The notes under the pieces are model-generated. The model was not told the DNA's origin and searched no databases. It worked only from the letters and a program-made list of their open reading frames with translations. A stretch of 64,000 nt of DNA from an uncultured Clostridia bacterium (GTDB lineage: Bacteria; Bacillota; Clostridia; Christensenellales; Aristaeellaceae). A program made the translations under genes and the position numbers. The number at the start of each line of letters is the position of its first letter. Within the stretch, counting starts at the first letter, position 1. The DNA lies in the NCBI GenBank assembly GCA_946414315.1, contig CAMKNZ010000002.1, forward strand, positions 62,001-126,000, written 5' to 3'. Positions 1 through 64,000 of this stretch are shown here, piece after piece.

Positions 1-10
1 CGTGTATGTA

Positions 11-1222
11 TTAGACTTTCTGTTTTTCCTGAATCTTTCTTATTGCTTGATATATTTTCTCACATGCATCTGACGAATCATATTCCCAGAATCTGTCTCT
101 TTGTCTTTTTCTCAAGTTTTCGTCAATACTGGGATCTTTTATATACGCCTCAATACTACTTATCACTTCGTCTATCGTTTCTGGTGTTTTACCGCATGCA
201 ATTTGTTCTTTAGTATAATAAACACCTCGATCATTATTAACATAGTAATTATAATCATAGATGTAATGTATAATAGGTCGATTAAGAAGAAGGAAATCAA
301 AAAAACAACTACTATAATCTGTAATAAGGATGTCTGTTGCTGCAAGCAATTCTGTCGCTTGTACATCGTTAATACCAAAAATACGTCCCGAGGTGTTTCG
401 TATCCGTTTGTCTTTTTTTCTGTTCTCAGTAACAAAATGGGATTTTTCAATAATGATTGCATTATTCTTTTCCAGCAATCTTTCAAGCTTTTGGCTTTTA
501 TTGTTTATAAATGAAAAGCATTCATTCGTTTTATCACGAAAAGTTGGCATATATGTGATTATTACTGACGGTAATGCTTTTAGTTTGTATTCACTCAGGC
601 TTTGAACCTGCTTTATCACTTTATTTTTGGCAATGCTCGTCTTTTCTTTATCATAGAATATGCTGTTCCTTGGATAACCCGCCTTAATGATTTGGTTTTT
701 TCCAAGACAATAGGCATGTTCAAAAAGCTTCTTCGTTTCCACAGAGGTTGCCAGCCAGTAATCTGCTGTCTCTATTTTTCGTTCAAGCTTATGATATATT
801 TTGGAAATTAGGTCATGGCGGTTTCGTAAGTCAAACCCTATTTTTTTCCACATTACTCCATGCCAAAGATTTACAGTTGTCGCACCACCAAAATAATTCT
901 GACCTGATTTTGAGAAGTCCAAATACTCTTGATTCATTATCGCAACGCCCGCTTTGTGCAATAATCTTTTGCATTCTTCAGAATCTCTCTGCACAACTAT
1001 TATTTTACTGGAAAGAGCAGTAGTATCTGTATTGTCTTCAGTTATCCAATATAGTTTGAGCTCCGAATGAGATTCACAAAGTTCATTTGCCAAGTATAAA
1101 CAGTTGTCACAACATTTTTCCCCAAACCATTCTCCAAAGATCCAGATATTTCTGTCCCGATGTAAATTCCAGTTGCGAATCAAGTTAATGTATCCGCTTA
1201 TCAAATTATAGATCCTACTCAT
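11..1222 (-). CDS. CDP-glycerol glycerophosphotransferase family protein (TagF/TagB-like)
   Basis: A 403-residue protein of the teichoic-acid glycerophosphotransferase family. Members transfer glycerol phosphate (or a related polyol phosphate) from a CDP-activated donor to a membrane-linked glycan at the inner face of the membrane. Visible family marks are NLWHG (about residues 118-122, with the expected His-Gly) and LITDYSS near residue 300, followed by a conserved Asp/Phe-rich stretch. The length fits the catalytic core without the large N-terminal extension of B. subtilis TagF. It is the last gene of the AT-rich end of the polysaccharide operon, 56 bases after the WbsX-type gene. The start is ATG. 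The family is clear; the acceptor and whether it adds one unit or polymerises cannot be told. Confidence 0.85.
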   Translation of the reverse strand: MSRIYNLISGYINLIRNWNLHRDRNIWIFGEWFGEKCCDNCLYLANELCESHSELKLYWITEDNTDTTALSSKIIVVQRDSEECKRLLHKAGVAIMNQEYLDFSKSGQNYFGGATTVNLWHGVMWKKIGFDLRNRHDLISKIYHKLERKIETADYWLATSVETKKLFEHAYCLGKNQIIKAGYPRNSIFYDKEKTSIAKNKVIKQVQSLSEYKLKALPSVIITYMPTFRDKTNECFSFINNKSQKLERLLEKNNAIIIEKSHFVTENRKKDKRIRNTSGRIFGINDVQATELLAATDILITDYSSCFFDFLLLNRPIIHYIYDYNYYVNNDRGVYYTKEQIACGKTPETIDEVISSIEAYIKDPSIDENLRKRQRDRFWEYDSSDACEKIYQAIRKIQEKQKV

Positions 1223-1278
1223 ATCTTGATATGGCTCCTATATCTTTCCATAGAAAGAGTATTCATAGTACTTCCGGT

Positions 1279-2415
1279 TTATGGAAGCTCGTTTGTCTCA
1301 ACAAGTGCTCTTTTAATGCTTTTCAAGTAATCGTAACCATATTTTTCATCTGGTTCTAAATAACCTCCTTCTGACCATTCATTCCACGCAAACATAAAGA
1401 TATAATCCTTTTTATATTCTGTTTTAGCCCTTATAATCATTTTTTCCATATATTCTCTAAATTTTTCCGGAGTTGCTCCTGTGAAAACCGTTCCATTTTC
1501 TCCTTTTCTTGGTGTATTATCCCAATCAACAAACGCTCCAGGTAAATGTTTCATATCCTTCGGTTTATGATTCAAGATGTATTTCCATGTTAAATCGTAA
1601 CTTGTTTTCTTTGGTCCCTCCCTGAACAAGTGTTTTATGCTGTTAAAATCCAGTATTACATGGAACTTTTTTTCGAAAAATAGTTTTGTTTTGTTTTTAC
1701 TGATAGTCTTGTTTCTAGCCACATCCATTCCCATATATGTAGTCGCATATACTGGTTGGTATTCGATGGCATAATCAAACAATGATTTGTCCTTACTTTC
1801 ATCTAAATCATAATTCACATACTGATATGCAAAACTTAATTCTCCGATCCCACAGTTTATCGCCAGTTTTTGCCAGCATTTCAGCATCTTCTCAAGACAA
1901 TCTATCAATTCGGGTCGATAAATTATCACTAAAGGCTTACCATCAATATGAATATATCTAGAATCACACAAAAACGGCTTAAGGTATTCAAAGTGTTCAA
2001 TCCATTCTTTTTCTCCACCATATCGCTGTGCTATTAATACCTGGTTTTTTTTCGATTCCCATGCCCTTGTCCAGTGTTCATTCGCCCAACAAATACAGAA
2101 AGGTAGCTCACATTTTTCGTCTTTCAAATACTGCTCTACAGGTTTCTGAAGGAGCAAATGTCCATCAAACCAATAATGATAAAAGCAAAAACCATATAAG
2201 CCGTAATCTTTAGCAATCTTGCATTGCCACTCCATAACTTTAGGATCAAGCAAATTATAATAGTTTCCATCCATTGGAATCCTCGGTTGATAATGACCCT
2301 CGTATAATGGTTTTGCCTTTTTCATTGTAGTCCATTCAGTGAACCCCTTCCCCCACCATTCGTTGTTCTCCGGAATTTCGTGATACTGTGGTAAATAAAA
2401 CGCAATAATCTTCAT
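1279..2415 (-). CDS. WbsX-type protein with GH99-like domain
   Basis: A 378-residue protein matching the WbsX family found in O-antigen and capsule loci, with a glycoside-hydrolase-99-like TIM-barrel fold. The N-terminus has the typical IAFYLPQYH motif at residues 4-12, then KGFTEW and a FCICWANEHWTRAW-like block in the first third; FAWNEWSEGG lies near residue 345. No signal peptide is seen, so it should act in the cytoplasm on sugar intermediates, or at the membrane face. The biochemical reaction of WbsX proteins is poorly defined; they are usually listed as putative glycosyltransferases. Its start overlaps the stop of the upstream Wzy-like gene by four bases, so the two are translationally coupled. 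Confidence 0.85.
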   Translation of the reverse strand: MKIIAFYLPQYHEIPENNEWWGKGFTEWTTMKKAKPLYEGHYQPRIPMDGNYYNLLDPKVMEWQCKIAKDYGLYGFCFYHYWFDGHLLLQKPVEQYLKDEKCELPFCICWANEHWTRAWESKKNQVLIAQRYGGEKEWIEHFEYLKPFLCDSRYIHIDGKPLVIIYRPELIDCLEKMLKCWQKLAINCGIGELSFAYQYVNYDLDESKDKSLFDYAIEYQPVYATTYMGMDVARNKTISKNKTKLFFEKKFHVILDFNSIKHLFREGPKKTSYDLTWKYILNHKPKDMKHLPGAFVDWDNTPRKGENGTVFTGATPEKFREYMEKMIIRAKTEYKKDYIFMFAWNEWSEGGYLEPDEKYGYDYLKSIKRALVETNELP

Positions 2416-3749
2416 TTTGTCCCCTCATAAACAATTCGTAATTCGGATATCATCAAATTACTTTTTTTTGCACTTCCAAAGGCTACTCCCATTAGAATAT
2501 AGTATGGTGCTATGGCTGTATATGCACATAATTGTTCAGATATAATACCAGTAAAGAAAAACACCAAACCAGCCAATGCAACAGATTTACAAAGCGGATC
2601 AAGATAGTGGTGCTTTTTTTTAACTTTGATAATTGGAAGCAGAAATAAAATAACATATATAATCACAGCTATAATTCCAAGCTGACCCGCTATTGAAATA
2701 TATGTACTCTCAGTCCAAACTCCTTCAGTCGTTGCTGCTGCGAAAGTTCCAGCCCCTTTTCCCAGCAGACTTATTTCTTTTATTGCAGATGTTAATGATA
2801 TCAGATGTGCAGATGTTGAGCCATTGTATATATATCCAAATATTTTTTCTCTATAAACTACTAACCCTACTAAGCTCACCAAAAGTAACCCAGATATATA
2901 GAGAAACCAACGCCCACCATCTGCTCTGTATCGATATAGTAAGCAAAAGATAACCACGACTATAGTTGGTAAAATGGTCCCTCTTGTGAATGTAAGAAAA
3001 AGTGAAATCGAAACAATTATCAGACAAAGGAATGCTTTATAATTGCCTGCCAAAATATGTTTCTTAGAAAACACTACCGAAATGAAATAAAAGAAAAAAG
3101 GAATGACCAATACATAACCTGAAGTTAATGGGTGAGCCCAAAAACTTACTAGCCGTTTCTGCGTATATGCACCATTGGCACCATACGTATAAAAATTCCC
3201 GGGAAGTCCGTTTGCAGCAACAACATTCCCTGCATCCTTAATATCTATCATATAAGTGCCCAATTGTACTACGTCAGTCCAAAACTTTCGTGTTCCGATT
3301 ATCGAATCCAGGAAGTATTCGATAATACCTATAGCGGCAACAATGACCAAAAGATGCATGTATCTCTTTTTCACAATTGAAATAAATGCCTCAGTATGTT
3401 TTATCGAATAACCGATTGTAATAAAAGCTGGTAAAAGGATCAATCCCCGAGATGAAGAAAGTGCCGCCGTTGCTGATACTTGACTTGTCATCAAACTTTT
3501 TATTGCGCCGAAGACAACAAAAGGCAGATAGCACCATTGCAATGTTGCAAAACCCCGGGGTAGTTTCGTCCTCAACAATGCGATTATATAAAGAATTACC
3601 AGCAAAAGATCCTTGGAGAAAAAAAGAAGCTTAATCACAATTGGTACATGAATATAATGATACATGATTCCGAGAATCAATTCCTGAAAAATCGTCCACA
3701 CCATTAATATATATACTGTGGTACCATATACACCTATCTGTTTTCGCAT
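2412..3749 (-). CDS. Wzy-like polysaccharide polymerase / O-antigen ligase family membrane protein
   Basis: About 445 residues with roughly ten to twelve hydrophobic segments and a longer outer loop in the middle (around residues 150-210), the layout of Wzy polymerases and WaaL-type ligases. An internal block rich in Phe and Thr-Arg-Gly (FLTFTRGT) resembles the conserved stretch of the O-antigen ligase family. I chose the ATG at 3749, preceded by AGGA at six bases' distance, over a TTG seven codons upstream that has no ribosome site. It sits in a run of sugar-transferase genes whose initiating transferase lies upstream, so polymerising the lipid-linked repeat unit outside the membrane is the likely job. 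Such proteins are recognised by topology more than by sequence. Confidence 0.75.
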   Translation of the reverse strand: MRKQIGVYGTTVYILMVWTIFQELILGIMYHYIHVPIVIKLLFFSKDLLLVILYIIALLRTKLPRGFATLQWCYLPFVVFGAIKSLMTSQVSATAALSSSRGLILLPAFITIGYSIKHTEAFISIVKKRYMHLLVIVAAIGIIEYFLDSIIGTRKFWTDVVQLGTYMIDIKDAGNVVAANGLPGNFYTYGANGAYTQKRLVSFWAHPLTSGYVLVIPFFFYFISVVFSKKHILAGNYKAFLCLIIVSISLFLTFTRGTILPTIVVVIFCLLYRYRADGGRWFLYISGLLLVSLVGLVVYREKIFGYIYNGSTSAHLISLTSAIKEISLLGKGAGTFAAATTEGVWTESTYISIAGQLGIIAVIIYVILFLLPIIKVKKKHHYLDPLCKSVALAGLVFFFTGIISEQLCAYTAIAPYYILMGVAFGSAKKSNLMISELRIVYEGTK

Positions 3750-3894
3750 ATATTGTCCTATCTTAATCAATTTACTGCAAATCCAAGTATCTATAGCCTG
3801 TCATAAAACTGGATAGCTTAGCTCCAAAAAAGTCCTTATCTTATATGCCAGAATTCTTTTATCAAAACTTCTTTTTTTACACCCCTATATCCTT

Positions 3895-5028
3895 CTATTT
3901 CACTCTGGTATTTTGTAATAGACATTTGCATAAGAGATCATGTAATTTTTCTGATTCTTTTATCCAATTATAACTAAAGCTAATATCAATACCTTTTTCC
4001 TTTTTTTGCCTAATATTGCTTTCTGTATCATTAATTGCTAATAATATTGTCTTTTTTAGATCTTCCTTACTATTTGATTCAAAGATATATCCCGCATCCG
4101 AAGCTATTTCCGGTAATGATGCGGCATCCGAACAAATCACTGTTGTTCCTTGACTAAACGCCTCGATGATTGGTAGTCCAAATCCTTCGTATATTGATGG
4201 AAAAACAAAAATCAGTGCATCTCTGTAGATCTGAGGCAAATCATTGTCCTCTATAAATCCTGTGAAATGAATATGCTTCTTTATTGTTTCTGGAACCACC
4301 CCCATTACTTCTTCTAGTTTCCACCCCTGCCTTCCCGCAAGCACAAGATCGGGAAGCTCTTCTCCTGCTTGTTTCATTTCTGCATAAGCAGCAATTAACA
4401 ACTTCAGATTTTTTCTTGGTTCAAGCGTTGAAAGACTTAATATATATTTATCTGGAAGGTGATATTTTTGTCTTAGTTCAGAATTTGCCAATGGCGGATT
4501 CCTAAAAACATCCGTTAATCCATCATAAATAATTGGAACATCATTCTTTTTTATACCATATTTATCACATATTCTGCTCTGTGAAAATTTGGAAACAGTA
4601 ACTATTTTCAAACTGTTCTTTACTGCAAATCGAAATGTTATTCTGTAATACAATTTCATTTTTGTTGGAACCGTCTCAGGACAATCCCAACACGTCAAAT
4701 CATGTATTGCATTTATTATTCCTTTTCTCTTGAAACAAATTGGACTAGTAAAACTTAAAAAAAGATAATAATCTGCAACTATTGATTTTATAGTTTTGTA
4801 CAATTTGTATTGAATAAATACCAATTTTGAACATTCTTGTATAATTATATGTTTAATGTTCTTTTGTTTTATAATAGTACAAAATTCATCATGTACACAT
4901 TGTTTGAAAATCAGGATGTATTCATTCTCTGGATGATGCAAGATCATCGATTTTGAAATATTAATATTATATCTTTCTATCCCGGTCAGATGGTCATGTA
5001 TAGCAGTCAGATCAATAACTATCCTCAT
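3895..5028 (-). CDS. Glycosyltransferase family 4
   Basis: A 377-residue GT-B fold retaining glycosyltransferase. The N-terminal half holds the acceptor-binding Rossmann domain (TGIERY near residue 16). The C-terminal half holds the donor-binding domain, with LSTLEPRKN near residue 200 and the EGFGLPIIEA motif near residue 285, which contains the two glutamates of the E-x7-E signature. It should add one sugar to the lipid-linked repeat unit in the cytoplasm; donor and linkage cannot be read from the sequence. Its ATG overlaps the stop of the TagA-like gene by four bases. Codon use is strongly AT-rich compared with genes beyond about 9000. Confidence 0.88.
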   Translation of the reverse strand: MRIVIDLTAIHDHLTGIERYNINISKSMILHHPENEYILIFKQCVHDEFCTIIKQKNIKHIIIQECSKLVFIQYKLYKTIKSIVADYYLFLSFTSPICFKRKGIINAIHDLTCWDCPETVPTKMKLYYRITFRFAVKNSLKIVTVSKFSQSRICDKYGIKKNDVPIIYDGLTDVFRNPPLANSELRQKYHLPDKYILSLSTLEPRKNLKLLIAAYAEMKQAGEELPDLVLAGRQGWKLEEVMGVVPETIKKHIHFTGFIEDNDLPQIYRDALIFVFPSIYEGFGLPIIEAFSQGTTVICSDAASLPEIASDAGYIFESNSKEDLKKTILLAINDTESNIRQKKEKGIDISFSYNWIKESEKLHDLLCKCLLQNTRVK

Positions 5029-5789
5029 TGGTTATTCCTTCCCTGAGCCTTGCGCTTATACTTCATCGCCAATCCGAATATTTTCATATCATCCACCAGA
5101 TATCGCTTTGCCAGTCTCTTTGGATCCTGTGTTATTCTGTACAACCACTCGAGGCCATGATCTGCCATCCATCTGGGGGCTCTTTTTATATTCCCGGCTT
5201 CAAAATCAATACTGGCACCAAGCCCCAGTGAAATCGGCACACCAAGTTCTTTCCGATTATGAAAAATAAAGAGTTCCTGTTTCGGACATCCCAATGCAAC
5301 AATAAGAATATGCGGAGAAGCTTCTTTGATCATTCTGAAAATCTTTTTCATTTCCTCTTCATCGTTTTCAAATCCCTTGGGAGGAGAATATGTTCCAACG
5401 ACCTGGAGGCCTGGATTTTTTTCTTTCAGCTTTTCAGCGGCTTTTGCTGCTATACCTTCCGCTGCCCCTAAAAAAAACATTTTGTAACTTTTCTCTACGG
5501 CCAATTCACAAAGCCGTGGAAAAAGATCGGAGCCGCTGATCTTCTCTCTGATTGCTGTTCCATACCACTTCGATATCCATATTAGCGGTTTCCCGTCTGT
5601 AAGAATGAGATCCGCCTGCTTGTATGCTTCTGCAAGTTCTCCGCCGCGTTCAAGCTGAATGATATGGTCAACGTTTGGTGTAACAACAAATGCATTCCTA
5701 TCTTCCAGGATCAACTCATTTATTGTTTGGAGAGCTTCGTCCATAGTTAGATTATCAATCTCTGTATTCATAAACTGCATTCTGGACAT
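5025..5789 (-). CDS. WecG/TagA/CpsF family glycosyltransferase (GT26)
   Basis: A 254-residue member of the GT26 family, which in teichoic acid synthesis (TagA/TarA) adds ManNAc to undecaprenyl-PP-GlcNAc and in other systems adds ManNAcA or glucosyl residues as the second sugar. Recognisable are the TPNVDHI block (about residues 38-44) with its catalytic-type Asp, LTDGKPLIW near residue 65, the FLGAAEG block near 105 and the C-terminal KRAPRWMADHGLEWLYRI-type motif. An AGGAGG ribosome site precedes the ATG. As the second-sugar enzyme it fits downstream of the WbaP-like initiator in the same operon. A UDP-GlcNAc 2-epimerase that could provide ManNAc lies at 39919-41040. Confidence 0.9.
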   Translation of the reverse strand: MSRMQFMNTEIDNLTMDEALQTINELILEDRNAFVVTPNVDHIIQLERGGELAEAYKQADLILTDGKPLIWISKWYGTAIREKISGSDLFPRLCELAVEKSYKMFFLGAAEGIAAKAAEKLKEKNPGLQVVGTYSPPKGFENDEEEMKKIFRMIKEASPHILIVALGCPKQELFIFHNRKELGVPISLGLGASIDFEAGNIKRAPRWMADHGLEWLYRITQDPKRLAKRYLVDDMKIFGLAMKYKRKAQGRNNQ

Positions 5790-6011
5790 AAACAGCCCTC
5801 CTCTATCATTTTACGGTCTTTGCGTTCTCTCTTCGAAATGACCGCTACTCCAGTATTTGCACTCAAAAACAATCTCAAATTCTTTCGAATTTGCCATTGC
5901 TTCACTGATTGAGTACTGACGGCATTCCCTGTTTTCCTCAACAACCAAAGGCAATTCTGCTTAGTGTCTTTGTGAATCTGTTTCCAGATGATAATCAGAA
6001 TATATTCCATC
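5790..6011 (-). other. Gene-free gap with possible gene remnant
   Basis: The 222 bases between manC and the TagA-like gene carry no convincing gene, although the rest of the operon is packed. One minus-strand reading (5811-5897, ATG, 28 codons) ends in KYWSSGHFEERTQRP and can be read upstream without a stop to about 5965. It has a protein-like composition but matches nothing I recognise. A 92-residue reading that starts inside manC in another frame looks like a shadow. I take the gap as a decayed gene end or an untranslated spacer at the composition boundary. Confidence 0.3.
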
Positions 6012-7337
6012 CTAATTCCAATCCCATTCAAGCCTTTCAATGTCATTTTCCGTCAATTCATCTCCGATTTGCACCTCTATAATATGCAACTCCGTAATTC
6101 CCTTAATTGCATGCTTCATGCCGGCTCTTATGACTGTCACATCTCCGCGTGAAACAAGTTGCGTTTTATCGTCCAGTATTAATTCTCCTCTTCCTTCTGT
6201 GAATGTCCACACTTCAGTTCTTTGTTTGTGCCGCTGATAGCTGATATGTTGTCCCGGCATAAGTATCAGTTCCTTTACCAATGAATTATTCCTGTCTGCA
6301 TGTTTTTTATAATCCAGGACCTTGTACTCTCCCCACTCCCGCCGCTCATACATCGGACGCTGGTCTTCCACATAGCCTTTCAGTTCTGAACTCTTGTCCT
6401 TGTCCGCAACAAGGATCCCATCAGGTGTGGCTGCAATGATTGCGTCCTTGATGCTAAGTGCTATGAGCGGTATTCCCAACTCATTAATTACATGAGTGTT
6501 CTCACACTTAACAACGATTGATTGTCCTGTAGCAACTTCATCCATTGCTTCTGTGAATGAGTTCCAGGTGCCAAGGTCTTTCCAGAAGCCATGAAAACGA
6601 ACAACATTTATTGACTTTTCTTTTTCAACAACAGCATAATCAAAGCTAATCTTTTGAAGATTCCTATAATCCTCAGACAATGCATGATAATCAGAACTAC
6701 CAAACACCGATTCAGCGACAGATAACAGATACCCCAATTTGAATGCGAACACTCCGCCATTCCAAAGAGCTCCCTGTTCAATATAACCTTTGGCAATCGC
6801 TTCTGTCGGCTTCTCCTTGAACTCCTTTACCTCCGACATGGCATCTGTTGACATCGGAATGATATAGCCATACTTTTCAGATGGATAGGTGGGTTCAATT
6901 CCCATCAGCGTCAGATTAGCAGCATCAGCTTTGCCTGCCTCATCCGCCAGTATTTTAAGGCACTTGAAATAATCCTCTTCCGCATAAGGATCAACAGGAC
7001 AAACCACTACCGGAGCATTTTCATCCACACCTTGCTGTTTAAGGTAAGATGCTGCCAGTACTATTGCCGGGAACGTATCTCTGCGGCAAGGTTCAACAGA
7101 AACGCCAACCGATTCACCCAACTGTGCCTTGATCTGAGGAATCTGGTTTTCAGACGTGGCAATAGTGATGGTCGCCTCAGGATCTACTTCCTTAATCATC
7201 CTGTACATCCGCTGTGTCATGGATTCCTTCGTTCCGTCTGCCTTTCGGAATAATTTCAGGAACTGTTTTGATCTGACATCGTTCGATAACGGCCACAGAC
7301 GTTTTCCGCTGCCGCCGGATAAAAGTATAATGTTCAT
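6012..7337 (-). CDS. manC: Mannose-1-phosphate guanylyltransferase (ManC/CpsB type)
   Basis: A 441-residue enzyme that makes GDP-mannose from GTP and mannose-1-phosphate in the cytoplasm. The N-terminal nucleotidyltransferase domain (about 1-290) starts with ILLSGGSGKRLWPLS (G-G-x-G-x-R-L-W-P) and contains FKEKPTEA and NGGVFAF. The C-terminal cupin (about 335-441) begins at WGEYKVLDY and has the H-x-Q-R-H metal-site-like region, as in ManC enzymes that may or may not retain isomerase activity. It is slightly shorter than proteobacterial ManC. The product could be used by a mannosyltransferase or converted to GDP-fucose, but no GMD or GDP-fucose synthase is seen in the window. Confidence 0.9.
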   Translation of the reverse strand: MNIILLSGGSGKRLWPLSNDVRSKQFLKLFRKADGTKESMTQRMYRMIKEVDPEATITIATSENQIPQIKAQLGESVGVSVEPCRRDTFPAIVLAASYLKQQGVDENAPVVVCPVDPYAEEDYFKCLKILADEAGKADAANLTLMGIEPTYPSEKYGYIIPMSTDAMSEVKEFKEKPTEAIAKGYIEQGALWNGGVFAFKLGYLLSVAESVFGSSDYHALSEDYRNLQKISFDYAVVEKEKSINVVRFHGFWKDLGTWNSFTEAMDEVATGQSIVVKCENTHVINELGIPLIALSIKDAIIAATPDGILVADKDKSSELKGYVEDQRPMYERREWGEYKVLDYKKHADRNNSLVKELILMPGQHISYQRHKQRTEVWTFTEGRGELILDDKTQLVSRGDVTVIRAGMKHAIKGITELHIIEVQIGDELTENDIERLEWDWN

Positions 7338-7459
7338 ATTTTTCTCCCAACCAACCTTTATTCATAAATCAATTATATATTGAGCCTGTTACACTTGTTT
7401 TCCAAAAAAATAACAGGGCCTTTGTTCTATCCCCAGCAACCATTATTCAAGTCCCATTA

Positions 7460-8986
7460 TTACATCGCTCCTTTGTGCTTCAGTACAGCCCCTACAGTTT
7501 TCCAGAGAATCCGAATATCGAGTCCAACACTCCAGTTGTTAATGTATTCTGTGTCAAGCTTCACAACTTCTTCGAAGTCGGTTATTTCACTTCGGCCGCT
7601 TACCTGCCACATGCCGGTAAGTCCTGGTTTGATTGCAAGTCTTGCCCTGTGATGATATTTGTATTTTTCCCACTCGTCCTCGGTCGGGGGCCTTGTTCCG
7701 ACGAGACTCATATCACCTTTAAGCACATTGAAGAACTGAGGGAATTCATCCAGGCTGGTGGAGCGGATCTTTTCTCCGATGCCGGTGACTTGCTTACCAT
7801 CAACAATCTTGTTTCCAATAATCCGTGGATCAAAGTCCATTTTGAACATCATACCGTTCTGTATACGGTTTTGGGCCATGAGCTCTTTTTTCCGTTCCTC
7901 CGCGTCCATGTACATGGAGCGGATCTTATAGAACTGGAAGCGCTTGCCGTTCTGACCGATACGGATCTGTTTGAAAAGGATGGGGCCGGGAGATTCTTTT
8001 TTGATCTTTGGGCCGATGATGGCAATCAGGATCAGGGCGAATATACTGCCAACAAGTCCGCCGAGGATATCAAACAGTCTTTTGATGATCATCTGCAGGG
8101 GACTGGCGTAGTTGGTGGTCATGGTCAGGACATTGTAACCGCCGATTTTTTCCATAAAGCTCTTTCCGCCGGAACTGGAAATGGGGAGACGGATATGGAC
8201 AGGAATGGCCATCTCCCGGCATTGTTCGATCAACTTGGCTACGCCGGATTGTTCCGTTTGTTTTTCTGTCTTTTGTGTACCATAAGTATCATCGATAAAG
8301 TCATCTATGATTTCATAGGAAGTCGTCTTCAAATCAGAAAGATGCTCTGGATAAACAAAGACTTCATCTACCCATTCCCGGCAAATATAATCCGCTGCAT
8401 TGTCTATGCTGGAAACCACTTTGATATTGTTGATTTTCTCACCAGAACCGTCTCTGTTGCTGAGTACAATTCCCGCATATTCAAAACCGTCCAGATCGCT
8501 CGCTTTTTCGAGGATCCTCGGAACAGCATTTTCATCCGCAACCAGAATCATAGTCCCTTTAGTCTTATTTTTATTGATTCGTCTGATTAATGGTTTCCAG
8601 AGAATGCGAATCAGATATCCTAGAATCAAATGAAAACCTGAAGTCAGGTAGAGAGTGATACGGGAATAGGCGTCGCCGGCCTGGGTGGAGAAGAGATAGA
8701 GGGACATTACGAGAAGGACAAGAACCACATGTTTGATCGTCTCGATCATTTCCTTCAGGTAACCGCGTTTCATCACATTGTGCAAAGTGTTGAAGAGCAC
8801 GGTAACCAGGATATCTACTACGACCAGGATAATAGCAAGGGATTTGTATTCAGCTTTCTCATATGGCCATTGTCCCCAGCCGTGACGAATCATATAGCCC
8901 AGGACAAAGGATATTTGAAGAACAAAAACATCCCATAGCATGAAATCAAAATGTTTCAGCCAGCCTTGGGCGTTGCGTTTGTACAT
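7460..8986 (-). CDS. Initiating sugar transferase (polyprenyl glycosylphosphotransferase, WbaP/WcaJ type)
   Basis: About 508 residues. It should transfer a sugar-1-phosphate to undecaprenyl phosphate and so start the repeat unit. The N-terminal third has four to five membrane spans, followed by a cytoplasmic Rossmann-like region and the C-terminal catalytic domain (about 300-508). That domain shows KRLFDILGG, SPGPILFKQ, RSTSLDEFPQ, VGTRPP and KPGLTGMWQVSGRS, the full conserved set for the family. I start at the ATG at 8986, preceded by AGGCAGG; a longer reading to 9136 would run into the upstream gene and has a non-membrane, low-complexity head. A hairpin (9013-9043) without a T-run lies just upstream. 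Confidence 0.92.
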   Translation of the reverse strand: MYKRNAQGWLKHFDFMLWDVFVLQISFVLGYMIRHGWGQWPYEKAEYKSLAIILVVVDILVTVLFNTLHNVMKRGYLKEMIETIKHVVLVLLVMSLYLFSTQAGDAYSRITLYLTSGFHLILGYLIRILWKPLIRRINKNKTKGTMILVADENAVPRILEKASDLDGFEYAGIVLSNRDGSGEKINNIKVVSSIDNAADYICREWVDEVFVYPEHLSDLKTTSYEIIDDFIDDTYGTQKTEKQTEQSGVAKLIEQCREMAIPVHIRLPISSSGGKSFMEKIGGYNVLTMTTNYASPLQMIIKRLFDILGGLVGSIFALILIAIIGPKIKKESPGPILFKQIRIGQNGKRFQFYKIRSMYMDAEERKKELMAQNRIQNGMMFKMDFDPRIIGNKIVDGKQVTGIGEKIRSTSLDEFPQFFNVLKGDMSLVGTRPPTEDEWEKYKYHHRARLAIKPGLTGMWQVSGRSEITDFEEVVKLDTEYINNWSVGLDIRILWKTVGAVLKHKGAM

Positions 8987-9062
8987 ATGGTATACCTGCC
9001 TTCTGTTGTTCTGTGAAACGGGAGACGCTTCTTTTCGTTTCACCTGCTTCTGTTGCAGTATA

Positions 9063-9398
9063 TTATCCCTCCGCCTTCCACAGCCCGTGGAGGTTGCAAT
9101 ATTCGTAGGCAGCGAGGATGGGTTCGGTGACGGCAAAGTCGGCTTCGGGTTTGTCGTTGGGGGTGAGGTCTTTTTTCTGGTAGCCGGTTGCGGTTTCCAG
9201 GATGATCCATTGGATGTAGTGTTCGGGGATCATGGGGTGGGGGATCGAGCCAACTTTGACGGTAACGTGGTCGCCGTGCTGTTCGATGACGGGGACGTGC
9301 TTTTCATAGGCGCCATCGGTGGTGTTGGGCGTCAGTTCTTCTGCGTCCATTTTCTTTTCGGATGGGATGATTTCGTTGTTGATTTTGTAGAAGTACAT
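9063..9398 (-). CDS. Superoxide reductase, desulfoferrodoxin-like, lacking the cysteine site
   Basis: A 111-residue protein of the desulfoferrodoxin/neelaredoxin family, which reduces superoxide to peroxide at a mononuclear iron with four His and one Cys. The ligand set is intact: EKH (His34), HP near 54, EH (His60), and C101-x2-H104 in EYCNLHGLW. The first 30 residues align in layout with the N-terminal desulforedoxin domain (ending in ELTPNTTD) but contain none of its four cysteines. The second iron site of class I enzymes is therefore lost, as in class III forms. AGGAGG lies before the ATG. It sits 12 bases after alanine dehydrogenase inside a polysaccharide operon, an odd place for an oxygen-defence gene. 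Confidence 0.9.
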   Translation of the reverse strand: MYFYKINNEIIPSEKKMDAEELTPNTTDGAYEKHVPVIEQHGDHVTVKVGSIPHPMIPEHYIQWIILETATGYQKKDLTPNDKPEADFAVTEPILAAYEYCNLHGLWKAEG

Positions 9399-9410
9399 GG
9401 TGTCCTCCTG

Positions 9411-10523
9411 TCAGATCAGGGTGTCCAGGTCGGTGTAGTCGTAGTTGTGGGCCTTGGCAACGTTCTGGTTGGTGAGGTGGCCAAGGTAGCAGTTGACGCC
9501 GGATTTGATGACGGGACTGGCTTTTGTTGCTTCTTCCAGTCCGCTTTGTGCGATCTGGAGGCCGTATTTCAGGGTGGCGTTGGTCAGGGCGATGGTGCTG
9601 GTGCGGGGGACGGCGCCGGGCATGTTGCCGACGCAGTAGTGGACGACGCCGTCCAGGGTGTAGACGGGGTCGTCGTGGGTGGTGACGTGGGAGGATTCTC
9701 CGCAGCCGCCCTGGTCGATGGCGACGTCCACGAAGACGGCACCGGGTTTCATTTCCTTCAGGTATTTCTTTTTGAAGAGCTTGGGGGTGGAGCCGCCGGG
9801 GATCAGGACGGAGCCGATGACCAGGTCGGCGTCCTTTAATACGCGTTCGATGTTGGAGTCGGTGGAGACCAGGGTCTGGATGTGGGCGCCGAAGAGGTTG
9901 TCCAGCTGCTCCAGGCGCTTGAGGTTCACGTCCAGGATGGTCACGTTGGCGCCCATGCCGACGGCGATCTTGCAGGCGTTCATGCCCACGGTGCCGCCGC
10001 CGAGAATCACCACGTTGGCTTTCGGGGTGCCGGGTACGCCGGCCAGGAGGATGCCTTCGCCGCCGAAGCGCTTTTCAAGGTACTTGGCGCCTTCCTGGAT
10101 GGAAAGTCTTCCGGCGATCTGGGACATGGGGGCCAGGCAGGGCAGGGAGCCGTCTGTTTCCTGGATGGTCTCGTAGGCCACGGCTTTGACTTTGCCCTTC
10201 AGGAGGGCGTCCATCTGTTCCTTGTCCGCGGCCAGGTGGAGGTAGGTGTAGAGGATCAGTCCGTCATGGAAGAGGGGGTATTCCTCTTCCAGGGGTTCCT
10301 TGACCTTGACCATCATATCAACCAGGTGCCAGACGTCGGCGGCGTTGTCGATCAGGGAAGCGCCCGCGTCCACGTATTCATTGTCGGTGAAGCCGGAGCC
10401 GATGCCGGCTCCTTTTTCCATGTAGACGTGGTGGCCTGCGGCCACATAGGCTTTCACGTTGTCCGGGGTCAGGCCCACGCGGTATTCGTTGTTCTTGATC
10501 TCTTTGACGCAGCCGATCTTCAT
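9411..10523 (-). CDS. ald: Alanine dehydrogenase
   Basis: A 370-residue NAD-dependent alanine dehydrogenase, interconverting L-alanine and pyruvate plus ammonia. The N-terminus MKIGCVKEIKNNEYRVGLTP is the family signature with the substrate-binding Arg. The central Rossmann segment has VVILGGGTVGMNACKIA with the G-x-G-x2-G pattern, then an Asp (TILDVN) ending the second strand as expected for NAD. VAIDQGGCGESS and the C-terminal NATLKYGLQIA block are also typical. The length is normal. It lies between the CapD-like gene (52-base gap) and the superoxide reductase gene, and probably shares their transcript. A link to surface polysaccharide is not evident; supply of pyruvate or alanine for cell-wall substituents is only a guess. 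Confidence 0.95.
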   Translation of the reverse strand: MKIGCVKEIKNNEYRVGLTPDNVKAYVAAGHHVYMEKGAGIGSGFTDNEYVDAGASLIDNAADVWHLVDMMVKVKEPLEEEYPLFHDGLILYTYLHLAADKEQMDALLKGKVKAVAYETIQETDGSLPCLAPMSQIAGRLSIQEGAKYLEKRFGGEGILLAGVPGTPKANVVILGGGTVGMNACKIAVGMGANVTILDVNLKRLEQLDNLFGAHIQTLVSTDSNIERVLKDADLVIGSVLIPGGSTPKLFKKKYLKEMKPGAVFVDVAIDQGGCGESSHVTTHDDPVYTLDGVVHYCVGNMPGAVPRTSTIALTNATLKYGLQIAQSGLEEATKASPVIKSGVNCYLGHLTNQNVAKAHNYDYTDLDTLI

Positions 10524-10575
10524 GGTTGGGTTCCTTCTTTCTGTTTGTTTATTGTGTACCGTTTTATGTTTTTGT

Positions 10576-12405
10576 TTACTGCTTCTCTTTGTAGGTTGGG
10601 AGGATTTCGTGCAGGGTCTGTCTGATGTCCCTGTGCTGTTCGATGGCTTGTTCCAGTTTGTTGAGGTACTGTTCGACGGTCTCCCAGTCGTAGTGGTCCT
10701 GCCGGGCGATGTAGATCCGGTCCCGCTCTGTGGCCTGGTCGTTCTCCTTGTCCAGGAGGAGTTCCTCGTAGAGTTTTTCGCCGGGGCGCAGGCCCGTGAC
10801 GATGATCTCTTCCTTGCCGGTGCCGTAGAGGCGGATCATCTTTTCGGCCAGGTCCTTGATTTTGACCGGCTGTCCCATGTCCAGGATGAAGAGCTCCCCG
10901 CCCCTGGCGATGGAGACCGCCTGGAGGACCAGGGAGGCTGCTTCGGGGATGGTCATGAAGTAGCGGATGATGTTTTCGTCGGTGATGGTCACCGGGCCGC
11001 TGGCTTTGATCTGCCGCTCGAAGATGGGAACCACGGAGCCGTGGGAGCCCAGGACGTTGCCGAAGCGGACGGCCATGAATTCGGTTTTGTTGTTGGGAAT
11101 GCTGGAGATGATGATCTCCGCCAGGCGCTTGGTGGCGCCCATGACGTTGGTGGGGTTCACGGCCTTGTCGGTGGAAATCAGGACAAAGCGCTTTACATTG
11201 CATTCGATGGCGACCTTGGCGGTCTTGTAGGTGCCGAAGACGTTGTTCAGGATGGCCTGTTCACAGGAGAGTTCCATCAGGGGGACATGCTTGTGGGCGG
11301 CGGCGTGGATGACCACGTCGGGCTTGTATCTGCCCATGACCCGCCAGAGGGATTCCTCATCCCGGACGGAACCGACTTCGAGAATCAATGTATTGGCGAC
11401 CAGCTCTCCGTATTTTTCCTTCAGTTCGAAGAAGAGATCGTACATATAGTTCTCGGAGATGTCGTAGAGCACCAGCTTCTTCGGGGTGAAGGCCAGGATC
11501 TGCCGGCACAGCTCCGATCCGATGGATCCGCCGCCGCCGGTGATCATGATGGTTTTACCGGTCAGATACTGCTGGACTTCGCTCATGTCCAGGTGCTGCT
11601 CCGGCCGGCCCAGCAGGTCGGCGATGTTGACCTCACGGGTCTTGCCTTCCCTGCCTTCCGTCACGCCCGTGTACAGGAGCACGTGGGTGCCGGTGGCGAT
11701 GCATTCGTTCAGCAGGTCCGTCAGGTCGCCCTTGGGGGTGGCGATGGCGATGATGATCTCGTCGATATTGCAGTCGTCTACGGTTTTCTGGATATCTTCC
11801 GTGGTGCCCACCACGGGCACCCGGGAGATGGAGGAATGCTGTTTTTCCGGGTCGTCGTCCAGGATGGCGACGGCCACGGCGCTGCCGTATCTTCCGTTCT
11901 GGATATCCCGGATCACGGTGGCGCCGCCGTAGCCGGCGCCGATGACCAGGATGCGTCTGGCCTCCTTGTCCGTTCTTTTATTGTGGCCCGCTTCCCGGTA
12001 ACGGATCAGAAAGCGGGATCCGGCAACGAGGGCCAGGGTGATCATCCACTGGATGGCGTAGATGGGGCGGGGCATGAGCATCAGCCGCATGCCGATCTCC
12101 TTTTCATGGGTCCGGAAGAGGAGGGAAACCGCCAGGGAGAACAGGTAGGTGAAGCCGGTGCCGATCAGGGTGCCGGTAATCGCCTGGACAAAAGTGTCCG
12201 AGCTGGCATAGCGCAGGATGGTCTTGTAGATGCCGGAGATGAGCAGGCCCAGCAAGGTGGCGATGATCAGCACCGGCAGGGTCCGGGCTGTCTGAAGCAG
12301 CCGGTTCGGGGTCACGTTGGCAAAGAAGTAGAAAGCAAGGGAAACGAACAGACCGGTCACGGCAAATATCGCGTCCAGGATCGGCCAAAGCAGTTTCTTC
12401 TTCAT
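10576..12405 (-). CDS. Membrane-bound UDP-sugar 4,6-dehydratase, CapD/PglF/FlaA1 family
   Basis: A 609-residue protein. Four membrane spans (about 1-130) precede a nucleotide-binding linker domain (VIGAGYGGATVIRD near 145) and a catalytic extended-SDR domain starting at ITGGGGSIGSELCRQI near 290. The usual SDR tyrosine is replaced by Met in NVMGATKRLAE, as in PglF and CapD, and the Thr-Asp of STDKAVNP is present. Such enzymes convert UDP-GlcNAc to the 4-keto-6-deoxy sugar, the start of bacillosamine, FucNAc and similar residues. It is the first gene after the promoter at 12569-12597, with an untranslated leader of about 155 bases. No partner aminotransferase for a bacillosamine-type route is in the window. 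Confidence 0.92.
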   Translation of the reverse strand: MKKKLLWPILDAIFAVTGLFVSLAFYFFANVTPNRLLQTARTLPVLIIATLLGLLISGIYKTILRYASSDTFVQAITGTLIGTGFTYLFSLAVSLLFRTHEKEIGMRLMLMPRPIYAIQWMITLALVAGSRFLIRYREAGHNKRTDKEARRILVIGAGYGGATVIRDIQNGRYGSAVAVAILDDDPEKQHSSISRVPVVGTTEDIQKTVDDCNIDEIIIAIATPKGDLTDLLNECIATGTHVLLYTGVTEGREGKTREVNIADLLGRPEQHLDMSEVQQYLTGKTIMITGGGGSIGSELCRQILAFTPKKLVLYDISENYMYDLFFELKEKYGELVANTLILEVGSVRDEESLWRVMGRYKPDVVIHAAAHKHVPLMELSCEQAILNNVFGTYKTAKVAIECNVKRFVLISTDKAVNPTNVMGATKRLAEIIISSIPNNKTEFMAVRFGNVLGSHGSVVPIFERQIKASGPVTITDENIIRYFMTIPEAASLVLQAVSIARGGELFILDMGQPVKIKDLAEKMIRLYGTGKEEIIVTGLRPGEKLYEELLLDKENDQATERDRIYIARQDHYDWETVEQYLNKLEQAIEQHRDIRQTLHEILPTYKEKQ

Positions 12406-12568
12406 ACGTCTTCCTTGCCTGAATTGTTTTTTGACATGGCTCCGCCATCCGGAGTAAGGGCGCTTACTACGGGAAGCGGGCGGTCCTTTCTGCTCCGGCA
12501 GGCCACCGCGAGCGGACCGAAATACGGGGCAAAATGGGCAGACTCCACCCCATACTTATACAGAATAA

Positions 12569-12597
12569 ATTTTATCATTTCTTCTATTGTATGTCAA
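12569..12597 (-). promoter_or_regulatory. Sigma-A-type promoter of the region 1 polysaccharide operon
   Basis: Reading on the minus strand, TTGACA (12592-12597), 17 bases, then TAAAAT (12569-12574). It follows directly behind the terminator of the lic operon and faces the capD-like gene. The leader to the start codon is about 155 bases and contains a small CTCCG/CGGAG hairpin but no riboswitch class I recognise. Confidence 0.8.
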
Positions 12598-12599
12598 CG

Positions 12600-12633
12600 A
12601 AAACGCACCCCGGCCAAAAGGCCGGGATGCGTT
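12600..12633 (-). terminator. Intrinsic terminator of the lic operon
   Basis: A 14-base-pair stem with AAAA/TTTT loop (arms 12602-12615 and 12620-12633, one G-T pair on the minus strand), followed by a short T-run. It lies just after the two-domain GT2 gene. Confidence 0.8.
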
Positions 12634-12647
12634 GATTTTTATGGGTT

Positions 12648-14459
12648 TTAACGGGGGGAGAAATCCTCTTTCTCCCGGGTGAGGTTGGGGTTGTAGTAGG
12701 GGTCGCCTTCGGTGAGGGTTTTGTTCCACTTGCGCTGGAAGCGGTTGGTCTCTTTGACGAAGAAGGCTTTCTTTTCGGGGGTGTCCTCGTCGCTGCCCCG
12801 GCTCTTGCTTTCATAGTGGGTCAGTTCGGCCCAGGGGGTCCAGACGATGAGGTAGCCGGCTTCCCGGATCCGGAGGCACAGGTCCACGTCGTTGAAGACC
12901 ACGCTGAAGGATTCGTCCAGGCCGCCGAGTGCTTTGTAGACTTTGGCGGGGACCATCATACAGGCGGCGGTGACCGCGCTCACGTTCTGGGCGTAGGTCA
13001 GGCGGCCGAAATAGCCGGGATGGTCTTTCGGGAAGTTTTTGTGCCAGTGGCCCGCCAGCATCTTGATACCGATGCCGATGCCGGCATGCTGGATGGTGCC
13101 GTCGGGATAGTACAGTTTCGCGCCCACCGCGCCCACGTCTTCCCGCTGAGCGTACATGAGCATCTCCTGGATCCAGTCGGGGGAAAGGACTTCCGTATCA
13201 TTGTTCAGCAGCAGGAGCTGTTCGCCTTCGGCGGCTCCGGCGCCCACGTTGTTGACGGCGGAATAGTTGAAGGGTTTGTCATAGGTAATGACTTTGATTT
13301 TCGGATCCTGTTTCAGGGTTTCGTAGTATGCGAAGGTTTCCGGCTCGGTGCTGTTGTTCTCGATGACGATGATCTCGTAATTGGGGTAAGTGGTTTTGGT
13401 TTTGATCGAGTCGATGCAGCGCTTCAGGTCGTCCCTGTGGTCCTTGTTGGGAATCAGGATGGAGACGAGGGGCGTGGAGGTCAGTTCGTATTTCAGGCGG
13501 TACATGGAGGGAACGGGGCCGTCCTCTGCCGTGCCTTTGAGGTTCAGTCTGTCCAGGTGGGCCTGAACGGCCTTCTTGCCGGCTTCGATGACGTAGGGCT
13601 TGGCCTGGATGGCTTCCGCGGTGGAGCCTTTGTGGGCCCGCCAGTAATAAAGGATCTTCGGGATGTGGACGATGTGTTCCGCCTGCTCGGTCAGCCGCAG
13701 GATCAGGTCATGGTCCTGGCTGCCGTCAAATTCAGGGCGGAAACCGCCGCCGGCTTTCTCCAGGAGCTCCTTCCGGAAAGCGGTGAAGTGGCAGATATAG
13801 TTGTTGGCCCGCAGGTTGTCCGGGGCGTAGTCCGGCTTGAAATGGGGATTGAATGCGTCCTTCGGGGTTTCGCTGAAGGTGTTTTCGTCGGTATAGATCA
13901 GGTCCGCGGGCCCGGCGGAGATGACCTTCATCATCTCAAAGAGGGCGGACGGGTGGAGCAGGTCATCGTGGTCGAACAGGGCGTACCAGTCCCCGGTGGC
14001 CATGCGGATACACCGGTTGGTGTTGCCGGAGATCCCTTCATTGGTTTTCAGTTTCTGATATCTGATGCGGGGATCTTTGGCGGCTTCGTCCTGGCAGATC
14101 CTTTGGACGTAGGCGTGGGCTTCGTCGCTGCCGTCAGCCAGGCAGAGCTCCCAGTTCGGGTAGGTCTGGTTTTTGACGGAGTCCAGCATCTGGATGAGAT
14201 AGGTTTCGGGTGTATTGTAGAGGGGAACCAGGATGCTGAACTGAACCGGATCGGGGAAGGTGGTGTTTTGCTGCGATGTTTTCTCCTCCTCCGTCAGGAG
14301 GGTTTTGCGGTAGAGCTCTTCCCGGATGCGGAGTTCTTCCTTGTGCTCGTTGATCACCCGGACGGCTTCCTGCCGGCCGTCGGTGATCCAGTGTTTGACA
14401 AAGCGCAGGGACTGCCACAGGCGGTCGTGCTTTTTGAGGAATGTACGGATGGCGTTCAC
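12648..14459 (-). CDS. Two-domain GT2 glycosyltransferase (rhamnosyltransferase/RgpF-like)
   Basis: A 603-residue cytoplasmic protein with two GT-A domains. The first (about 75-290) starts at FSILVPLYNTPETYL, with the metal-binding DHDD (ALFDHDDLLHP) and DGSQDHDL. The second (about 325-560) starts at VSILIPNKDHRDDL, with LLNNDTEV and FNDVDLCLRIREAGY. This tandem layout is common in transferases building rhamnan- or galactan-like chains. The start is GTG with GGGAGGGG just upstream. It is the last gene of the lic-type operon, 42 bases after the BCCT transporter, so it may build the backbone that receives phosphocholine; that is inference. A paralogue is at 57300-58946. Confidence 0.88.
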   Translation of the reverse strand: MNAIRTFLKKHDRLWQSLRFVKHWITDGRQEAVRVINEHKEELRIREELYRKTLLTEEEKTSQQNTTFPDPVQFSILVPLYNTPETYLIQMLDSVKNQTYPNWELCLADGSDEAHAYVQRICQDEAAKDPRIRYQKLKTNEGISGNTNRCIRMATGDWYALFDHDDLLHPSALFEMMKVISAGPADLIYTDENTFSETPKDAFNPHFKPDYAPDNLRANNYICHFTAFRKELLEKAGGGFRPEFDGSQDHDLILRLTEQAEHIVHIPKILYYWRAHKGSTAEAIQAKPYVIEAGKKAVQAHLDRLNLKGTAEDGPVPSMYRLKYELTSTPLVSILIPNKDHRDDLKRCIDSIKTKTTYPNYEIIVIENNSTEPETFAYYETLKQDPKIKVITYDKPFNYSAVNNVGAGAAEGEQLLLLNNDTEVLSPDWIQEMLMYAQREDVGAVGAKLYYPDGTIQHAGIGIGIKMLAGHWHKNFPKDHPGYFGRLTYAQNVSAVTAACMMVPAKVYKALGGLDESFSVVFNDVDLCLRIREAGYLIVWTPWAELTHYESKSRGSDEDTPEKKAFFVKETNRFQRKWNKTLTEGDPYYNPNLTREKEDFSPR

Positions 14460-14501
14460 GGTGCCCCTCCCGGATTATCTGTTTGCTGTATTATACCACA
14501 C

Positions 14502-16034
14502 TTATTCCTTTTCCGGTTTGAGTTCGCCCATGTATTTCTTCGCGTCCTTGAAGAAGGCCCGGATCATGACGATCATGATGAGGCCGATGGGGAAGGCGGA
14601 GATGATGCTGACCGACTGGATGTTGTTCATGCTGCTCTCGGAGAAGACCAGGGCGATGGGCAGGACGATCAGGAGGATGCACCAGAGGAAGGTGATCGTC
14701 TTTCCGGGCTTCTCGTCCGCGCCCAGCTTACGGTAGGAGTAGCAGGCGGCGGTATAGGCGATGGAGTCAAAGCTGGTGGCATAGAAAGCGATCATGGAAA
14801 GCATGGCCACGATCAGGATGAAGGTGGAGCAGGGCATGGTCTTGATCACGTTGATGATCATGCCGTAGAGGTCGCCGGTTTCGGCGTAGGCCGCGATGAA
14901 GTCCGCCCTGCCGGCGATCTGGGTGCCCAGGCCGTAGTTGCCCAGCACGATAAAGGAAACGATCGTCGCGCCGACGCCGAACACATAGCCGCCCAGCACC
15001 ACCTGCTTGACGGTCCGGCCCCGGGAAATGTTCCCGATGAAGAACGGGGCCGCGATGCACCAGACCATCCAGTAGGCCCAGTAATAGATCGTCCAGTCCT
15101 GGGGGAAGTTGTTGGCCCGGACGGGATCGGAATAGGTGCTCAGCTCAATGAAATGCTGGAACATCTTGCCCAGGCTCTGGAAGCCGTTCTCGATGATGAA
15201 CCGGCCCTGGCCGCCGATGAGGAGCACGATGATCAGCAGGCCGAAGAACAGCCAGATGCAGACCTTGGCCAGGATGCCGATGCCCTTGAAGCCGTGCAGC
15301 ACGGCATAGGTGTAGATCGCGCAGGTGATCACCAGGATGATGATCGTCACGGCGGTCCGGCTGATGCTGATGCCGAAGAGGGTCACCATGATCTCCGCCA
15401 TCAGGGGAGTGGCCACGGAGAAGGTCGTCGCCGTGCCGGCCAGCAGGGCAAAGAGCGCGAACAGGTCGATGATCCGGCCCAGCAGGCCCTCCGCGTGCTT
15501 ATCCCCGATCACGGGACGGCAGGCCTCGGAATAGCGCTGGCGGTTCCGTTTCCGGACGTGGAGCATGAAGCCGAAGGCCACGGCCAGCACCAGATAGAAG
15601 GCCCAGGGGATGAAACTCCAGTGGAACAGCGGGAACACGCCGGCCCAGTCATAGATATTCCCCATCTCCGCGATATGCGGGTTCGTGGCATACATGACCC
15701 ACTCCGCGAAGCTGTAGAAAATGATGTCCGCGGCCAGGCCGCAGGTGAACATCATGGAGCCCCAGGTAAAAAAGGAATAGCGGGGCTTTTCGTTCGGCTC
15801 GCCCAGGACAATGTTCCCGTACTTGGAGAAGCTCAGGAAGACCGAGATCACCAGGACGCCCACGCCCATGACCAGGTAATACAGGCCCACCGTGTCGCCG
15901 AAGAAGAAGCGGATCTGGCTGATCACTTCATTGGACTGCTCCGGCCAGATAAACAAAAGACCCGCCACGCCCATGATCAGGATAAAGGGCACCAGGGTGA
16001 TCATCCAGTCGATCCGTCTTTTTTCCGTGTTCAT
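14502..16034 (-). CDS. BCCT family transporter, probable choline importer
   Basis: A 510-residue, twelve-span membrane protein of the betaine/choline/carnitine transporter family. The family box is clear: WTIYYWAYWMVW followed by FIGNISRGRT (about residues 305-335), and the glycine-rich first spans are typical. It overlaps the LicC-like gene by four bases and lies in one operon with a choline kinase. Choline is therefore the most likely substrate, and the protein would fill the role of LicB, which in pneumococcus and Haemophilus is an unrelated DMT-type permease. Short N- and C-terminal tails suggest no BetP-like osmosensing domain. Betaine or ethanolamine are alternatives. Confidence 0.9.
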   Translation of the reverse strand: MNTEKRRIDWMITLVPFILIMGVAGLLFIWPEQSNEVISQIRFFFGDTVGLYYLVMGVGVLVISVFLSFSKYGNIVLGEPNEKPRYSFFTWGSMMFTCGLAADIIFYSFAEWVMYATNPHIAEMGNIYDWAGVFPLFHWSFIPWAFYLVLAVAFGFMLHVRKRNRQRYSEACRPVIGDKHAEGLLGRIIDLFALFALLAGTATTFSVATPLMAEIMVTLFGISISRTAVTIIILVITCAIYTYAVLHGFKGIGILAKVCIWLFFGLLIIVLLIGGQGRFIIENGFQSLGKMFQHFIELSTYSDPVRANNFPQDWTIYYWAYWMVWCIAAPFFIGNISRGRTVKQVVLGGYVFGVGATIVSFIVLGNYGLGTQIAGRADFIAAYAETGDLYGMIINVIKTMPCSTFILIVAMLSMIAFYATSFDSIAYTAACYSYRKLGADEKPGKTITFLWCILLIVLPIALVFSESSMNNIQSVSIISAFPIGLIMIVMIRAFFKDAKKYMGELKPEKE

Positions 16035-16753
16035 TGTTCGGGTTCCTCCTTTGAATACGTGGGATCCAGTTGAATCAGTTCCTCAAAACTGTCAATCTCT
16101 TTCACGTCGTCTTTCTGCATGGGATAAACGCCCAGTTCATAGTCTTCCGGGTGGCAGAACATCGCCACGTCGTCCCAGTAGATCTGCCGGTTGCCGCCCT
16201 CGAACTCCTGCTCCAGGTGGCGCCTGAGCTTTTCCCCGTCTTCCTTCGTCCAGCGGGAAACGCTGTACAGCTGCCATCCGCGCTTTCCGCCGGTGCGGCT
16301 GCAGGAGGTGACGATCCCGTCCTCCGCCTGCATCAGCCACTCCTCCGTCTCTTCCTCCGTCCACACCGCGCTGTACCCGGAGCGGGTAAAGCGCGGGTCC
16401 AGCACCGCCGGGTTCAGGATCAGCTGGTCTCCGTCCAGGATCATGCAGTCCCCCAGGTACTCCCGGGCCATATACAGGGAGGAGATGTTGTTGCAGCTGT
16501 CGTAATACGGGTTTTCGATCAGCCTGACGCCGGGCCGGTGTTTCGCCCAGTCCTCAAACTGTTCCTTCAGGTATCCGGTCACCACATAGATGGACCGGAT
16601 GCCGTTGAATTGCAGGGCGTCCACCACGGAGTCGATCATCCGCACGCCGTTGACTTTGATCAGGGGCTTGGGGACCGTGCTGGTGGCCGGCCGCATCCGC
16701 TGGCCGATTCCCGCCGCCATGATGATCGCCCTCTTGACAGTATGTGTTTGCAT
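16031..16753 (-). CDS. licC: LicC-like CTP:phosphocholine cytidylyltransferase
   Basis: A 240-residue GT-A-fold nucleotidyltransferase. The P-loop-like AIIMAAGIGQRMRPAT (residues 9-24) and KPLIKVNG are the family marks. NPYYDSCNNISSLYMA and the LDGDQL Asp pair (near 106) are the stretch seen in LicC enzymes, which make CDP-choline from CTP and phosphocholine. GAGGACCT precedes the ATG. It follows the fused kinase gene by 13 bases and is coupled to the transporter gene. Because the upstream protein already carries a similar domain, this enzyme may serve a second phospho-alcohol such as phosphoethanolamine; nothing in the sequence settles this. Confidence 0.85.
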   Translation of the reverse strand: MQTHTVKRAIIMAAGIGQRMRPATSTVPKPLIKVNGVRMIDSVVDALQFNGIRSIYVVTGYLKEQFEDWAKHRPGVRLIENPYYDSCNNISSLYMAREYLGDCMILDGDQLILNPAVLDPRFTRSGYSAVWTEEETEEWLMQAEDGIVTSCSRTGGKRGWQLYSVSRWTKEDGEKLRRHLEQEFEGGNRQIYWDDVAMFCHPEDYELGVYPMQKDDVKEIDSFEELIQLDPTYSKEEPEQ

Positions 16754-16766
16754 AGGTCCTCACTAA

Positions 16767-18521
16767 TCAAATTATGAATTCGCTTGCGTAACGGCTGAAA
16801 TCTTTCGCGTATCTATACTGCCGCAGGCTGTATTCCCCGAACTCCACGCCCAGCTTCCGCTTGTATTCGCACCAGTTGGACCAGAGCAGGCCGCAGGCGG
16901 CGACGTAGCAGTAGATCTTCGCCCGGGTCCTGCTGTCGCATTTCCCTTCAAAATACAGGTCAATCAGGTGATCCGTCTGCGTCCTGTCATACAGGCTGTA
17001 TATCGCGAACATGGCGATGTCTGCATGGGGATCCTGCATGCCGGAATATTCCCAGTCGGTCAGCTGGAGCTGTTCGGTTCCCTTTTCGTCCCGGTAGAAC
17101 AGAAAGTTGTCCGGCACCGCGTCGATATGGGTCAGGCAGACCGTTTCCCGGGTCTTTTCGATGTACGGCTTCAGGGCCAGGACCTTTTCCTTCGTTTTCG
17201 CGTAATCCCGGTAAACGCTGGGCGCGCCTTCCCACAGGCTTTCATAGAAATCGATCTGGCCGAAGATATCAAAGTCGTGGGAAACCGTCAGCTTCATCCC
17301 GTGGAAGGCCCTCAGCTTCGCCATGCACCGCTTCAGGTCTTCCTCGTTTTCCGCGTCGCAGACCCGTACTTCCGGCAGGAAGGCCGTGATCTTGCAGCCG
17401 TCCTCCGGGTTCAGGTATACCGGATCGTCGCACAGGCCCCTGCCTTTGATCGCCTCATAGACGGCGGCTTCGTTCCGCCGGTTGATCAGCTTGTCCGTTC
17501 CCTCGCCCGGGATCCGCATGATGTACTGCTTTCCCTTCACCGTGAACAGGAAGGAGCGGTTGGTCATGCCCTTTTTCAGCACGCTGATGTCCGTGATCTC
17601 CGTCTCGCTGCACTGCAGCGTCTCCGCGATCGTCCGGATCGCGCCGCTCTTCAGGTGGCCGGACCCGGCGTCCAGGTCCCGCAGCTGTTCATAGGTGTTG
17701 ATCTCCACGGCTTCCGCCGCGGGAACCACCCGGGCCTGCAGGATCATCCGGTCCTTTTTGTACAGTGCTTCTTCCCAGAAGCAGGTTTCAAAGGCCGGGT
17801 TTTCGTCCATCTCTTTCAGGGCTTCCCGGACTGTTTCCGCTTCCGGACCGGTCAGGTAGGCGATGCCGATCATCCGGTTTCCGGTTTCGCCCTTCCCGAC
17901 CCGGACCAGCTCCGTTTTCCGGTTCACCCGGACCGATGAATCTTCGTCCGGCTCTTCCGAGACCATATACCAGGAATACAGTTCCGTATCGGAATACGGG
18001 TTTTCCGCGCACCAGATGTCGCAGGGAATGATATAGCTGTTCCGGATCCTTTTCGCCGCCAGGGCCAGGGAGTGCAGGTTGTTCTTCGCCGCGTAGGCGT
18101 TGTTGACGACCAGGTCCACGCCGAATTCGTCAATCAGGTATTCAAAGGAGTCCTTCATGAACCCGGCCACCACCGTGATCTCCCGGATCCCGGCTTCGTG
18201 CAGCTGGCGGATCGTCCGTTCGATCAGCTTTTCACCGTTCACCTCGATCAGGGCCTTGGGGGTGGACAGGTTGATCGGCACCATCCGCATGCCGAAACCC
18301 GCCGCCAGGATGATCGCGTTCTTCGGCGCGCTTTTCGCCATCGCTTCCCGGCCCGGGTCCGTCAGCCGGCAGCCGCTGTCCAGGCAGCCTTCGGCGATCA
18401 GCTCCTTCACGGCCTTGTTGACCGCGCCCACCGAAAGGCCGCAGCTTTCCGCCAGCGTCCGCTGGCTGACGAAAGCTTCCTTTTTCAGCGTTCTCAGAAC
18501 CACCGCTTCATGCAGATTCAT
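16767..18521 (-). CDS. Three-domain HTH - cytidylyltransferase - choline kinase fusion (LicC/LicA type)
   Basis: A 584-residue cytoplasmic protein. Residues 1-60 form a winged-helix DNA-binding-type domain (VSQRTLAESCGLSVGAVNKAVKEL). Residues about 65-295 form a LicC-type nucleotidyltransferase (AIILAAGFGMRMVPIN, STPKALIEVNG). Residues about 300-584 form a choline/ethanolamine kinase with the phosphotransfer loop HIDAVPDN (465-472) and the LTDWEYSG metal site (near 490). It should phosphorylate choline and activate it as CDP-choline. I start at the ATG at 18521, behind AAGGAG at six bases; a 14-codon longer reading lacks a ribosome site and overlaps the -10 box. First gene of the operon. The C-terminal SEFII is encoded by a copy of the GAATTCATAATT repeat. 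Confidence 0.9.
   Translation of the reverse strand: MNLHEAVVLRTLKKEAFVSQRTLAESCGLSVGAVNKAVKELIAEGCLDSGCRLTDPGREAMAKSAPKNAIILAAGFGMRMVPINLSTPKALIEVNGEKLIERTIRQLHEAGIREITVVAGFMKDSFEYLIDEFGVDLVVNNAYAAKNNLHSLALAAKRIRNSYIIPCDIWCAENPYSDTELYSWYMVSEEPDEDSSVRVNRKTELVRVGKGETGNRMIGIAYLTGPEAETVREALKEMDENPAFETCFWEEALYKKDRMILQARVVPAAEAVEINTYEQLRDLDAGSGHLKSGAIRTIAETLQCSETEITDISVLKKGMTNRSFLFTVKGKQYIMRIPGEGTDKLINRRNEAAVYEAIKGRGLCDDPVYLNPEDGCKITAFLPEVRVCDAENEEDLKRCMAKLRAFHGMKLTVSHDFDIFGQIDFYESLWEGAPSVYRDYAKTKEKVLALKPYIEKTRETVCLTHIDAVPDNFLFYRDEKGTEQLQLTDWEYSGMQDPHADIAMFAIYSLYDRTQTDHLIDLYFEGKCDSRTRAKIYCYVAACGLLWSNWCEYKRKLGVEFGEYSLRQYRYAKDFSRYASEFII
16770..16781. repeat. Short AT-rich repeat, GAATTCATAATT type
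   Basis: The last codons of the HTH-cytidylyltransferase-kinase gene consist of GAATTCATAATT running into its TGA. The same word recurs at 47786-47823, 51742-51780, 52755-52791 and 60011-60036. Confidence 0.5.
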
Positions 18522-18558
18522 GAATTGCTCCTTTCTTGCTTTTCGTGAACACCTGGGT

Positions 18559-18587
18559 ATCATACACCTGTTTGCCTTGTTTGTAAA
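18559..18587 (-). promoter_or_regulatory. Promoter of the lic-type operon with CAGGTGT direct repeats
   Basis: On the minus strand TTTACA (18582-18587), 17 bases, TATGAT (18559-18564). Two copies of CAGGTGT flank the -10 box (one within the spacer, one just downstream), 15 bases apart start to start. They could be operator half-sites, possibly for the winged-helix domain encoded by the first gene; that link is a guess. Confidence 0.75.
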
Positions 18588-18629
18588 GGCTTTGGATGAA
18601 ATATATAGCCGTTTTTTCCGCCGGGACGC

Positions 18630-18661
18630 AAAAAAATCCCTCCCGGTCGAACCGGGAGGGA
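18630..18661 (-). terminator. Intrinsic terminator of the LRR choline-binding protein gene
   Basis: An 11-base-pair GC-rich stem (arms 18637-18647 and 18651-18661) with a CGA/TCG loop, followed on the minus strand by seven Ts. It isolates the surface protein gene from the downstream lic operon. Confidence 0.9.
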
Positions 18662-18680
18662 AAGAGGTTCAGGGATAAAC

Positions 18681-20519
18681 TCAGATCAGCTGACCGCTGG
18701 CGTTGAAGGTGTAGCTCACGCCGTCAATGGTAATGGTGCCGGTCACCATCTCACCGGAGCCGGGCATCAGGTAATACCACTTGCCGCCGTCCTTCAGCCA
18801 GCCCTGCGTCATCGCGCCGTTCTTCTGGAAGTGGAACCAGTAACCGCTGATCTGCTTCCAGCCGGTCGTCATCACGCCGCTGGCGCTCATATAGTATGCA
18901 TTGCCGTCAGCCACCCAGTCGGAAGTGACCATGGCGCCGTCCGTGCTGCTCAGGTAATACCATTCGTTCTTATACTTCAGCCAGCCGGTCTTCATGGAAC
19001 CGTCGGCATTGCAGTAATACCAGGTGCCGCTCACCTTGAACCAGCCGGTCACCATCACGCCGTTGGCGTCGAAATAGTACCATTTGCCTTCGATCTGTTT
19101 CCAGGTGGAAGCCGCCATGGCGCCGGTGGATGTATCCAGCCAGTACCAGTTGTTCTGGTACTTCAGCCAGCCGGTGATGGGGCTGCCGTCGGTACCCATG
19201 TAGTACCAGGTCGTGCCGATCTTCTTCCAGCCGCCTTCGACCATCGCGCCGTTGGCGTCGAACATATAGTTCTTGTCTCCGATGGTGAAGACGCCGGCGC
19301 GGTACATCAGTCCCTTGCCGGAACCCAGCACGGCGTTGGGCTCGAAGTAATACCACTTGCCCTTGATCTGACGCCAGCCCGTCTGCAGCACGCCGCTCAT
19401 GAAGTAATACCAGTCGTTGCCGCTGGGATTGTACCAGCCGTCCTGCATCTTTCCGTCGGGATGGAGGAAATATTCCTTCCCGTCGATAACCTGCCAGCCG
19501 GTCTGCATAATGCCGTATTTGTTGAAATAATACCAGTTCTTGCCGATCTGCTTCCAGCCGATCGCGAAGGAGGAAACGCCGTAGCAGTAGTACCAGTTGC
19601 CGGCGGAATCCTGCTGCCAGGTCAGGCGGGAATCCAGCACAACAACCGGGATCTCGATTTCGACATCCAGCTGGTCGGGGCTGTAGCAGGTCACGATGGC
19701 TTCACCGGGCTTCGTCGTGGTGCTTACCAGGCCGTTCTCGTCCACTTTGAGGATGGAAACGTCGCTCGTGGACCAGCCCAGGCGGTTGGAAGCGGCAATC
19801 GACGGATCGATCGTCACGCTGATCTGGGCGGTATTGGTCTGGCTCTTGGCCCACACGGTGGTCCACTGATCCTGGGTAGCCTTCAGCTTGTAGATCAGGG
19901 GCTCAACGGAGGTATACTGAATGCCGTTTTCCTTACAATAGGTTTCCATCGCGCTGCCCTTGAAGCACTGGATGGTCAGGTAGGTACATCCGGCAAAGGC
20001 TTCGGAACCGATGCTCGTCACATAGGCGGGAACGGGCGTGTAGATCGTTGTGCCGATGCTCTGCTGGTCAGGACCGATCAGGTTCTGCAGGTTCGGGCAG
20101 TGGGCAAAAGCGCTCGCGCCGATGCTCGTCACGGAACGCGGGATGTTGACCGTGGTCAGGGCGCCGCAGTAGGCGAACGTGCTCGCCGGGATCGTATCGA
20201 TCGTATTCGGCAGGGTCACGGTCTGCAGCTTGGAACAGTTTTTGAACGCGCGGTCCCGGATGGACGTCACCGTGTTCGGGATCGTGATGCTCGTGATGCT
20301 GTCGTTGTTCTGGAACGCCGCCGCGCCGATCGTTTTGACCGAGGACGGGATCGTGGGGCTCGCGCTCGTGCCGAGGTACTGGACCAGGATCTGCTCGTCA
20401 TCGCTCAGGCGGAAATCGCCGATGATCACATCCGCGGACGCGGTGGTCAGGGTGATTGCGCTGATGGCGACCAGGATCAGCGCCAGAACGACGCAGAACA
20501 GCCGTCTCGTAGTTTTCAT
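18681..20519 (-). CDS. Secreted BspA-type LRR protein with choline-binding repeats
   Basis: A 612-residue exported protein with a signal peptide at residues 1-29 (TTASADV cleavage region). LRR_5/BspA-type repeats (about 40-205, with units such as VTSIGASAFAHC) are followed by a bacterial Ig-like segment (about 215-300, SRLGW..VDENGLVSTTTKPG). Then come about 15 choline-binding-type repeats of some 20 residues (GWKQIGKNWYYFNKYG pattern) to the C-terminus. There is no LPXTG motif or membrane anchor, so wall attachment through phosphocholine is the natural model given the lic genes next door. The same repeat family also binds glucans or cell-surface carbohydrate in other proteins. AGGAGG precedes the ATG; it has its own promoter and terminator. 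Confidence 0.92.
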   Translation of the reverse strand: MKTTRRLFCVVLALILVAISAITLTTASADVIIGDFRLSDDEQILVQYLGTSASPTIPSSVKTIGAAAFQNNDSITSITIPNTVTSIRDRAFKNCSKLQTVTLPNTIDTIPASTFAYCGALTTVNIPRSVTSIGASAFAHCPNLQNLIGPDQQSIGTTIYTPVPAYVTSIGSEAFAGCTYLTIQCFKGSAMETYCKENGIQYTSVEPLIYKLKATQDQWTTVWAKSQTNTAQISVTIDPSIAASNRLGWSTSDVSILKVDENGLVSTTTKPGEAIVTCYSPDQLDVEIEIPVVVLDSRLTWQQDSAGNWYYCYGVSSFAIGWKQIGKNWYYFNKYGIMQTGWQVIDGKEYFLHPDGKMQDGWYNPSGNDWYYFMSGVLQTGWRQIKGKWYYFEPNAVLGSGKGLMYRAGVFTIGDKNYMFDANGAMVEGGWKKIGTTWYYMGTDGSPITGWLKYQNNWYWLDTSTGAMAASTWKQIEGKWYYFDANGVMVTGWFKVSGTWYYCNADGSMKTGWLKYKNEWYYLSSTDGAMVTSDWVADGNAYYMSASGVMTTGWKQISGYWFHFQKNGAMTQGWLKDGGKWYYLMPGSGEMVTGTITIDGVSYTFNASGQLI

Positions 20520-20582
20520 ACTCCTAAAACCTCCTTCTGTTTTCTGTATTCAGCTCGCAGAAAACAGGAATTACTGCATATC

Positions 20583-20621
20583 ATTATAACCATAATAATG
20601 TGTTTTTTCAACCGTTGAAAA
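20583..20621 (-). promoter_or_regulatory. Promoter with palindromic operator for the LRR choline-binding protein
   Basis: On the minus strand TTGAAA (20606-20611), 17 bases, TATAAT (20583-20588). A perfect eight-base inverted repeat with one central base, TTTTCAAC-C-GTTGAAAA (20605-20621), covers the -35 box, and a further TTTCAAC half-site lies just upstream. This is a good place for a repressor. Confidence 0.8.
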
Positions 20622-20700
20622 TACTGTTGAAACCCCAATCATCCGACTTTTGTGCCCTTTTTTCCCCCGACCACAACATCCTGTGGACGATTTGTTTGTG

Positions 20701-21918
20701 TTACGAATTTTTAATACTTTTGTAACCAAGAAGCAAGACATAGCCCAGCTTCAGCAGCCCGGCGATCATCATGCCGATGCACAGGCCCTCCACCTGCCGC
20801 AGCAGCACCCCGGGAACGCACAGCAGGATAAACAGCCCGGCATATACCAGGTTGATATACAGCTGGTACCCCGTCCTGCAGAACCGCAGCAGTACCGTCG
20901 CCGCCACCCCGGAAACGAAGAAGGCCACCTGGGCGACGTTGGCCATGATGAAATAGGGGCTGACCAGTTCATAGTTCTGCGGATAGAGGATCCGGATCAG
21001 GATGTGGGAGCCGACGGTGGCAGCCAGGGTCGCAGCCGGCACCGCCGCCAGGCAGGCCAGGGTCACCCGGTTCATGTTTTTTTTCGTCAGCCCGCCCTTA
21101 AAGCGGGACAGATAGCCGATCAGCACGCTGTTGAGGGGCATTGTGACCAGGGCCATGGTTTTGCCCATCAGGGAGGCCTGGTAATAGACGGTCACCGCCG
21201 TGGCGTTCACCAGCAGGTTCAGCAGCATCCGGTCCCCGTTCAGGATCAGGTTGCTGATCACCTCGGTGGCGAACAGGGTCGTCACCATGCCGGTGACGGC
21301 CTGATCCTGTCCGGCGTTTTCCGTTTCGATCTTCCGGAGAACCGTGCCCCGCCGGTACACCAGGAAAATCCCGGCCATTTCGCCCGGCAGCAGCGCCAGC
21401 GGCCAGAGCTTCAGCCACAGGAACAGGCCTGCGCCGATCCCGTAGCCGATGCTGATCGCCAGGTAATAGACAAAAAACGCCTGATAGTCCAGGCTCAGCC
21501 GGTATTCCACATCCGCGTAATAGCGCCACATGGTCGCGATGCCCAGGAGGACCAGCAGGCCGGTCTCCGGGAGATTCGCGCCTTCCCCGCCGGCAAACAG
21601 CGATACCAGCACGCACCAGGGAACCAGGGCGCAGGTGGTGATCAGCAGGATCCGGCTGTAGGGCCGGTTTTCCGTTTTTCCTTCCGCGCTGGCTTTCATC
21701 CGGGCATAGTTGCAGGCCACGCCCATGGAAACCGCGATGATGTTCATTCCGGCGATCAGGTAAAGGATCCGGCCGTAGGCGTCGTTGCCCAGTTCCCGGT
21801 TCCAGAGGGGATAAACCGCAAACTGGGCGGTCATGTTCATCAGGACCAGGCCGGCGATGCTCCAGGCGGAATCCGACAGCAGTTTTTTCGCCAGCTGTCC
21901 TTTCTTCGTTTCCTTCAC
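20701..21918 (-). CDS. Wzx-like polysaccharide flippase (possible TacF counterpart)
   Basis: About 405 residues with some twelve membrane spans in the order typical of Wzx/MATE-like flippases (polysaccharide biosynthesis protein family). A charged loop containing NRELGND near the N-terminus is characteristic. I prefer the GTG at 21918 with AAGGAG eight bases upstream; an ATG at 21957 inside the preceding gene has no ribosome site. It shares an operon with licD. In pneumococcus TacF, a Wzx-type flippase, moves choline-bearing teichoic acid precursors and makes growth choline-dependent; a similar role here is inferred from context only. A 182-base gap to the next gene holds that gene's promoter. 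Confidence 0.85.
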   Translation of the reverse strand: MKETKKGQLAKKLLSDSAWSIAGLVLMNMTAQFAVYPLWNRELGNDAYGRILYLIAGMNIIAVSMGVACNYARMKASAEGKTENRPYSRILLITTCALVPWCVLVSLFAGGEGANLPETGLLVLLGIATMWRYYADVEYRLSLDYQAFFVYYLAISIGYGIGAGLFLWLKLWPLALLPGEMAGIFLVYRRGTVLRKIETENAGQDQAVTGMVTTLFATEVISNLILNGDRMLLNLLVNATAVTVYYQASLMGKTMALVTMPLNSVLIGYLSRFKGGLTKKNMNRVTLACLAAVPAATLAATVGSHILIRILYPQNYELVSPYFIMANVAQVAFFVSGVAATVLLRFCRTGYQLYINLVYAGLFILLCVPGVLLRQVEGLCIGMMIAGLLKLGYVLLLGYKSIKNS

Positions 21919-21943
21919 CGTCCCTGCTCCTTTTGGTTCTTCG

Positions 21944-24004
21944 TCATTCCGGGTCATATTCGGTCATTACGACCCAGTCAAAGGGCTGGGGCTCCCCGTT
22001 CCATGACCCGCGCTTCCCCCCGGCGCTGTCTTCCGCGCCGTGGTACAGGTGCAGCCGGGATTCCAGCCCCTCCGGCGTCGTGCCGTCGGTCATGATCCGG
22101 ACCGTATAGGTCTTCCCGGGCTCTGTATCCGCCTTCAGGGCAAACCGGTCATAGCCGATGTCCTTGATCTCCTCCCGGGGCAGCGTGCTTTCGCCGATCA
22201 CTTCGCCGCTGGCGTCGTCGATCAGCTGCACCGTAATCCCCGGCCGGTTCTTGCCCAGGTATGTCGCCGTCCGCAGCAGGACGGCGGTCAGGTTCCGGTC
22301 CGCGGCCTCAAACCGCTGCTCCGCCACGTCCCCGTCCTGCAGCATCGGTCCCTGGACGTGCTCCCCGCTGTCGAGCAGGCCGCTCACTTTCGTGCCGTAT
22401 CCGGCCTGCCGCAGCGTCTCCAGCGCCGCCGGCAGGTCTTCGTTCCGCACATAGGTATACAGGCCGACAGGGGTATAGTGTTCCTCCGCATACTGGACAA
22501 AGTCCTTCGCGTAATCCCGGACATAATGGCCCCAGAGGCTTCCGTCCGGCTCCAGGACCAGCAGCCGGGTCTGGTTTTCCTTCAGCGCCGTCAGTTCCTG
22601 TTCTCCGTAATATTCATAGAACCAGGGGTTGGCAATGGCCGGCGAGCCCGGGTCCAGGGTCAGGTTGTTCCGCATCACGATCATCTCGCTGTAGCTCAGG
22701 TCTCCCGTATGGATCCGCTCCCCGGGCTCCGCCAGGATCTCCAGCACCTCCCGGTTGCTCTCCCGGTACTTTTCTCCGGCCAGCAGCCGCGGCACATGGA
22801 TCAGGCCCCTGGCCGCGATCGCCACGGGCACCGCCAGCGCCAGCGCACAGGCCAGCGCCGCCGCCGCGGGCAGCGCCCTTCGCCAGCTCCGCTTTTCCAT
22901 AAAGGAGCTCAGCGCCCCGTCCAGGCAGAAAGCCATCGGGATACAGGTCACCGCCATATAAGGCGCCCCGTGGAACCCGTCGAAAGCCCGGACGCCGGTC
23001 AGGATCACCGCCAGCAGGAAAGTGATGCCCGCAATCCGTTTCTTTTCTCTGAACAGGCAGACGACAAAAACCAGCAGCGCGGCCGTCTGCGCCCAGATCT
23101 GCAGCGCCCAGCGCCAGCCTGCGGCATTCAGGTAGCCGGCGCCTTTCCCCTGGTATTGGATCCATCTCGGGAAGGTTGCGAAAAACGAACCGCCCGCGTC
23201 CGTGCCGAAGCCGTCCAGGTATTTGGAATAGATCCCGACGTTCAGTTCATATGCCCCGCCGAAGGCGTTGGCGAGGTTGCCGCTGGCCAGGTACCACAGC
23301 GCCAGCAGCAGGAAGGGACACAGGCAGATCAGCGTCAGCCGGAGGTCTTCCTTCAGCATTTCCGGAAGCTTTCGCTCTTTCCGGGCTGCCTGGACCGCCT
23401 GCATGGCGACCACGCCCAGGAAGAGAATCAGCAGGGGATAGGCGGACAGGAACGTGGTCCCGAAGCTCAGCACGATGCCCAGGGAGATCATCCAGGCCAT
23501 GCCGGCGGAGATCTTTTTCTCCTCCGCGTAGCGCAGCAGCTCCAGCAGGATGATCAGGATGCCGATCCCCTGCCAGTGGTCCGAGATCATCGTCGTCCCC
23601 AGGGGATGCATCCGCAGCTGCGCCGCAAACAGGACCGGCAGCAGCGCCAGCGTAAACCGGGAAAAATGCTTCCGGTGCCGCAGGTAGATCCCGGTCCACA
23701 GCACGCTCAGCAGCACGTCGAAATACAGCCGGAACTGCCAGGGTGTCCTGGCGCCCAGCAGCGCCGCCGGCGCGGCAAAGTAGTAGGAAAACGGCATATG
23801 CTGGGACGGGTAGGCCTTGTAGATGTCCCCGCCCTTCGCCAGGCTGTAGCCGCCGTAGAACACGTCCAGCTCGTCCACAAACAGGCCGTCCGCCAGCATG
23901 GTCAGGTACAGCGCCAGCACGCAGCAGAAAAACAGCGCCGGAACCCATTTGTCTCCCTTTGCCAGCCAGCTGTTGATCTTTCCCGTTTTACTAACCCTCA
24001 GCAT
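21944..24004 (-). CDS. Polytopic membrane protein, GT-C glycosyltransferase-like
   Basis: A 686-residue protein with about eleven hydrophobic segments in the first 420 residues and a soluble C-terminal outer domain of some 250 residues. An Asp-Glu-Leu-Asp motif (FVDELDVFYGG, about residues 44-54) lies in the first outer loop, where GT-C enzymes keep their catalytic acidic residues. The general plan (ArnT/PMT or mannosyltransferase-like) suggests a lipid-phosphosugar-dependent transferase acting outside the membrane. I do not recognise the exact family. It lies between licD and the flippase gene; the flippase ATG alternative would overlap its end. GGAGG stands four bases before the ATG. Confidence 0.7.
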   Translation of the reverse strand: MLRVSKTGKINSWLAKGDKWVPALFFCCVLALYLTMLADGLFVDELDVFYGGYSLAKGGDIYKAYPSQHMPFSYYFAAPAALLGARTPWQFRLYFDVLLSVLWTGIYLRHRKHFSRFTLALLPVLFAAQLRMHPLGTTMISDHWQGIGILIILLELLRYAEEKKISAGMAWMISLGIVLSFGTTFLSAYPLLILFLGVVAMQAVQAARKERKLPEMLKEDLRLTLICLCPFLLLALWYLASGNLANAFGGAYELNVGIYSKYLDGFGTDAGGSFFATFPRWIQYQGKGAGYLNAAGWRWALQIWAQTAALLVFVVCLFREKKRIAGITFLLAVILTGVRAFDGFHGAPYMAVTCIPMAFCLDGALSSFMEKRSWRRALPAAAALACALALAVPVAIAARGLIHVPRLLAGEKYRESNREVLEILAEPGERIHTGDLSYSEMIVMRNNLTLDPGSPAIANPWFYEYYGEQELTALKENQTRLLVLEPDGSLWGHYVRDYAKDFVQYAEEHYTPVGLYTYVRNEDLPAALETLRQAGYGTKVSGLLDSGEHVQGPMLQDGDVAEQRFEAADRNLTAVLLRTATYLGKNRPGITVQLIDDASGEVIGESTLPREEIKDIGYDRFALKADTEPGKTYTVRIMTDGTTPEGLESRLHLYHGAEDSAGGKRGSWNGEPQPFDWVVMTEYDPE

Positions 24005-24014
24005 ACGTCCTCCA

Positions 24015-24836
24015 TTAATCCTTATACTGTTCTTCCGGATCCAGGTGCTGAATATATATGCTCCGGTCCTCCGGCGGCTTCATATAATCCCCGTAATATG
24101 TCCTCAGGTCCTCGTCGTATCCTGCCGGGATCGGGAACTTCCGTCCCCGCAGTTCCCCTTCGGCGGCGCTTTCGAACCACTTCGTCTTCTGGTAGGTCTT
24201 TCCGGGCACCCAGTTGCTGAACATCCAGCCCGACTTCGCGTTCTTCCGGTTCAGCCCGTCCATCGCCCGGTCAAACCACCCGCACAGGATCTTTGCCGGG
24301 ATCAGTTTCCCGGCAAAGCTCATCGCGCCCACAGCAATCTTCTGGAGCAGCGTATATTTTCCGTAATCCATATCAAACCGATGGCCGATGGCCAGCCCGT
24401 AGATCAGGGTGATCCTCATCCGGGCCAGTTTCCGGCCGAGGCCGCTCTCCGGCACCCGGAAATGGGTGAATACGTCCACGCACACATGGTTCTGCCGGTT
24501 CCCGTAAGCCCGGTCCGCTTCGGTTTCCTTCCGGAGCAGGTACCGCGTATCCGCCACCCGCGGCACGCAGTCGAAAAACAGCGGCGCAAAGTCCTTCGGC
24601 TCGATCAGCCGGATATGCTCCGGCAGATGCTTCTCCATCGCGGCTTTGAACTTCGGGTATTCTTCCCGGCGCATTTTGATATCGATATCGTCGTCCCAGG
24701 CAATCAGGTCCTTTTCCCGCACCGAGCCGATCAGCGATCCGCCGTCCAGGAAATAGGTGACGCCCTCCTTCCGGCAGATATCGTCAATCAGGCAGAGGAG
24801 CTCATACGTCCTGTCCTGCGTCTCTTTCAGATTCAC
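24015..24836 (-). CDS. licD: LicD family phosphotransferase
   Basis: A 273-residue member of the LicD family, which transfers phosphocholine (or another phospho-substituent) from a CDP-activated donor to a sugar of a surface glycan. The hallmark is intact: FLDGGSLIGSVREKDLIAWDDDID (residues about 29-53) with its Gly-Gly-Ser and Asp-Asp-Asp-x-Asp. The start is GTG with AGGAGG eight bases upstream. It is the first gene after its own promoter and heads an operon with a GT-C-like protein and a flippase. With CDP-choline made by the genes at 16031-18521, phosphocholine is the most likely substituent. Given the PEP-mutase fusion at 49708, a phosphonate is a possible alternative. Confidence 0.92.
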   Translation of the reverse strand: MNLKETQDRTYELLCLIDDICRKEGVTYFLDGGSLIGSVREKDLIAWDDDIDIKMRREEYPKFKAAMEKHLPEHIRLIEPKDFAPLFFDCVPRVADTRYLLRKETEADRAYGNRQNHVCVDVFTHFRVPESGLGRKLARMRITLIYGLAIGHRFDMDYGKYTLLQKIAVGAMSFAGKLIPAKILCGWFDRAMDGLNRKNAKSGWMFSNWVPGKTYQKTKWFESAAEGELRGRKFPIPAGYDEDLRTYYGDYMKPPEDRSIYIQHLDPEEQYKD

Positions 24837-24874
24837 GCCCGGGCCCTCCTGATCCTGCGTCTTTGATTACGTTT

Positions 24875-24903
24875 ATTATCAGCCAATTCGTTTGCTTTGT
24901 CAA
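24875..24903 (-). promoter_or_regulatory. Promoter of the licD operon
   Basis: On the minus strand TTGACA (24898-24903), 17 bases, GATAAT (24875-24880). The -35 box lies immediately after the T-rich tail of the upstream terminator. Confidence 0.82.
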
Positions 24904-24930
24904 ATAAAGGGAGCGCATTCCTGCGCTCCC
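24903..24930 (-). terminator. Intrinsic terminator of the repeat-only choline-binding protein gene
   Basis: Eight-base-pair stem GGGAGCGC/GCGCTCCC (arms 24909-24916 and 24923-24930) with a six-base loop, followed on the minus strand by TTTATTTG. It separates the surface-protein gene from licD. Confidence 0.82.
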
Positions 24931-24956
24931 TGTGATAGCCACTATGCTGTTTTTGA

Positions 24957-26087
24957 TTACGGAATCCACGCGCCGCTGGCAGCGAACCGGTATTCCTTGC
25001 CGTCGATGGTGAATGTGCCGTCCGCAAGCATGACGCCGTTTTCATCCATATAGTACCAGGTGCCGCCGTCCAGGATCCATTCCTTTTCCGCCATTGCGCC
25101 GCTGTCCTTGAAGTAGTACCACGTGCCGTCGATCTTCTCCCAGCCGGCCGCCATCGCGCCGGATTCTTTCAGGTAATACCTGCTGTTGCCGTCCTCGAGC
25201 CAGGTGTCATACCAGATCCAGCCCCATTCGTCGGCGTAATACCAGTCGTTTCCGGCTTTGAACCAGCCGGTCTTGACAGCGCCGTCCGCGCCCGCATAAG
25301 CCCAGTTATGATATGTGGTGCCTTCATATTCCCAGGTCGAATCATACCACTTGTTCGCCATCATCGCGCCGGACTTGTCAAACGCATAATGTTTTTCGTC
25401 GATTCCATAGAGCCCGTCGTTGTACATATAGCCCCAGTCACTGAAATAATACCACGTGCCGCCGATCTTCTTCCAGCCCGTAGCCAGGGTGCCGTCGGGA
25501 TTGGCGTAATACCAGCTGGTGTAAGAGGTGCCATCTCCGCTTGTCCATGTCTGGCTGTTCCAGCCGTCGTCCTTCATCACGCCGTCTTTGAAGAAATAAG
25601 GCGTCTCATCGACCTCGTAAACGCCGTTCGAATAGAAATACTTCCAGACGTAGGTTCCGTCCTCCCATGTTTCGGTGTATTTCTCAACGTAATACCACTT
25701 ATTGTTGATCTTGAGCCAGCCGTCGCCGGAGGTGGACACACCCGTCCAGGCGCCGTTCTCATTGAACAGGTAGACGGTGTCCTTATCCTGGTCATACCAG
25801 GATCCGGTGCACATTTCCGGCCAGAAATAATACCATGTGCCGCCAATCTGCTTCCAGCCCTCGGCCAGTTTGCCCTTGCCTTCGCTGTAGAACCAGCATT
25901 TCCAGTCGGTATCCCAGCTGTATGAATCCTCGCGCCATCCGGTGAAGTCAATTTTCTCTCCGGTTGAAGCGTCGGTCAGGTAAACACCGTCTTCTGTCCA
26001 GAGCGTCTCTATGCTGGCAGACGCGACAGCAGTCAGGCCCACGAGCAGAAGCACCAGAACCAGTAAAGTCACCAAATACCGTTTCAT
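24957..26087 (-). CDS. Secreted choline-binding-repeat protein without another domain
   Basis: A 376-residue exported protein. A signal peptide (residues 1-24, LVGLTAVASAS) is followed by nothing but aromatic-rich choline-binding-type repeats. Several are regular (GWKKIGGTWYYFSDWG, GWEKIDGTWYYFKDSG, ILDGGTWYYMDENG) and several are longer and divergent, with Thr-Trp-Glu or Tyr-Asp-Ser inserts. The end GKEYRFAASGAW matches the last repeat of the LRR protein. No catalytic domain is present, so it may be a wall-coating or scaffold protein held by phosphocholine. A 7-bp hairpin (26121-26136) sits in its leader; I see no clear promoter. The C-terminal repeats are closest to those at 18681-20519. 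Confidence 0.88.
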   Translation of the reverse strand: MKRYLVTLLVLVLLLVGLTAVASASIETLWTEDGVYLTDASTGEKIDFTGWREDSYSWDTDWKCWFYSEGKGKLAEGWKQIGGTWYYFWPEMCTGSWYDQDKDTVYLFNENGAWTGVSTSGDGWLKINNKWYYVEKYTETWEDGTYVWKYFYSNGVYEVDETPYFFKDGVMKDDGWNSQTWTSGDGTSYTSWYYANPDGTLATGWKKIGGTWYYFSDWGYMYNDGLYGIDEKHYAFDKSGAMMANKWYDSTWEYEGTTYHNWAYAGADGAVKTGWFKAGNDWYYADEWGWIWYDTWLEDGNSRYYLKESGAMAAGWEKIDGTWYYFKDSGAMAEKEWILDGGTWYYMDENGVMLADGTFTIDGKEYRFAASGAWIP

Positions 26088-26252
26088 AAATAACCTTCTT
26101 TCTCCGTTTATTGTATTGTCGCAGAGATTTCTCTGCTTAAAGATGTATAGTTATTATGGCACAATTACACCTGTCATTTATCACGGATTTGTTAAGTAAT
26201 ATTTCATTATTGTTTCGATATGTTGAACATTTCCTTTATTTGCCTTCTTTGT

Positions 26253-29200
26253 TCAGTGTCCCTCGCTGTGCACCGCCGGCAGGGACAGCAGATCCCTGCC
26301 CTTCACGCCTTCCGGCAGCGGCGCTGTTTCGCCGTCTTCCGTAACGCCCAGCGCCAGGATCGTCGCCAGGATATCCGCGTCCGTTGTCGCTTCGGAAACG
26401 GTGGTATAGCCCGCCAGGTCCGGATGGATAACGATCACCTGGCCCTCCGCCCGGTTCAGGATGATGACAACCGTCCTGTCCAGCAGTTCCTCTCCGTCCA
26501 GCGTACCGATCAGGATATCCAGGCAGTTGTCAATGTCTTCCGTGCTGTCCGGCTCTGTTCCGTATTCTTCCAGGTCTGTTGCTGTCGCCGCCAGATCTGT
26601 TGCTGTCGCCGTCGTTTCCCAGGGACCGGCCGGACCCGCCCGGTCCGCGTCGTATACCTGCGCGCCTCCCGGCCCGAACGATTCCGCCTCTGCGCCGGTC
26701 AGCTGCAGGCTGAGGAAATAGGGCTTATTCTCCGCGTTCAGACTGTTTCCGTCCGTTACGATCCAGTTCAGCGCTTCGGCAACACGCCGCTCATTGGATA
26801 CGGCCATCGGGCCGTTCGTTGCCCGGTTCAGCACGCCTTCCGGCACCAGCGCGAACCCGCGGGAGGCAATCATTTCCTCCGCGCTGGACGCCGCGCTTCC
26901 ATCCAGGCCTTCCCGGAGCACATCCTCTGCCCCGTCCGTTCCGGCACTTTCCGCCGTATGGTTTGTGTAGAGGACCCCCAGCCCGGTCAGCAGCGGCAGG
27001 ACCTCACTGCCCTCATGTCCGCCGCTGACACAGACCAGGATCACGTTCTTCCCCTGGAGGCGGATCTCTTCTTCCTCCGCCCTGGCGTTTGCCTGCTCTT
27101 TCTTGAGCTCGTTCTTTTTCTCCGTCTGTTGAATCTGATGTTTAACCGCAGCGGAAGCAGTCGCCCTTTGCGGCGTATACATCCGCTCAATATCGGCGTT
27201 GTAATACTCTGTCCTCAGGTTTGTCCGTCCGGTGTCCCCGGTCGCTTTTCTGCCGGCCCGGCTCTCGTCCACCGAAACAGGCGTATAAACGGATCCGTCC
27301 GGCGCGTAGATCAGGTTCGGATCCCTTTCTTCGGCGGAATCGCTGCCATCCTGGTTCGCGTCGGCGTCGTAATAGTCTTTTTTTCCTTCTTCCGCCTGGC
27401 CGTCTTCGTCGGTCGTCTTTGTATCCGCTGTCTCGGGATTGTATACAGATCCGTCCGGCGCGTATTCCGCATTCGGATCTTTTTCGTCTTCCTTCTCTTC
27501 GTCCTTTTTTGCGTCATCCTTCTTTTCGGTTACGGTCGCGCCCTGCCGGCCGGTGATCCCGGCGCCGCCGTCGGCGCCGCCTGTCGCGGTTACGCTGCCG
27601 CCGTTCACGGTCACGACCGTCGCTTCCGCTCTGCCTCCGATGCCGTCGCCGGCGCCGCAGCCGGCAGCCTTCACGGTGCCCCCGTCAATCGTGACGGTCG
27701 CGCTGCCGTCCGTACCGCCGCCGATGCCCGCGCATCCGGGCGCGCCGGAGGTGGCGGTGATCACGCCGCCGACGATCCGGATTTTGCCGGCGTCGCCCTT
27801 TCCCTGGGTGGAATAAGCGCCGCCGATGCCCGCGCCGGTGGCCCGCTGGTCCCCTGCCGGCTCACGGGAGGTTGCGGTCAGGGAGCCGGTCTTGCCGGAC
27901 TGGCAGTAGATCGTCAGGCTGCTGCCCGGGGACACCTGGATACCGCCGTTTGCCTTCAGGACCGCCCCGTCGGTCAGGACCAGTTTCACATCGCCGTAGA
28001 CGGTGATCCGCTGTTCCGTCGTCACATTGCCGCTCACCGCATACCATCCGCTGAAGCCGGCGGATGACTGCCAGGTGGCTCCCCGTGCGTCCGCATATCC
28101 GCCTGTCCAGGACTGCTTCCGGCCCTTTTCGTCCAGGTAGTCAAGGGAGACGCTTTCCGGTTTCTGCTCGGAGACCGCCAGTAAAATCTCAAAATTAACC
28201 CCCTGAAGTGTAACAGTCAGCTTCTGTGCTGCGGAAGCTGACTGTGCTGCGGCCTGAACAGACCGGTTCGGTGCCTCGCCTGTCAGTGACAGGCCTTTCC
28301 CGGCCTCCGCGGAAGCCTCAAGCCCCACCGCCGTCGGCGTTCCTGTCAGGCCCACGGTGGAGACCAGTTCATTCACGGGAATGGCCGTATCCGGCAGCAC
28401 GGCAAACTGTCGTTCTTCATAGGTAAAGGTCACCGTGTAGACGGAAAAGCCGTCGCTCTGCGCGGTCACGGTCCCGCCCGCCTCCTGCACGGAGAGTTTC
28501 TCGGCGTTCAGGCTGCCGTTTGCCTGCTCTTCCATATGGTATACGGTTGTCTGCAGGTTGGGGTTGTCAACCTCCGCCAGGGAGAAAGCCACGTTTACGG
28601 TCTGTCCTTCCGCCGGCTGGAGTTCATTGCCGTTCTCATCCAGGATCTTGATGTCAAAGGAGTAACTGGCCGCGACCTGGGTCTTTTCATCCTGAGCCCG
28701 GTCAATCGCCTTGTCCACCTGCGCCTGCTGCGCGGAGGTAATCCGCGTTACGGAAAGCCGCGCCTCAGCCGGGAACACGCCCGGCGCCGCGTAAACGGAG
28801 ATCTTCACGCCGTCCACCACCGCAGACTGGCTGAACGCCGCAGGTTCCGGCGCCGGTTCAGCCGCAGGCGCTTCCGTGGGCGTTTCCGTCGGAGCTTCTG
28901 TCGGAACTGTGGCAGGTGTTTCTGTCAGCGTTTCGGTTGGAGCTTCTGTCGGAACTGTGGCAGGTGTTTCTGTCAGCGTTTCGGTTGGAGCTTCTGTCGG
29001 AACTGCGGCCGGTGTTTCTGTCAGCGTTTCTGCCGGAGCTTCTGTCGGCGTTTCGGCAGGTGCTTCGGTGATCACCGCCGTCAGAAGGAGATCCGCCACG
29101 GTATCCGCGTCGGCATCAAAGCTGACCTCGTCCGCGTCCCAGCGGACGCCGGCGCTGATCTTTTCTGTTTTATGATTGTCCACCCGGACGACGACGGCGT

Positions 29201-29885
29201 TCACGGCCGCGCTTTCCCCGGCGTCCTGTTTCCACTGGCGCAGTTTCGCGTCCGCGATCCGGACGTTCACCCGGCCGCTTCCGCCGATCTTCAGCAGCAG
29301 GTGGCGGGTACGGACCGTCTGTCCCGCTTCCGCCTTCGGCGCGAAAGCGTTTTCCGCCCGTTCCGCGGCTTCGCTGTCGCTGACCTTTCCGATGGAAGGC
29401 ACAGCGCCCGCTTCCGCGGCTGTCAGGGTGATTTTCATCCCGTCGATCCGGACCTCGACGACCGCGGGAACCGCGGGCGTATCGGTCGGGGCTTCCGTAG
29501 GAGCTTCGGTCGGGGCTGCCGTCGGGGCTTCGGTAGGCGCTTCCGTCGGAGCAGCGGTCGGCGCTTCCGTAGGCGCTTCTGTCGGAGCTTCGGTAGGCGC
29601 TTCGGTCGGGGCTTCCGTAGGAGCAGCGGTCGGTGCTGCCGTCGGGGCTTCCGTAGGCGCTTCCGTAGGGGCAGCGGTCGGCGCTTCCGTAGGTGCTTCG
29701 GTGGGCGCTTCGGTAGGCGCTTCGGTAGGCGCTTCGGTGGGCGCTTCTTCCTGGGGGGGCGCGGCTTCTTCCACGGCGGCAGGCACCGTTTCGTCCGTGA
29801 TCTCTTCAGCGCCCGCAGGCAGCCAGAAAACAACCGCCGCTGTCAGGCACAGTGCGATCAGGCGTTTCCGCGTCTCCATTTTCAT
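26253..29885 (-). CDS. Large secreted PTEA-repeat protein with degenerate sulfatase/LtaS-like C-terminus
   Basis: About 1210 residues. A signal peptide (FWLPAGAEE near 25) is followed by a Pro-Thr-Glu-Ala linker of 22 four-residue units. Next come a first beta-rich domain, a second PTE-rich linker made of three 16-residue repeats, and two beta-sandwich-like stretches. A Gly-rich beta-helix-like domain (GAGIGGAY, CAGIGGGTDG, DGIGGRAE) and a charged Lys/Glu/Asp-rich stretch follow. The C-terminal 300 residues follow the order of LTA-synthase-like sulfatases (KNVILVC..., PYFLSLQL..., LLDRTVVII..., IVIHPDLAG, ATILALGV) but lack the metal-binding residues. I chose the ATG at 29885 (GAAGGTG nine bases upstream) over one six codons earlier. 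No wall-anchor motif is seen; function unknown. Confidence 0.75.
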   Translation of the reverse strand: MKMETRKRLIALCLTAAVVFWLPAGAEEITDETVPAAVEEAAPPQEEAPTEAPTEAPTEAPTEAPTEAPTAAPTEAPTEAPTAAPTAAPTEAPTEAPTEAPTEAPTEAPTAAPTEAPTEAPTAAPTEAPTEAPTDTPAVPAVVEVRIDGMKITLTAAEAGAVPSIGKVSDSEAAERAENAFAPKAEAGQTVRTRHLLLKIGGSGRVNVRIADAKLRQWKQDAGESAAVNAVVVRVDNHKTEKISAGVRWDADEVSFDADADTVADLLLTAVITEAPAETPTEAPAETLTETPAAVPTEAPTETLTETPATVPTEAPTETLTETPATVPTEAPTETPTEAPAAEPAPEPAAFSQSAVVDGVKISVYAAPGVFPAEARLSVTRITSAQQAQVDKAIDRAQDEKTQVAASYSFDIKILDENGNELQPAEGQTVNVAFSLAEVDNPNLQTTVYHMEEQANGSLNAEKLSVQEAGGTVTAQSDGFSVYTVTFTYEERQFAVLPDTAIPVNELVSTVGLTGTPTAVGLEASAEAGKGLSLTGEAPNRSVQAAAQSASAAQKLTVTLQGVNFEILLAVSEQKPESVSLDYLDEKGRKQSWTGGYADARGATWQSSAGFSGWYAVSGNVTTEQRITVYGDVKLVLTDGAVLKANGGIQVSPGSSLTIYCQSGKTGSLTATSREPAGDQRATGAGIGGAYSTQGKGDAGKIRIVGGVITATSGAPGCAGIGGGTDGSATVTIDGGTVKAAGCGAGDGIGGRAEATVVTVNGGSVTATGGADGGAGITGRQGATVTEKKDDAKKDEEKEDEKDPNAEYAPDGSVYNPETADTKTTDEDGQAEEGKKDYYDADANQDGSDSAEERDPNLIYAPDGSVYTPVSVDESRAGRKATGDTGRTNLRTEYYNADIERMYTPQRATASAAVKHQIQQTEKKNELKKEQANARAEEEEIRLQGKNVILVCVSGGHEGSEVLPLLTGLGVLYTNHTAESAGTDGAEDVLREGLDGSAASSAEEMIASRGFALVPEGVLNRATNGPMAVSNERRVAEALNWIVTDGNSLNAENKPYFLSLQLTGAEAESFGPGGAQVYDADRAGPAGPWETTATATDLAATATDLEEYGTEPDSTEDIDNCLDILIGTLDGEELLDRTVVIILNRAEGQVIVIHPDLAGYTTVSEATTDADILATILALGVTEDGETAPLPEGVKGRDLLSLPAVHSEGH
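28891..29034 (-). repeat. Three 48-bp tandem repeats inside the PTEA-repeat protein gene
   Basis: Units 28891-28938, 28939-28986 and 28987-29034 are nearly identical and encode the 16-residue unit PTEAPTETLTETPATV. The near-identity at DNA level suggests recent expansion and possible length variation. Confidence 0.9.
29478..29741 (-). repeat. 22-unit, 12-bp PTEA/PTAA coding repeat
   Basis: Residues about 55-142 of the large secreted protein are 22 consecutive four-residue units (PTEA, less often PTAA, ending PTDT). The 12-bp DNA units differ at third positions, so this is an older array than the 48-bp one. It probably forms an extended Pro-rich spacer crossing the wall. Confidence 0.9.
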
Positions 29886-29933
29886 GCCCTGTTTCACCTT
29901 CATTCATCAATCGGGGATATTCCACCGAATGAA

Positions 29934-29962
29934 ATTATACCTCAATCGGTTGGTTTCCGCAA
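29934..29962 (-). promoter_or_regulatory. Promoter of the PTEA-repeat protein gene
   Basis: On the minus strand TTGCGG (29957-29962), 17 bases, TATAAT (29934-29939). A perfect -10 box and a moderate -35 box, about 45 bases before the start codon. Confidence 0.65.
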
Positions 29963-29979
29963 CCCGGCCCCTTCAGCAT

Positions 29980-30018
29980 AAAAAACGGCCCGAAGGACGT
30001 CTTCGTTCCTTCGGGCCG
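29980..30018 (-). terminator. Intrinsic terminator of the CAP/choline-binding protein gene
   Basis: Stem of twelve base pairs (arms 29986-29997 and 30007-30018; core GGCCCGAAGGA) with a nine-base loop, followed on the minus strand by a six-base T-run. Confidence 0.9.
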
Positions 30019-30032
30019 GAAACGGGTATGGT

Positions 30033-31214
30033 TTATTCGAAAGCAAATACCTTCAGGATTGCCTGCCAGAGCGCTTTGATCAGCCGCCACAGCGGATTCT
30101 CCGTCCCCAGCGGTGTGCCGTAATCGTCCAGGATGGTTTCTTTCCAGGCCCCGTCGCTGCCAAAGGATTCCGTCAGTCCGTTAATCTGCGCCGTGCCGGT
30201 GGCCATCTCGCCGCTGGAATACATATAATACCAGGTATTGCCTTCCTGCAGCCAGCCGGTATGCATCGCGCCGGAGGGACGGAAATAATACCATTTTCCG
30301 TCAATCTGCTTCCATCCGGTCACCATCGCGCCGGATCCGCCCATATAGTACCTGGTTCCGCCGTCATTGACCCAGCCGGTCTGCATGGCGCCGTCCCGGT
30401 CCATGTAGTACCAGTTTCCGCCGTCCTCCAGCCAGCCGCTCTGCATCACACCGGAATCGTTCAGGAAAAACCATTTCCCTTCCTTCTCCATCCAGCCGGT
30501 GGCCATCTCGCCGCTTTCTTTCATGTAATACCAGGCGCCGTCGTCCTGCAGCCACCCGGTATGCATAATGCCGTCCCGGTCCATATAGTACCAGTTTCCG
30601 CCCTGTTTCATCCAGCCGGTAACGATGCTGCCGTCCGCTTTCCGGTAGCTCCACTCTCCGCCGCGCTGCTCCCAGCCGGCCGTGCCTGTTGAAGCCGGGG
30701 AAGCTTCCATCGGGTCGGAAGCAAACTCCTGCGCCCAGTAGCGGATGCCGTTCACTTCCACCACAGCGATGCCGACCCGGGTCATCTCGCCCATGAGCAT
30801 AATGCGGCGGTGTCCCTGTCCGGCATAGTTCTCATCTTCTTCCAGGAAGCCTTCAAAAGCCTCCCTCGCCGTTCGAAACCCGCAGGCGATATTCTCCCCC
30901 ACATATTCGCGGTTGTCCGGAAAAGCGGTGAAACAGTCCGTTCCGTCCGGGCGGGTATGATCGAAGCACACGGCAAGCTCTTTTGCGCGTACCAGCGCCA
31001 CCGCTTCCAGTTCTTCGTCATACTGCAGCCGGCCCAGACCCGTCTTCCGCGTCACGGTCCGGTTGTCGCTGTTCCAGTACCAGGCGTCATCCCCGGTCCG
31101 GAATTCGTTGATCATCTGCAGCATGCCCCGGGCGTCATCCATGAGGTCCGCATGGGCAGCCGGGATGATAAACAGCATGGAAACCAGCAGGAGAAAGGCA
31201 ATGATTCGTTTCAC
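30033..31214 (-). CDS. Secreted CAP (SCP/PR-1) domain protein with choline-binding repeats
   Basis: A 393-residue exported protein with a signal peptide at residues 1-22 (FIIPAAHA). The CAP domain (about 25-170) shows the usual motifs: a FDHTRPDG-type block, GENIACGF, GHRRIMLMGEMTRVGIAV and YWAQEF. Nine regular choline-binding-type repeats follow (about 178-365; GWLQDDGAWYYMKESG pattern), then a short amphipathic C-terminal tail ending LWQAILKVFAFE. CAP proteins bind lipids or have unclear wall functions in bacteria. The repeats would hold it to phosphocholine on the cell surface. The start is GTG with GGAG nine bases upstream. It has its own promoter and terminator and diverges from the ABC-exporter operon. 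Confidence 0.92.
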   Translation of the reverse strand: MKRIIAFLLLVSMLFIIPAAHADLMDDARGMLQMINEFRTGDDAWYWNSDNRTVTRKTGLGRLQYDEELEAVALVRAKELAVCFDHTRPDGTDCFTAFPDNREYVGENIACGFRTAREAFEGFLEEDENYAGQGHRRIMLMGEMTRVGIAVVEVNGIRYWAQEFASDPMEASPASTGTAGWEQRGGEWSYRKADGSIVTGWMKQGGNWYYMDRDGIMHTGWLQDDGAWYYMKESGEMATGWMEKEGKWFFLNDSGVMQSGWLEDGGNWYYMDRDGAMQTGWVNDGGTRYYMGGSGAMVTGWKQIDGKWYYFRPSGAMHTGWLQEGNTWYYMYSSGEMATGTAQINGLTESFGSDGAWKETILDDYGTPLGTENPLWRLIKALWQAILKVFAFE

Positions 31215-31268
31215 CGGTGAGTGCTCCTTTCCCGGTCGGTCGGTCGGTATCTTCCTGATTGTACGGTC

Positions 31269-31297
31269 AGTATATCACAAATTTCGGTTTGCGCAAA
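31269..31297 (-). promoter_or_regulatory. Promoter of the CAP/choline-binding protein gene
   Basis: On the minus strand TTTGCG (31292-31297), 17 bases, TATACT (31269-31274). It lies back to back with the plus-strand promoter at 31345-31373. Confidence 0.6.
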
Positions 31298-31344
31298 GCG
31301 GTGAGAAAGAAATTTGCGCTTCCTGTCCTGTCGGTTTCTGATCC

Positions 31345-31373
31345 TTTTCATTATTAAGGAAACATGATATAAT
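31345..31373 (+). promoter_or_regulatory. Promoter of the ABC-exporter / glycan operon
   Basis: TTTTCA (31345-31350), 17 bases, TATAAT (31368-31373), about 80 bases before the GTG of the permease gene. No terminator is seen from here to 41052, so all seven genes may be one transcript. Confidence 0.7.
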
Positions 31374-31452
31374 TGGCAGGATATTTGTTCCTGAAACTGC
31401 AGCCGGTTTGTTCCGGCTGCGGCGGATCGGGGCGGGAAGGGATTGTGAAGGC

Positions 31453-32862
31453 GTGAGTTTTGTTAAGAAACTGCTGATCGCGCTTGCGGTCTACCTGGTG
31501 CTGGCAGGCATTTTCTTCCTGATTGTCCGGGATGACTGGAGCATAACTGCGGAAACAACAGATCCGGTTAACCGGGACGCCCTGACCCGGGAACTTGCCG
31601 GCGAAACAGAGGCCAGGCAAACCTTTGTTCCCGCTGTTGACCAGGTGAAGCTCATCGTTCTTCAGACCGGCGCGGCAGGCACACCCGGCGGACAGATCGA
31701 GGCAGCGGTGCTGGACGGGGACGAAGAACTCTTCCGGACCGTCGTGTCCCCGGAAGCAGACGGTTCCCTTGTGCTGGATCTGTCCGGGCAGCCCGTTGAA
31801 CGGAAAGGACATCGGCTGTCGCTTGTCCTGAGGCACGGCAGCGGGATTTCCCTCTGGTACGGGACAACCCGCAGCGCGGGCAAAATCTCCGTCAGCATCC
31901 GGACAGATGAAACGTTAACCGTGTCGGACGAACCGGTTGCCGGCGAACTGGTCATGCAGATAACCGGCGTCAGTTTTATGCCGTATACCCGCTGGTACTG
32001 GCCGGTGACAGCCGGAATCGGACTGATCCTCCTGGCGCTCGCCCTCCATGCCCGCCGGTGTAAAAAAACCGGGCGGAAAAACCTCTTTAACACAGCCGGG
32101 GAAATCGTCAGCCGCTATTCCTATCTGATGAAAACCCTTATACTCCGGGATTTTAAAGTCCGGTATAAAGCTTCCCTGCTGGGCGTACTGTGGAGCTTCC
32201 TGAATCCCCTGCTGATGACGCTCGTTTACCTGTTTGTGTTCTCCACGCTGTTCCAGAGCAGCATCCTCCATTTCCCGGTTTACCTGATGAGCGGTATTAT
32301 CCTCTTTAACTATTTTTCCGAAGCCACCAACCTGGGTATGCAGTCCATTGTCGGCAACGCGGGACTGATCACGAAGGTATACCTTCCAAAGTATGCCTTC
32401 CCGATCTCCAAAGCGATTTCTTCCTCCATCAACCTGATAATCTCCATGATCCCGATGCTGATCATGATGCTGCTGACCGGCGTTCCATTCCATAAAAGTC
32501 TGTTGTTGCTTCCGTTTGTTCTGAGCTGCCTGGTTGTTTTCTGCGTCGGAATCGGCCTGGTTCTTTCCGCAGTCATGGTCTTCTTCCGCGACGTACAGTT
32601 TCTGTGGGGAATCCTGTTAACCATCCTGAATTTCTTCTCTCCGATTTTTTACCCGGAATCCATCATCCCTGCACATTTCCTGAAGTTTTATCATCTCAAT
32701 CCACTGTACCAGTATCTGTATTTTATGCGGACCATTGTCATCAGCGGCATATCGCCCAATCCTGTTTCCTACCTGTATTGCATACTCGCCAGCGTTTCTG
32801 CGCTGGCTTTCGGAATCCTGGTGTTTAAGAAAACCCAGCACCGGTTTGTTTTGTATCTGTAA
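31453..32862 (+). CDS. ABC-2 type polysaccharide exporter permease (TagG/Wzm-like) with N-terminal outer domain
   Basis: About 469 residues. The C-terminal 255 residues are a TagG/Wzm permease with six spans (LILRDFKVRYKASLLGVLWSFLNPL, FFRDVQFLWGILL, FSPIFYPESIIP are family marks). Unusually, they are preceded by an extra module: one span (5-24), a predicted extracellular domain of about 150 residues with beta character and charged turns, and a second span (about 178-197). Together with the ATPase next door it should export a lipid-linked glycan. I start at the GTG at 31453; ribosome-site spacing is imperfect and a TTG at 31408 is an alternative. First gene of its operon. Confidence 0.85.
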   Translation: MSFVKKLLIALAVYLVLAGIFFLIVRDDWSITAETTDPVNRDALTRELAGETEARQTFVPAVDQVKLIVLQTGAAGTPGGQIEAAVLDGDEELFRTVVSPEADGSLVLDLSGQPVERKGHRLSLVLRHGSGISLWYGTTRSAGKISVSIRTDETLTVSDEPVAGELVMQITGVSFMPYTRWYWPVTAGIGLILLALALHARRCKKTGRKNLFNTAGEIVSRYSYLMKTLILRDFKVRYKASLLGVLWSFLNPLLMTLVYLFVFSTLFQSSILHFPVYLMSGIILFNYFSEATNLGMQSIVGNAGLITKVYLPKYAFPISKAISSSINLIISMIPMLIMMLLTGVPFHKSLLLLPFVLSCLVVFCVGIGLVLSAVMVFFRDVQFLWGILLTILNFFSPIFYPESIIPAHFLKFYHLNPLYQYLYFMRTIVISGISPNPVSYLYCILASVSALAFGILVFKKTQHRFVLYL

Positions 32863-32879
32863 GAGAGCGGGTGAGCAGA

Positions 32880-33617
32880 ATGAGCACGATGGTCAAAGTG
32901 GATCATGTCAGTATGAATTTCCGCATTAACGCGACCCATACCACCAGCATGAAGGAATGGGTCATCGCAATGCTGAGAGGAAAACTGTCCTATCAGGATT
33001 TCTTCGCGCTGGATGACGTTTCTTTCACCATAGAACAGGGCGACGTCGTCGGTATCGTCGGAGAAAACGGTTCCGGCAAATCAACCCTGTTGAAAGTAAT
33101 CTCCGGGATTTATAAGCCGACAGGCGGATCCGCGGTTACTTTCGGCCGTGTAGCGCCGATGCTGGAACTGGGCAGCGGTTTCGACTATGAAATGACCGGT
33201 CGGGAAAACATTTTCCTGAACGGCGCTCTGATGGGTTACAACGAAAAATTTCTCAAAAGCAAATACGATGAGATTGTATCCTTTTCTGAACTGGAAGAGT
33301 TTATCGACCAGCCCATCAAGACCTATTCATCCGGCATGCTGATGCGGCTGGCTTTCTCTGTCGCCACGCTGGTCAACCCGGAAATCCTGATTGTGGACGA
33401 GATTCTGGCCGTGGGAGACGAGCGGTTCCAGGAAAAAAGCTATAACCGGATGATGGAGCTCATGCACGGCGGCACCACAGTGCTGATGGTCAGCCACTAC
33501 CTGAACAAGATTCGGGAAATGTGCACCAAAGCCATCTGGCTGAACCATGGGAAACTGCAGATGATGGGGGACGCAACAGAGGTATGCGACGCCTATCATT
33601 CCTATCTCTATGATTAA
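32880..33617 (+). CDS. ABC transporter ATP-binding protein, polysaccharide export (TagH/Wzt-like)
   Basis: About 245 residues. All ATPase motifs are present: Walker A GENGSGKST (near 64), Q-loop region, signature YSSGMLMRLAF (near 150), Walker B ILIVDEIL and the switch His in MVSHY. The N-terminal extension with a stretch before FFALDDVSFTI is typical of TagH/Wzt. The protein stops soon after the nucleotide-binding domain, so it lacks the C-terminal glycan-recognition domain of some Wzt proteins and the long SH3-like tail of TagH. Substrate choice therefore probably does not depend on a terminal sugar cap. I use the ATG at 32880; a GTG at 32871 is possible. Confidence 0.92.
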   Translation: MSTMVKVDHVSMNFRINATHTTSMKEWVIAMLRGKLSYQDFFALDDVSFTIEQGDVVGIVGENGSGKSTLLKVISGIYKPTGGSAVTFGRVAPMLELGSGFDYEMTGRENIFLNGALMGYNEKFLKSKYDEIVSFSELEEFIDQPIKTYSSGMLMRLAFSVATLVNPEILIVDEILAVGDERFQEKSYNRMMELMHGGTTVLMVSHYLNKIREMCTKAIWLNHGKLQMMGDATEVCDAYHSYLYD

Positions 33618-33637
33618 GGAGCAGAGAGAACAGACAA

Positions 33638-34822
33638 ATGTTTGATTATTGCGTGGTCGGAGCCGGATACGCCGGAGCCGTATGCGCCAGGAGGCTGGCG
33701 GAAGAAGGCGGCAAAAAAGTCCTGCTGATCGACAGGCGGAAACACATCGCCGGCAACATGTATGACGAATACGACGAAAACGGGATCCTGGTCCACCGTT
33801 ACGGCCCTCATATCTCCGTGATGAATGAAAAACGGGCTTATGAGTTCCTGAGCCGCTTTACGGAATGGCTGCCCTATCTGCACCGGGTCAACGCGGAAAT
33901 CGACGGCAGGGAAGTCCCGCTGCCGATCAATTTCTATTCCATCGACCTGCTTTTCCCCTGTGAAAAAGCCAGGACAATCAAGTCCCGCCTGCTTCAGTGC
34001 TTTCCGGGACGGGAAAGCGTGCCGATCCTGGAGATGAAACAGGAGAAAGATCCGGTGATCCGGGATTTCGCGGATTATATCTATGAAAAAGTGTTCCTGC
34101 ACTATACCGTCAAAATGTGGGATCTGAAGCCGGGCGAGATCGATCCGTCCGTCACGGCGCGCATTCCGGTCCGGCTGAATTACGACAACCGCCATTTCAC
34201 CCATGAATACCAGGTGATGCCGAAAGACGGCTTCACCGTTCTCTTCCGGAATATGCTGGATCATCCGAACATTACCGTAAGGCTGGAAACTGACGCCAAA
34301 GACCTGTTCCGGGCGGATACGGAGGCGCAGGCGATCCGATACGCCGGGGAACCGTTCCGCTGCGGAATCATCTACACCGGCGCGCTGGACGAACTGTTCG
34401 GTTACTGCTTCGGCGAACTGCCCTACCGCTCCCTGAAGTTTGAGTTCGGGACGCATCCGGAAACCCGCGTGCAGGATCCGACCGTCCTGAACTGGCCGGA
34501 CGACCGGCCCGCCACCCGCCGGACGGAAATGAAACGGCTGACGCAGCAGGTAAAGCAGGGCGTATCGACCACCATCACGGAATACCCCGGCGGATATATC
34601 CGGGGGGATCGGGTCTGGGGCGAACCGCTTTATCCCATCAACAAGCCGGAGAACATCCGGCAGTATGAACGGTATAAGTCCTTACTGGCTCAGTTCCCGG
34701 AAATCACCCCTGCCGGCCGGCTGGCGGATTATAAATACTACAACATGGAAGCAACCGTGCTGCGGGCGCTGGATGTCAGCGACGAACTGCTGAAAACCTG
34801 CGCCGGTGAGGAGAAGGAATGA
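33638..34822 (+). CDS. glf: UDP-galactopyranose mutase
   Basis: A 394-residue flavoenzyme converting UDP-galactopyranose to UDP-galactofuranose in the cytoplasm. The FAD-binding N-terminus (YCVVGAGYAGAVCARRLAE) and KKVLLIDRRKHIAGNMYDE with its Gly-Asn are diagnostic. RYGPHISVMNEKRAYEFL follows, and the active-site stretch near 240 contains YTGALDELF. The C-terminal TEYPGGY and EPLYPINKPEN are also typical, and the length is normal. The operon's glycan should therefore contain galactofuranose. Its stop overlaps the start of the following gene (ATGA). A ribosome-site-like AAGGAG stands upstream. Confidence 0.96.
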   Translation: MFDYCVVGAGYAGAVCARRLAEEGGKKVLLIDRRKHIAGNMYDEYDENGILVHRYGPHISVMNEKRAYEFLSRFTEWLPYLHRVNAEIDGREVPLPINFYSIDLLFPCEKARTIKSRLLQCFPGRESVPILEMKQEKDPVIRDFADYIYEKVFLHYTVKMWDLKPGEIDPSVTARIPVRLNYDNRHFTHEYQVMPKDGFTVLFRNMLDHPNITVRLETDAKDLFRADTEAQAIRYAGEPFRCGIIYTGALDELFGYCFGELPYRSLKFEFGTHPETRVQDPTVLNWPDDRPATRRTEMKRLTQQVKQGVSTTITEYPGGYIRGDRVWGEPLYPINKPENIRQYERYKSLLAQFPEITPAGRLADYKYYNMEATVLRALDVSDELLKTCAGEEKE

Positions 34823-37239
34823 TGAGAGGATTTGTCGCGTCCTGGTTTTTTCCGCCGCAGACTTCCGCGGAGGGCCTGTGCACCTATAAACTGCTGAAGT
34901 ATTCAGCCCATGAATACGACGTGTGCTGTTCCGCCTCGGATCTGTGGAGTTACCACACCGTTTCGGAAATGACCAGCGATAATATCCATACATTCCCCGT
35001 GGAAACGGATGATATCAATCACTGGGTGGAGGAAGCGTATCTGCTGTTTGAAAAGCGGCACGCGGAAAAACCCTACGATTTCATTATGACCCGGAGTATG
35101 CCGCCGGAAAGCGTCCTGTTCGGATTCAGGGTCAAGGAAAAGCACCCGGAGCTTCGCTGGATCGCGAGTTTTGGCGATCCGGTTTCCCGAAATCCCTATG
35201 AGTTGGCAGCATATATCAAAGAGGCAAACCTGATCCGGGAAAACCAGAAGGCGCTTTTTCTGGAAGAGCTCGAAAGCGGTTCCCTCGACCGATGGAAAAC
35301 CATTGAGATTCCGGCCATTCAGCTGCTCTGCAAGCTTTCCGAATGGGAAAGCAAGGCGCTCCGTCTGGCGGACAATTATATCTTCCCCTCCGCAGACCAG
35401 ATGAACTACACCCTGAAAAATCAGGAAACATACAAGGCCTGGGTGATTCCGCACAACTATGACCCGGACATGATTCCGCCGGAACAAAAGAGCGCCGATC
35501 CGGATCGGATCACAATCACCTACTGCGGCTTCACGGACGAGCGCCGCTCCCTGGCGCCGCTGGTCACCGCCATGCACGCGCTGCGGCTGAAAAAGACCGC
35601 CGCCTTTGACCGGTTAAGGATCCGCGTCGTCGGCAATACACCCCGGGCGATCCTGGATATGGTGCAGAATTTCCACCTGGAGGATTCCTTTGTCTTTGAA
35701 AAAGGAGTGGATTATGCCGCCAGCCTGAAGATCATGGCGGAATCCGACTGGCTGCTGCATCTGGAAGCATATTTTGATAATCTGGAAGGCGGCTCCATCT
35801 TTTTTGCTTCCAAGCTGGCGGACTATTTCGGTATCCGGAAGCCGATTCTCGGCCTGTGCACTCCTCATTCCGCCGCGGGAAAAATGATCGCCCGCGCCGG
35901 CGGAAAACTGTTCCCTGTGTGGGAAAAGAATGAACTGGTTGAGTTCCTGGACAGCCTCTCCAAAGGCGAAGTGGAAGCGGAGATGGACAGGGACTATTGC
36001 TCCGCCTTCAGCTCCCCCACCGTCGCGAAGTATTACGACGCCCTGCTGGCCGCCCCGGTCGGAACGGAACAGTATCTGGACTCGAAAAACCGGATCTGGC
36101 CCGAACGGAAGAATGATCAGAACAAACTGATCACCGTCTGCATTCCCAGCTATAACGCGGAGCTGACCCTGGACCGCTGCCTGCTTTCCCTGGTCAGTGC
36201 AGAAGACGCGGGCCGGCTGGAAGTGCTGGTTGTGAACGACGGATCAACTGACCATACGCTGGGGATCGCGAAACTGTATGAACAACGGTATCCCGGTATC
36301 ATCCGCATCATCGACAAGGCAAACGGCGGACATGGATCCACCATCAACGCGGCGCTGGCGGAAGCATCCGGCAAATACTTCATGGTGCTGGATTCCGACG
36401 ACTGGCTGAACACCGACGACCTGGACAAACTGATCCGGAAAATCACAGAAGACAATCTGGATGAGGATCTGATCCTGACACATTATTACAAGGTAGACCA
36501 GCGCACTGGCACATACAAGGAACCCCTGCTGCAGGAGGGGGTTTCGTTTGATCATCCATTTGGGTTTACGGACGTTAATACAAACGGCATGTATATTGCT
36601 CTGGCCAACAGCCTGTTTAAAACCGCTCTGCTACGGGAATGCGGACTGAAACTGCAGGAACATACGTTCTATGTGGATGTGGAATACATCCTCTTCCCGA
36701 TTCCGTATATCGATACGATCCGGTATCTGGATTGTTCCCTGTACCGGTACTGCGTCGGCAACGAGAACCAGAGCATCAGCACAGCCAGTATGGTCAAGCG
36801 CTATGACCACCACGAACGGGTGGTGAAACGCGTGGTGGCATTTTATGCTGACCTCCGCACCACGCCTGAAAAAAAAGCGTATATCCACAACATCCTGAAG
36901 AAGTTGCTCGGCACCCATTATAAGATCTGTCTGTATGATGATTGGGATAAACTGCGGGGCCTTGCCCGGGCAAAGGAATTCGACGCCTTCCTGAAGCGGA
37001 CCTCCCGCCAGCTGTATCACGATGCCGGCAAACAGCTGAAAGGCGTTAGATGGGCCCGTTTGAAAGGCTTCCGATATATTAAACCTATGTCGATGCGTTT
37101 CGCCGCCTTCTCCAAAACCCGGGTTGGCCAGGCCATGCTGAACAATAAGCATATGAGCAGCCTGATTCACAAAACACTGGTCCGGTTCGGACCCTCCCGG
37201 CTTCAGCGGAAGAAAAACGAGGGCCAGCAACATGGATAA
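34819..37239 (+). CDS. Fused glycosyltransferase: GT4-like domain plus GT2 domain
   Basis: An 806-residue cytoplasmic protein. The N-terminal half (about 1-410) has a GT-B plan: SWFFPPQTSAEG at the start, a middle segment with ITYCGFTDERRSL and a donor-site-like EGGSIFFASKLADYFG. The C-terminal half (about 430-640) is a GT2 domain: ITVCIPSYNAELTLDRCL, VLVVNDGSTD and the metal-binding DSDDW. A helical tail of some 150 residues follows. The two domains could add two successive sugars, for example galactofuranose units, in view of glf just upstream; that is inference. It is translationally coupled to glf and overlaps the next gene by eight bases. Confidence 0.85.
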   Translation: MMRGFVASWFFPPQTSAEGLCTYKLLKYSAHEYDVCCSASDLWSYHTVSEMTSDNIHTFPVETDDINHWVEEAYLLFEKRHAEKPYDFIMTRSMPPESVLFGFRVKEKHPELRWIASFGDPVSRNPYELAAYIKEANLIRENQKALFLEELESGSLDRWKTIEIPAIQLLCKLSEWESKALRLADNYIFPSADQMNYTLKNQETYKAWVIPHNYDPDMIPPEQKSADPDRITITYCGFTDERRSLAPLVTAMHALRLKKTAAFDRLRIRVVGNTPRAILDMVQNFHLEDSFVFEKGVDYAASLKIMAESDWLLHLEAYFDNLEGGSIFFASKLADYFGIRKPILGLCTPHSAAGKMIARAGGKLFPVWEKNELVEFLDSLSKGEVEAEMDRDYCSAFSSPTVAKYYDALLAAPVGTEQYLDSKNRIWPERKNDQNKLITVCIPSYNAELTLDRCLLSLVSAEDAGRLEVLVVNDGSTDHTLGIAKLYEQRYPGIIRIIDKANGGHGSTINAALAEASGKYFMVLDSDDWLNTDDLDKLIRKITEDNLDEDLILTHYYKVDQRTGTYKEPLLQEGVSFDHPFGFTDVNTNGMYIALANSLFKTALLRECGLKLQEHTFYVDVEYILFPIPYIDTIRYLDCSLYRYCVGNENQSISTASMVKRYDHHERVVKRVVAFYADLRTTPEKKAYIHNILKKLLGTHYKICLYDDWDKLRGLARAKEFDAFLKRTSRQLYHDAGKQLKGVRWARLKGFRYIKPMSMRFAAFSKTRVGQAMLNNKHMSSLIHKTLVRFGPSRLQRKKNEGQQHG

Positions 37240-38476
37240 GCGGACGAAGCGCCTGAAACAGGCAATCGGCCGCCTGCTCCGGCCCGGACCGCTAAAGGCG
37301 CCGGCAGGACTTCCCACCTGTCCGGCGAAAAGTGTAAAAGCTTTCTGTGAAGAACCGTATTTCACTGTCCTGGCGCCCTGGCCGGACGACGGTACATTCA
37401 GCAGCGGAGACGGCTATATCCAGCGGATCCGGGATATCGACCGGCATGTTTTCGAAGGAAAGCGCCGGGTTTACATCTATAACTCCCCTTTCTGGAACTG
37501 CAGGAAGCCCGGTTTTTACGTGCCGGTGCCCGGTGAAGCCTGTTATGTGATCTATAACGATAAGGATCCCCGACAGCTGGAGTATGCCGCCCGGTTGATC
37601 CGGCAGAGTGCCGGCTGCTATATCCACAGCGTATACCGGCTGCTTCCCTGCATGATGCCGGAAATCATCGGCGAGACCCGCCCGCTGTTCGATCTGGCCT
37701 CTGTTCCCTGCCGCAAGGTGATTGATCTGCACGGGATGGTCTCCGCCGAACTGAAAATGCTCGGGGAACCGGAAACTACCGTGCGTTTGGCTGAAAAGGC
37801 GGAAGCCATGGCCATCCGGGACGCAGACCTGTGCGTCGCCGTTACACATCATATGATTGCGGAGTTTGAGGCAAAATACCGGACGGCCGTTCCGCATTCC
37901 CTTGTCCTGCCGATTTCCATCCCGCCGGAAGAGCACAGAATGGAAATTGCTGAAAAGCAAAAAGCGTTCACAAAAATCGTCTACTGCGGCGGCGTGCAGA
38001 AATGGCAGCGGGTGGAGGAGATGCTGGACGCCGTCAATCAGAGCAAGGCCCGGAATGCGGAATACGCCTTCTATGTCAATGACGGGGAAACCTTTGCCCG
38101 GATGCTGGCTGAAAAGCCTGTCGGCAAACCGATTACCTTCGGAACCAAAACCGGCCGGGATCTGAAGGATGCCCTGGCGGACGCGGATTTCGGCTTCCTG
38201 CTGCGGGATGACAGCCCGGTGAACCGGGTTGCCTGTCCGACAAAACTGACAGAATACATTCTGAACGGAATCATCCCGATCCTGGATTATGAGGACATCG
38301 GGGATCTGAAAGCCCTGGGAATCCGGTTCGTCTCGCTGGGCAGTTTCCTGGAAGGCCGGCTTCCGGACGGGGCGGAACGGCCGGAGATAATCCGGGAAAA
38401 CCTGCTGGCGGTCGGGAAAATGGTAAACGAGCGTGAGCGATCGCTAGACGAACTGAAAAGCTTTATGGTAAATTAA
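37232..38476 (+). CDS. Glycosyltransferase, GT-B (family 4-like)
   Basis: A 414-residue protein with a GT-B layout. The middle contains KIVYCGGVQKWQRVEEML (the start of the donor-binding domain) and the C-terminal third has GFLLRDDSPVNRVACPTKLTEYILNG, the expected position of the nucleotide-sugar site. No membrane span is seen. GGGCC/GAGGG upstream of the ATG gives a modest ribosome site, and the gene overlaps the end of the preceding one. It is part of the exporter operon and should add one sugar to the ABC-exported glycan. Donor and acceptor are unknown. Confidence 0.82.
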   Translation: MDKRTKRLKQAIGRLLRPGPLKAPAGLPTCPAKSVKAFCEEPYFTVLAPWPDDGTFSSGDGYIQRIRDIDRHVFEGKRRVYIYNSPFWNCRKPGFYVPVPGEACYVIYNDKDPRQLEYAARLIRQSAGCYIHSVYRLLPCMMPEIIGETRPLFDLASVPCRKVIDLHGMVSAELKMLGEPETTVRLAEKAEAMAIRDADLCVAVTHHMIAEFEAKYRTAVPHSLVLPISIPPEEHRMEIAEKQKAFTKIVYCGGVQKWQRVEEMLDAVNQSKARNAEYAFYVNDGETFARMLAEKPVGKPITFGTKTGRDLKDALADADFGFLLRDDSPVNRVACPTKLTEYILNGIIPILDYEDIGDLKALGIRFVSLGSFLEGRLPDGAERPEIIRENLLAVGKMVNERERSLDELKSFMVN

Positions 38477-38497
38477 TCAGGAATCCAGGAGAAAGGA

Positions 38498-39922
38498 ATG
38501 AGGCAGACAATGGCGGAGAAACTGCAGGAAACAGCGCTGAAGAAGGGAAAGATCCTCTTCGGTTTTGTAGTGATTGCGCTGATGACGCTGTATCAGAACT
38601 TCAATATCCTTTATCAGGGAACCAAACCGCCGGAAATCCTCTGGGCTGTACTGGCCGTTTCCGCGCTGCTGCTCGGCAAAATGTGGAAAGACCACGGATA
38701 CCGGACGCTCCTGCTGCTGTATGTGATCATCGTGCTCCGGGCCTATATCGGCGAACGGGACCGGTTCTGGTGGGGTGAGTATACTTTCTTCTATGGACTG
38801 CTGGCCTATCTCGTCTGCTATCCTTTCGCGCAGGCCGTGGACCGGGACTGGCTGCCGAAACTGCTGCGGATCGGCGGAATCCTGTGGGTAGTCAGCGTTA
38901 CCGCATTGAGCGCGATGGGGTTGTATGCAGCCTGGACCGGGACAAAAATATACAATCTGTCCAATACCGGGTATTTGGGTTTGAACAGCAGCTCCAGGCT
39001 GGAATTGCTGTATAACTATAATACCGGCGCTGCCATCGAAAGCTACACCATCATAATCGCGCTGATTCTGATGGCAGCCGCCAGGGGAAAAGCCGGGAAA
39101 CTTCTGTTGCTCCTCTCAGTCGTAATCATGTGGCTGGCCCTGTCTCTTTCTGATTCCAGGACTTCGTTCATTGTTGCCGGTTTCTCAATCGGCTGCTTTG
39201 TCGCCATCCTCATTTCTTCCACATGTCGGCTGTTTGGCAAAATAAAAGAAAAAAACAGAAACCTTTTCAGGATTGTCCTTTCTGCTTTCATTATCCTGTG
39301 CATCCTGTTATCCTCTGTATCCTCTTATCTGCTGTTCATCGGAGCAAAACATTTGTTTGTGAATATGCGGAACAATGGCATTGTTGCCACCGCAGAAGCA
39401 GAAGAAACTGAAGCCGGAAAAGAAACGCTGAATATACCGGACAGATCTTTGCTCTCTTCCGACGGAAGCCTGGCATTATCCGGAAGGGATAAAATCTGGA
39501 GCGGTGTCTTCCGTTTCCTTCAGGAGAATCCTAAAACCCTGCTCACCGGCACTTCCGTCATTTCCGCTATGGATGGCCCGAATGCGATGGAAGGAAGCTT
39601 TGTCATTGCAGATCCCCACAGCCTGTATATCATGACCCTGCTGGAGAGCGGTATCCCCGGATTGCTGCTGCTGCTGTTCTACATCGTTCTGTTCGCGGTC
39701 AGTTGCGTTCGGGTATGGCGGAATAAGCAGATTCCGCTCTGGGTGAAACTGCTGCCGGTCATCGCGGTCAATATTCTGATTAACGGACTCACAGAATGTA
39801 TCCCCTGCATCATCTATGGCCTGCCGAACCTGTATCACCTGCATCTGGTGATCGGGGTGACGGTTCTGTTCGGCAGGGAATCAAAAAGAAACGAAAAAGC
39901 ACGGAAGGAGCTGGCTGCTTGA
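38498..39922 (+). CDS. Wzy/O-antigen ligase-like polytopic membrane protein
   Basis: A 474-residue protein with ten to twelve membrane spans and a large outer loop (about 300-390, following the span that ends in SYLLFIGAKH). Upstream of it lies a conserved-looking LSLSDSRTSFIVAG stretch, typical of the O-antigen polymerase/ligase group. The loop carries an LSGRDKIW motif, also common in ligases (SGR-x-x-x-W). GGAG precedes the ATG. An ABC-exporter pathway normally does not need a Wzy polymerase, so a ligase that transfers the finished glycan to a wall acceptor is a reasonable reading. Its stop overlaps the next gene's TTG. Confidence 0.8.
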   Translation: MRQTMAEKLQETALKKGKILFGFVVIALMTLYQNFNILYQGTKPPEILWAVLAVSALLLGKMWKDHGYRTLLLLYVIIVLRAYIGERDRFWWGEYTFFYGLLAYLVCYPFAQAVDRDWLPKLLRIGGILWVVSVTALSAMGLYAAWTGTKIYNLSNTGYLGLNSSSRLELLYNYNTGAAIESYTIIIALILMAAARGKAGKLLLLLSVVIMWLALSLSDSRTSFIVAGFSIGCFVAILISSTCRLFGKIKEKNRNLFRIVLSAFIILCILLSSVSSYLLFIGAKHLFVNMRNNGIVATAEAEETEAGKETLNIPDRSLLSSDGSLALSGRDKIWSGVFRFLQENPKTLLTGTSVISAMDGPNAMEGSFVIADPHSLYIMTLLESGIPGLLLLLFYIVLFAVSCVRVWRNKQIPLWVKLLPVIAVNILINGLTECIPCIIYGLPNLYHLHLVIGVTVLFGRESKRNEKARKELAA

Positions 39923-41040
39923 AGAAGATCATGCTGGTTTTCGGAACCAGGCCTGAAGCCATTAAAATGTGTCCCCTTGTGGATGAGATCCGCAAACGGC
40001 CGGGGCTGACGCCTGTCGTCTGCGTGACCGGACAGCACCGGCAGATGCTGGACCAGGTGCTGGATATCTTTCACATCGTGCCGGATCACGATCTGAGCAT
40101 CATGAAACAGGGGCAGACGCTGTTCGATATTACCACCGGCATCCTGGAAAAGATCCGCGCAGTGCTGGAGCAGGAAAAACCGGACATCGTGCTTGTTCAC
40201 GGGGATACCAGCACGACGTTTGTAACGGCGCTGGCCTGCTTTTATCTGCAGATCCCGGTAGGGCATGTGGAAGCGGGGCTCCGGACGTATGATATCTATT
40301 CCCCTTTCCCGGAGGAATTCAACCGGGAAGCGGTTTCCATCATCTCCGCGTACAATTTCGCGCCGACGGAGCTGTCCAGGCAGAACCTGGTCCGGGAGGG
40401 CAAAAAACCGGAAACCATCTGGGTCACAGGCAACACGGTCATCGACGCCATGAAACATACCGTATCCGATTCCTTTCAGCATCCGGAACTGGACTGGGTC
40501 GGGAAGGATAAGCTGATCTTCATCACCGCCCACCGCAGGGAAAACCAGGGCGAGCCGATGCACCGGATGTTCCGGGCGATCCGTCGGGTCCTGGAGGAGC
40601 GGGACGACTGCAAAGCCATCTATCCGATCCATATGAACCCTGTCGTCCGGAAGGCGGCGGAAGAGGAGCTGGCCGGCTGTGACAAAATCCATATCATTGA
40701 GCCGGTCGACGTGGTGGAATGCCACAACTTTGAAGCGCGCTGCCACCTGTGCCTGACGGATTCCGGCGGAATCCAGGAGGAATGCCCCTCCTACGGGAAA
40801 CCCGTCCTGGTAATGCGGGACACGACGGAGCGCCCCGAAGGCATTGACGCCGGGACGCTCAGGCTGGTCGGCACGGATGAGCAGACCATCTATCTTACCT
40901 TTAAAGAACTGATGGAGGATGAAAACGCCTACCGGGCCATGTCCCAGGCCTGCAACCCGTACGGGGACGGCTTCGCCTGCAGGCGCATTGCGGATATCCT
41001 GGAAACCGGGACCTGCGATCCCTGGATCCCAAAGAAATAA
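39919..41040 (+). CDS. wecB: UDP-N-acetylglucosamine 2-epimerase (non-hydrolysing)
   Basis: A 373-residue enzyme converting UDP-GlcNAc to UDP-ManNAc. The N-terminus KKIMLVFGTRPEAIKM is diagnostic, as are VTGQHRQML, VHGDTSTT, GHVEAGLRT, PEEFNR and the C-terminal LTDSGGIQEE with GKPVLVMRDTTERPE. I set the start at the TTG at 39919, which overlaps the previous stop and has AAGGAG nine bases upstream. A longer in-frame reading from 39796 would overlap the membrane-protein gene by over 120 bases. It is the last gene before the terminator at 41052. ManNAc could be used by this operon or by the TagA-like transferase at 5025-5789. Confidence 0.95.
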   Translation: MKKIMLVFGTRPEAIKMCPLVDEIRKRPGLTPVVCVTGQHRQMLDQVLDIFHIVPDHDLSIMKQGQTLFDITTGILEKIRAVLEQEKPDIVLVHGDTSTTFVTALACFYLQIPVGHVEAGLRTYDIYSPFPEEFNREAVSIISAYNFAPTELSRQNLVREGKKPETIWVTGNTVIDAMKHTVSDSFQHPELDWVGKDKLIFITAHRRENQGEPMHRMFRAIRRVLEERDDCKAIYPIHMNPVVRKAAEEELAGCDKIHIIEPVDVVECHNFEARCHLCLTDSGGIQEECPSYGKPVLVMRDTTERPEGIDAGTLRLVGTDEQTIYLTFKELMEDENAYRAMSQACNPYGDGFACRRIADILETGTCDPWIPKK

Positions 41041-41044
41041 TACA

Positions 41045-41082
41045 AAAAAAGCCAAAGGAGAATCATCTCCTTTGGTTTTTTA
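41045..41082. terminator. Bidirectional terminator between convergent operons
   Basis: A ten-base-pair perfect stem CCAAAGGAGA/TCTCCTTTGG (41052-41061, 41066-41075) with an ATCA loop. It has an A-run on the left and a T-run on the right, so it can stop wecB transcripts on the plus strand and the GT2 operon on the minus strand. Confidence 0.92.
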
Positions 41083-42039
41083 TTCTTCCTTTTTCTCTTC
41101 CTCATCAAAATTGATCCGTTCTTCCTCCACCACCAGCGGCCGGTGCATCATCCGCATGTTGATGGCGGAGATGTATTCGCCGAGGAATCCCATGAAGGCG
41201 AGGAGGATGGAACACATGAGGGAGACGATGATGATCGTGGGCGCCTGGCCGGCGTCAAACCGGTCCCAGTAGATCAGCTTCATAACCAGGTATACCAGGC
41301 CCACCAGGAAACTGATCAGCGCCATGCCCAGCCCGGCGAACACCGCGATGCGCATGCCGGCCTTGGTATAGCTGGTAACGCTGAGCATCGCCGCGTCATA
41401 GAGCGTATACCAGTTGTTATGGGTCTTGCCCGCCCGGCGCAGCGGCTGTTCGTAGGGCACTTCCTTCCGCCTGCCGCCCAGCTCCGCCACGATGCCCCGG
41501 ATGAAGGGCGTGGGGTCCTTCAGCTGCCGGAGCACCTCGATAAAGCTTTTGTCATACAGGCCGAAACCGGTAAAATGCTCGATCTGGTCCACGGCGGAGA
41601 ATTTCTTGATCAGCTTGTAATACAGGCTGCGGAGCTTGTACATGATCTTCCGCTCTTTGCTGCTCTTCTTCACGCCGCAGACGATCTGATAGCCTTCCTC
41701 CCAGTATTTCAGGAACTCCGGAATCATCTCCACCGGATCCTGGAAATCCGCGCAGATGGGGATCACGCAGTCGCCGCTGGTCTGGCACAGGCCGTAATAG
41801 GGACTGTTGAACTGGCCGAAGTTCTTGACATTGAAGATCGCCTTGATTTTTTTGTTCTTCGCGCAGATCTCCCGCAGCAGGGGGCGTGTGTTGTCCGTGG
41901 AACAGTTGTCGATCACGACGACCTCATAGTCGTACCGGGGCAGCTGTTCCATCTGCCTGACCACAGCGTCGGTGATGGCGACGATATTCTCTTCCTCGTT
42001 GTAGCAGGGGATCATAATGCTGACTGTCTTCTTTGCCAT
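41080..42039 (-). CDS. GT2 glycosyltransferase with two C-terminal membrane spans (DPM1/GtrB-like)
   Basis: A 319-residue protein. The N-terminal GT-A domain shows IMIPCYNEEENI, VVIDNCSTDNT and ADFQDP (the D-x-D-type metal site in this subfamily is AD.QDP), then HFTGFGLYDK. Two hydrophobic spans follow (about 228-255 and 262-290), then a charged tail of Glu and Lys. Such proteins usually make polyprenyl-phosphate-sugar donors (GtrB, ArnC, DPM1). It is the last gene of the CDP-sugar operon and could load the operon's product, or another sugar, on undecaprenyl phosphate. The GT-C-like protein at 21944-24004 would be the type of enzyme that uses such donors. Confidence 0.88.
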   Translation of the reverse strand: MAKKTVSIMIPCYNEEENIVAITDAVVRQMEQLPRYDYEVVVIDNCSTDNTRPLLREICAKNKKIKAIFNVKNFGQFNSPYYGLCQTSGDCVIPICADFQDPVEMIPEFLKYWEEGYQIVCGVKKSSKERKIMYKLRSLYYKLIKKFSAVDQIEHFTGFGLYDKSFIEVLRQLKDPTPFIRGIVAELGGRRKEVPYEQPLRRAGKTHNNWYTLYDAAMLSVTSYTKAGMRIAVFAGLGMALISFLVGLVYLVMKLIYWDRFDAGQAPTIIIVSLMCSILLAFMGFLGEYISAINMRMMHRPLVVEEERINFDEEEKKEE

Positions 42040-42062
42040 GGCGACGTCTCCTGTTCCTGTTT

Positions 42063-42986
42063 TCAGATATCCGTTCTTTCCCGGAACGCTTTCACCACGA
42101 TCCGGACCGCTTCTTCAAAAGTGTATTTCGGTTCAAACCCGGTATCCCGCCGCAGGGGCCCGATATCCGCCTGCAGGTGCATAACCTGGCCGGGCGGGTA
42201 GGGGATCTCCCCGAATCCCAGGGGCAGGCCGGGGTCGACAGCGTCCCGCAGGATCTCAAAATATGCTTTCAGCGGGCGGCACTCCCCGCTGCCGACAGGA
42301 TAGACCGCGCCGTCTTTTCCGTTTTCCGCCATGCAGATCAGGGCGTCCGCGGCGTCGTCCGCGTAGATATAGTCCCAGAGCTGTTCCCCGGCGGTCAGGG
42401 AGGGTTTCTCTCCCCTGAGGAGTTTCGCGGTCATCATGGCGATCACGTTCAGGGGACCATCGTAAGCGCCGAAGACGCTCAGGATCCGGGCCCATTCATG
42501 GCGCATGCCAAGCTGGCGGGAGGTCACCCGCGTCATCTGCCCGGCGCAGAGCTTCGCCATGCCGTAGCCGGTGACCGGGAAGCAGGGGGCGTCCGCCGTT
42601 ACGCGGCCCTCGATCCGCCCGTACTCCGCCTGGCTCCCGGTGCCGACAAAGACCTCTGCGCCCAGCGCTTTGGCGGTTTTGTTTGCCTCGATCGCGCAGC
42701 GGATGTTATCCGTCTGCAGGAGCATATCGTCCCGGCCTTCGCCGATGGCGCCTGCCCAGGCCAGATGGAAGAAGGCGTCGACCGGTTCGGGGATCATTTC
42801 CGTCAGTTTCCGGATCTCCCGCATATCGCACTCAATCACCTTCGCGCCTTCCGGGATCCGCCCGATCCGGGGATCCCCCGGAAAAGCAACCGCATAGACG
42901 GCAGCGCCTTTTTCAAGGAGCTGTTTCACCAGCGCGATCCCGATGGTGCCCAGGGAGCCGTTGACGACGGCACGCTTGATCTGCAT
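42063..42986 (-). CDS. NAD-dependent epimerase/dehydratase (extended SDR), possible YerF-type reductase
   Basis: A 307-residue extended short-chain dehydrogenase. The dinucleotide-binding loop reads NGSLGTIG (G-x2-G-x2-G, residues 9-16), with ADAP..TGYGMAK giving the catalytic Tyr-x3-Lys (near 140) and a preceding Ser/Thr in VGTGSQAEYG. It lies directly after the TPP-enzyme gene in an operon for a CDP-sugar. In yersiniose synthesis a reductase of this superfamily (YerF) reduces the new side-chain ketone after the TPP enzyme acts, and that is the role I infer. A simple sugar epimerase is the alternative. Confidence 0.85.
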   Translation of the reverse strand: MQIKRAVVNGSLGTIGIALVKQLLEKGAAVYAVAFPGDPRIGRIPEGAKVIECDMREIRKLTEMIPEPVDAFFHLAWAGAIGEGRDDMLLQTDNIRCAIEANKTAKALGAEVFVGTGSQAEYGRIEGRVTADAPCFPVTGYGMAKLCAGQMTRVTSRQLGMRHEWARILSVFGAYDGPLNVIAMMTAKLLRGEKPSLTAGEQLWDYIYADDAADALICMAENGKDGAVYPVGSGECRPLKAYFEILRDAVDPGLPLGFGEIPYPPGQVMHLQADIGPLRRDTGFEPKYTFEEAVRIVVKAFRERTDI

Positions 42987-43001
42987 GTCTGTTTCCTTTC
43001 A

Positions 43002-44798
43002 TTACGCCTTGTAGCGGTTCTGTTCAAACTCCTCCCGGTCAAGGAAGGGCGCCATGTCGTCCAGGGACGGGGAAACGATCCGTCCGTCCGGCAGGACCCG
43101 GGAGGAGGATTTGGGCTCGAAGTTCTGGTCCGGATCCACCACGACCTCGCAGACGCAGGGGCCGTCCGAGTCCAGGACTTCCCTGACGGTCCGGGCGGCG
43201 GCCGCGGGATCCTCCAGGCGGTAATAGGGCAGGCCGAAAGCCCCCGCCAGCCTGCCGAAATCCGGGAAGCCGACGCCGCTCTCCCTGTCGATGCCGATGA
43301 AGGGCGGTTTGAACAGGTTGCGCTGGGTCTGGCGGATGGAGAGGTAGCCGTTGTTGTTCAGGATGAAAAGCTTCAGGTTCAGTTTGTTATAGGCCACGGT
43401 GGCCAGCTCCTGGATATTCATCATGACGCTGCCGTCCCCGTCGATACAGACCGTGCGGCGGCTGTTGTCCGAAACCGCGACGCCCAGGGCGGCGGGGAAG
43501 CCGTAACCCATGGCGGCGCAGCCGGAGTTGGTGAACATCCGCTGGCCCTGTTTGATCTTCGCCGCCTGGAAGGTAACGACGCAGGCGGCGCCGTTGCCGC
43601 AGATGATCCGGTCGGTCTGGTCCAGGCCGGCGAAAAGGGTATCGATGAAGGTATAGGGATTGAGTTTTTCGGATTGAGCGTATTCCGGTCTCGCGGCCGG
43701 GTACCGGTTCAGCAGGTCCTTGCCCCAGGCCAGGAATTTCCGGTGCTCCTCCTTCGGCTGCCAGTCCCGGCTGAGCATGGCGTCCAGGAAATCGTTCACG
43801 TCCGCGTTCACCGGCAGGTCCGCATGGACGGTGGGTTTGAGGAGCTCCCTCGGGTCGATGTCGACAATAACCTTGAAGGCGTTCTTCGCGAAATCGTGAT
43901 GGGTATACCCGATCATCCGGATGTTCAGGCGGCAGCCGAGGGAGATCAGCAGGTCGCAGTTCTGGACCGCAAAATTCCCGGAGCGGATCCCGACGGTACC
44001 GGGCATGCCCACGTAGTAAGGACTGTCAAAAGCTACCGTATCGTTGGCATTCCAGGCCGTGACCACGGGAAGCCGGTATTTGTCCAGGAACCGGAGGAGT
44101 TTCTCCCGGGCCCCGGCCAGGTTGATCCCGGTGCCGGCCAGCACGAGGGGCGCTTTCGCTTCGCTGAGTTTGTTCAGGATAATGTCGGTGACCGCCGGGG
44201 TGATCTCCGGCCGCTCCCAGGTACATTCCTTTTCAGGATCAAAATGAAGCAGCTCGTCCGTCTCGATCTGCGCGCCCTGGATATCCAGCGGAATATCCAG
44301 CCAGGCGGGGCCGCCCCGGCCGGTGCCGGCCAGGTACAGGGCTTTTTCCAGGTGGTAGGCGATCTCGCTGGCGTTGGTGACCATGACGGCATACTTGGTC
44401 ATGTTCCGGACAGAGTCAATAACATTGAACTCCTGGTCCCCCAGCTGGCGCAGGTTCAGTTCCGGACAGGCCGCGATCGTGGTCTCCCGCTTCACCTGGC
44501 CGGAGAGGACAAGCATCGGGATCGAATCCAGCCAGCCGCCCATCACGCCGGTGATGGCGTTGGTCCCGCCGGGGCCGCTGGTCACACAGACGAGGGCGAG
44601 TTTCCCGGTCATCCGGGTATAGGCCTCCGCCGCGACGGCGCAGGCCTGCTCGTGGTGGTTGAAGGTGCACCGGATCCCCTCCTGGTGGCCGATGGCGTCA
44701 TCCAGGTGCATGGCGCCGCCGCCGGTGACCATAAAGCAATCGGTGATTCCCCGGTCCTTCAGGGTCCGGGCGATATAATCGGCAAGCCTGATCTTCAT
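43002..44798 (-). CDS. TPP-dependent acetolactate-synthase-like enzyme (YerE-type candidate)
   Basis: A 598-residue enzyme of the three-domain ThDP family. The catalytic Glu (FNHHEQACA, Glu50) is present, followed by LVCVTSGPGGTNAITG. The middle domain starts near 200, and the GDGSVMMN...NNNGY thiamine-pyrophosphate motif lies in the C-terminal third. The length matches acetolactate synthases and YerE, the enzyme that adds a two-carbon unit from pyruvate to C4 of CDP-4-keto-3,6-dideoxyglucose. Placement after rfbFGH supports that role. An amino-acid acetolactate synthase is unlikely without a regulatory subunit or ilv genes. A phosphonopyruvate decarboxylase role for the nearby PEP mutase is possible but the length argues against it. 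It overlaps the aldolase gene by four bases. Confidence 0.85.
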   Translation of the reverse strand: MKIRLADYIARTLKDRGITDCFMVTGGGAMHLDDAIGHQEGIRCTFNHHEQACAVAAEAYTRMTGKLALVCVTSGPGGTNAITGVMGGWLDSIPMLVLSGQVKRETTIAACPELNLRQLGDQEFNVIDSVRNMTKYAVMVTNASEIAYHLEKALYLAGTGRGGPAWLDIPLDIQGAQIETDELLHFDPEKECTWERPEITPAVTDIILNKLSEAKAPLVLAGTGINLAGAREKLLRFLDKYRLPVVTAWNANDTVAFDSPYYVGMPGTVGIRSGNFAVQNCDLLISLGCRLNIRMIGYTHHDFAKNAFKVIVDIDPRELLKPTVHADLPVNADVNDFLDAMLSRDWQPKEEHRKFLAWGKDLLNRYPAARPEYAQSEKLNPYTFIDTLFAGLDQTDRIICGNGAACVVTFQAAKIKQGQRMFTNSGCAAMGYGFPAALGVAVSDNSRRTVCIDGDGSVMMNIQELATVAYNKLNLKLFILNNNGYLSIRQTQRNLFKPPFIGIDRESGVGFPDFGRLAGAFGLPYYRLEDPAAAARTVREVLDSDGPCVCEVVVDPDQNFEPKSSSRVLPDGRIVSPSLDDMAPFLDREEFEQNRYKA

Positions 44799-46408
44799 TG
44801 TTCTGATCCTTTCCGGTATTCCGTGGGTGTCAGGAAGGTGACGGTAATCCTGCCCGCCGTCTCCCGGAAGAAGCGCCGGGCGTAATCGTTCAGGGAATCC
44901 GCTTTTTCCGTCAGGAAACTGTATGCCTTGTCCACGTCGAAATAGTTGACGTTATCCGGTGTATAGCCGTCAAAGCCCGCGAGCACCGCCTCTTTGCATC
45001 CGCAGCGGATCAGCAGGCGGATCAGCATGCACATGGAGTTGTCCGGGAATTCGGCGGCCTCATCGATCAGGGCGGAATAGTTGATAACGTAATCGAAATC
45101 CCGGTCTACCCTGGCAAGGTTCGACGCGGCGATGAGCCGGATATCCCGGTTCTCCGCTTTCAGGAGTTTCGTGGCCGACTGGACAAAGCGCGTGGAGTTG
45201 GTAATGAACATATAGTCCGGATGAATGAATTCCGGAATATAGTTAATGGAAATCACCGTCGGCTTTTCTTCTTCGGCGTATTTCTCCACCCGCCGGGCAT
45301 GGGTCCTGAGGCTCGCGCCGGGGCCGATCACAAGGACGGGTTTCTGCCCGATTTCCCGCGCGAGCTTTTCAACGGCGGCTTCGTCGTCGCACTCCTGCTT
45401 CTGGTAGTCAAGATAGAGGCGCTCGATCAGCTTCATATTCTTTTCGAGCTTCTGGTCCTCCGGGAGCTTCTGCAGTATTTCGTTGATGGCGGTGATGGAC
45501 AGGGTGCGCTTGTTCATCAGCCAGGAAACGTAGTTCGGATGCACCTTGTTGGCTGCCGCAATATAGTAGAACAGCTGGTAGCCCCAGGGCGATTTGCGCT
45601 GGAAGTCCATGACGCTGGAGGTGATCGCCTCCTGCATCTCGCTGATCCGGTAGTCCTTGCCCAGGTGCCTGTTCATATACATCGCCACCAGCTCCAGCGG
45701 CGCGTTCCCGGCGCTCTTGCCCATGCCATACAGCGTACCGTCCACCAGGACGGCCCGTTCTGTCGGATAGTTCAGGGCGGTGGTGGCGTTGATATATCCC
45801 AGCTGGAAATTGTTGTGGGCGTGGAAGCCGAGGATGATATCCGGATCGAGGCTGTCGTCCAGGATCCGCATGATATGGGTCAGTCCCTCCGGATCCAGCA
45901 GGCCGTAGGTATCCACCATGGACAGGGCGAAGGGCCGGATCTCGTTGGCCAGGGCCGCCGCTTCCCGCAGTTCGTCATCGTTGTAGGCAGTCACGGAAAC
46001 CAGCTGGGCAAAGACCTTGTAGCCCTTGTCCTTCAGCTGTCCGCAGAAAGCCATGGCCGGGCGCAGTTTCTCCTTTTTGAAAATCACGCGGATCCCGTCC
46101 AGCCAGGAATCCCGGCAGTCTTCCACATGGCTGATGCCGCAGGTGCCGAAATCGATCATCCCGACTACCGCCGCCTGCTTCCGGTCCAGTCCGCCATAGA
46201 TCTTCCGGACGCTCTGCGTGTCCGGCATGATGCTCCGGTCAGGATCGAAGACCCGCCGTTCGTCCAGGAAGCCGATCTCGATCACATCCACACCGGAGGC
46301 GATGACGCGCTCGAAGATGTTCACAATATGGTCGTGTCCGAAGGCCCAGTCGTTGATATAACCGCCGTCCCGCAGCGTACAGTCCAGCAGATACCGTTTC
46401 CCTGCCAT
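44795..46408 (-). CDS. HMGL-type aldolase with C-terminal DUF115/MptE-like domain
   Basis: A 537-residue two-domain protein. Residues about 1-300 form an HMG-CoA-lyase-like TIM barrel: LLDCTLRDGGYIND (metal-binding Asp and catalytic Arg), VIEIGFLDER, and the His-x-His metal site in GFHAHNNFQLG (near 214), close to 4-hydroxy-2-oxovalerate aldolases. Residues about 340-537 form a separate domain starting KPVLVIGPGASLRTHA, then ISINYIPEF and DYMFITNSTRF, like the Rossmann-type core of DUF115/MptE proteins. Such fusions occur in polysaccharide loci next to RfbH and TPP enzymes, but I know of no assigned reaction. A retro-aldol or pyruvate-dependent chain-extension step on a nucleotide sugar is a guess. 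Confidence 0.82.
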   Translation of the reverse strand: MAGKRYLLDCTLRDGGYINDWAFGHDHIVNIFERVIASGVDVIEIGFLDERRVFDPDRSIMPDTQSVRKIYGGLDRKQAAVVGMIDFGTCGISHVEDCRDSWLDGIRVIFKKEKLRPAMAFCGQLKDKGYKVFAQLVSVTAYNDDELREAAALANEIRPFALSMVDTYGLLDPEGLTHIMRILDDSLDPDIILGFHAHNNFQLGYINATTALNYPTERAVLVDGTLYGMGKSAGNAPLELVAMYMNRHLGKDYRISEMQEAITSSVMDFQRKSPWGYQLFYYIAAANKVHPNYVSWLMNKRTLSITAINEILQKLPEDQKLEKNMKLIERLYLDYQKQECDDEAAVEKLAREIGQKPVLVIGPGASLRTHARRVEKYAEEEKPTVISINYIPEFIHPDYMFITNSTRFVQSATKLLKAENRDIRLIAASNLARVDRDFDYVINYSALIDEAAEFPDNSMCMLIRLLIRCGCKEAVLAGFDGYTPDNVNYFDVDKAYSFLTEKADSLNDYARRFFRETAGRITVTFLTPTEYRKGSEQ

Positions 46409-46421
46409 CTTTTTCTCCTTC

Positions 46422-47765
46422 TTATGCGTCCAGCGCTTCCAGGATGATCTTCGCCATATAGTCTGTCATTTCGTCCGTCATGCCCGGGTAAACGCCGATC
46501 CAGAAAGCGTTGTTCATCACAAAGTCCGTAACCTCCAGGCTCCCGGCAACGCGGTAGGCGTCCGTTCCCCGGATCCGGTCGAAGCAGGGATGCTTCACCA
46601 GGTTCCCGCTGAAGAGGAGCCGGGTCTGGATCCCGTGATCCTCGATATACTTCGTGACATCATTTCGCTTCAGTCCGCTTTCCGGCTTCACCGCGATCAG
46701 GAAGCCGAACCAGCTGGGCTCGCTGTTTTCCGCGGGCTCAGGCAGAACCAGGCGGTCCGCTGCAGGCGACAGCGCTTTTTTCAGCCGGTCCCAGTTATGC
46801 CGCCGGCGTTCGATGAAGCCCGGGAACTTCTTCAGCTGCTCGCAGCCGATGGCCGCCTGCAGGTCCGTGACCTTCAGGTTATAGCCGAAGTGGCTGTAGA
46901 CATATTTGTGGTCATACCCCCGGGGCAGTTCTCCGAACTGCCCGTCGAACCGGTGGCCGCAGAAATTGTCGTGGCCGCTGGGGCAGACGCAGTCCCGGCC
47001 CCAGTCCCGGAAGGAAAGGATCAGCCGGTGCAGCTTCGGATCATTGGTATAGACCGCGCCGCCCTCGCCCATGGTCATATGGTGGGGCGGATAGAAGGAA
47101 CTGGTGCCCAGATCGCCCCAGGTGCCCGTATACCGCGTCTCACCGTCAATGGTGTATTTCGTGCCCAGGGCGTCGCAGTTGTCCTCCACCAGCCACAGGT
47201 GATGCCTGTCGCAGAATGCTTTCACCGCCTTCAGGTCGAAAGGGTTGCCCAGCGTATGGGCGATCATGACGGCTTTGGTCTTCGGGGAAAGCGCGGCTTC
47301 CAGCTTCGTGACGTCGATATTGTACTGGGGTACGGTCACGTCCGCGAATACCGGCACCGCGCCGTAGTTCAGCACCGGCGTCACGGTTGTGGGAAAGCCG
47401 CAGGCCACGGTGATGACCTCGTCCCCGGGCAGGATCCGGCGCTCACCCAGCTCCGGCGCCGTCAGCACCATGAAAGCGATCAGGTTCGCGGAAGATCCGC
47501 TGTTCACCAGGTGGGCGTATTTCACGCCGATCCAGGCGGCAAATTCCTTTTCAAACTGGTCCGCAAACCGGCCGGTGGTCAGCCAGAAATCCAGCGCCGC
47601 GTCGGTCAGGGAGCACATCTCCTTCTCGTCGAACACCCGGGCGGCATAGGTGATACGGTCGCCTTCCTTCCACGGCTTCTTTTCCTTGAAGTCATGGTAA
47701 TACTCCGCCACCAGCGCCTTGATCTCTTCCCTTGCTTCCTGCTCACTGTTCCAGCGTTTCATCAT
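46422..47765 (-). CDS. rfbH: CDP-4-keto-6-deoxyglucose 3-dehydrase (E1, RfbH/AscC)
   Basis: A 447-residue PMP-dependent, iron-sulfur dehydrase of the DegT/DnrJ/EryC1 fold. The Schiff-base lysine of the aminotransferases is replaced by His in SFYPPHHMTMGEGG (residues 228-229), the hallmark of E1. The extra cysteines C197, C259, C261 and C269 (C-x-C-x7-C) can hold the [2Fe-2S] cluster. It removes the C3 hydroxyl of CDP-4-keto-6-deoxyglucose, on the way to 3,6-dideoxysugars, and normally needs a flavin/iron-sulfur reductase (E3, AscD/RfbI), which is not in the window. AGAGGAAC precedes the ATG. Confidence 0.95.
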   Translation of the reverse strand: MMKRWNSEQEAREEIKALVAEYYHDFKEKKPWKEGDRITYAARVFDEKEMCSLTDAALDFWLTTGRFADQFEKEFAAWIGVKYAHLVNSGSSANLIAFMVLTAPELGERRILPGDEVITVACGFPTTVTPVLNYGAVPVFADVTVPQYNIDVTKLEAALSPKTKAVMIAHTLGNPFDLKAVKAFCDRHHLWLVEDNCDALGTKYTIDGETRYTGTWGDLGTSSFYPPHHMTMGEGGAVYTNDPKLHRLILSFRDWGRDCVCPSGHDNFCGHRFDGQFGELPRGYDHKYVYSHFGYNLKVTDLQAAIGCEQLKKFPGFIERRRHNWDRLKKALSPAADRLVLPEPAENSEPSWFGFLIAVKPESGLKRNDVTKYIEDHGIQTRLLFSGNLVKHPCFDRIRGTDAYRVAGSLEVTDFVMNNAFWIGVYPGMTDEMTDYMAKIILEALDA

Positions 47766-47785
47766 CGTTCCTCTTTTTTTCAGTC

Positions 47786-47823
47786 ATTCATAATTATGAA
47801 TTGTGAATTATGAATTATGAATT
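47786..47823. repeat. AT-rich repeat, GAATTCATAATT type, overlapping rfbG stop
   Basis: Three to four partly degenerate copies of ATTCATAATT/AATTATGAATT in tandem between rfbH and rfbG. The TAA stop of rfbG (47815-47817) lies inside it. Confidence 0.7.
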
Positions 47824-48876
47824 TAAAAATTCTTCGATCTCCCTGTCCATTTCCGCCGGCACATCCCCGCCTGCCAGCCATACCTTGCTGAAGCGGCAGA
47901 CCATCTCCATGCACTTTTCCATATGCCACCGGGGCTGCCAGCCGAACACCTTTTTGATCTTTTCGCAGTCCAGCCGGAGATACCCGGCCTCGTGGGGAGC
48001 ATTCTTCTCCTGTTTTGTCTCCCAGGCGGCGCCTTCGCCCCAGCAGCGGCAGAACAGATCCGCCAGCTCTCCCGTTGTCAGGCAGTCGCAGTCGTCCGGG
48101 CCCACGTTATAAAAGTCCGCAGCGGACTTGTCCCCATACTGTTTCCGCGCGACGGTCAGGTAGACCGCCAGCGGCTCCAGCACATGCTGGAAGGGCCGGA
48201 CAGAGTCCGGGTTCCGCACGGCAATGACCTTTCCGTCCCGTACGGCGCGCACGCAGTCCGGAATGATCCGGTCCGGCGCGAAATCTCCGCCGCCGATGAC
48301 GTTGCCCGCCCGGGCCGTCGAAACCGCCGGAGCGTCCGGGCCGGTAAAGAAGCTGCGGATATAGCTGTGTGTCACCAGCTCGGAACAGCTCTTGCTGTTG
48401 GAATAGGGATCAAACCCGTCCAGCGGGTCGTCCTCCCGGAACGCGCGGCGTTCCTCGTTGTTCAGGTATACCTTGTCCGTGGTCACGTTCAGGACGCTGC
48501 GGACAGAAGGCGTCTGCCGGACGCATTCCAGCAGGTTCACCGTACCCATCACGTTGGTTTCATAGGTATAACGCGGATCCTGGTAGGATTCCCGCACGAT
48601 CGGCTGGGCGGCCAGGTGGAATACGATCTCCGGCTGCGCGGCGTCGAAAGTCTCTTTCAGGCGCTCCATGTCCCGGATGTCCCCGATCACGCTCGTCATT
48701 CTTTCCTCCAGACCCGCGAGATCAAACAGGGCCGGCTCCGTCGGCGGGACCAGCGCGTAGCCGGTGACCTCCGCCCCGGCGTTCACCAGCATCCGGCACA
48801 GCCAGGTTCCCTTGAAGCCGGTGTGACCGGTCACCAGGACCTTTTTCCCTTTCCAGAATTCCATTTCAGGTCCCAT
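47815..48876 (-). CDS. rfbG: CDP-glucose 4,6-dehydratase
   Basis: A 353-residue extended SDR converting CDP-glucose to CDP-4-keto-6-deoxyglucose. KKVLVTGHTGFKGTWL near the start is the diagnostic NAD loop of this enzyme; VFHLAAQPIVRESY, NVTTDKVYLN and DPYSNSKSCSE (Tyr-x3-Lys) follow. I start at the ATG at 48876, two bases after the rfbF stop and behind GGGAGGAC. A GTG eight codons upstream would overlap rfbF. Its stop codon lies within an AT-rich repeat. It works between RfbF and RfbH in one pathway and one transcript. Confidence 0.95.
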   Translation of the reverse strand: MGPEMEFWKGKKVLVTGHTGFKGTWLCRMLVNAGAEVTGYALVPPTEPALFDLAGLEERMTSVIGDIRDMERLKETFDAAQPEIVFHLAAQPIVRESYQDPRYTYETNVMGTVNLLECVRQTPSVRSVLNVTTDKVYLNNEERRAFREDDPLDGFDPYSNSKSCSELVTHSYIRSFFTGPDAPAVSTARAGNVIGGGDFAPDRIIPDCVRAVRDGKVIAVRNPDSVRPFQHVLEPLAVYLTVARKQYGDKSAADFYNVGPDDCDCLTTGELADLFCRCWGEGAAWETKQEKNAPHEAGYLRLDCEKIKKVFGWQPRWHMEKCMEMVCRFSKVWLAGGDVPAEMDREIEEFLNS

Positions 48877-48878
48877 GC

Positions 48879-49661
48879 TCAGTCCTCCCACTTCTTCCAC
48901 GGCGCCTTGCCCGCGGCCAGGAGCTTTTCCAGCGTTTCCTTTTCACGCATATTGTCCATGCACTGCCAGAAGCCCCGGTGCATATAACTCATGAGCTGCC
49001 CGTCCGCGGCCAGCTTTTCCAGGGGTTCCCGCTCAAAGACAGTGCTGTCGCCCTCAATATAGTCGAAGATTTCCGGCTGGAAAACCATATAGCCGGCGTT
49101 GATCGGGGAGGAATCCGACTGCTTCTTCTCGCGGAAGGACTTCACCGCATTGTCGCCGCCGATATCCAGCACGCCCTTCTGCTGGTCCTGCAGCACGGCA
49201 GTCAGCGTCGCGATTTTCCCATGTTCCTTGTGGAAAGCGATCAGCTTGTTGATATCCACGTCGCACACGCCGTCGCCGTAAGTCATCAGGAAGGGTTCGC
49301 CGCCGATATAGGGCCGGATCCGCTTGATACGTCCTCCGGTCATCGTATGCAGGCCGGTATCGACGATCGTGACCCGCCAGGGTTCCGCCCGGGAGACGGA
49401 TGCCGTCATCTCGTTCTTCCCGTTCCGGTAGTCAAAAGTAACGTCGCTGCTGTTCAGGAAATAGTTGGCAAACCATTCCTTGATCACATGCTGCTTGTAT
49501 CCGGCGCAGATGATGAAATCCGTATGCCCGTAATAAGCATATTCCTTCATGATATGCCAGAGGATCGGCATCCCGCCGATATCGATCATGGGCTTTGGTT
49601 TATACTGGGATTCCTCACTGATCCTCACGCCGAACCCGCCGGCAAGCAGAACGACTTTCAT
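48879..49661 (-). CDS. rfbF: Glucose-1-phosphate cytidylyltransferase
   Basis: A 260-residue nucleotidyltransferase that makes CDP-glucose from CTP and glucose-1-phosphate, committing glucose to the CDP-dideoxysugar path. KVVLLAGGFGVRISEES and KPKPMIDIGGMPILWHIM are the diagnostic start, with TYGDGVCDVD and the C-terminal HRGFWQCMDNMREK also typical. GGAGG precedes the ATG. The gene lies 46 bases downstream of the PEP-mutase fusion gene and two bases before rfbG. Confidence 0.96.
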   Translation of the reverse strand: MKVVLLAGGFGVRISEESQYKPKPMIDIGGMPILWHIMKEYAYYGHTDFIICAGYKQHVIKEWFANYFLNSSDVTFDYRNGKNEMTASVSRAEPWRVTIVDTGLHTMTGGRIKRIRPYIGGEPFLMTYGDGVCDVDINKLIAFHKEHGKIATLTAVLQDQQKGVLDIGGDNAVKSFREKKQSDSSPINAGYMVFQPEIFDYIEGDSTVFEREPLEKLAADGQLMSYMHRGFWQCMDNMREKETLEKLLAAGKAPWKKWED

Positions 49662-49707
49662 TCGTTTCTCCTCCGTTTTCTTCCTTTTACGGCTTCATAC
49701 AGCAGCT

Positions 49708-51714
49708 TTATTCCTCCGGGATCAGCCGGATGATGTCCTTGAAGGGCATGAGGTCCGCGTCGCATTCCTCCGCCCGGTGGTTCTGCAGGATGGTTTCCGC
49801 GGCCTTCCGGATGGCGGGCACCGTGGCGCGCATCAGCTGGTTCGCGTAGATGATGACGTTCGCCCCCCGGGCTTTCCACTCTTCCTCCTTCACGGAGTTG
49901 AAGGACGTGGGGACCAGGACGATGGGTGTGGATTCGTCTTCCTTCCGGAATGCTTCGATAAAGGTCAGAATCTCCGCGGGATCCTTCTTCCGGGAGTGGA
50001 TCATGATGGCGTCCGCCCCGGCGGCGGTGAAGGCTTTCGCCCGCTCCAGGGCATCCTCCATGCCTTTTTCCAGGATCAGGCTTTCGATCCGGGCGCAGAT
50101 CATGAACTCCCGGGTTCGCTGGGCTTTCTTGCCCGCCCGGATCTTTTCGCAGAATTCCTCAATGGTGGCCTGGGTCTGCTGCACTTCGTTGCCGAAGAGG
50201 GAATTTTTCTTCAGGCCCTTCTTGTCCTCGATGATGACCATGCTGACGCCCATGCGTTCCAGGGAGCGGACCGTGTAGACGAAATGCTCGGTCAGGCCGC
50301 CGGTGTCCCCGTCGAAGATGATGGGTTTGGTGGTGACTTCCATGATATCGTCGATGGTGCGGAAGCGGGAGGTCATGTCCACCAGCTCGATGTCCGGCTT
50401 GCCCTTGGCGGTGGAATCACACAGGGAACTCAGCCACATGGCGTCAAACTGGCGGGCGCCGCCGTTCTCGTGCACCACGGTGTTCTCCACGATGAGTCCC
50501 GTCAGGCCGTCATGGGCTTCCATGACCGTGACCAGGCCCTTGATCTCCAGCAGGCGGCGGAGCCGTCCCCGGCGAACGTCGGGCATGGCCAGCTCGGCCC
50601 TTTCCCGCTTCTGGAGCTCTTTATATTTTTCGTCGCCGGAATAGGGGAATTCCACCAGCCTTCCGCCGTAGGAGGCGAGCACGGAAAGCACTTCCTCCCG
50701 CACGGGCTGCTGGAATCCGGTGCACCAGTCGTCCCCGTGAACGACCACGTCCGGTTTGTATTTTTCCAGGTTTTCCCGGTAGGAAAGGGTGTTCTGCCCC
50801 ACCACCCGGTAAACCCCGGCAATGTTCTCAAAAAGCTTCATCCGCTCCGCCTGGGGTACCAGCGGAAAGCGCTTGTAGGAGGCCACCGCCTCGTCGCTCA
50901 GCACGCCGATGATCAGTTTCCCCAGCCGGGCGGCCTTGCGGATGATCGCGATATGCCCGCCGTGGATGATGTCCGTGGCGAAGCACAGGTAGACCGTCCG
51001 GTCCTCCGCTTTTTTCAGCTGCTTCGATACCTTTTCCAGGTCGGCAGGATCGTCCACCTCCGCGCAGAGGAGGTCCTGCATGTCCAGGGCACGGATATTC
51101 GCTTCGCCGTCCAGGTCGTTCAGCGCGTTCTCGGCGTAGACCTTCCGGTTCCCGGCCTCGCAGAACGCCGCGATCCGGTCCAGCCACTTTTTCCAGTCGT
51201 CCTTCTTCAGGCGGTAGAGGGCCTGGGCCGCCACGGCGCTGTCAAAAAATTCGATGCCGACCCTGAGCACCTTTCCGTCTTTGACCACCGCCTTGAAATC
51301 CTTTTCCGGCAAGGGCAGGGTCGTGGACACCGCCATGCAGGAGGTTTCGCAGGCCAGCAGTTTGTCCAGCACTTCGTTTTCAAATACAAGATCGCCGTGC
51401 ATGAGCAGGATGTCGTCGTCCAGCTCCGCACGGGCGCAGTAAATGCTGTAGATGTAATTGGTCTCCCGGAATTCCGGGTTATGGACAAATGAATAGGAAA
51501 GCGGCAGGTCCAGGCTTTCGCAGTAGGCGATGAGCGCGTCCCGGAAAAGGCCCGTGGTGATCACGACCTCGCGGATGCCCGCGTCGGCGATCTGCTTCAG
51601 CTGGCGGGAAAGGATCGTCTCCCGCGGGGAGATCTCCGTCATGCATTTGGGATGCTCGCTGGTGAGCACTCCCATGCGGGAACCCAGTCCGGAATTCAGG
51701 ATCAAAGCTTTCAT
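49708..51714 (-). CDS. Three-domain phosphonate protein: LicC-like and HxGH cytidylyltransferases fused to PEP mutase
   Basis: A 668-residue cytoplasmic protein. Residues 1-230 form a LicC/PntC-type nucleotidyltransferase (ILNSGLGSRMG, KCMTEI). Residues about 238-375 form a second cytidylyltransferase of the HxGH class (HGGH at 251-254). Residues about 395-668 form a PEP mutase with all key residues: MEAHDGL, DGDTG (468-472) and EDKKGLKKNS (496-505, the EDK-x3-K-x-NS signature). PEP mutase makes phosphonopyruvate, the first step of nearly all C-P compounds. Fused cytidylyltransferases (as in Fom1, or PntC fusions) activate the phosphonate as a CMP ester. Phosphonopyruvate decarboxylase and AEP transaminase genes are not seen here. 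It lies upstream of rfbF in the same orientation. Confidence 0.9.
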   Translation of the reverse strand: MKALILNSGLGSRMGVLTSEHPKCMTEISPRETILSRQLKQIADAGIREVVITTGLFRDALIAYCESLDLPLSYSFVHNPEFRETNYIYSIYCARAELDDDILLMHGDLVFENEVLDKLLACETSCMAVSTTLPLPEKDFKAVVKDGKVLRVGIEFFDSAVAAQALYRLKKDDWKKWLDRIAAFCEAGNRKVYAENALNDLDGEANIRALDMQDLLCAEVDDPADLEKVSKQLKKAEDRTVYLCFATDIIHGGHIAIIRKAARLGKLIIGVLSDEAVASYKRFPLVPQAERMKLFENIAGVYRVVGQNTLSYRENLEKYKPDVVVHGDDWCTGFQQPVREEVLSVLASYGGRLVEFPYSGDEKYKELQKRERAELAMPDVRRGRLRRLLEIKGLVTVMEAHDGLTGLIVENTVVHENGGARQFDAMWLSSLCDSTAKGKPDIELVDMTSRFRTIDDIMEVTTKPIIFDGDTGGLTEHFVYTVRSLERMGVSMVIIEDKKGLKKNSLFGNEVQQTQATIEEFCEKIRAGKKAQRTREFMICARIESLILEKGMEDALERAKAFTAAGADAIMIHSRKKDPAEILTFIEAFRKEDESTPIVLVPTSFNSVKEEEWKARGANVIIYANQLMRATVPAIRKAAETILQNHRAEECDADLMPFKDIIRLIPEE

Positions 51715-51741
51715 TCCGCTACCTCTTCGTTTTCACGAAAT

Positions 51742-51780
51742 ATTCATTCTGAATTCTGAATTATTGAATTCTGAATTATT
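51742..51780. repeat. AT-rich repeat, GAATTCTGAATTATT variant
   Basis: Tandem variant copies (ATTCTGAATT, AATTATTGAATT) between the small secreted protein gene and the PEP-mutase gene. The TAA stop of the secreted protein (51776-51778) lies inside it. Confidence 0.65.
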
Positions 51781-52606
51781 GAAGTAAAAAGTACGTTCCT
51801 TCCTGCAGATAAGGCACGCTCCAGTAACCTTTCTCGTTCCACACGCCATCGGTTTCGATCAGGTCATCCTCCCCGACAGGCGCCAGGGAAATCCGCACGT
51901 CGGCCTTGCTCTGGCGGTAGAAGCGCAGGGTGATCCCGTCGCTGCCGGGCTGGCTCCGATCCCCGGAGTCCTCCACCAGGAACATCCCGGCGAACAGGCT
52001 TCCGTCCTCCCGCTCCGCCAGCTCCAGATACAGGTCCGCGCCCAGGGGCTCGGTCTGCCGCAGCACGTCCGGCACATTCAGAGCCACAGCCGCGTCACCG
52101 GCCCGGCCTTTGACCAGTACAATGTTCACACCTTCGCCCGAAAGCGAAACCAGATCCTCGCCCGTCAGGGTCAGGTTCATCAGTCCGTCGGCGTCTTTGT
52201 CTTCCGTTGCGATGATGATCCGTTCACCCGGCGTTTTTGCCGGTGTTTCTTTCGCTTTATTGGTCTGACCCGATTTGTCCTTGAATCCGCACAGCACGCA
52301 GGCGCCGTTCTTCATCCGGTGGGGCCGGACTTCCTCGGCGTTGCTGACGTTCTCAGAGGAGAGCAGCTCCCCGCAGTCCTCACAGGTAACTTCCACGGTA
52401 GCGGGTCCGGAAACCCGGTGGCTGTCGGGGCCCAGGGATGTATAGAGGGGGCTGTCAAAGAAATATATGGTTGTCTTCGTCCGCACATGCATGCATTCCA
52501 GATCCGTCGGCGTCGCAAGGGCCGGCTCCTCCGCCCCGGCAGCGCCGGAGAAGAGGCTGAAGAGCATGAGCAGCAGAATCGCAATTGCGAGCTTCTTCCT
52601 GGTCAT
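51776..52606 (-). CDS. Secreted protein of unknown function with cysteine pairs
   Basis: A 276-residue exported protein. The signal peptide (1-25) ends at GAAGAEE. The first 110 residues carry two Cys-x2-Cys pairs (TCEDCGE and CVLCGF), a possible small metal site or disulfide knot. A Lys/Thr-rich linker (about 110-130) leads to a beta-rich C-terminal half with Asp-rich turns. I recognise no family. It has its own promoter and lies upstream of the PEP-mutase fusion without an obvious terminator between them, so it may be the first gene of that long operon. Its last codon and stop come from an AT-rich repeat. Confidence 0.65.
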   Translation of the reverse strand: MTRKKLAIAILLLMLFSLFSGAAGAEEPALATPTDLECMHVRTKTTIYFFDSPLYTSLGPDSHRVSGPATVEVTCEDCGELLSSENVSNAEEVRPHRMKNGACVLCGFKDKSGQTNKAKETPAKTPGERIIIATEDKDADGLMNLTLTGEDLVSLSGEGVNIVLVKGRAGDAAVALNVPDVLRQTEPLGADLYLELAEREDGSLFAGMFLVEDSGDRSQPGSDGITLRFYRQSKADVRISLAPVGEDDLIETDGVWNEKGYWSVPYLQEGTYFLLQ

Positions 52607-52661
52607 GGGATTCCTGAAAACCTCCGTTTCTTCACGGATGCATATGCACCCATGATTTGGT

Positions 52662-52691
52662 ATTTTACTTCTATTGATATGGAATCGTCAA
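52662..52691 (-). promoter_or_regulatory. Promoter of the secreted-protein gene and perhaps the CDP-sugar operon
   Basis: On the minus strand TTGACG (52686-52691), 18 bases, TAAAAT (52662-52667). It lies back to back with the asnS promoter. A near-palindrome GGTGCATATGCATCC follows in the leader. Confidence 0.7.
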
Positions 52692-52697
52692 GTTTTG

Positions 52698-52726
52698 TTG
52701 AATTCACACCGTTCTTGTGCTACAAT
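52698..52726 (+). promoter_or_regulatory. Promoter of asnS
   Basis: TTGAAT (52698-52703), 17 bases, TACAAT (52721-52726), about 80 bases before the start codon. Confidence 0.72.
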
Positions 52727-52754
52727 CTGTGCAATCTTTTCCGCCGCAGGCGGA

Positions 52755-52791
52755 TAATAATTCTGAATTATGAATTCTGAATTATGAATTG
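52755..52791. repeat. AT-rich repeat upstream of asnS
   Basis: Tandem AATTCTGAATTATGAATT-type copies end just before the AGGAGG ribosome site of asnS, so the repeat forms part of its leader. No T-box features (specifier loop, AGGGTGG-type element) are seen. Confidence 0.65.
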
Positions 52792-52805
52792 AGGAGGAAC
52801 GACGT

Positions 52806-54185
52806 ATGACCATCATTACCACCCGGGAACTCAAGGAGCGCCTCCAGGAACTCCAGGGACAGGAAGTGACCCTGCTGGGCTGGATCCGCAATCACCGGAA
52901 GCAGAAGAACATGGGCTTCGTGGACTTTTTCGACGGAACCTGCTTCAAAAACCCCCAGGTGGTTTACGACAATACCCTGCCGGACTTCGACAGGGTTGCC
53001 GCCCTGCGGGTGGGCAGCGCTGTGAAGGTGACCGGCAAAGTCGTCCCCAGCTACAAGGATCCGGAAACCCCCGAGATCCAGGCCAGTGAAATCACCCTGG
53101 AGGGCGACTGCCCCGAGGATTATCCGCTGCAGCCCAAGCGCCATACCGTGGAATACCTGCGGGAGATCGCCTACCTGCGCCCCCGCACCCGCCTGTTCCA
53201 GGCGGTGTTCCGCGTCCGCAGCGTGGCCGCCATGGCGATCCACACCTATTTCCAGGACCGGGGCTACGTCTATGTGCATACGCCCCTGATCACCGGGAAC
53301 GACGCCGAGGGCGCCGGCAACACCTTCACCGTGACCACCCTGCCCAAGGGCTCCACGGCGGACGCCTCCGAAGACTTCTTCGGCAAGCCCACGAGCCTGG
53401 CCGTCACCGGACAGCTGGAGGGCGAGACATTTGCCATGGCCTTCTCGAAGATCTACACCTTCGGGCCCACCTTCCGGGCGGAGAACAGCAACACCAAGAC
53501 CCACGCGGCGGAATTCTGGATGATCGAGCCGGAAATCGCCTTCTGCGACCTGGACCAGCTGATGGATCTGGAGGAGGATTTCCTGAAAGCCATCGTGAAA
53601 ACCGTGCTGGAGAAGTGCCCGGACGAACTGAAGTTCCTGGACCAGTTCACCGGCGGCGGCCTGCTGGACAAGCTGAACGCGCTGCTCACCAGCACCTGCG
53701 CCCGGGTCACCCACGAGGAAGCCATCTCCATCCTGCGCAAGGCCATGGAGAACGGCACCGAGTTCAAGTTCGAGCCGAAATTCGGCGAGGACACCGCCAA
53801 GGAGCATGAAAAGTACCTGACCGAGGAATATTTCCACTCCCCGGTGTTCGTCTACGACTGGCCCAAGGATATCAAGGCCTTCTATATGTACCAGAACGAC
53901 GACGGCAAGACCGTCGCCGCGGTGGACCTGCTGGTGCCCGGCGCGGGCGAGCTCATGGGCGGCAGCCAGAGGGAAACCCGGTACGACCTGCTGACCCGCC
54001 GCATGGATGAATTGGGCATCTCCAAGGAGGAGATGTACTGGTACGTGAACCTGCGGAAGTTCGGCGGCTGCACCCATTCCGGCTTCGGCATGGGCTTCGA
54101 GCGCCTGCTGATCTACCTCACCGGCGTGGACAACATCCGGGACGTCATTCCGTACTTCCGCACCCCCATGAACTGTGACTTCTGA
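52806..54185 (+). CDS. asnS: Asparaginyl-tRNA synthetase
   Basis: A 459-residue class IIb synthetase that charges tRNA-Asn. The N-terminal OB-fold anticodon domain (about 1-105) starts with a LLGWIRNHRKQKNMGFVDF-type block. The catalytic domain has motif 2 (FGPTFRAENSNTKTH, near 220) and motif 3 (GFGMGFERLLIYLTG, near 425). The Glu-rich region and MIEPEIAF separate AsnRS from AspRS, as does the short overall length without the AspRS insertion. AGGAGG lies before the ATG. It is a single housekeeping gene on the plus strand, next to a divergent secreted-protein gene. Confidence 0.96.
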   Translation: MTIITTRELKERLQELQGQEVTLLGWIRNHRKQKNMGFVDFFDGTCFKNPQVVYDNTLPDFDRVAALRVGSAVKVTGKVVPSYKDPETPEIQASEITLEGDCPEDYPLQPKRHTVEYLREIAYLRPRTRLFQAVFRVRSVAAMAIHTYFQDRGYVYVHTPLITGNDAEGAGNTFTVTTLPKGSTADASEDFFGKPTSLAVTGQLEGETFAMAFSKIYTFGPTFRAENSNTKTHAAEFWMIEPEIAFCDLDQLMDLEEDFLKAIVKTVLEKCPDELKFLDQFTGGGLLDKLNALLTSTCARVTHEEAISILRKAMENGTEFKFEPKFGEDTAKEHEKYLTEEYFHSPVFVYDWPKDIKAFYMYQNDDGKTVAAVDLLVPGAGELMGGSQRETRYDLLTRRMDELGISKEEMYWYVNLRKFGGCTHSGFGMGFERLLIYLTGVDNIRDVIPYFRTPMNCDF

Positions 54186-54244
54186 TCTTCCGTGAAGAAA
54201 GCCGCCGGCATAACCCTGTCGATCACGATAATGGAGGAAAGACA

Positions 54245-55282
54245 GTGAAGCGGATCAGATCATTTGATGTTCTGCGTGTATTGAGCTTTTTCGCCGTCAT
54301 CTGGTACCACATGGTGTTCAATCTGGTAGAGACCGGGATCTACGCCGAAAGCAGACTGGTTCACTGGTATACGATCGCAGATACGAACATCGCGCTTCCG
54401 GCCGTCGCCGTCTTCTTCATGCTGTCCGGCGCGGTACTTTCCCTCCGGTCAGATCGGGCCTTCAGCCTGCCGGGATACCTGAAGAAACGCTTTTCCCGCC
54501 TGCTGATTCCCTATTATCTGCTGACAGTCACATACTTTGCGATGCTGCTGATCATCCACCGCGGGAAAACGGATTTCTTTCCGCCGGATATCCCGCTCTG
54601 GCGTGCAGTCTTCAACTTCTTCGGCATGGATGGCTGGATGAAGTCCCATGGCGTTCCGTCCTTTTATCTCGGTATCGGCGAATGGTTCCTTGGCGCGCTG
54701 GTCATTCTCTCTTTGCTGTTTCCGCTGTTCCGGCTGGCTCTTCGGAAAGCGCCGGTCCTTTTCCTGGCAGCAGCTACCGGCGTATATGTGTTTTTCGCGG
54801 TCCACGGCACGCCGGGGGTCGCGGAATTTATCATCCTGCCGATGGAGGGCTATGAATTTATCCTGGGCATGTACATCGGCGCCTATTACGACCGGATCCC
54901 GAAGAAAGCCTGGATGATCGCCCTGCCGCTGACTGTTGCGCTGCTGCTGATCCCGTCAGAATGGCTTTTCAGCCAGTCCTTCCGGACCACCCTGCAGGCG
55001 GCCGGCCTGATGATCTCCTTTTCCGGTCTGGAACCCCTGCTGGCAAAACATAAGCTTAGGGCCCTGGATACAGTCAGCGGGTACAGCTATGAGATGTTCC
55101 TGACGCACCATATCGTGATCGCTTTTATCGCCGGGAAGCTGCAGTCCCGCCTTGGCGATCCCAAATGGATCGCGCTGACCTTCGCCGCAGAGATTGTCTG
55201 CACGGTTGTGCTGGCTGTCATTCTGAAATGGATCACCCGGAAAACATCCCGGGCCCTGAAGCTTTCCCACCCCTTCGCCTAA
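54245..55282 (+). CDS. Acyltransferase 3 family membrane protein
   Basis: A 345-residue protein with about ten membrane spans. RSFDVLRVLSFFAVIWYHM at the N-terminus holds the catalytic-type His of the acyltransferase 3 (OafA/NodX) family, and the spaced Arg residues near LKKRFSRLLIPYY are also typical. It probably O-acetylates or otherwise acylates a surface glycan. The C-terminus ends shortly after the last span, so no SGNH domain is fused. The start is GTG behind GGAGG. It lies 59 bases after asnS without a visible terminator. A paralogue is at 60033-61277. Confidence 0.9.
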   Translation: MKRIRSFDVLRVLSFFAVIWYHMVFNLVETGIYAESRLVHWYTIADTNIALPAVAVFFMLSGAVLSLRSDRAFSLPGYLKKRFSRLLIPYYLLTVTYFAMLLIIHRGKTDFFPPDIPLWRAVFNFFGMDGWMKSHGVPSFYLGIGEWFLGALVILSLLFPLFRLALRKAPVLFLAAATGVYVFFAVHGTPGVAEFIILPMEGYEFILGMYIGAYYDRIPKKAWMIALPLTVALLLIPSEWLFSQSFRTTLQAAGLMISFSGLEPLLAKHKLRALDTVSGYSYEMFLTHHIVIAFIAGKLQSRLGDPKWIALTFAAEIVCTVVLAVILKWITRKTSRALKLSHPFA

Positions 55283-55295
55283 TTATTTCTAAATC

Positions 55296-55327
55296 TTGAC
55301 AAATGTCCGTACTGCCGTTAATATAAT
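55296..55327 (+). promoter_or_regulatory. Strong promoter of the RNA leader upstream of rny
   Basis: TTGACA (55296-55301), with TAATAT at 17 bases (55319-55324) or TATAAT at 20 bases (55322-55327). Transcription should begin near 55331-55334, some 300 bases before the rny start. Confidence 0.8.
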
Positions 55328-55333
55328 GATGTT

Positions 55334-55580
55334 CGGCTGTGCGGAATTTTATTTTCCGCCGCTGTTATCGATAGAGCCACCCCCAAATGTACCACCGCGG
55401 GCATCGTCCGCGATCTTTTCTGGGCGTCCGACCGGACGAACCGTATAAGATGGCTTCCGCAGCAGACCGGCAGTTCTGCCCTTTTGACATATGTCTGCGG
55501 AAAAGATGTTACGATACCGGGAGCCCCTCGGTCGAAGCAGCGTACAGCCGTGCGAAGCGATTGTTTTCGCGCGGTTTTTT
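55334..55580 (+). ncRNA. Structured RNA candidate (6S-like topology or rny leader)
   Basis: The 355 bases between the acyltransferase gene and rny hold no gene but a promoter, several hairpins and a terminator. The 5' end pairs with the region before the terminator (GGCTGTGCG at 55335-55343 with CGTACAGCC at 55541-55549, one G-T pair), closing the whole RNA. Inside are CGCGG/CCGCG, CGTCC/GGACG, an eight-pair TTCCGCAG/CTGCGGAA stem enclosing GGCAG/CTGCC, and a small CCGGG/CCTCGG hairpin on the 3' side. Length (about 217-247 bases), closing stem and internal bubble recall 6S RNA, but I cannot confirm the family. A cis-acting attenuator of rny is equally possible. Confidence 0.4.
55548..55580 (+). 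terminator. Intrinsic terminator (attenuator) 57 bases before rny
   Basis: Nine-pair stem CCGTGCGAA/TTCGCGCGG (55548-55556, 55566-55574, one T-G pair) followed by six Ts. It ends the RNA started at about 55334, so rny expression needs read-through or another promoter. Confidence 0.75.
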
Positions 55581-55637
55581 CGTACGCCGAAGATTGAATG
55601 TTGAAATGAGATTTTACAGCAGAAAGGGAGGGAAACA

Positions 55638-57203
55638 ATGGATCCGATCATCATCGCGGTCATCGCCGCGATTGCAGGCTGCCTGCTCGGCGGCCTGGTA
55701 GGTTACGCATACCGCAAGAGCTTTACGGAAAAGAAGATCGAACGGACGGAAGACTACGCCAAGCGCCTGTATGACGACGCCGTCCGCAAAGCCGAAGATT
55801 ACAAGAAGGAAAAAGTGCTGGAAGCCAAGGAAGAGATCCTGAAGGCTAAAGCCGAAAACGACCGGGAACGGGCGGAAAACGAAAAGGAAATGCGGGAACG
55901 CCGCAACGAGATCCAGAAGAACGAACGCCGCCTGATCCAGCGTGAAGAGACCCTGGACAAAAAGGCAAGCAACCTGGAAACCCGGGAAGAAACCCTGAAC
56001 ACCAAACTGGCTGACCTGGCGAAGAAAGAGGCCGAACTGGACGAAATCAAAGCCAAGCAGCTGACCGAACTGGAACGGGTGGCCGGCATGACCAAGGACG
56101 AGGCGAAGCAGATCGTCATCGACCGCGTCCAGAAGGAAGCCTTCCACGACGCCGCCGCCCAGGTGCGCGAGATTGAGACCCAGGCGAAGGAAGAGGGCGA
56201 AAAGAAAGCCCGGAACATCATCGCCCTGGCAATCCAGAAGTGCGCCGCGGACCATGTGGCCGAATCCACCGTCAGCGTCATCAGCCTGCCCAACGACGAT
56301 ATGAAGGGCCGGATCATCGGCCGTGAAGGCCGCAACATCCGCGCGCTGGAAACCGCCACCGGCGTCGACCTGATCATCGACGACACCCCTGAAGCCGTGA
56401 TCGTCTCCGCCTTCGACCCGGTCCGCCGGGAAGTGGCCCGCGTCGCGGTGGAAAAACTCATCATGGACGGCCGGATCCATCCGGCCCGCATCGAAGAGAT
56501 GGTCGAGAAAGCCCGGAAGGAAGTCGACAACCAGATCCGGGAAGCCGGCGAGAACGCCGTCTTCGAGACCAACCAGCACGGGATCCATCACGAGCTGGTC
56601 AAGCTCCTGGGCCGCCTGCGCTACCGCACCAGCTACGGCCAGAACGTGCTGAAGCACTCCATCGAGGTCAGCCACCTGGCGGGGCTCATGGCCGCGGAAC
56701 TGGGCGCGGACGTCCAGCTGGCCAAGCGCGCCGGCCTGCTGCATGATATCGGCAAGGCCGTGGACCACGAGAGCGAAGGCACCCACGTGACCCTGGGCGC
56801 GGACCTGGCCCGGAAGTATCACGAGAACGCAGACGTGGTGCACTGCATCATGGCCCACCACAACGACGTGGAACCCCAGACCGTGGAAGCGGTGCTGGTG
56901 CAGGCCGCGGACGCGATCAGCGCCGCCCGCCCCGGTGCCCGCCGCGAGAGCCTGGAGAACTATATCAAGCGGCTTGAGAAGCTCGAGGAAATCGCCAACA
57001 GCTTCGACGGCGTGGACAAGTGCTACGCCATCCAGTCCGGCCGCGAGGTGCGCATCATGGTCAAGCCGGAGGACGTCAACGACGACGGCATCAAAGTCCT
57101 GGCCAAAGAGATCGCCAAGCGCATCGAAGAGCAGATGGAATATCCCGGCCAGATCCGGGTTAACGTCATCCGCGAAACCCGCAGCACCGAATACGCAAAA
57201 TGA
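55638..57203 (+). CDS. rny: Ribonuclease Y
   Basis: A 521-residue membrane-anchored endoribonuclease that starts mRNA decay in Bacillota. An N-terminal span (about 4-24), a long charged coiled coil (about 30-200), a KH domain with [17 protein letters not shown] (near 218) and an HD domain with [12 protein letters not shown] (near 370) are all in place. The length is standard. GGGAGGG precedes the ATG. It is followed by a strong bidirectional terminator. The upstream RNA element with its own terminator suggests control of rny at transcript level. The gene's G+C is clearly higher than in region 1. Confidence 0.97.
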
Positions 57204-57211
57204 CAACCCGC

Positions 57212-57252
57212 AAAAAACCGGTGGAGAGCTGTCTGTTCTCCACCGGTTTTTT
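57212..57252. terminator. Bidirectional terminator after rny
   Basis: Ten-pair stem CCGGTGGAGA/TCTCCACCGG (57218-57227, 57237-57246), with six As before and six Ts after. It serves rny on the plus strand and can serve the GT2 gene on the minus strand. Confidence 0.92.
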
Positions 57253-57262
57253 ATTCGTGGGT

Positions 57263-57292
57263 TGTCATCCCGAGCGAAGTCGAGGGATCTCA
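57263..57292. repeat. Dispersed REP-like element (TGTCATCC...GAGGGATCTCA)
   Basis: The stretch TGTCATCCCGAGCGAAGTCGAGGGATCTCA belongs to a widespread intergenic element whose false translation (RSLDFARDD) litters protein databases. One copy is seen here, between the rny terminator and the end of the GT2 gene. Confidence 0.7.
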
Positions 57293-57299
57293 TGTTATA

Positions 57300-58946
57300 T
57301 CAGAACTGATAATTCGCTTTCTTTTTCCCGAACCGGGGGCTGTAGCAGGGATCGTGGAGGTCCCTGCCCCAGGCCTGCTCAAAACGGGCCACGTCCTGTC
57401 CGTCCCGTTCCTCCCCGGAGAGGAGCAGGGCGCAGGGTTCCAGCTGCGCTTTGGCGTGGGGCGTAAAGACGAACCACTTCCCGGCCTGCCGCTGCTTCAG
57501 GGCCAGGTCCACGGCGGCCAGGCCGCCCCGGTACCCTTCGTCCAGGTCCAGCCAGTTCTCCCGCTTCACCAGCAGGCAGCACAGGCTGACCGCGCTGACG
57601 TTGTGCACCTTGTTCATCATGTCGTGCCAGCCGCCGGCGGAAACGTACAGCCCTTCATTGATGCACTGTACCGTATGTTCCATCCCCAGGGCGAAGCCCC
57701 CGTGGGTGATCTTCTGCTTCCGGTCCGTCAGGACGCCGGTGACGCCGGCCACATCGTCCCGCCGGGCGTACATCATCATCTCCCGGATGAAATACCGGTT
57801 CATTTCCGTCACCCGGGCGTCCAGCAGCAGCAGGTAATCCGCTTTGCTGGTCCGGGCCGCTTCGTTGATCAGCCCGATCCGCTCGTTCTCCCCGGCCACC
57901 AGGATGCTCCCGGTCAGGTTCGGCCAGTCTGTGCGGAACTCCAGTTCCCCCAGGCATTCCCGGCACTCGTCCTCACTGTCCCCGTGGACCAGCGCCTCCA
58001 CCGTCGCTTCCGCCGGAATCTCGTACCAGAGGCGGATCTCCTTGTTCACCGGAACGGCTTCCGCCTTCCGGCCCAGGTTCGCCTCATGCTCCACGGCCGC
58101 GCGGCAGCCGTTCACCAGGCAGGTCCACAGCTCCCGGTGGCTTTTGCTGGAGAAAACCTCCCGCCAGCTGTAAAGGATATAGGGGATATGTTCAATACGG
58201 TCCGTTTTTTCCGCGACCCGCAGGAACAGGTCGTGGTCCTGGCTGCCGTCAAAGCCGCTGCGCAGGCCGCCGGCCTCCTCCAGCAGCGATTTGCGGATCA
58301 CCGCCAGGTGGCATATATAGTTGTCGCTGACCAGGTTGTCCGGACAGTAGTCCGGCTTATAGTGCGGATCCATGTGCTTTTTGCCGTTTTCAGTCAGCCG
58401 GTCCTCGTCCGAATAGACCATATCCGGATGCTTCGCCGCAATGCATTCCGCCGCCCGCCACAGGGCGTCCGGCGCCAGCAGGTCGTCGTGGTCGCACAGG
58501 GCCACGTATTCGCCCCGGGCCAGCCGGATGGCTTCGTTGGTGTTGCCGCTGATGCCTTTGTTTTCTTCCCCCCGGACCAGCCGGAACCGGGGTTCTTTTT
58601 CGCTGCGTGCTTTCAGGACGTCGGCGGTTTCCGCCCGGGTGCTGGCTCCGTCATACAGGATCGCTTCGAAATTCATGTAGGTCTGGGCCTCCAGGCTGTC
58701 CAGGAGCGCGGTGAGCATGCCCGGATCCGTGTTGTAAACCGGGATCACCACGCTGACCAGGCCGGCATCCGGCTGGTTTTCCCGCTGGGCACGAAGCTCT
58801 TCAGGCGTTGCAGTTTCTTGCTTCCTGCGCCTTTCATAGGTGCCCAGAACCTGCTGGGCAGCCTTCTGTCCGAGTCGTTTCAGGGTATAGGAAGTGCCGT
58901 GGCTATGAAGATACTCCTGAATCCGTGTTACAGCGTTCCTGATCAT
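57300..58946 (-). CDS. Two-domain GT2 glycosyltransferase, second domain degenerate
   Basis: A 548-residue paralogue of the protein at 12648-14459. The first GT-A domain (about 60-280) is intact: VSVVIPVYNTDPGML, ALCDHDDLLAPDA and DGSQDHDLFL. The second (about 330-520) keeps the fold (ITHGGFALGM, NVSAVSLCCLLV) but its metal-binding motif is weak: LLLLDARVTE stands where the paralogue has LLNNDTE. AAAAGGAAG precedes the ATG. It probably transfers one sugar, with the second half structural. It stands alone between rny and a divergent AraC gene. Confidence 0.85.
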   Translation of the reverse strand: MIRNAVTRIQEYLHSHGTSYTLKRLGQKAAQQVLGTYERRRKQETATPEELRAQRENQPDAGLVSVVIPVYNTDPGMLTALLDSLEAQTYMNFEAILYDGASTRAETADVLKARSEKEPRFRLVRGEENKGISGNTNEAIRLARGEYVALCDHDDLLAPDALWRAAECIAAKHPDMVYSDEDRLTENGKKHMDPHYKPDYCPDNLVSDNYICHLAVIRKSLLEEAGGLRSGFDGSQDHDLFLRVAEKTDRIEHIPYILYSWREVFSSKSHRELWTCLVNGCRAAVEHEANLGRKAEAVPVNKEIRLWYEIPAEATVEALVHGDSEDECRECLGELEFRTDWPNLTGSILVAGENERIGLINEAARTSKADYLLLLDARVTEMNRYFIREMMMYARRDDVAGVTGVLTDRKQKITHGGFALGMEHTVQCINEGLYVSAGGWHDMMNKVHNVSAVSLCCLLVKRENWLDLDEGYRGGLAAVDLALKQRQAGKWFVFTPHAKAQLEPCALLLSGEERDGQDVARFEQAWGRDLHDPCYSPRFGKKKANYQF

Positions 58947-59013
58947 CTTTTTTCTTCCTTTTGTTTTCCGGTATTTTCCATTTTATATTTGGTAATAAAT
59001 TCCATTTCTACCA

Positions 59014-59076
59014 AAGTTGACAAATTGTTCACCGGGATGTATACTTGTCACACAATTTGTCGTATTTGGTCAACTT
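59014..59076 (+). promoter_or_regulatory. araC-type gene promoter with nested operator dyads
   Basis: TTGACA (59017-59022), 17 bases, TATACT (59040-59045). Two nested perfect inverted repeats frame it: GACAAATTGT (59019-59028) with ACAATTTGTC (59052-59061), and AAGTTGAC (59014-59021) with GTCAACTT (59069-59076). Such a frame around -35 and -10 fits autoregulation or repression by looping. Confidence 0.75.
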
Positions 59077-59092
59077 CTCAGGAGGTTACGCC

Positions 59093-60004
59093 ATGAATTC
59101 ATATTTGCTGAAAGAGATCCCGGAACATCTGGCCGCCCTCGCAGTGGAAGGATACCATAAGCCCGGAAGCCTGACCCAGGCCAGCGGCGCATGGATCTCC
59201 TCCGCCGGCTCTTTCGTGCTGGAAAAGGGCACCTGGCCCCTGAACCCCCATGACCAGTGGGTGTGGCTTGCGGTGGAAAAGGGAAGCATCGTATTGTTCT
59301 GGGACAATCACGAACTGGCCCTGTCCGCCGGATCCACCTGTTTCCTGCCCGGCGGGGACAAGCGGTGCGAGATCTCCACGGATGAAGACACCCGCTGCCT
59401 GTGGATCGCGCTGGAAGGCCCCCTCAGCCCCATGGTCGTCCGGAAGATGGGCGCGCTGCTCCATATGCCCCTCAAGCAGGGAGCGCTGCCCAGCCAGATC
59501 TACCTGGCGGAGCAGATCGTGCAGGTCATCGTCCGCCACACCGGCACCGCCGACGCCACCTACCAGCTGCAGCACCTGCTCTACGGCATGATTGCGTCCC
59601 ACTGGGGCCAGCCCGTGGCCATGGACGCCATGCTCTCCCACGAGATCGCCAAGGTCGTGGATATGCTCCGCGCCAATCAGTATAAGGACAACTTCTCCCT
59701 GGCGGACATGGCCGCCATCTCCCGCATGCCGATGGAAACTTTCAGGAAGCGTTTCGTGGCGGAAGTCGGGATGCCGCCCCTGAGCTATGTGCTCCACTGC
59801 AAGATGGAGCGGGCGAAGGAACTTCTGCGGGACCAGGACTGCTCCGTCCGGGAAGCCGGCGTGGCCGTCGGGATGCAGGATCCCTACCACTTCTCCAAGC
59901 AGTTCAAGCACATCGTCGGCATCAGCCCCAGCGCCTTCATGAAGCAGGCTTCCGTGCCAAGCGCCACGATCCGCGGCGTCAATCCGAAGGGGAAGAAAAA
60001 GTAA
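59093..60004 (+). CDS. AraC family transcriptional regulator
   Basis: A 303-residue regulator. The N-terminal half is a cupin-like sensing domain (WVWLAVEKGSIVLFWDN, LPGGDKRCEIS). The C-terminal 100 residues are the two helix-turn-helix units: FSLADMAAISRMPMETFRKRFVAEVG, then SVREAGVAVGMQDPYHFSKQFKHIVGISPSAF. I start at the ATG at 59093, seven bases after AGGAGG; a 16-codon longer reading would begin inside the -10 box. The ligand is unknown. It may control itself and the divergent GT2 gene, since the operator dyads lie in the shared intergenic region. Confidence 0.92.
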   Translation: MNSYLLKEIPEHLAALAVEGYHKPGSLTQASGAWISSAGSFVLEKGTWPLNPHDQWVWLAVEKGSIVLFWDNHELALSAGSTCFLPGGDKRCEISTDEDTRCLWIALEGPLSPMVVRKMGALLHMPLKQGALPSQIYLAEQIVQVIVRHTGTADATYQLQHLLYGMIASHWGQPVAMDAMLSHEIAKVVDMLRANQYKDNFSLADMAAISRMPMETFRKRFVAEVGMPPLSYVLHCKMERAKELLRDQDCSVREAGVAVGMQDPYHFSKQFKHIVGISPSAFMKQASVPSATIRGVNPKGKKK

Positions 60005-60010
60005 GAACCA

Positions 60011-60036
60011 ATTTACAATTCATAATTCATAATTAT
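60011..60036. repeat. AT-rich repeat, AATTCATAATTCATAATT type
   Basis: Tandem ATTCATAATT copies between the convergent AraC and acyltransferase genes. The acyltransferase stop (60033-60035) lies inside the repeat. Confidence 0.7.
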
Positions 60037-61277
60037 GATTGCTTAGATCTCGCCCGCAGCCGATTCAGCAGTTTGGCTGCGGGTTTTTCGATTAAGTAGG
60101 TCACGGCGACGGCCAGGACCAGGGAAATGGTAAAGGCCCAGAACGTATACCGGTTCTGCCAGGGCTGTTCCCCGACGGTGTTCGGCGTGTCGCTGACGGA
60201 ATCCGGGAAGCGGATCCGTTTCATATGGACGATGACGGTCTGGTGGATCAGGTAGTAGTTCATACTGATCCCGCCGAGAAACTTTGTCACCGGATTGCCC
60301 AGGAGCTTCCGGAGCGGAAACAGCGCGAAGGGCGCGGAGAGCATCATCGCGGTAAAGCACAGGGCGTAAACCGGCCGGTAGATCATCTGGTTCCGCTGAA
60401 TCACCACATAGTCCGAAGCCGGGGGCTGCATGTTCAGCAGCCGGCCGATCCATCCCGCCACGCCCCGGTCCGCCGTGTAGACCGTGGACCCGGACTGGAT
60501 ATACAGCATCCGGATCAGGAGGTAGAGCGCCGCCGCGAAGATCAGGGTGGCTGCTGTCTGCCGGGCGTAGCGGCGTTTGTTCTTTTCGGCCGGTTCCCGG
60601 TCGCTCAGTTTCAGGAAGGTCATCGCCGCCAGGATACCGATCACATAGACGTCCAGGAAATTGACCAGCTGGTTCACCACGAGGCTGAAATCCGTCAGCG
60701 ACCAGATGCACCAGGCCCGGAAACCGAAGCACACCGCGCCCATCACGCCCAGCGTGAGCGCGGGTTTTTTCATGACGGCCTTCGCGATCCAGGGGAACAG
60801 GAGATAGGCCTGCACCTCGATGGCCAGCGTCCAGCAGGCCGCGCCCAGCGGAGTGAAGATGTAAGTATCCCGGAAGAACGGGAAGGTGAAGGTCAGGTGA
60901 GTCGCCACGTCCTTGATCAGGAACTGGGGGCTCTCATACAGGCCCCAGGGGATCGCAACAACGAAGAGCGTCGCCAGGATGATGAAATAATACCCCGGCA
61001 GGATCCGGCGGGCCCGTCGGAAATAGAAATCCCGGGTATCCGGAGCCGGCAGCCGGTCTCGCATCGCCCGGGCATAGGGCAGGAAAAGCAAAAACGAGGA
61101 AAGCAGCACCGTGCCGTCCACCCAGATATAGCCGGACCGCACCAGATAATCCAGGCTGTAGCTGCCGATCACCGGCCGCAGCCAGCTCTGCTGCCAGATG
61201 TGATACCAGCTGACGATGAAGATCATCAGCACGCGCAGCCCGTCCAGCTCGGGGATCCGCTTTCTCGTTTCGCTCAT
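60033..61277 (-). CDS. Acyltransferase 3 family membrane protein
   Basis: A 414-residue protein with ten or eleven membrane spans. RIPELDGLRVLMIFIVSWYHIWQQ at the start holds the family's His, followed by FLRFLP-type spans with RRARRILPGYY (the conserved Arg-rich loop near 85) and the late MNYYLIHQ motif. It is longer than the paralogue at 54245 because of larger outer loops. Its likely role is O-acylation of a surface glycan; this is family knowledge. Its ATG lies just after the stop of the zinc-ribbon protein gene (spacing three bases), so the two are coupled. Confidence 0.9.
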   Translation of the reverse strand: MSETRKRIPELDGLRVLMIFIVSWYHIWQQSWLRPVIGSYSLDYLVRSGYIWVDGTVLLSSFLLFLPYARAMRDRLPAPDTRDFYFRRARRILPGYYFIILATLFVVAIPWGLYESPQFLIKDVATHLTFTFPFFRDTYIFTPLGAACWTLAIEVQAYLLFPWIAKAVMKKPALTLGVMGAVCFGFRAWCIWSLTDFSLVVNQLVNFLDVYVIGILAAMTFLKLSDREPAEKNKRRYARQTAATLIFAAALYLLIRMLYIQSGSTVYTADRGVAGWIGRLLNMQPPASDYVVIQRNQMIYRPVYALCFTAMMLSAPFALFPLRKLLGNPVTKFLGGISMNYYLIHQTVIVHMKRIRFPDSVSDTPNTVGEQPWQNRYTFWAFTISLVLAVAVTYLIEKPAAKLLNRLRARSKQS

Positions 61278-61280
61278 GGT

Positions 61281-63224
61281 TTAGTCGTCCTCTGTAACCT
61301 GCCAGGGATTGGGCGTGGCGGTCGGGGATTCGTCTGCAGGGGCAGGGGTGGAAGCGGGTGTGGCAGTTGGAGCGGCGTCCTGGGTTTCCCCTTCGCCCTC
61401 CGCGCCGGGTTCCGGCGTCGGATACGGATCCTTACCGCATTTGCTGCAGGCTTCCACATACAGGTTTTCGATGTCCCGGAATTTATGCTTCAGGCTTTCC
61501 CGGTCCAGGTCCTTCAGCAGGTTCATGGCCGTTTCCCATTCTCCCTGCCGGAAAGCGGCCTGGGCCTTTTTATAGGAAGCTTCACCCCGCAGGGCCTTCG
61601 TATCTTTATAGTCGTCCGGAATATCCTTCAGCAGTTCCAGCACCATGGAGTATTCCACGATGGACGCGGCTTCCTCCGCCAGCTGGTACCGGCACTGGAC
61701 ATCCTTCTCTTTTGCGTTTTCGTCGTCCGGAAGGGACGCATAGAGCGCCTGGGCGGCTTTGATATCCCCGGCGGCGTACAGCTCCTCCGCCTGTTCGTAG
61801 GTCAGGGCGCTGTATTTGACCACCGCGTCGCCCCAGCTTCCCGCCAGCAGGTATTCCCGGCAGGCGCTGTCTTTATCCCCGGCGGCTTCCAGTTCTTCCG
61901 CCTTGTGATAATGGCATTCCAGCGTCTTTTCCCGGCTGTCCTGGTAATCCGGGATCGTGCTGAACACGGCGATGGCCCCGTCCCAGTCCTTCTGTTCCAT
62001 GAGCGCCTTGGCGGGCTCATAGATGCACAGGGCCGCCTGCTCCCGGGCGCCGGGCATATCGCCCAGCTGCAGCCAGACTTCCCGGGCCTCGGCATACTGC
62101 CCGGCGTTCTGCAGAGCCCAGGCTTTCGCGGTCAGGCAGGACTGCAGCAGTTCCGCCCGGCCTTCATAATCCTCGGGCAGCAGGGCCAGCGCTTCCAGCG
62201 CTTCCTCCCAGCGGTTATTGCCCAGCAGCAGCCGCGCCCGGATCAGATCCGTTTTGTTCGCTTCGTCGGCCGCTTCCGGCCGGTCCTTCACCGCCCGCAG
62301 CAGGCCGGACGCCCGGGCCAGGTCCTCCGCGCTCTTCGCGTTCTCCGCCGCTTCTTTGGCGATCAGCCAGTCGCACTCGGCGATCATCCCGTCGGCGCCG
62401 CCGAAGGTGCCCAGCGCCTGGAACGCCTTCTTCGCGCCGGCCGCGTCCCCGTTCTCCAGGGCCCGCCGTCCGGCGGACAGCCGCAGCCAGGGCTCAAAAA
62501 AGAACAGCACGGAGGCGGTCAGGGCCGCGCACAGCACCGCCGCGACCAGGAGCCGGAACCGCATTCCCCGCCGGGCTTTCTTCTGTTTGTATTCTTCTTC
62601 CCGGATCCGCTGCATGCGGATCGTGTCCTCCCGGATGTTCCGGCTCGACAGGTCCAGCTGCCGTTCCTTCATGCTGATCTGCGCTTCCACCGCCTCGGGG
62701 GTATAGAGGGAGAAAACCGTCTCCATCTGCCGTCCGCAGCGGGCGCAGTAGCCTTCGCCTTCCGGGTTGGGCCGGCCGCAGACGCAGACCCACAGCCCGT
62801 TCTGCAGGCTCGGATAGCCCACGGCGGTCTCTCCGGCGGCGAATTTCAGGTTCGTCAGCGCCGGGCTCACCGGCAGGGCGTTGGGCGTGTATTCCACGCT
62901 GTTGACCGGATCCCGCCGCCAGGTTTCGTTGTCCGCGTACCAGACCTTTTCCACCGAGACGTCCAGCGCCTTCAGCCCGGCCGACGGCGCGCAGGGCACC
63001 GTCAGCAGGAACGTGGAATGGGGCCGCCCGTTCAGGGCCCGGCCGCGGTAGGCCAGCCGCTCGGTTTCGCCGCCGTCGTCGTCCAGCAGGCGCAGCAGAA
63101 CCTCGACCGAAGTGATCACCCGGTCGCTCAGGTTGAACAGGGTCAGGGTCGCCGCGGGGATCTCTTCCGTCGGCAGCGCCGCGGTGAAGATCTCAGCCGG
63201 ACAGGTCAGGTCAATCTTGCTCAT
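61281..63224 (-). CDS. Zinc-ribbon, single-span, TPR-like repeat protein
   Basis: A 647-residue protein. The N-terminal 135 residues form a beta-rich cytoplasmic domain. A Cys4 zinc ribbon follows (VCVCGRPNPEGEGYCARCGRQ, about 145-165), then a basic helical stretch and one membrane span (about 222-242). The outer 380 residues are helical TPR-like repeats (A-x-E-x-W-x-x-A-L patterns such as NNRWEEALEALALLP and GQYAEAREVWLQLG). The end is a Pro/Thr/Glu-rich tail ending NPWQVTEDD. I know no exact family; the layout suggests a scaffold or sensor joining cytoplasm and envelope. AAAGGA precedes the ATG, and it lies 13 bases after the truncated upstream gene. Confidence 0.7.
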   Translation of the reverse strand: MSKIDLTCPAEIFTAALPTEEIPAATLTLFNLSDRVITSVEVLLRLLDDDGGETERLAYRGRALNGRPHSTFLLTVPCAPSAGLKALDVSVEKVWYADNETWRRDPVNSVEYTPNALPVSPALTNLKFAAGETAVGYPSLQNGLWVCVCGRPNPEGEGYCARCGRQMETVFSLYTPEAVEAQISMKERQLDLSSRNIREDTIRMQRIREEEYKQKKARRGMRFRLLVAAVLCAALTASVLFFFEPWLRLSAGRRALENGDAAGAKKAFQALGTFGGADGMIAECDWLIAKEAAENAKSAEDLARASGLLRAVKDRPEAADEANKTDLIRARLLLGNNRWEEALEALALLPEDYEGRAELLQSCLTAKAWALQNAGQYAEAREVWLQLGDMPGAREQAALCIYEPAKALMEQKDWDGAIAVFSTIPDYQDSREKTLECHYHKAEELEAAGDKDSACREYLLAGSWGDAVVKYSALTYEQAEELYAAGDIKAAQALYASLPDDENAKEKDVQCRYQLAEEAASIVEYSMVLELLKDIPDDYKDTKALRGEASYKKAQAAFRQGEWETAMNLLKDLDRESLKHKFRDIENLYVEACSKCGKDPYPTPEPGAEGEGETQDAAPTATPASTPAPADESPTATPNPWQVTEDD

Positions 63225-63237
63225 CTTTTATCCTTTA

Positions 63238-64000
63238 TTACAGCGTCTGCAGCATGATCTCCGTCAGGTAATTGTCTTCATATCTCAGGATCAGCATGAC
63301 TTCCGCGCCTTCCTCCGTGGCGGTCACATAGCGCAGGCTCATGTCGGCCGGGTCGTAGACCGCGGCGCCCCAGGGCGCGGTGGCGCCGTCGCCGTAAAGC
63401 AGCTCCGTCAGGTCTTCGCCCGTCTCGTTCTCCCCGTTGCGGAAGCGGCAGAAGTCCTCGCTGAACAGGTCGCCCAGCCGGACGCCCCGGGGACCTTCAG
63501 TCCCTTCGTCCCGGAGGGTGAAGGACAGGATCTTCGCGTTCTCCCCGTTTGCGTCGCAGGTGAAAATCGCCTCATAGTCCGCGCAGTCGAAGCGCAGCAG
63601 CCAGGTGCCGTCCTCGTTGTCGATCAGTTCCCGCTCCGCTTCGCCGGGCAGGTTGTCCGGCTGCAGGGCCGGATAGGAAATGCCGCTGAAGGTCAGATCC
63701 TTCTCGTCAAAGGCCGTCAGCTCCAGTCCGTTCTTGCTGGTTTTGACCGCCCGGTATCCGTCGGCGGCTTTCAGCGCTTCCAGTTCCTTCAGGAACTCGT
63801 TGGCGAAGGGCGCGTCCAGCAGGCCTTCTTCCGGGTTCAGCCCGTCCACGCGGACGCCGCTGACCAGGCCTTCCAGCAGGTCGAAAGTCACCGCCGTCCG
63901 GCGGAAGCTTTCCCCGGCGGGCAGCACCTCGCCGTATTCCAGGGCGGTCAGCCGCTGGCCGTCCCGCAGGACCCGGCCGTACAGGAAACCGCCTTCCGTC
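63238..64000 (-). CDS. Hypothetical protein, 5' part cut by the window edge
   Basis: The minus-strand reading frame is open from the right edge to a stop at 63238, giving at least 253 residues. The visible part has no transmembrane span and looks beta-rich, with Asp/Glu-rich turns (DNEDGTWLLRFDCADYEAIFTCD). A GTG at 63927 could be a start, but the frame and its protein-like composition continue upstream to the edge (GGFLYGRVLRDGQRLTALE), so I treat it as partial. No family recognised. The 13-base gap to the zinc-ribbon/TPR gene suggests one operon with it. Confidence 0.65.
   Translation of the reverse strand, partial: TEGGFLYGRVLRDGQRLTALEYGEVLPAGESFRRTAVTFDLLEGLVSGVRVDGLNPEEGLLDAPFANEFLKELEALKAADGYRAVKTSKNGLELTAFDEKDLTFSGISYPALQPDNLPGEAERELIDNEDGTWLLRFDCADYEAIFTCDANGENAKILSFTLRDEGTEGPRGVRLGDLFSEDFCRFRNGENETGEDLTELLYGDGATAPWGAAVYDPADMSLRYVTATEEGAEVMLILRYEDNYLTEIMLQTL

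Follow-up and report, generated by a model that had tools for sequence, protein, structure and literature searches.

The window, the whole stretch of 64,000 nucleotides that was analysed, comes from an uncultured gut-type Clostridia bacterium and contains a lic/choline-binding island at positions 12648–31214, in which all named genes lie on the minus strand. The island encodes a BCCT transporter, a LicC protein, an HTH-LicC-LicA fusion, LicD, a MOP-fold membrane protein and three choline-binding-repeat proteins (Table 1). An earlier, sequence-only reading had placed a BCCT transporter, a choline kinase, LicD and the repeat proteins in this region, and profile or PDB matches locate all of them there. 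The two cytidylyltransferases and the choline kinase that it listed were likewise detected, but the kinase and one of the 'cytidylyltransferases' form a single fused protein. That reading had missed the HTH fusion, the twin DNA site at its start and the apparent mobility of the kinase-LicC-BCCT block.

Table 1. Features of the lic/choline-binding island, with positions in the window.
Feature	Position	Strand	Evidence or remark
Two-domain GT2 glycosyltransferase, final lic operon gene	12648..14459	-	PF00535/PF13641
BCCT transporter, probably choline importer	14502..16034	-	PF02028 E 2.6e-120
LicC2, stand-alone CTP:phosphocholine cytidylyltransferase (predicted)	16031..16753	-	PDB 1jyk (pneumococcal LicC) E 9.8e-34
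HTH-LicC-LicA fusion, 584 aa	16767..18521	-	HTH_24, NTP_transf_3, Choline_kinase; 4r77, 1jyk
Twin site, palindrome 2 (ATTCATGAAT)	18516..18525		covers start codon; pair search, 1 mismatch
Twin site, palindrome 1 (TGTTCACGAAAA on minus strand)	18540..18551		sole 0-mismatch match in window
Sigma-70-like promoter TTTACA-17-TATGAT, lic operon	18559..18587	-	10/12 match
Terminator-like hairpin between LRR protein gene and lic operon	18637..18661	-	11 bp stem and T run
Secreted LRR (BspA type) choline-binding protein (predicted)	18681..20519	-	PF13306, PF19127, PF01473 E 1.4e-48
MOP-fold membrane protein, probably lipid-linked glycan flippase	20701..21957	-	AlphaFold pLDDT 85.9; Foldseek
Large membrane protein	21944..24004	-	homologues in islands of G165 (63%) and G120 (34%)
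LicD phosphotransferase	24015..24836	-	PF04991 E 1.4e-24, above cut-off
Promoter-like TTGACA-17-GATAAT before licD	24875..24903	-	11/12 match
Secreted choline-binding-repeat protein	24957..26087	-	PF19127, PF01473 E 3.8e-30
PT-repeat protein, 1216 aa	26253..29903	-	PF04886
Secreted CAP-domain choline-binding protein (predicted)	30033..31214	-	PF00188, PF19127, PF01473 E 1.9e-40

The BCCT transporter reaches none of the NCBIfam cut-offs set for carriers of betaine, carnitine or choline, so the assignment of choline as its probable substrate draws on the neighbouring genes. LicC2 retains D105, D107, W136, W191, D192 and E216 of pneumococcal LicC in the alignment (positions in LicC-like proteins follow LicC numbering throughout), and carries Thr in place of R129, which is thus not conserved. 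Residues D105 and D192 of LicC have been contrasted with Glu in PntC (PMC6697681, in excerpt). In 12 genomes, the BCCT gene directly follows the fusion gene with no LicC2-type gene between them; one of these has a LicC2 orthologue elsewhere, eight have a different LicC relative in which position 105 is S, A or T, and three have no LicC of either the D or the S/A/T type.

LicD gave only weak PDB matches, the plausible one being Fukutin-related protein. Its sole NCBIfam match is the diacylglycerol cholinephosphotransferase Mf1, at 56 of 225 bits and below cut-off, and this match is what speaks for phosphocholine being destined for a membrane lipid instead of a glycan. However, licD lies in a tight run with the MOP-fold gene, among polysaccharide genes, and the repeat proteins would require a surface ligand, which makes a lipid destination very unlikely.

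The MOP-fold protein had no match in Pfam, NCBIfam or a PDB sequence search. In a Foldseek search with its AlphaFold model, the best PDB match was the flippase WzxE (9g9n, E 1e-6), with MATE exporters and MurJ next in rank, so the fold alone does not decide between a flippase and an exporter. The TacF structure 9XZN was not among the 50 Foldseek matches listed. The flippase that had been proposed for the licD operon is upheld at the level of the MOP fold, but with no family-library match, and the specific link to TacF is unsupported, there being no PDB sequence match. The adjacent large membrane protein matched nothing in Pfam or NCBIfam; we take it to be possibly a GT-C type glycosyltransferase. 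The GT2 glycosyltransferase at the end of the lic operon has an 80% identical homologue that adjoins the BCCT gene in the relative genome G165.

PF01473/PF19127 repeat arrays score above cut-off in all three secreted proteins, each of which contains five strict GW..WYY units; the search against the choline-binding repeat family that the sequence-only reading had proposed as a check was thus positive for every one of them (PF01473 E-values in Table 1). The Pfam repeat family also includes glucan-binding repeats (PMC4929436, in excerpt), and the glucan repeat TIGR04035 matches the proteins below its own cut-off, as would be expected if the repeats bound glucan and their lic neighbourhood were due to chance. 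Against this, PspA/PspC models outscore the glucan repeat in each of the three, although none of these scores reaches its cut-off and the models are not of equal length, and the repeats co-occur with the fusion within the family. Glucan binding is thus highly improbable. In the 60%-complete genome, all 18 repeat matches (E<=0.001) fall at C2:80747-92620, inside the island; no choline-binding repeats were found in 14 control genomes at the same threshold. The genome being 60% complete, repeats may also lie outside the island.

Among 308 genomes of the family, 11 have a strong fusion match (E<1e-100), 13 have repeats (E<=1e-4) and nine have both (Fisher 6e-13), such that repeats occur in 9/11 fusion-positive genomes vs 4/297 others. 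Omitting the island's own genome left 8/10 vs 4/297 (1e-11). Repeats without a strong fusion occur in G166, G270, G108 and G307, and a fusion without repeats in G158 and G036; the weaker fusions of G002 (E 4e-71) and G068 (E 4e-60), neither accompanied by repeats, were counted as negative. In a sample of the class, co-occurrence is weak: repeats were present in 3/12 genomes with a fusion at E<=1e-40 vs 15/237 without (p 0.046), and in 2/8 vs 16/241 at E<1e-100 (p 0.11). The prediction that the organism makes CDP-choline, decorates a glycan with phosphocholine and docks proteins there is well supported by the gene families, pocket residues and co-occurrence within the family. The phosphocholine-glycan anchoring put forward earlier is partly supported on the same grounds, but co-occurrence carries it weakly beyond the family.

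The fusion probably starts at ATG 18521, which is preceded by GGAG, rather than at 18563, where the listed open reading frame begins. The choline kinase region inside 16767–18563 matches pneumococcal LicA (PDB 4r77, E 7.7e-31), and profiles, the AlphaFold model and Foldseek agree on the domain order: winged HTH, LicC-like, LicA. The fusion model also matched the LicA-choline complex 4r7b (Foldseek E 6.5e-20). For the choline pocket, 11 residues taken from PMC4364537 (in excerpt) were checked, and nine are kept in 43–44 of 44 aligned fusions: T29, D176, N181, D194, E196, Y197, W251 and W254 in all 44, and Y268 in 43. The exceptions are K45, which is Arg in 44/44, and E213, which is Tyr in 43/44. 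The HTH is present, with conserved residues, in every one of the 44 fusions, and a search for a natural HTH-less version to serve as a control found none.

The comparison of the fused LicC-like domain drew on 91 fused LicC relatives and 78 stand-alone ones, with redundancy among them retained. It has P105 in 89/91, E192 in 91/91 and D107 in 91/91 sequences; position 137 (Arg in 89/91) was left unused, as two alignments place it differently. Since P105 and E192 are nearly invariant in the fused domain, the possibility that both cytidylyltransferases are plain LicC enzymes was rejected. Loss of the usual residues at 105 and 192 with retention of D107 fits a changed role, and the domain may nevertheless be an active enzyme, D107 and E216 both being kept. 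Phosphonate cytidylyltransferases of the PntC type share the LicC-like fold and have Glu at the D192 position, as the fused domain does (PMC6697681, in excerpt); it differs from them in its Pro at 105 and in its linkage to a choline kinase.

The two palindromes of the island's twin site are 25 bp apart, centre to centre, and the centre of palindrome 1 lies 13 bp after the -10 element of the lic promoter. Upstream regions of 88 homologous genes were collected and reduced to 86 by dropping L155 and L149, which have the same sequence as L099 and L086; the near-identical regions L088 and L097 were both retained. Two GTTCRYGAA palindromes 24–26 bp apart, before or over the fusion start codon, occur in 73/86 of these genes vs 0.0 in shuffles, leaving 13/86 without a pair. 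The motif TGTTCAYGAAA (<=1 mismatch) is found <=70 bp before the start in 70/86 regions vs 0.3 in shuffles (20 shuffles per test). Within 1.72 Mb, 80/84 pairs are no more than 350 bp from a match to the fusion gene; a further pair, at L065:5868, stands before a corrinoid gene, for which the glycine-betaine protein MtgC is the best NCBIfam match, below cut-off. When a strict pattern was searched across the 308 genomes, 5/11 strong-fusion genomes matched, each at the fusion gene only, and four other genomes matched; the reversed control of this pattern gave seven matches. The window holds 27 matches to palindrome 1 with <=2 mismatches vs 12 in shuffles, an excess whose cause is unexplained. No second palindrome pair was found elsewhere in the window, and therefore the promoters of licD and of the repeat-protein genes lack one.

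A site covers the chosen start codon in 55/73 loci and another possible in-frame start in seven more (62/73 in total), so palindrome 2 could be held in part by coding or translation. The ribosome-binding site, moreover, often lies between the two palindromes. These positions would also suit a motif that acts in RNA, in which base pairing of the two palindromes around the ribosome-binding site would control translation. However, a hairpin needs no fixed spacing, and the 11/73 pairs with no site over any possible start still keep the 24–26 bp interval. An Rfam search of the whole window gave no match either, and control through RNA is quite unlikely.

The sequence data point to a phosphocholine surface-decoration system whose HTH-LicC-LicA fusion probably also represses its own lic operon. 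The sequence-level support for this proposal comprises the genes, the pocket residues, the fusion, the twin sites, their spacing and their near-exclusivity to the fusion gene. In the proposed pathway, choline would be imported by the BCCT carrier and phosphorylated by the LicA domain of the fusion, and LicC2 would make CDP-choline. LicD would then transfer phosphocholine to an undecaprenyl-linked glycan repeat, which the MOP-fold flippase would carry outward once decorated, and the three secreted repeat proteins would dock on the surface phosphocholine. At the promoter and start codon of its own gene, the fusion would bind the twin GTTCRYGAAC palindromes through its winged helix, keeping the lic operon repressed until a choline-derived ligand occupies the LicC-like or the LicA domain. 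With a DNA-binding domain in its own chain and a conserved twin site ahead of its gene, the choline kinase probably switches its own genes on and off; DNA binding itself, the sign of regulation, the ligand, the glycan chemistry and the docking are what we infer.

Alternatively, the locus could be an ordinary Lic/choline-binding-protein island in which the HTH survives as a relic or serves as a structural add-on, with a different regulator recognising the twin sites. In a neighbouring AEP-type locus, a homologous HTH-like stretch forms part of a membrane permease fusion, a setting that makes DNA binding less obvious, and no motif common to the upstream regions of AEP-type HTH genes was seen by eye. 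The conservation of HTH residues throughout the aligned fusions and the near-restriction of the twin site to the fusion gene argue against a relic, and this alternative is on the unlikely side.

The NAD regulator NadR consists of an HTH, an NMN adenylyltransferase and a ribosylnicotinamide kinase. The three corresponding domain types follow each other in the same order along the single chain of the fusion, whose gene also has a conserved candidate operator, so a comparable enzyme-repressor logic is proposed by analogy; the fusion is, however, built from the LicA and LicC families, and homology to NadR is not claimed. There is an even chance that it represents a new class of enzyme-repressor, in which a duplicated, pocket-altered LicC serves as ligand sensor and a winged helix acts on a tandem operator of 24–26 bp spacing. 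On that reading, gut Firmicutes and some Coriobacteria would have a self-contained means of choline control that moves horizontally, and a sister protein of the HTH-PntC type may play the same part for aminoethylphosphonate. The fusion-kinase, second cytidylyltransferase and BCCT block is present in 59/80 examined loci and seems to move horizontally. By title, the examined loci are mostly gut and rumen records. Cultured commensals that encode the fusion include Butyrivibrio sp. MC2013 (L072), Ruminococcus bicirculans 80/3 (L116) and Faecalibacterium prausnitzii ATCC 27768 (L128).

The lic/tac system and choline-binding proteins of Streptococcus pneumoniae share with the island the LicA, LicC and LicD chemistry, a MOP-fold flippase and repeat-anchored proteins (PMC13385700 and PMC4364537, both in excerpt). 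The island differs in having BCCT where pneumococcus has LicB, a LicA fused to an HTH and a LicC-like domain with LicC2 separate, a twin site, and repeat proteins encoded within the island itself. Such a system had been presented as new outside Streptococcus. That novelty is rejected because Clostridium saccharoperbutylacetonicum N1-4 has been reported to possess choline teichoic acid and 66 choline-binding proteins (PMC3593318); the likeness lies in wall choline and choline-binding proteins in a member of the Clostridia, gene arrangement being outside the comparison. The new part appears to be regulation through the fusion and twin site, for which searches of open-licence PMC papers showed no relevant report of either the fusion or the motif among the papers listed. 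Pneumococcal surface phosphocholine meets the host C-reactive protein and PAF receptor (PMC4364537, in excerpt). If the proposed regulation is true, a readable DNA switch on the cassette would open choline-dependent surface change in commensals to direct testing, and searches for such cassettes could use the twin GTTCRYGAAC site as a marker.

The island's contig also carries a PEP mutase-cytidylyltransferase fusion at 49708–51714, as well as a PntC-like domain fused to an importer of the AEP type. With these genes nearby, and LicD-like transferases known in Pnt clusters (PMC6697681, in excerpt), LicD could transfer aminoethylphosphonate or a similar group instead of phosphocholine; that it shares its island with the choline kinase, LicC2 and all the choline-binding repeats that the genome search detected renders this decidedly unlikely. 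The PT-repeat protein of the island is conserved in the G165 island and has a 50% identical stretch in L147.

The whole island lies on the minus strand of the window (G000:C2:62001-126000, from a 2.24 Mb, 60%-complete genome) and is transcribed from the CAP-domain choline-binding protein gene towards the two-domain GT2 gene. The BCCT transporter, choline kinase, LicD, LicC-type domains and three repeat proteins that a sequence-only reading had placed within 12648..31214, as a complete phosphocholine decoration and choline-binding-protein system, were all located. Of its two cytidylyltransferases, the stand-alone LicC2 has the choline-type residues D105/D192, but the other is a domain of the HTH-LicC-LicA fusion with Pro at 105 and Glu at 192. 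The fusion, LicC2, BCCT and GT2 genes are tightly linked (intergenic gaps of 13, -4 and 42 bp); gaps of 10 and -14 bp separate the licD, large membrane protein and MOP-fold genes. Consensus matches placed promoter-like sites 5' of the fusion, licD and LRR genes, and terminator-like hairpins directly upstream of the fusion and licD promoter-like sites, in a search that returned 12 promoters (6.4 expected) and 29 terminators (18.4 expected) over 19 kb.

Features of the island and of the fusion gene start (window positions)
Feature	Position	Strand	Basis
CAP-domain choline-binding protein	30033-31214	-	
PT-repeat protein, 1216 aa	26253-29903	-	
Choline-binding protein	24957-26087	-	
licD	24015-24836	-	
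Large membrane protein	21944-24004	-	
MOP-fold protein	20701-21957	-	
LRR choline-binding protein	18681-20519	-	
Promoter-like site of fusion gene	18587-18559	-	consensus match
Twin-site pair	18516-18525 and 18540-18551		pair search
HTH-LicC-LicA fusion	16767-18563 (likely start codon 18521)	-	
LicC2	16031-16753	-	
BCCT	14502-16034	-	
Two-domain GT2	12648-14459	-	

The HTH of the fusion exceeds the Pfam cut-offs for HTH_24 and HTH_36 and is present in all 44 aligned fusions. In an AlphaFold model (pLDDT 88.6), it forms three helices and a short hairpin, followed by the LicC and LicA folds; the pTM of 0.71 makes the placement of these domains less sure. NadR likewise carries an HTH, a nucleotidyltransferase and a kinase within a single chain. 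It is proposed that the fusion would repress the lic operon, with a choline-derived ligand setting or relieving repression; the sign of regulation and the ligand are guesses.

A conserved twin site, comprising two GTTCRYGAAC-type palindromes, marks the start of the fusion gene. Of 86 upstream regions (88 minus two duplicates), 70 had TGTTCAYGAAA with at most one mismatch in the 70 bp preceding the start; shuffles gave 0.3 and random 70-mers drawn from the same loci 0.5. In 53 of these 70, the match began 29-30 bp before the start. A second palindrome followed 24-26 bp further on in 73/86 regions, compared with 0.0 in shuffles. These 73 pairs overlapped the chosen start codon in 55 cases, another possible in-frame start in 7 and none in 11, so coding constraint does not account for all of them. 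Between the palindromes, most positions lack a consensus save for an A/G-rich tendency. Of the 84 pairs across 1.72 Mb of loci, 80 had a fusion-gene match no more than 350 bp away. In the 308 Aristaeellaceae genomes, the strict pattern matched 5 of 11 strong-fusion genomes, there only at the fusion gene, plus four other genomes; the reversed-pattern control gave 7 matches in 6 genomes. This enzyme–DNA-binding fusion with its conserved twin site was not found among the papers listed by searches of open-licence PMC articles.

The window holds 27 matches with at most two mismatches to TGTTCAYGAAMA, versus 12.2 expected, and 0/100 shuffles reached 27. The pair search found no second twin-site pair among them, and the excess left over after the one twin site is unexplained. 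The sole other low-mismatch pair, at position 5868 of locus L065, lies some 290 bp upstream of a corrinoid - DUF2284 - URO-D - RACo run whose genes lead up to the fusion gene. The best NCBIfam match of its corrinoid protein is glycine-betaine MtgC, below cut-off; a pair at such an MtgC-like run may hint at a choline-like signal. Separately, a second HTH-LicC-LicA paralogue in G150 (L145 12880-14646, plus strand; about 31% identity, Ser at 105) is preceded by TGAACA...TGTTCA inverted repeats, a similar half-site in another arrangement.

The LicA domain of the fusion resembles pneumococcal choline kinase (E 7.7e-31; Foldseek against LicA-choline, E 6.5e-20). Of eleven residues taken from passages of PMC4364537, eight were kept in 44/44 aligned fusions and Y268 in 43/44. 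K45 is replaced by Arg in 44/44 and E213 by Tyr in 43/44. LicC2 matches LicC (1jyk; E 9.8e-34) and retains D105, D192, E216, D107 (presumably metal binding) and W136/W191 (presumably the aromatic box), with Thr replacing LicC R129. The fusion LicC-like domain has D107 in 91/91, Pro at 105 in 89/91 and Glu at 192 in 91/91 sequences; of 78 stand-alone LicC relatives, 51 carry D/D/D and 18 S/D/E at positions 105/107/192. PMC6697681 contrasts D105 and D192, both kept in LicC2, with Glu in PntC. Among 12 genomes with BCCT directly after the fusion, one has a LicC2 orthologue elsewhere; in eight, a different relative of LicC, in some cases fused, carries S, A or T at position 105; and three have neither type, two of these having more distant N or H types.

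A single genome collection yielded 382 stretches with relatives of the fusion. Within 5 kb downstream in the best 80, some cut off by contig ends, BCCT occurred in 70, a second cytidylyltransferase in 69 and both in 59. Judged from record titles, hosts among these 80 include Butyrivibrio, Faecalibacterium, Ruminococcus, Lactobacillus delbrueckii, Trichococcus, Streptococcus porci and Coriobacteriales. The island of G165, from the same genus, has homologues in identical order to the window, with identities of 80% (GT2), 73% (flippase), 69% (LicD), 63% (membrane protein) and 50% (PT-repeat protein), versus just 46-47% for the fusion, LicC2 and BCCT. Over its best segment, the window BCCT shares 82% identity with the BCCT of the Lachnospiraceae records L055 and L057. 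On sequence grounds, the simplest reading is that this three-gene block was exchanged in either the G165 or the window lineage.

A member of the Clostridia with choline in its wall and with choline-binding proteins has already been reported (PMC3593318), and phosphorylcholine and choline-binding are also named in Erysipelothrix papers. All 18 choline-binding repeat matches found in the 60%-complete genome fall inside the island. Across the family, repeats (E<=1e-4) occurred in 13 genomes, a strong fusion (E<1e-100) in 11 and both in 9; with the own genome left out, repeats occurred in 8/10 fusion-positive versus 4/297 other genomes (p 1e-11, kinship ignored). Within the genus, with repeats taken at E<=0.001, the counts were 6/7 versus 2/38 (kinship ignored). 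In a class sample of 250 Clostridia genomes, counted without the own genome, they were 3/12 versus 15/237 at fusion E<=1e-40 (p 0.046) and 2/8 versus 16/241 at E<1e-100 (p 0.11), kinship again ignored. Decoration without repeat proteins, or repeat proteins with other lic types, would each dilute a class-wide link. Counted within each retrieved stretch, a repeat array occurred in 11/80 named loci.

The MOP-fold protein, a putative flippase, gave no match in the family search. Its AlphaFold model (12 sequences, pLDDT 85.9) matched WzxE (E 1e-6), MATE exporters (9e-6) and MurJ (1e-4). Counting the own genome, 9/308 family genomes have relatives of at least 35% identity, and 6 of these 9 are fusion-positive; with the own genome left out, the association with the fusion has p 6e-7. 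TacF senses phosphocholine (PMC13385700).

By eye, the C-terminal part of the PT-repeat protein resembles a degenerate LtaS/phosphatase-type domain, without library support. A second licD fragment (53 profile positions, 120-aa frame) lies near 12.6 kb of L159, at a contig end in G000:C6. Window positions 1-8000 form a compositionally distinct stretch (G+C 34-44% in 2 kb steps, versus 51-67% beyond) with six ORFs of at least 150 aa, from 11 to 7337.

About 31 kb from the lic operon lies a Cytidylyltransferase - CTP_transf_like - PEP mutase fusion (49708-51714, minus strand; TIGR02320 at 398 bits, above cut-off), which can be read as a further, phosphonate head-group route. Directly before the window, L158 (G000:C2:42001-62000) encodes at 9753-12323 (minus strand) an AEP-type ABC permease, PhnU2-like at 312 bits (below the cut-off of 593), fused, with an HTH-like stretch in between, to a cytidylyltransferase domain of the PntC type (E105/D107/E192). 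This fusion may be read as coupling import to activation, perhaps of a phosphonate. It adjoins PhnS2-like binding protein, HTH-cytidylyltransferase, TagF-like and GpsA-TagD genes, and has matches with frames alike in length in G152, G178, G149, G187 and G177, on frame length alone except in G177.
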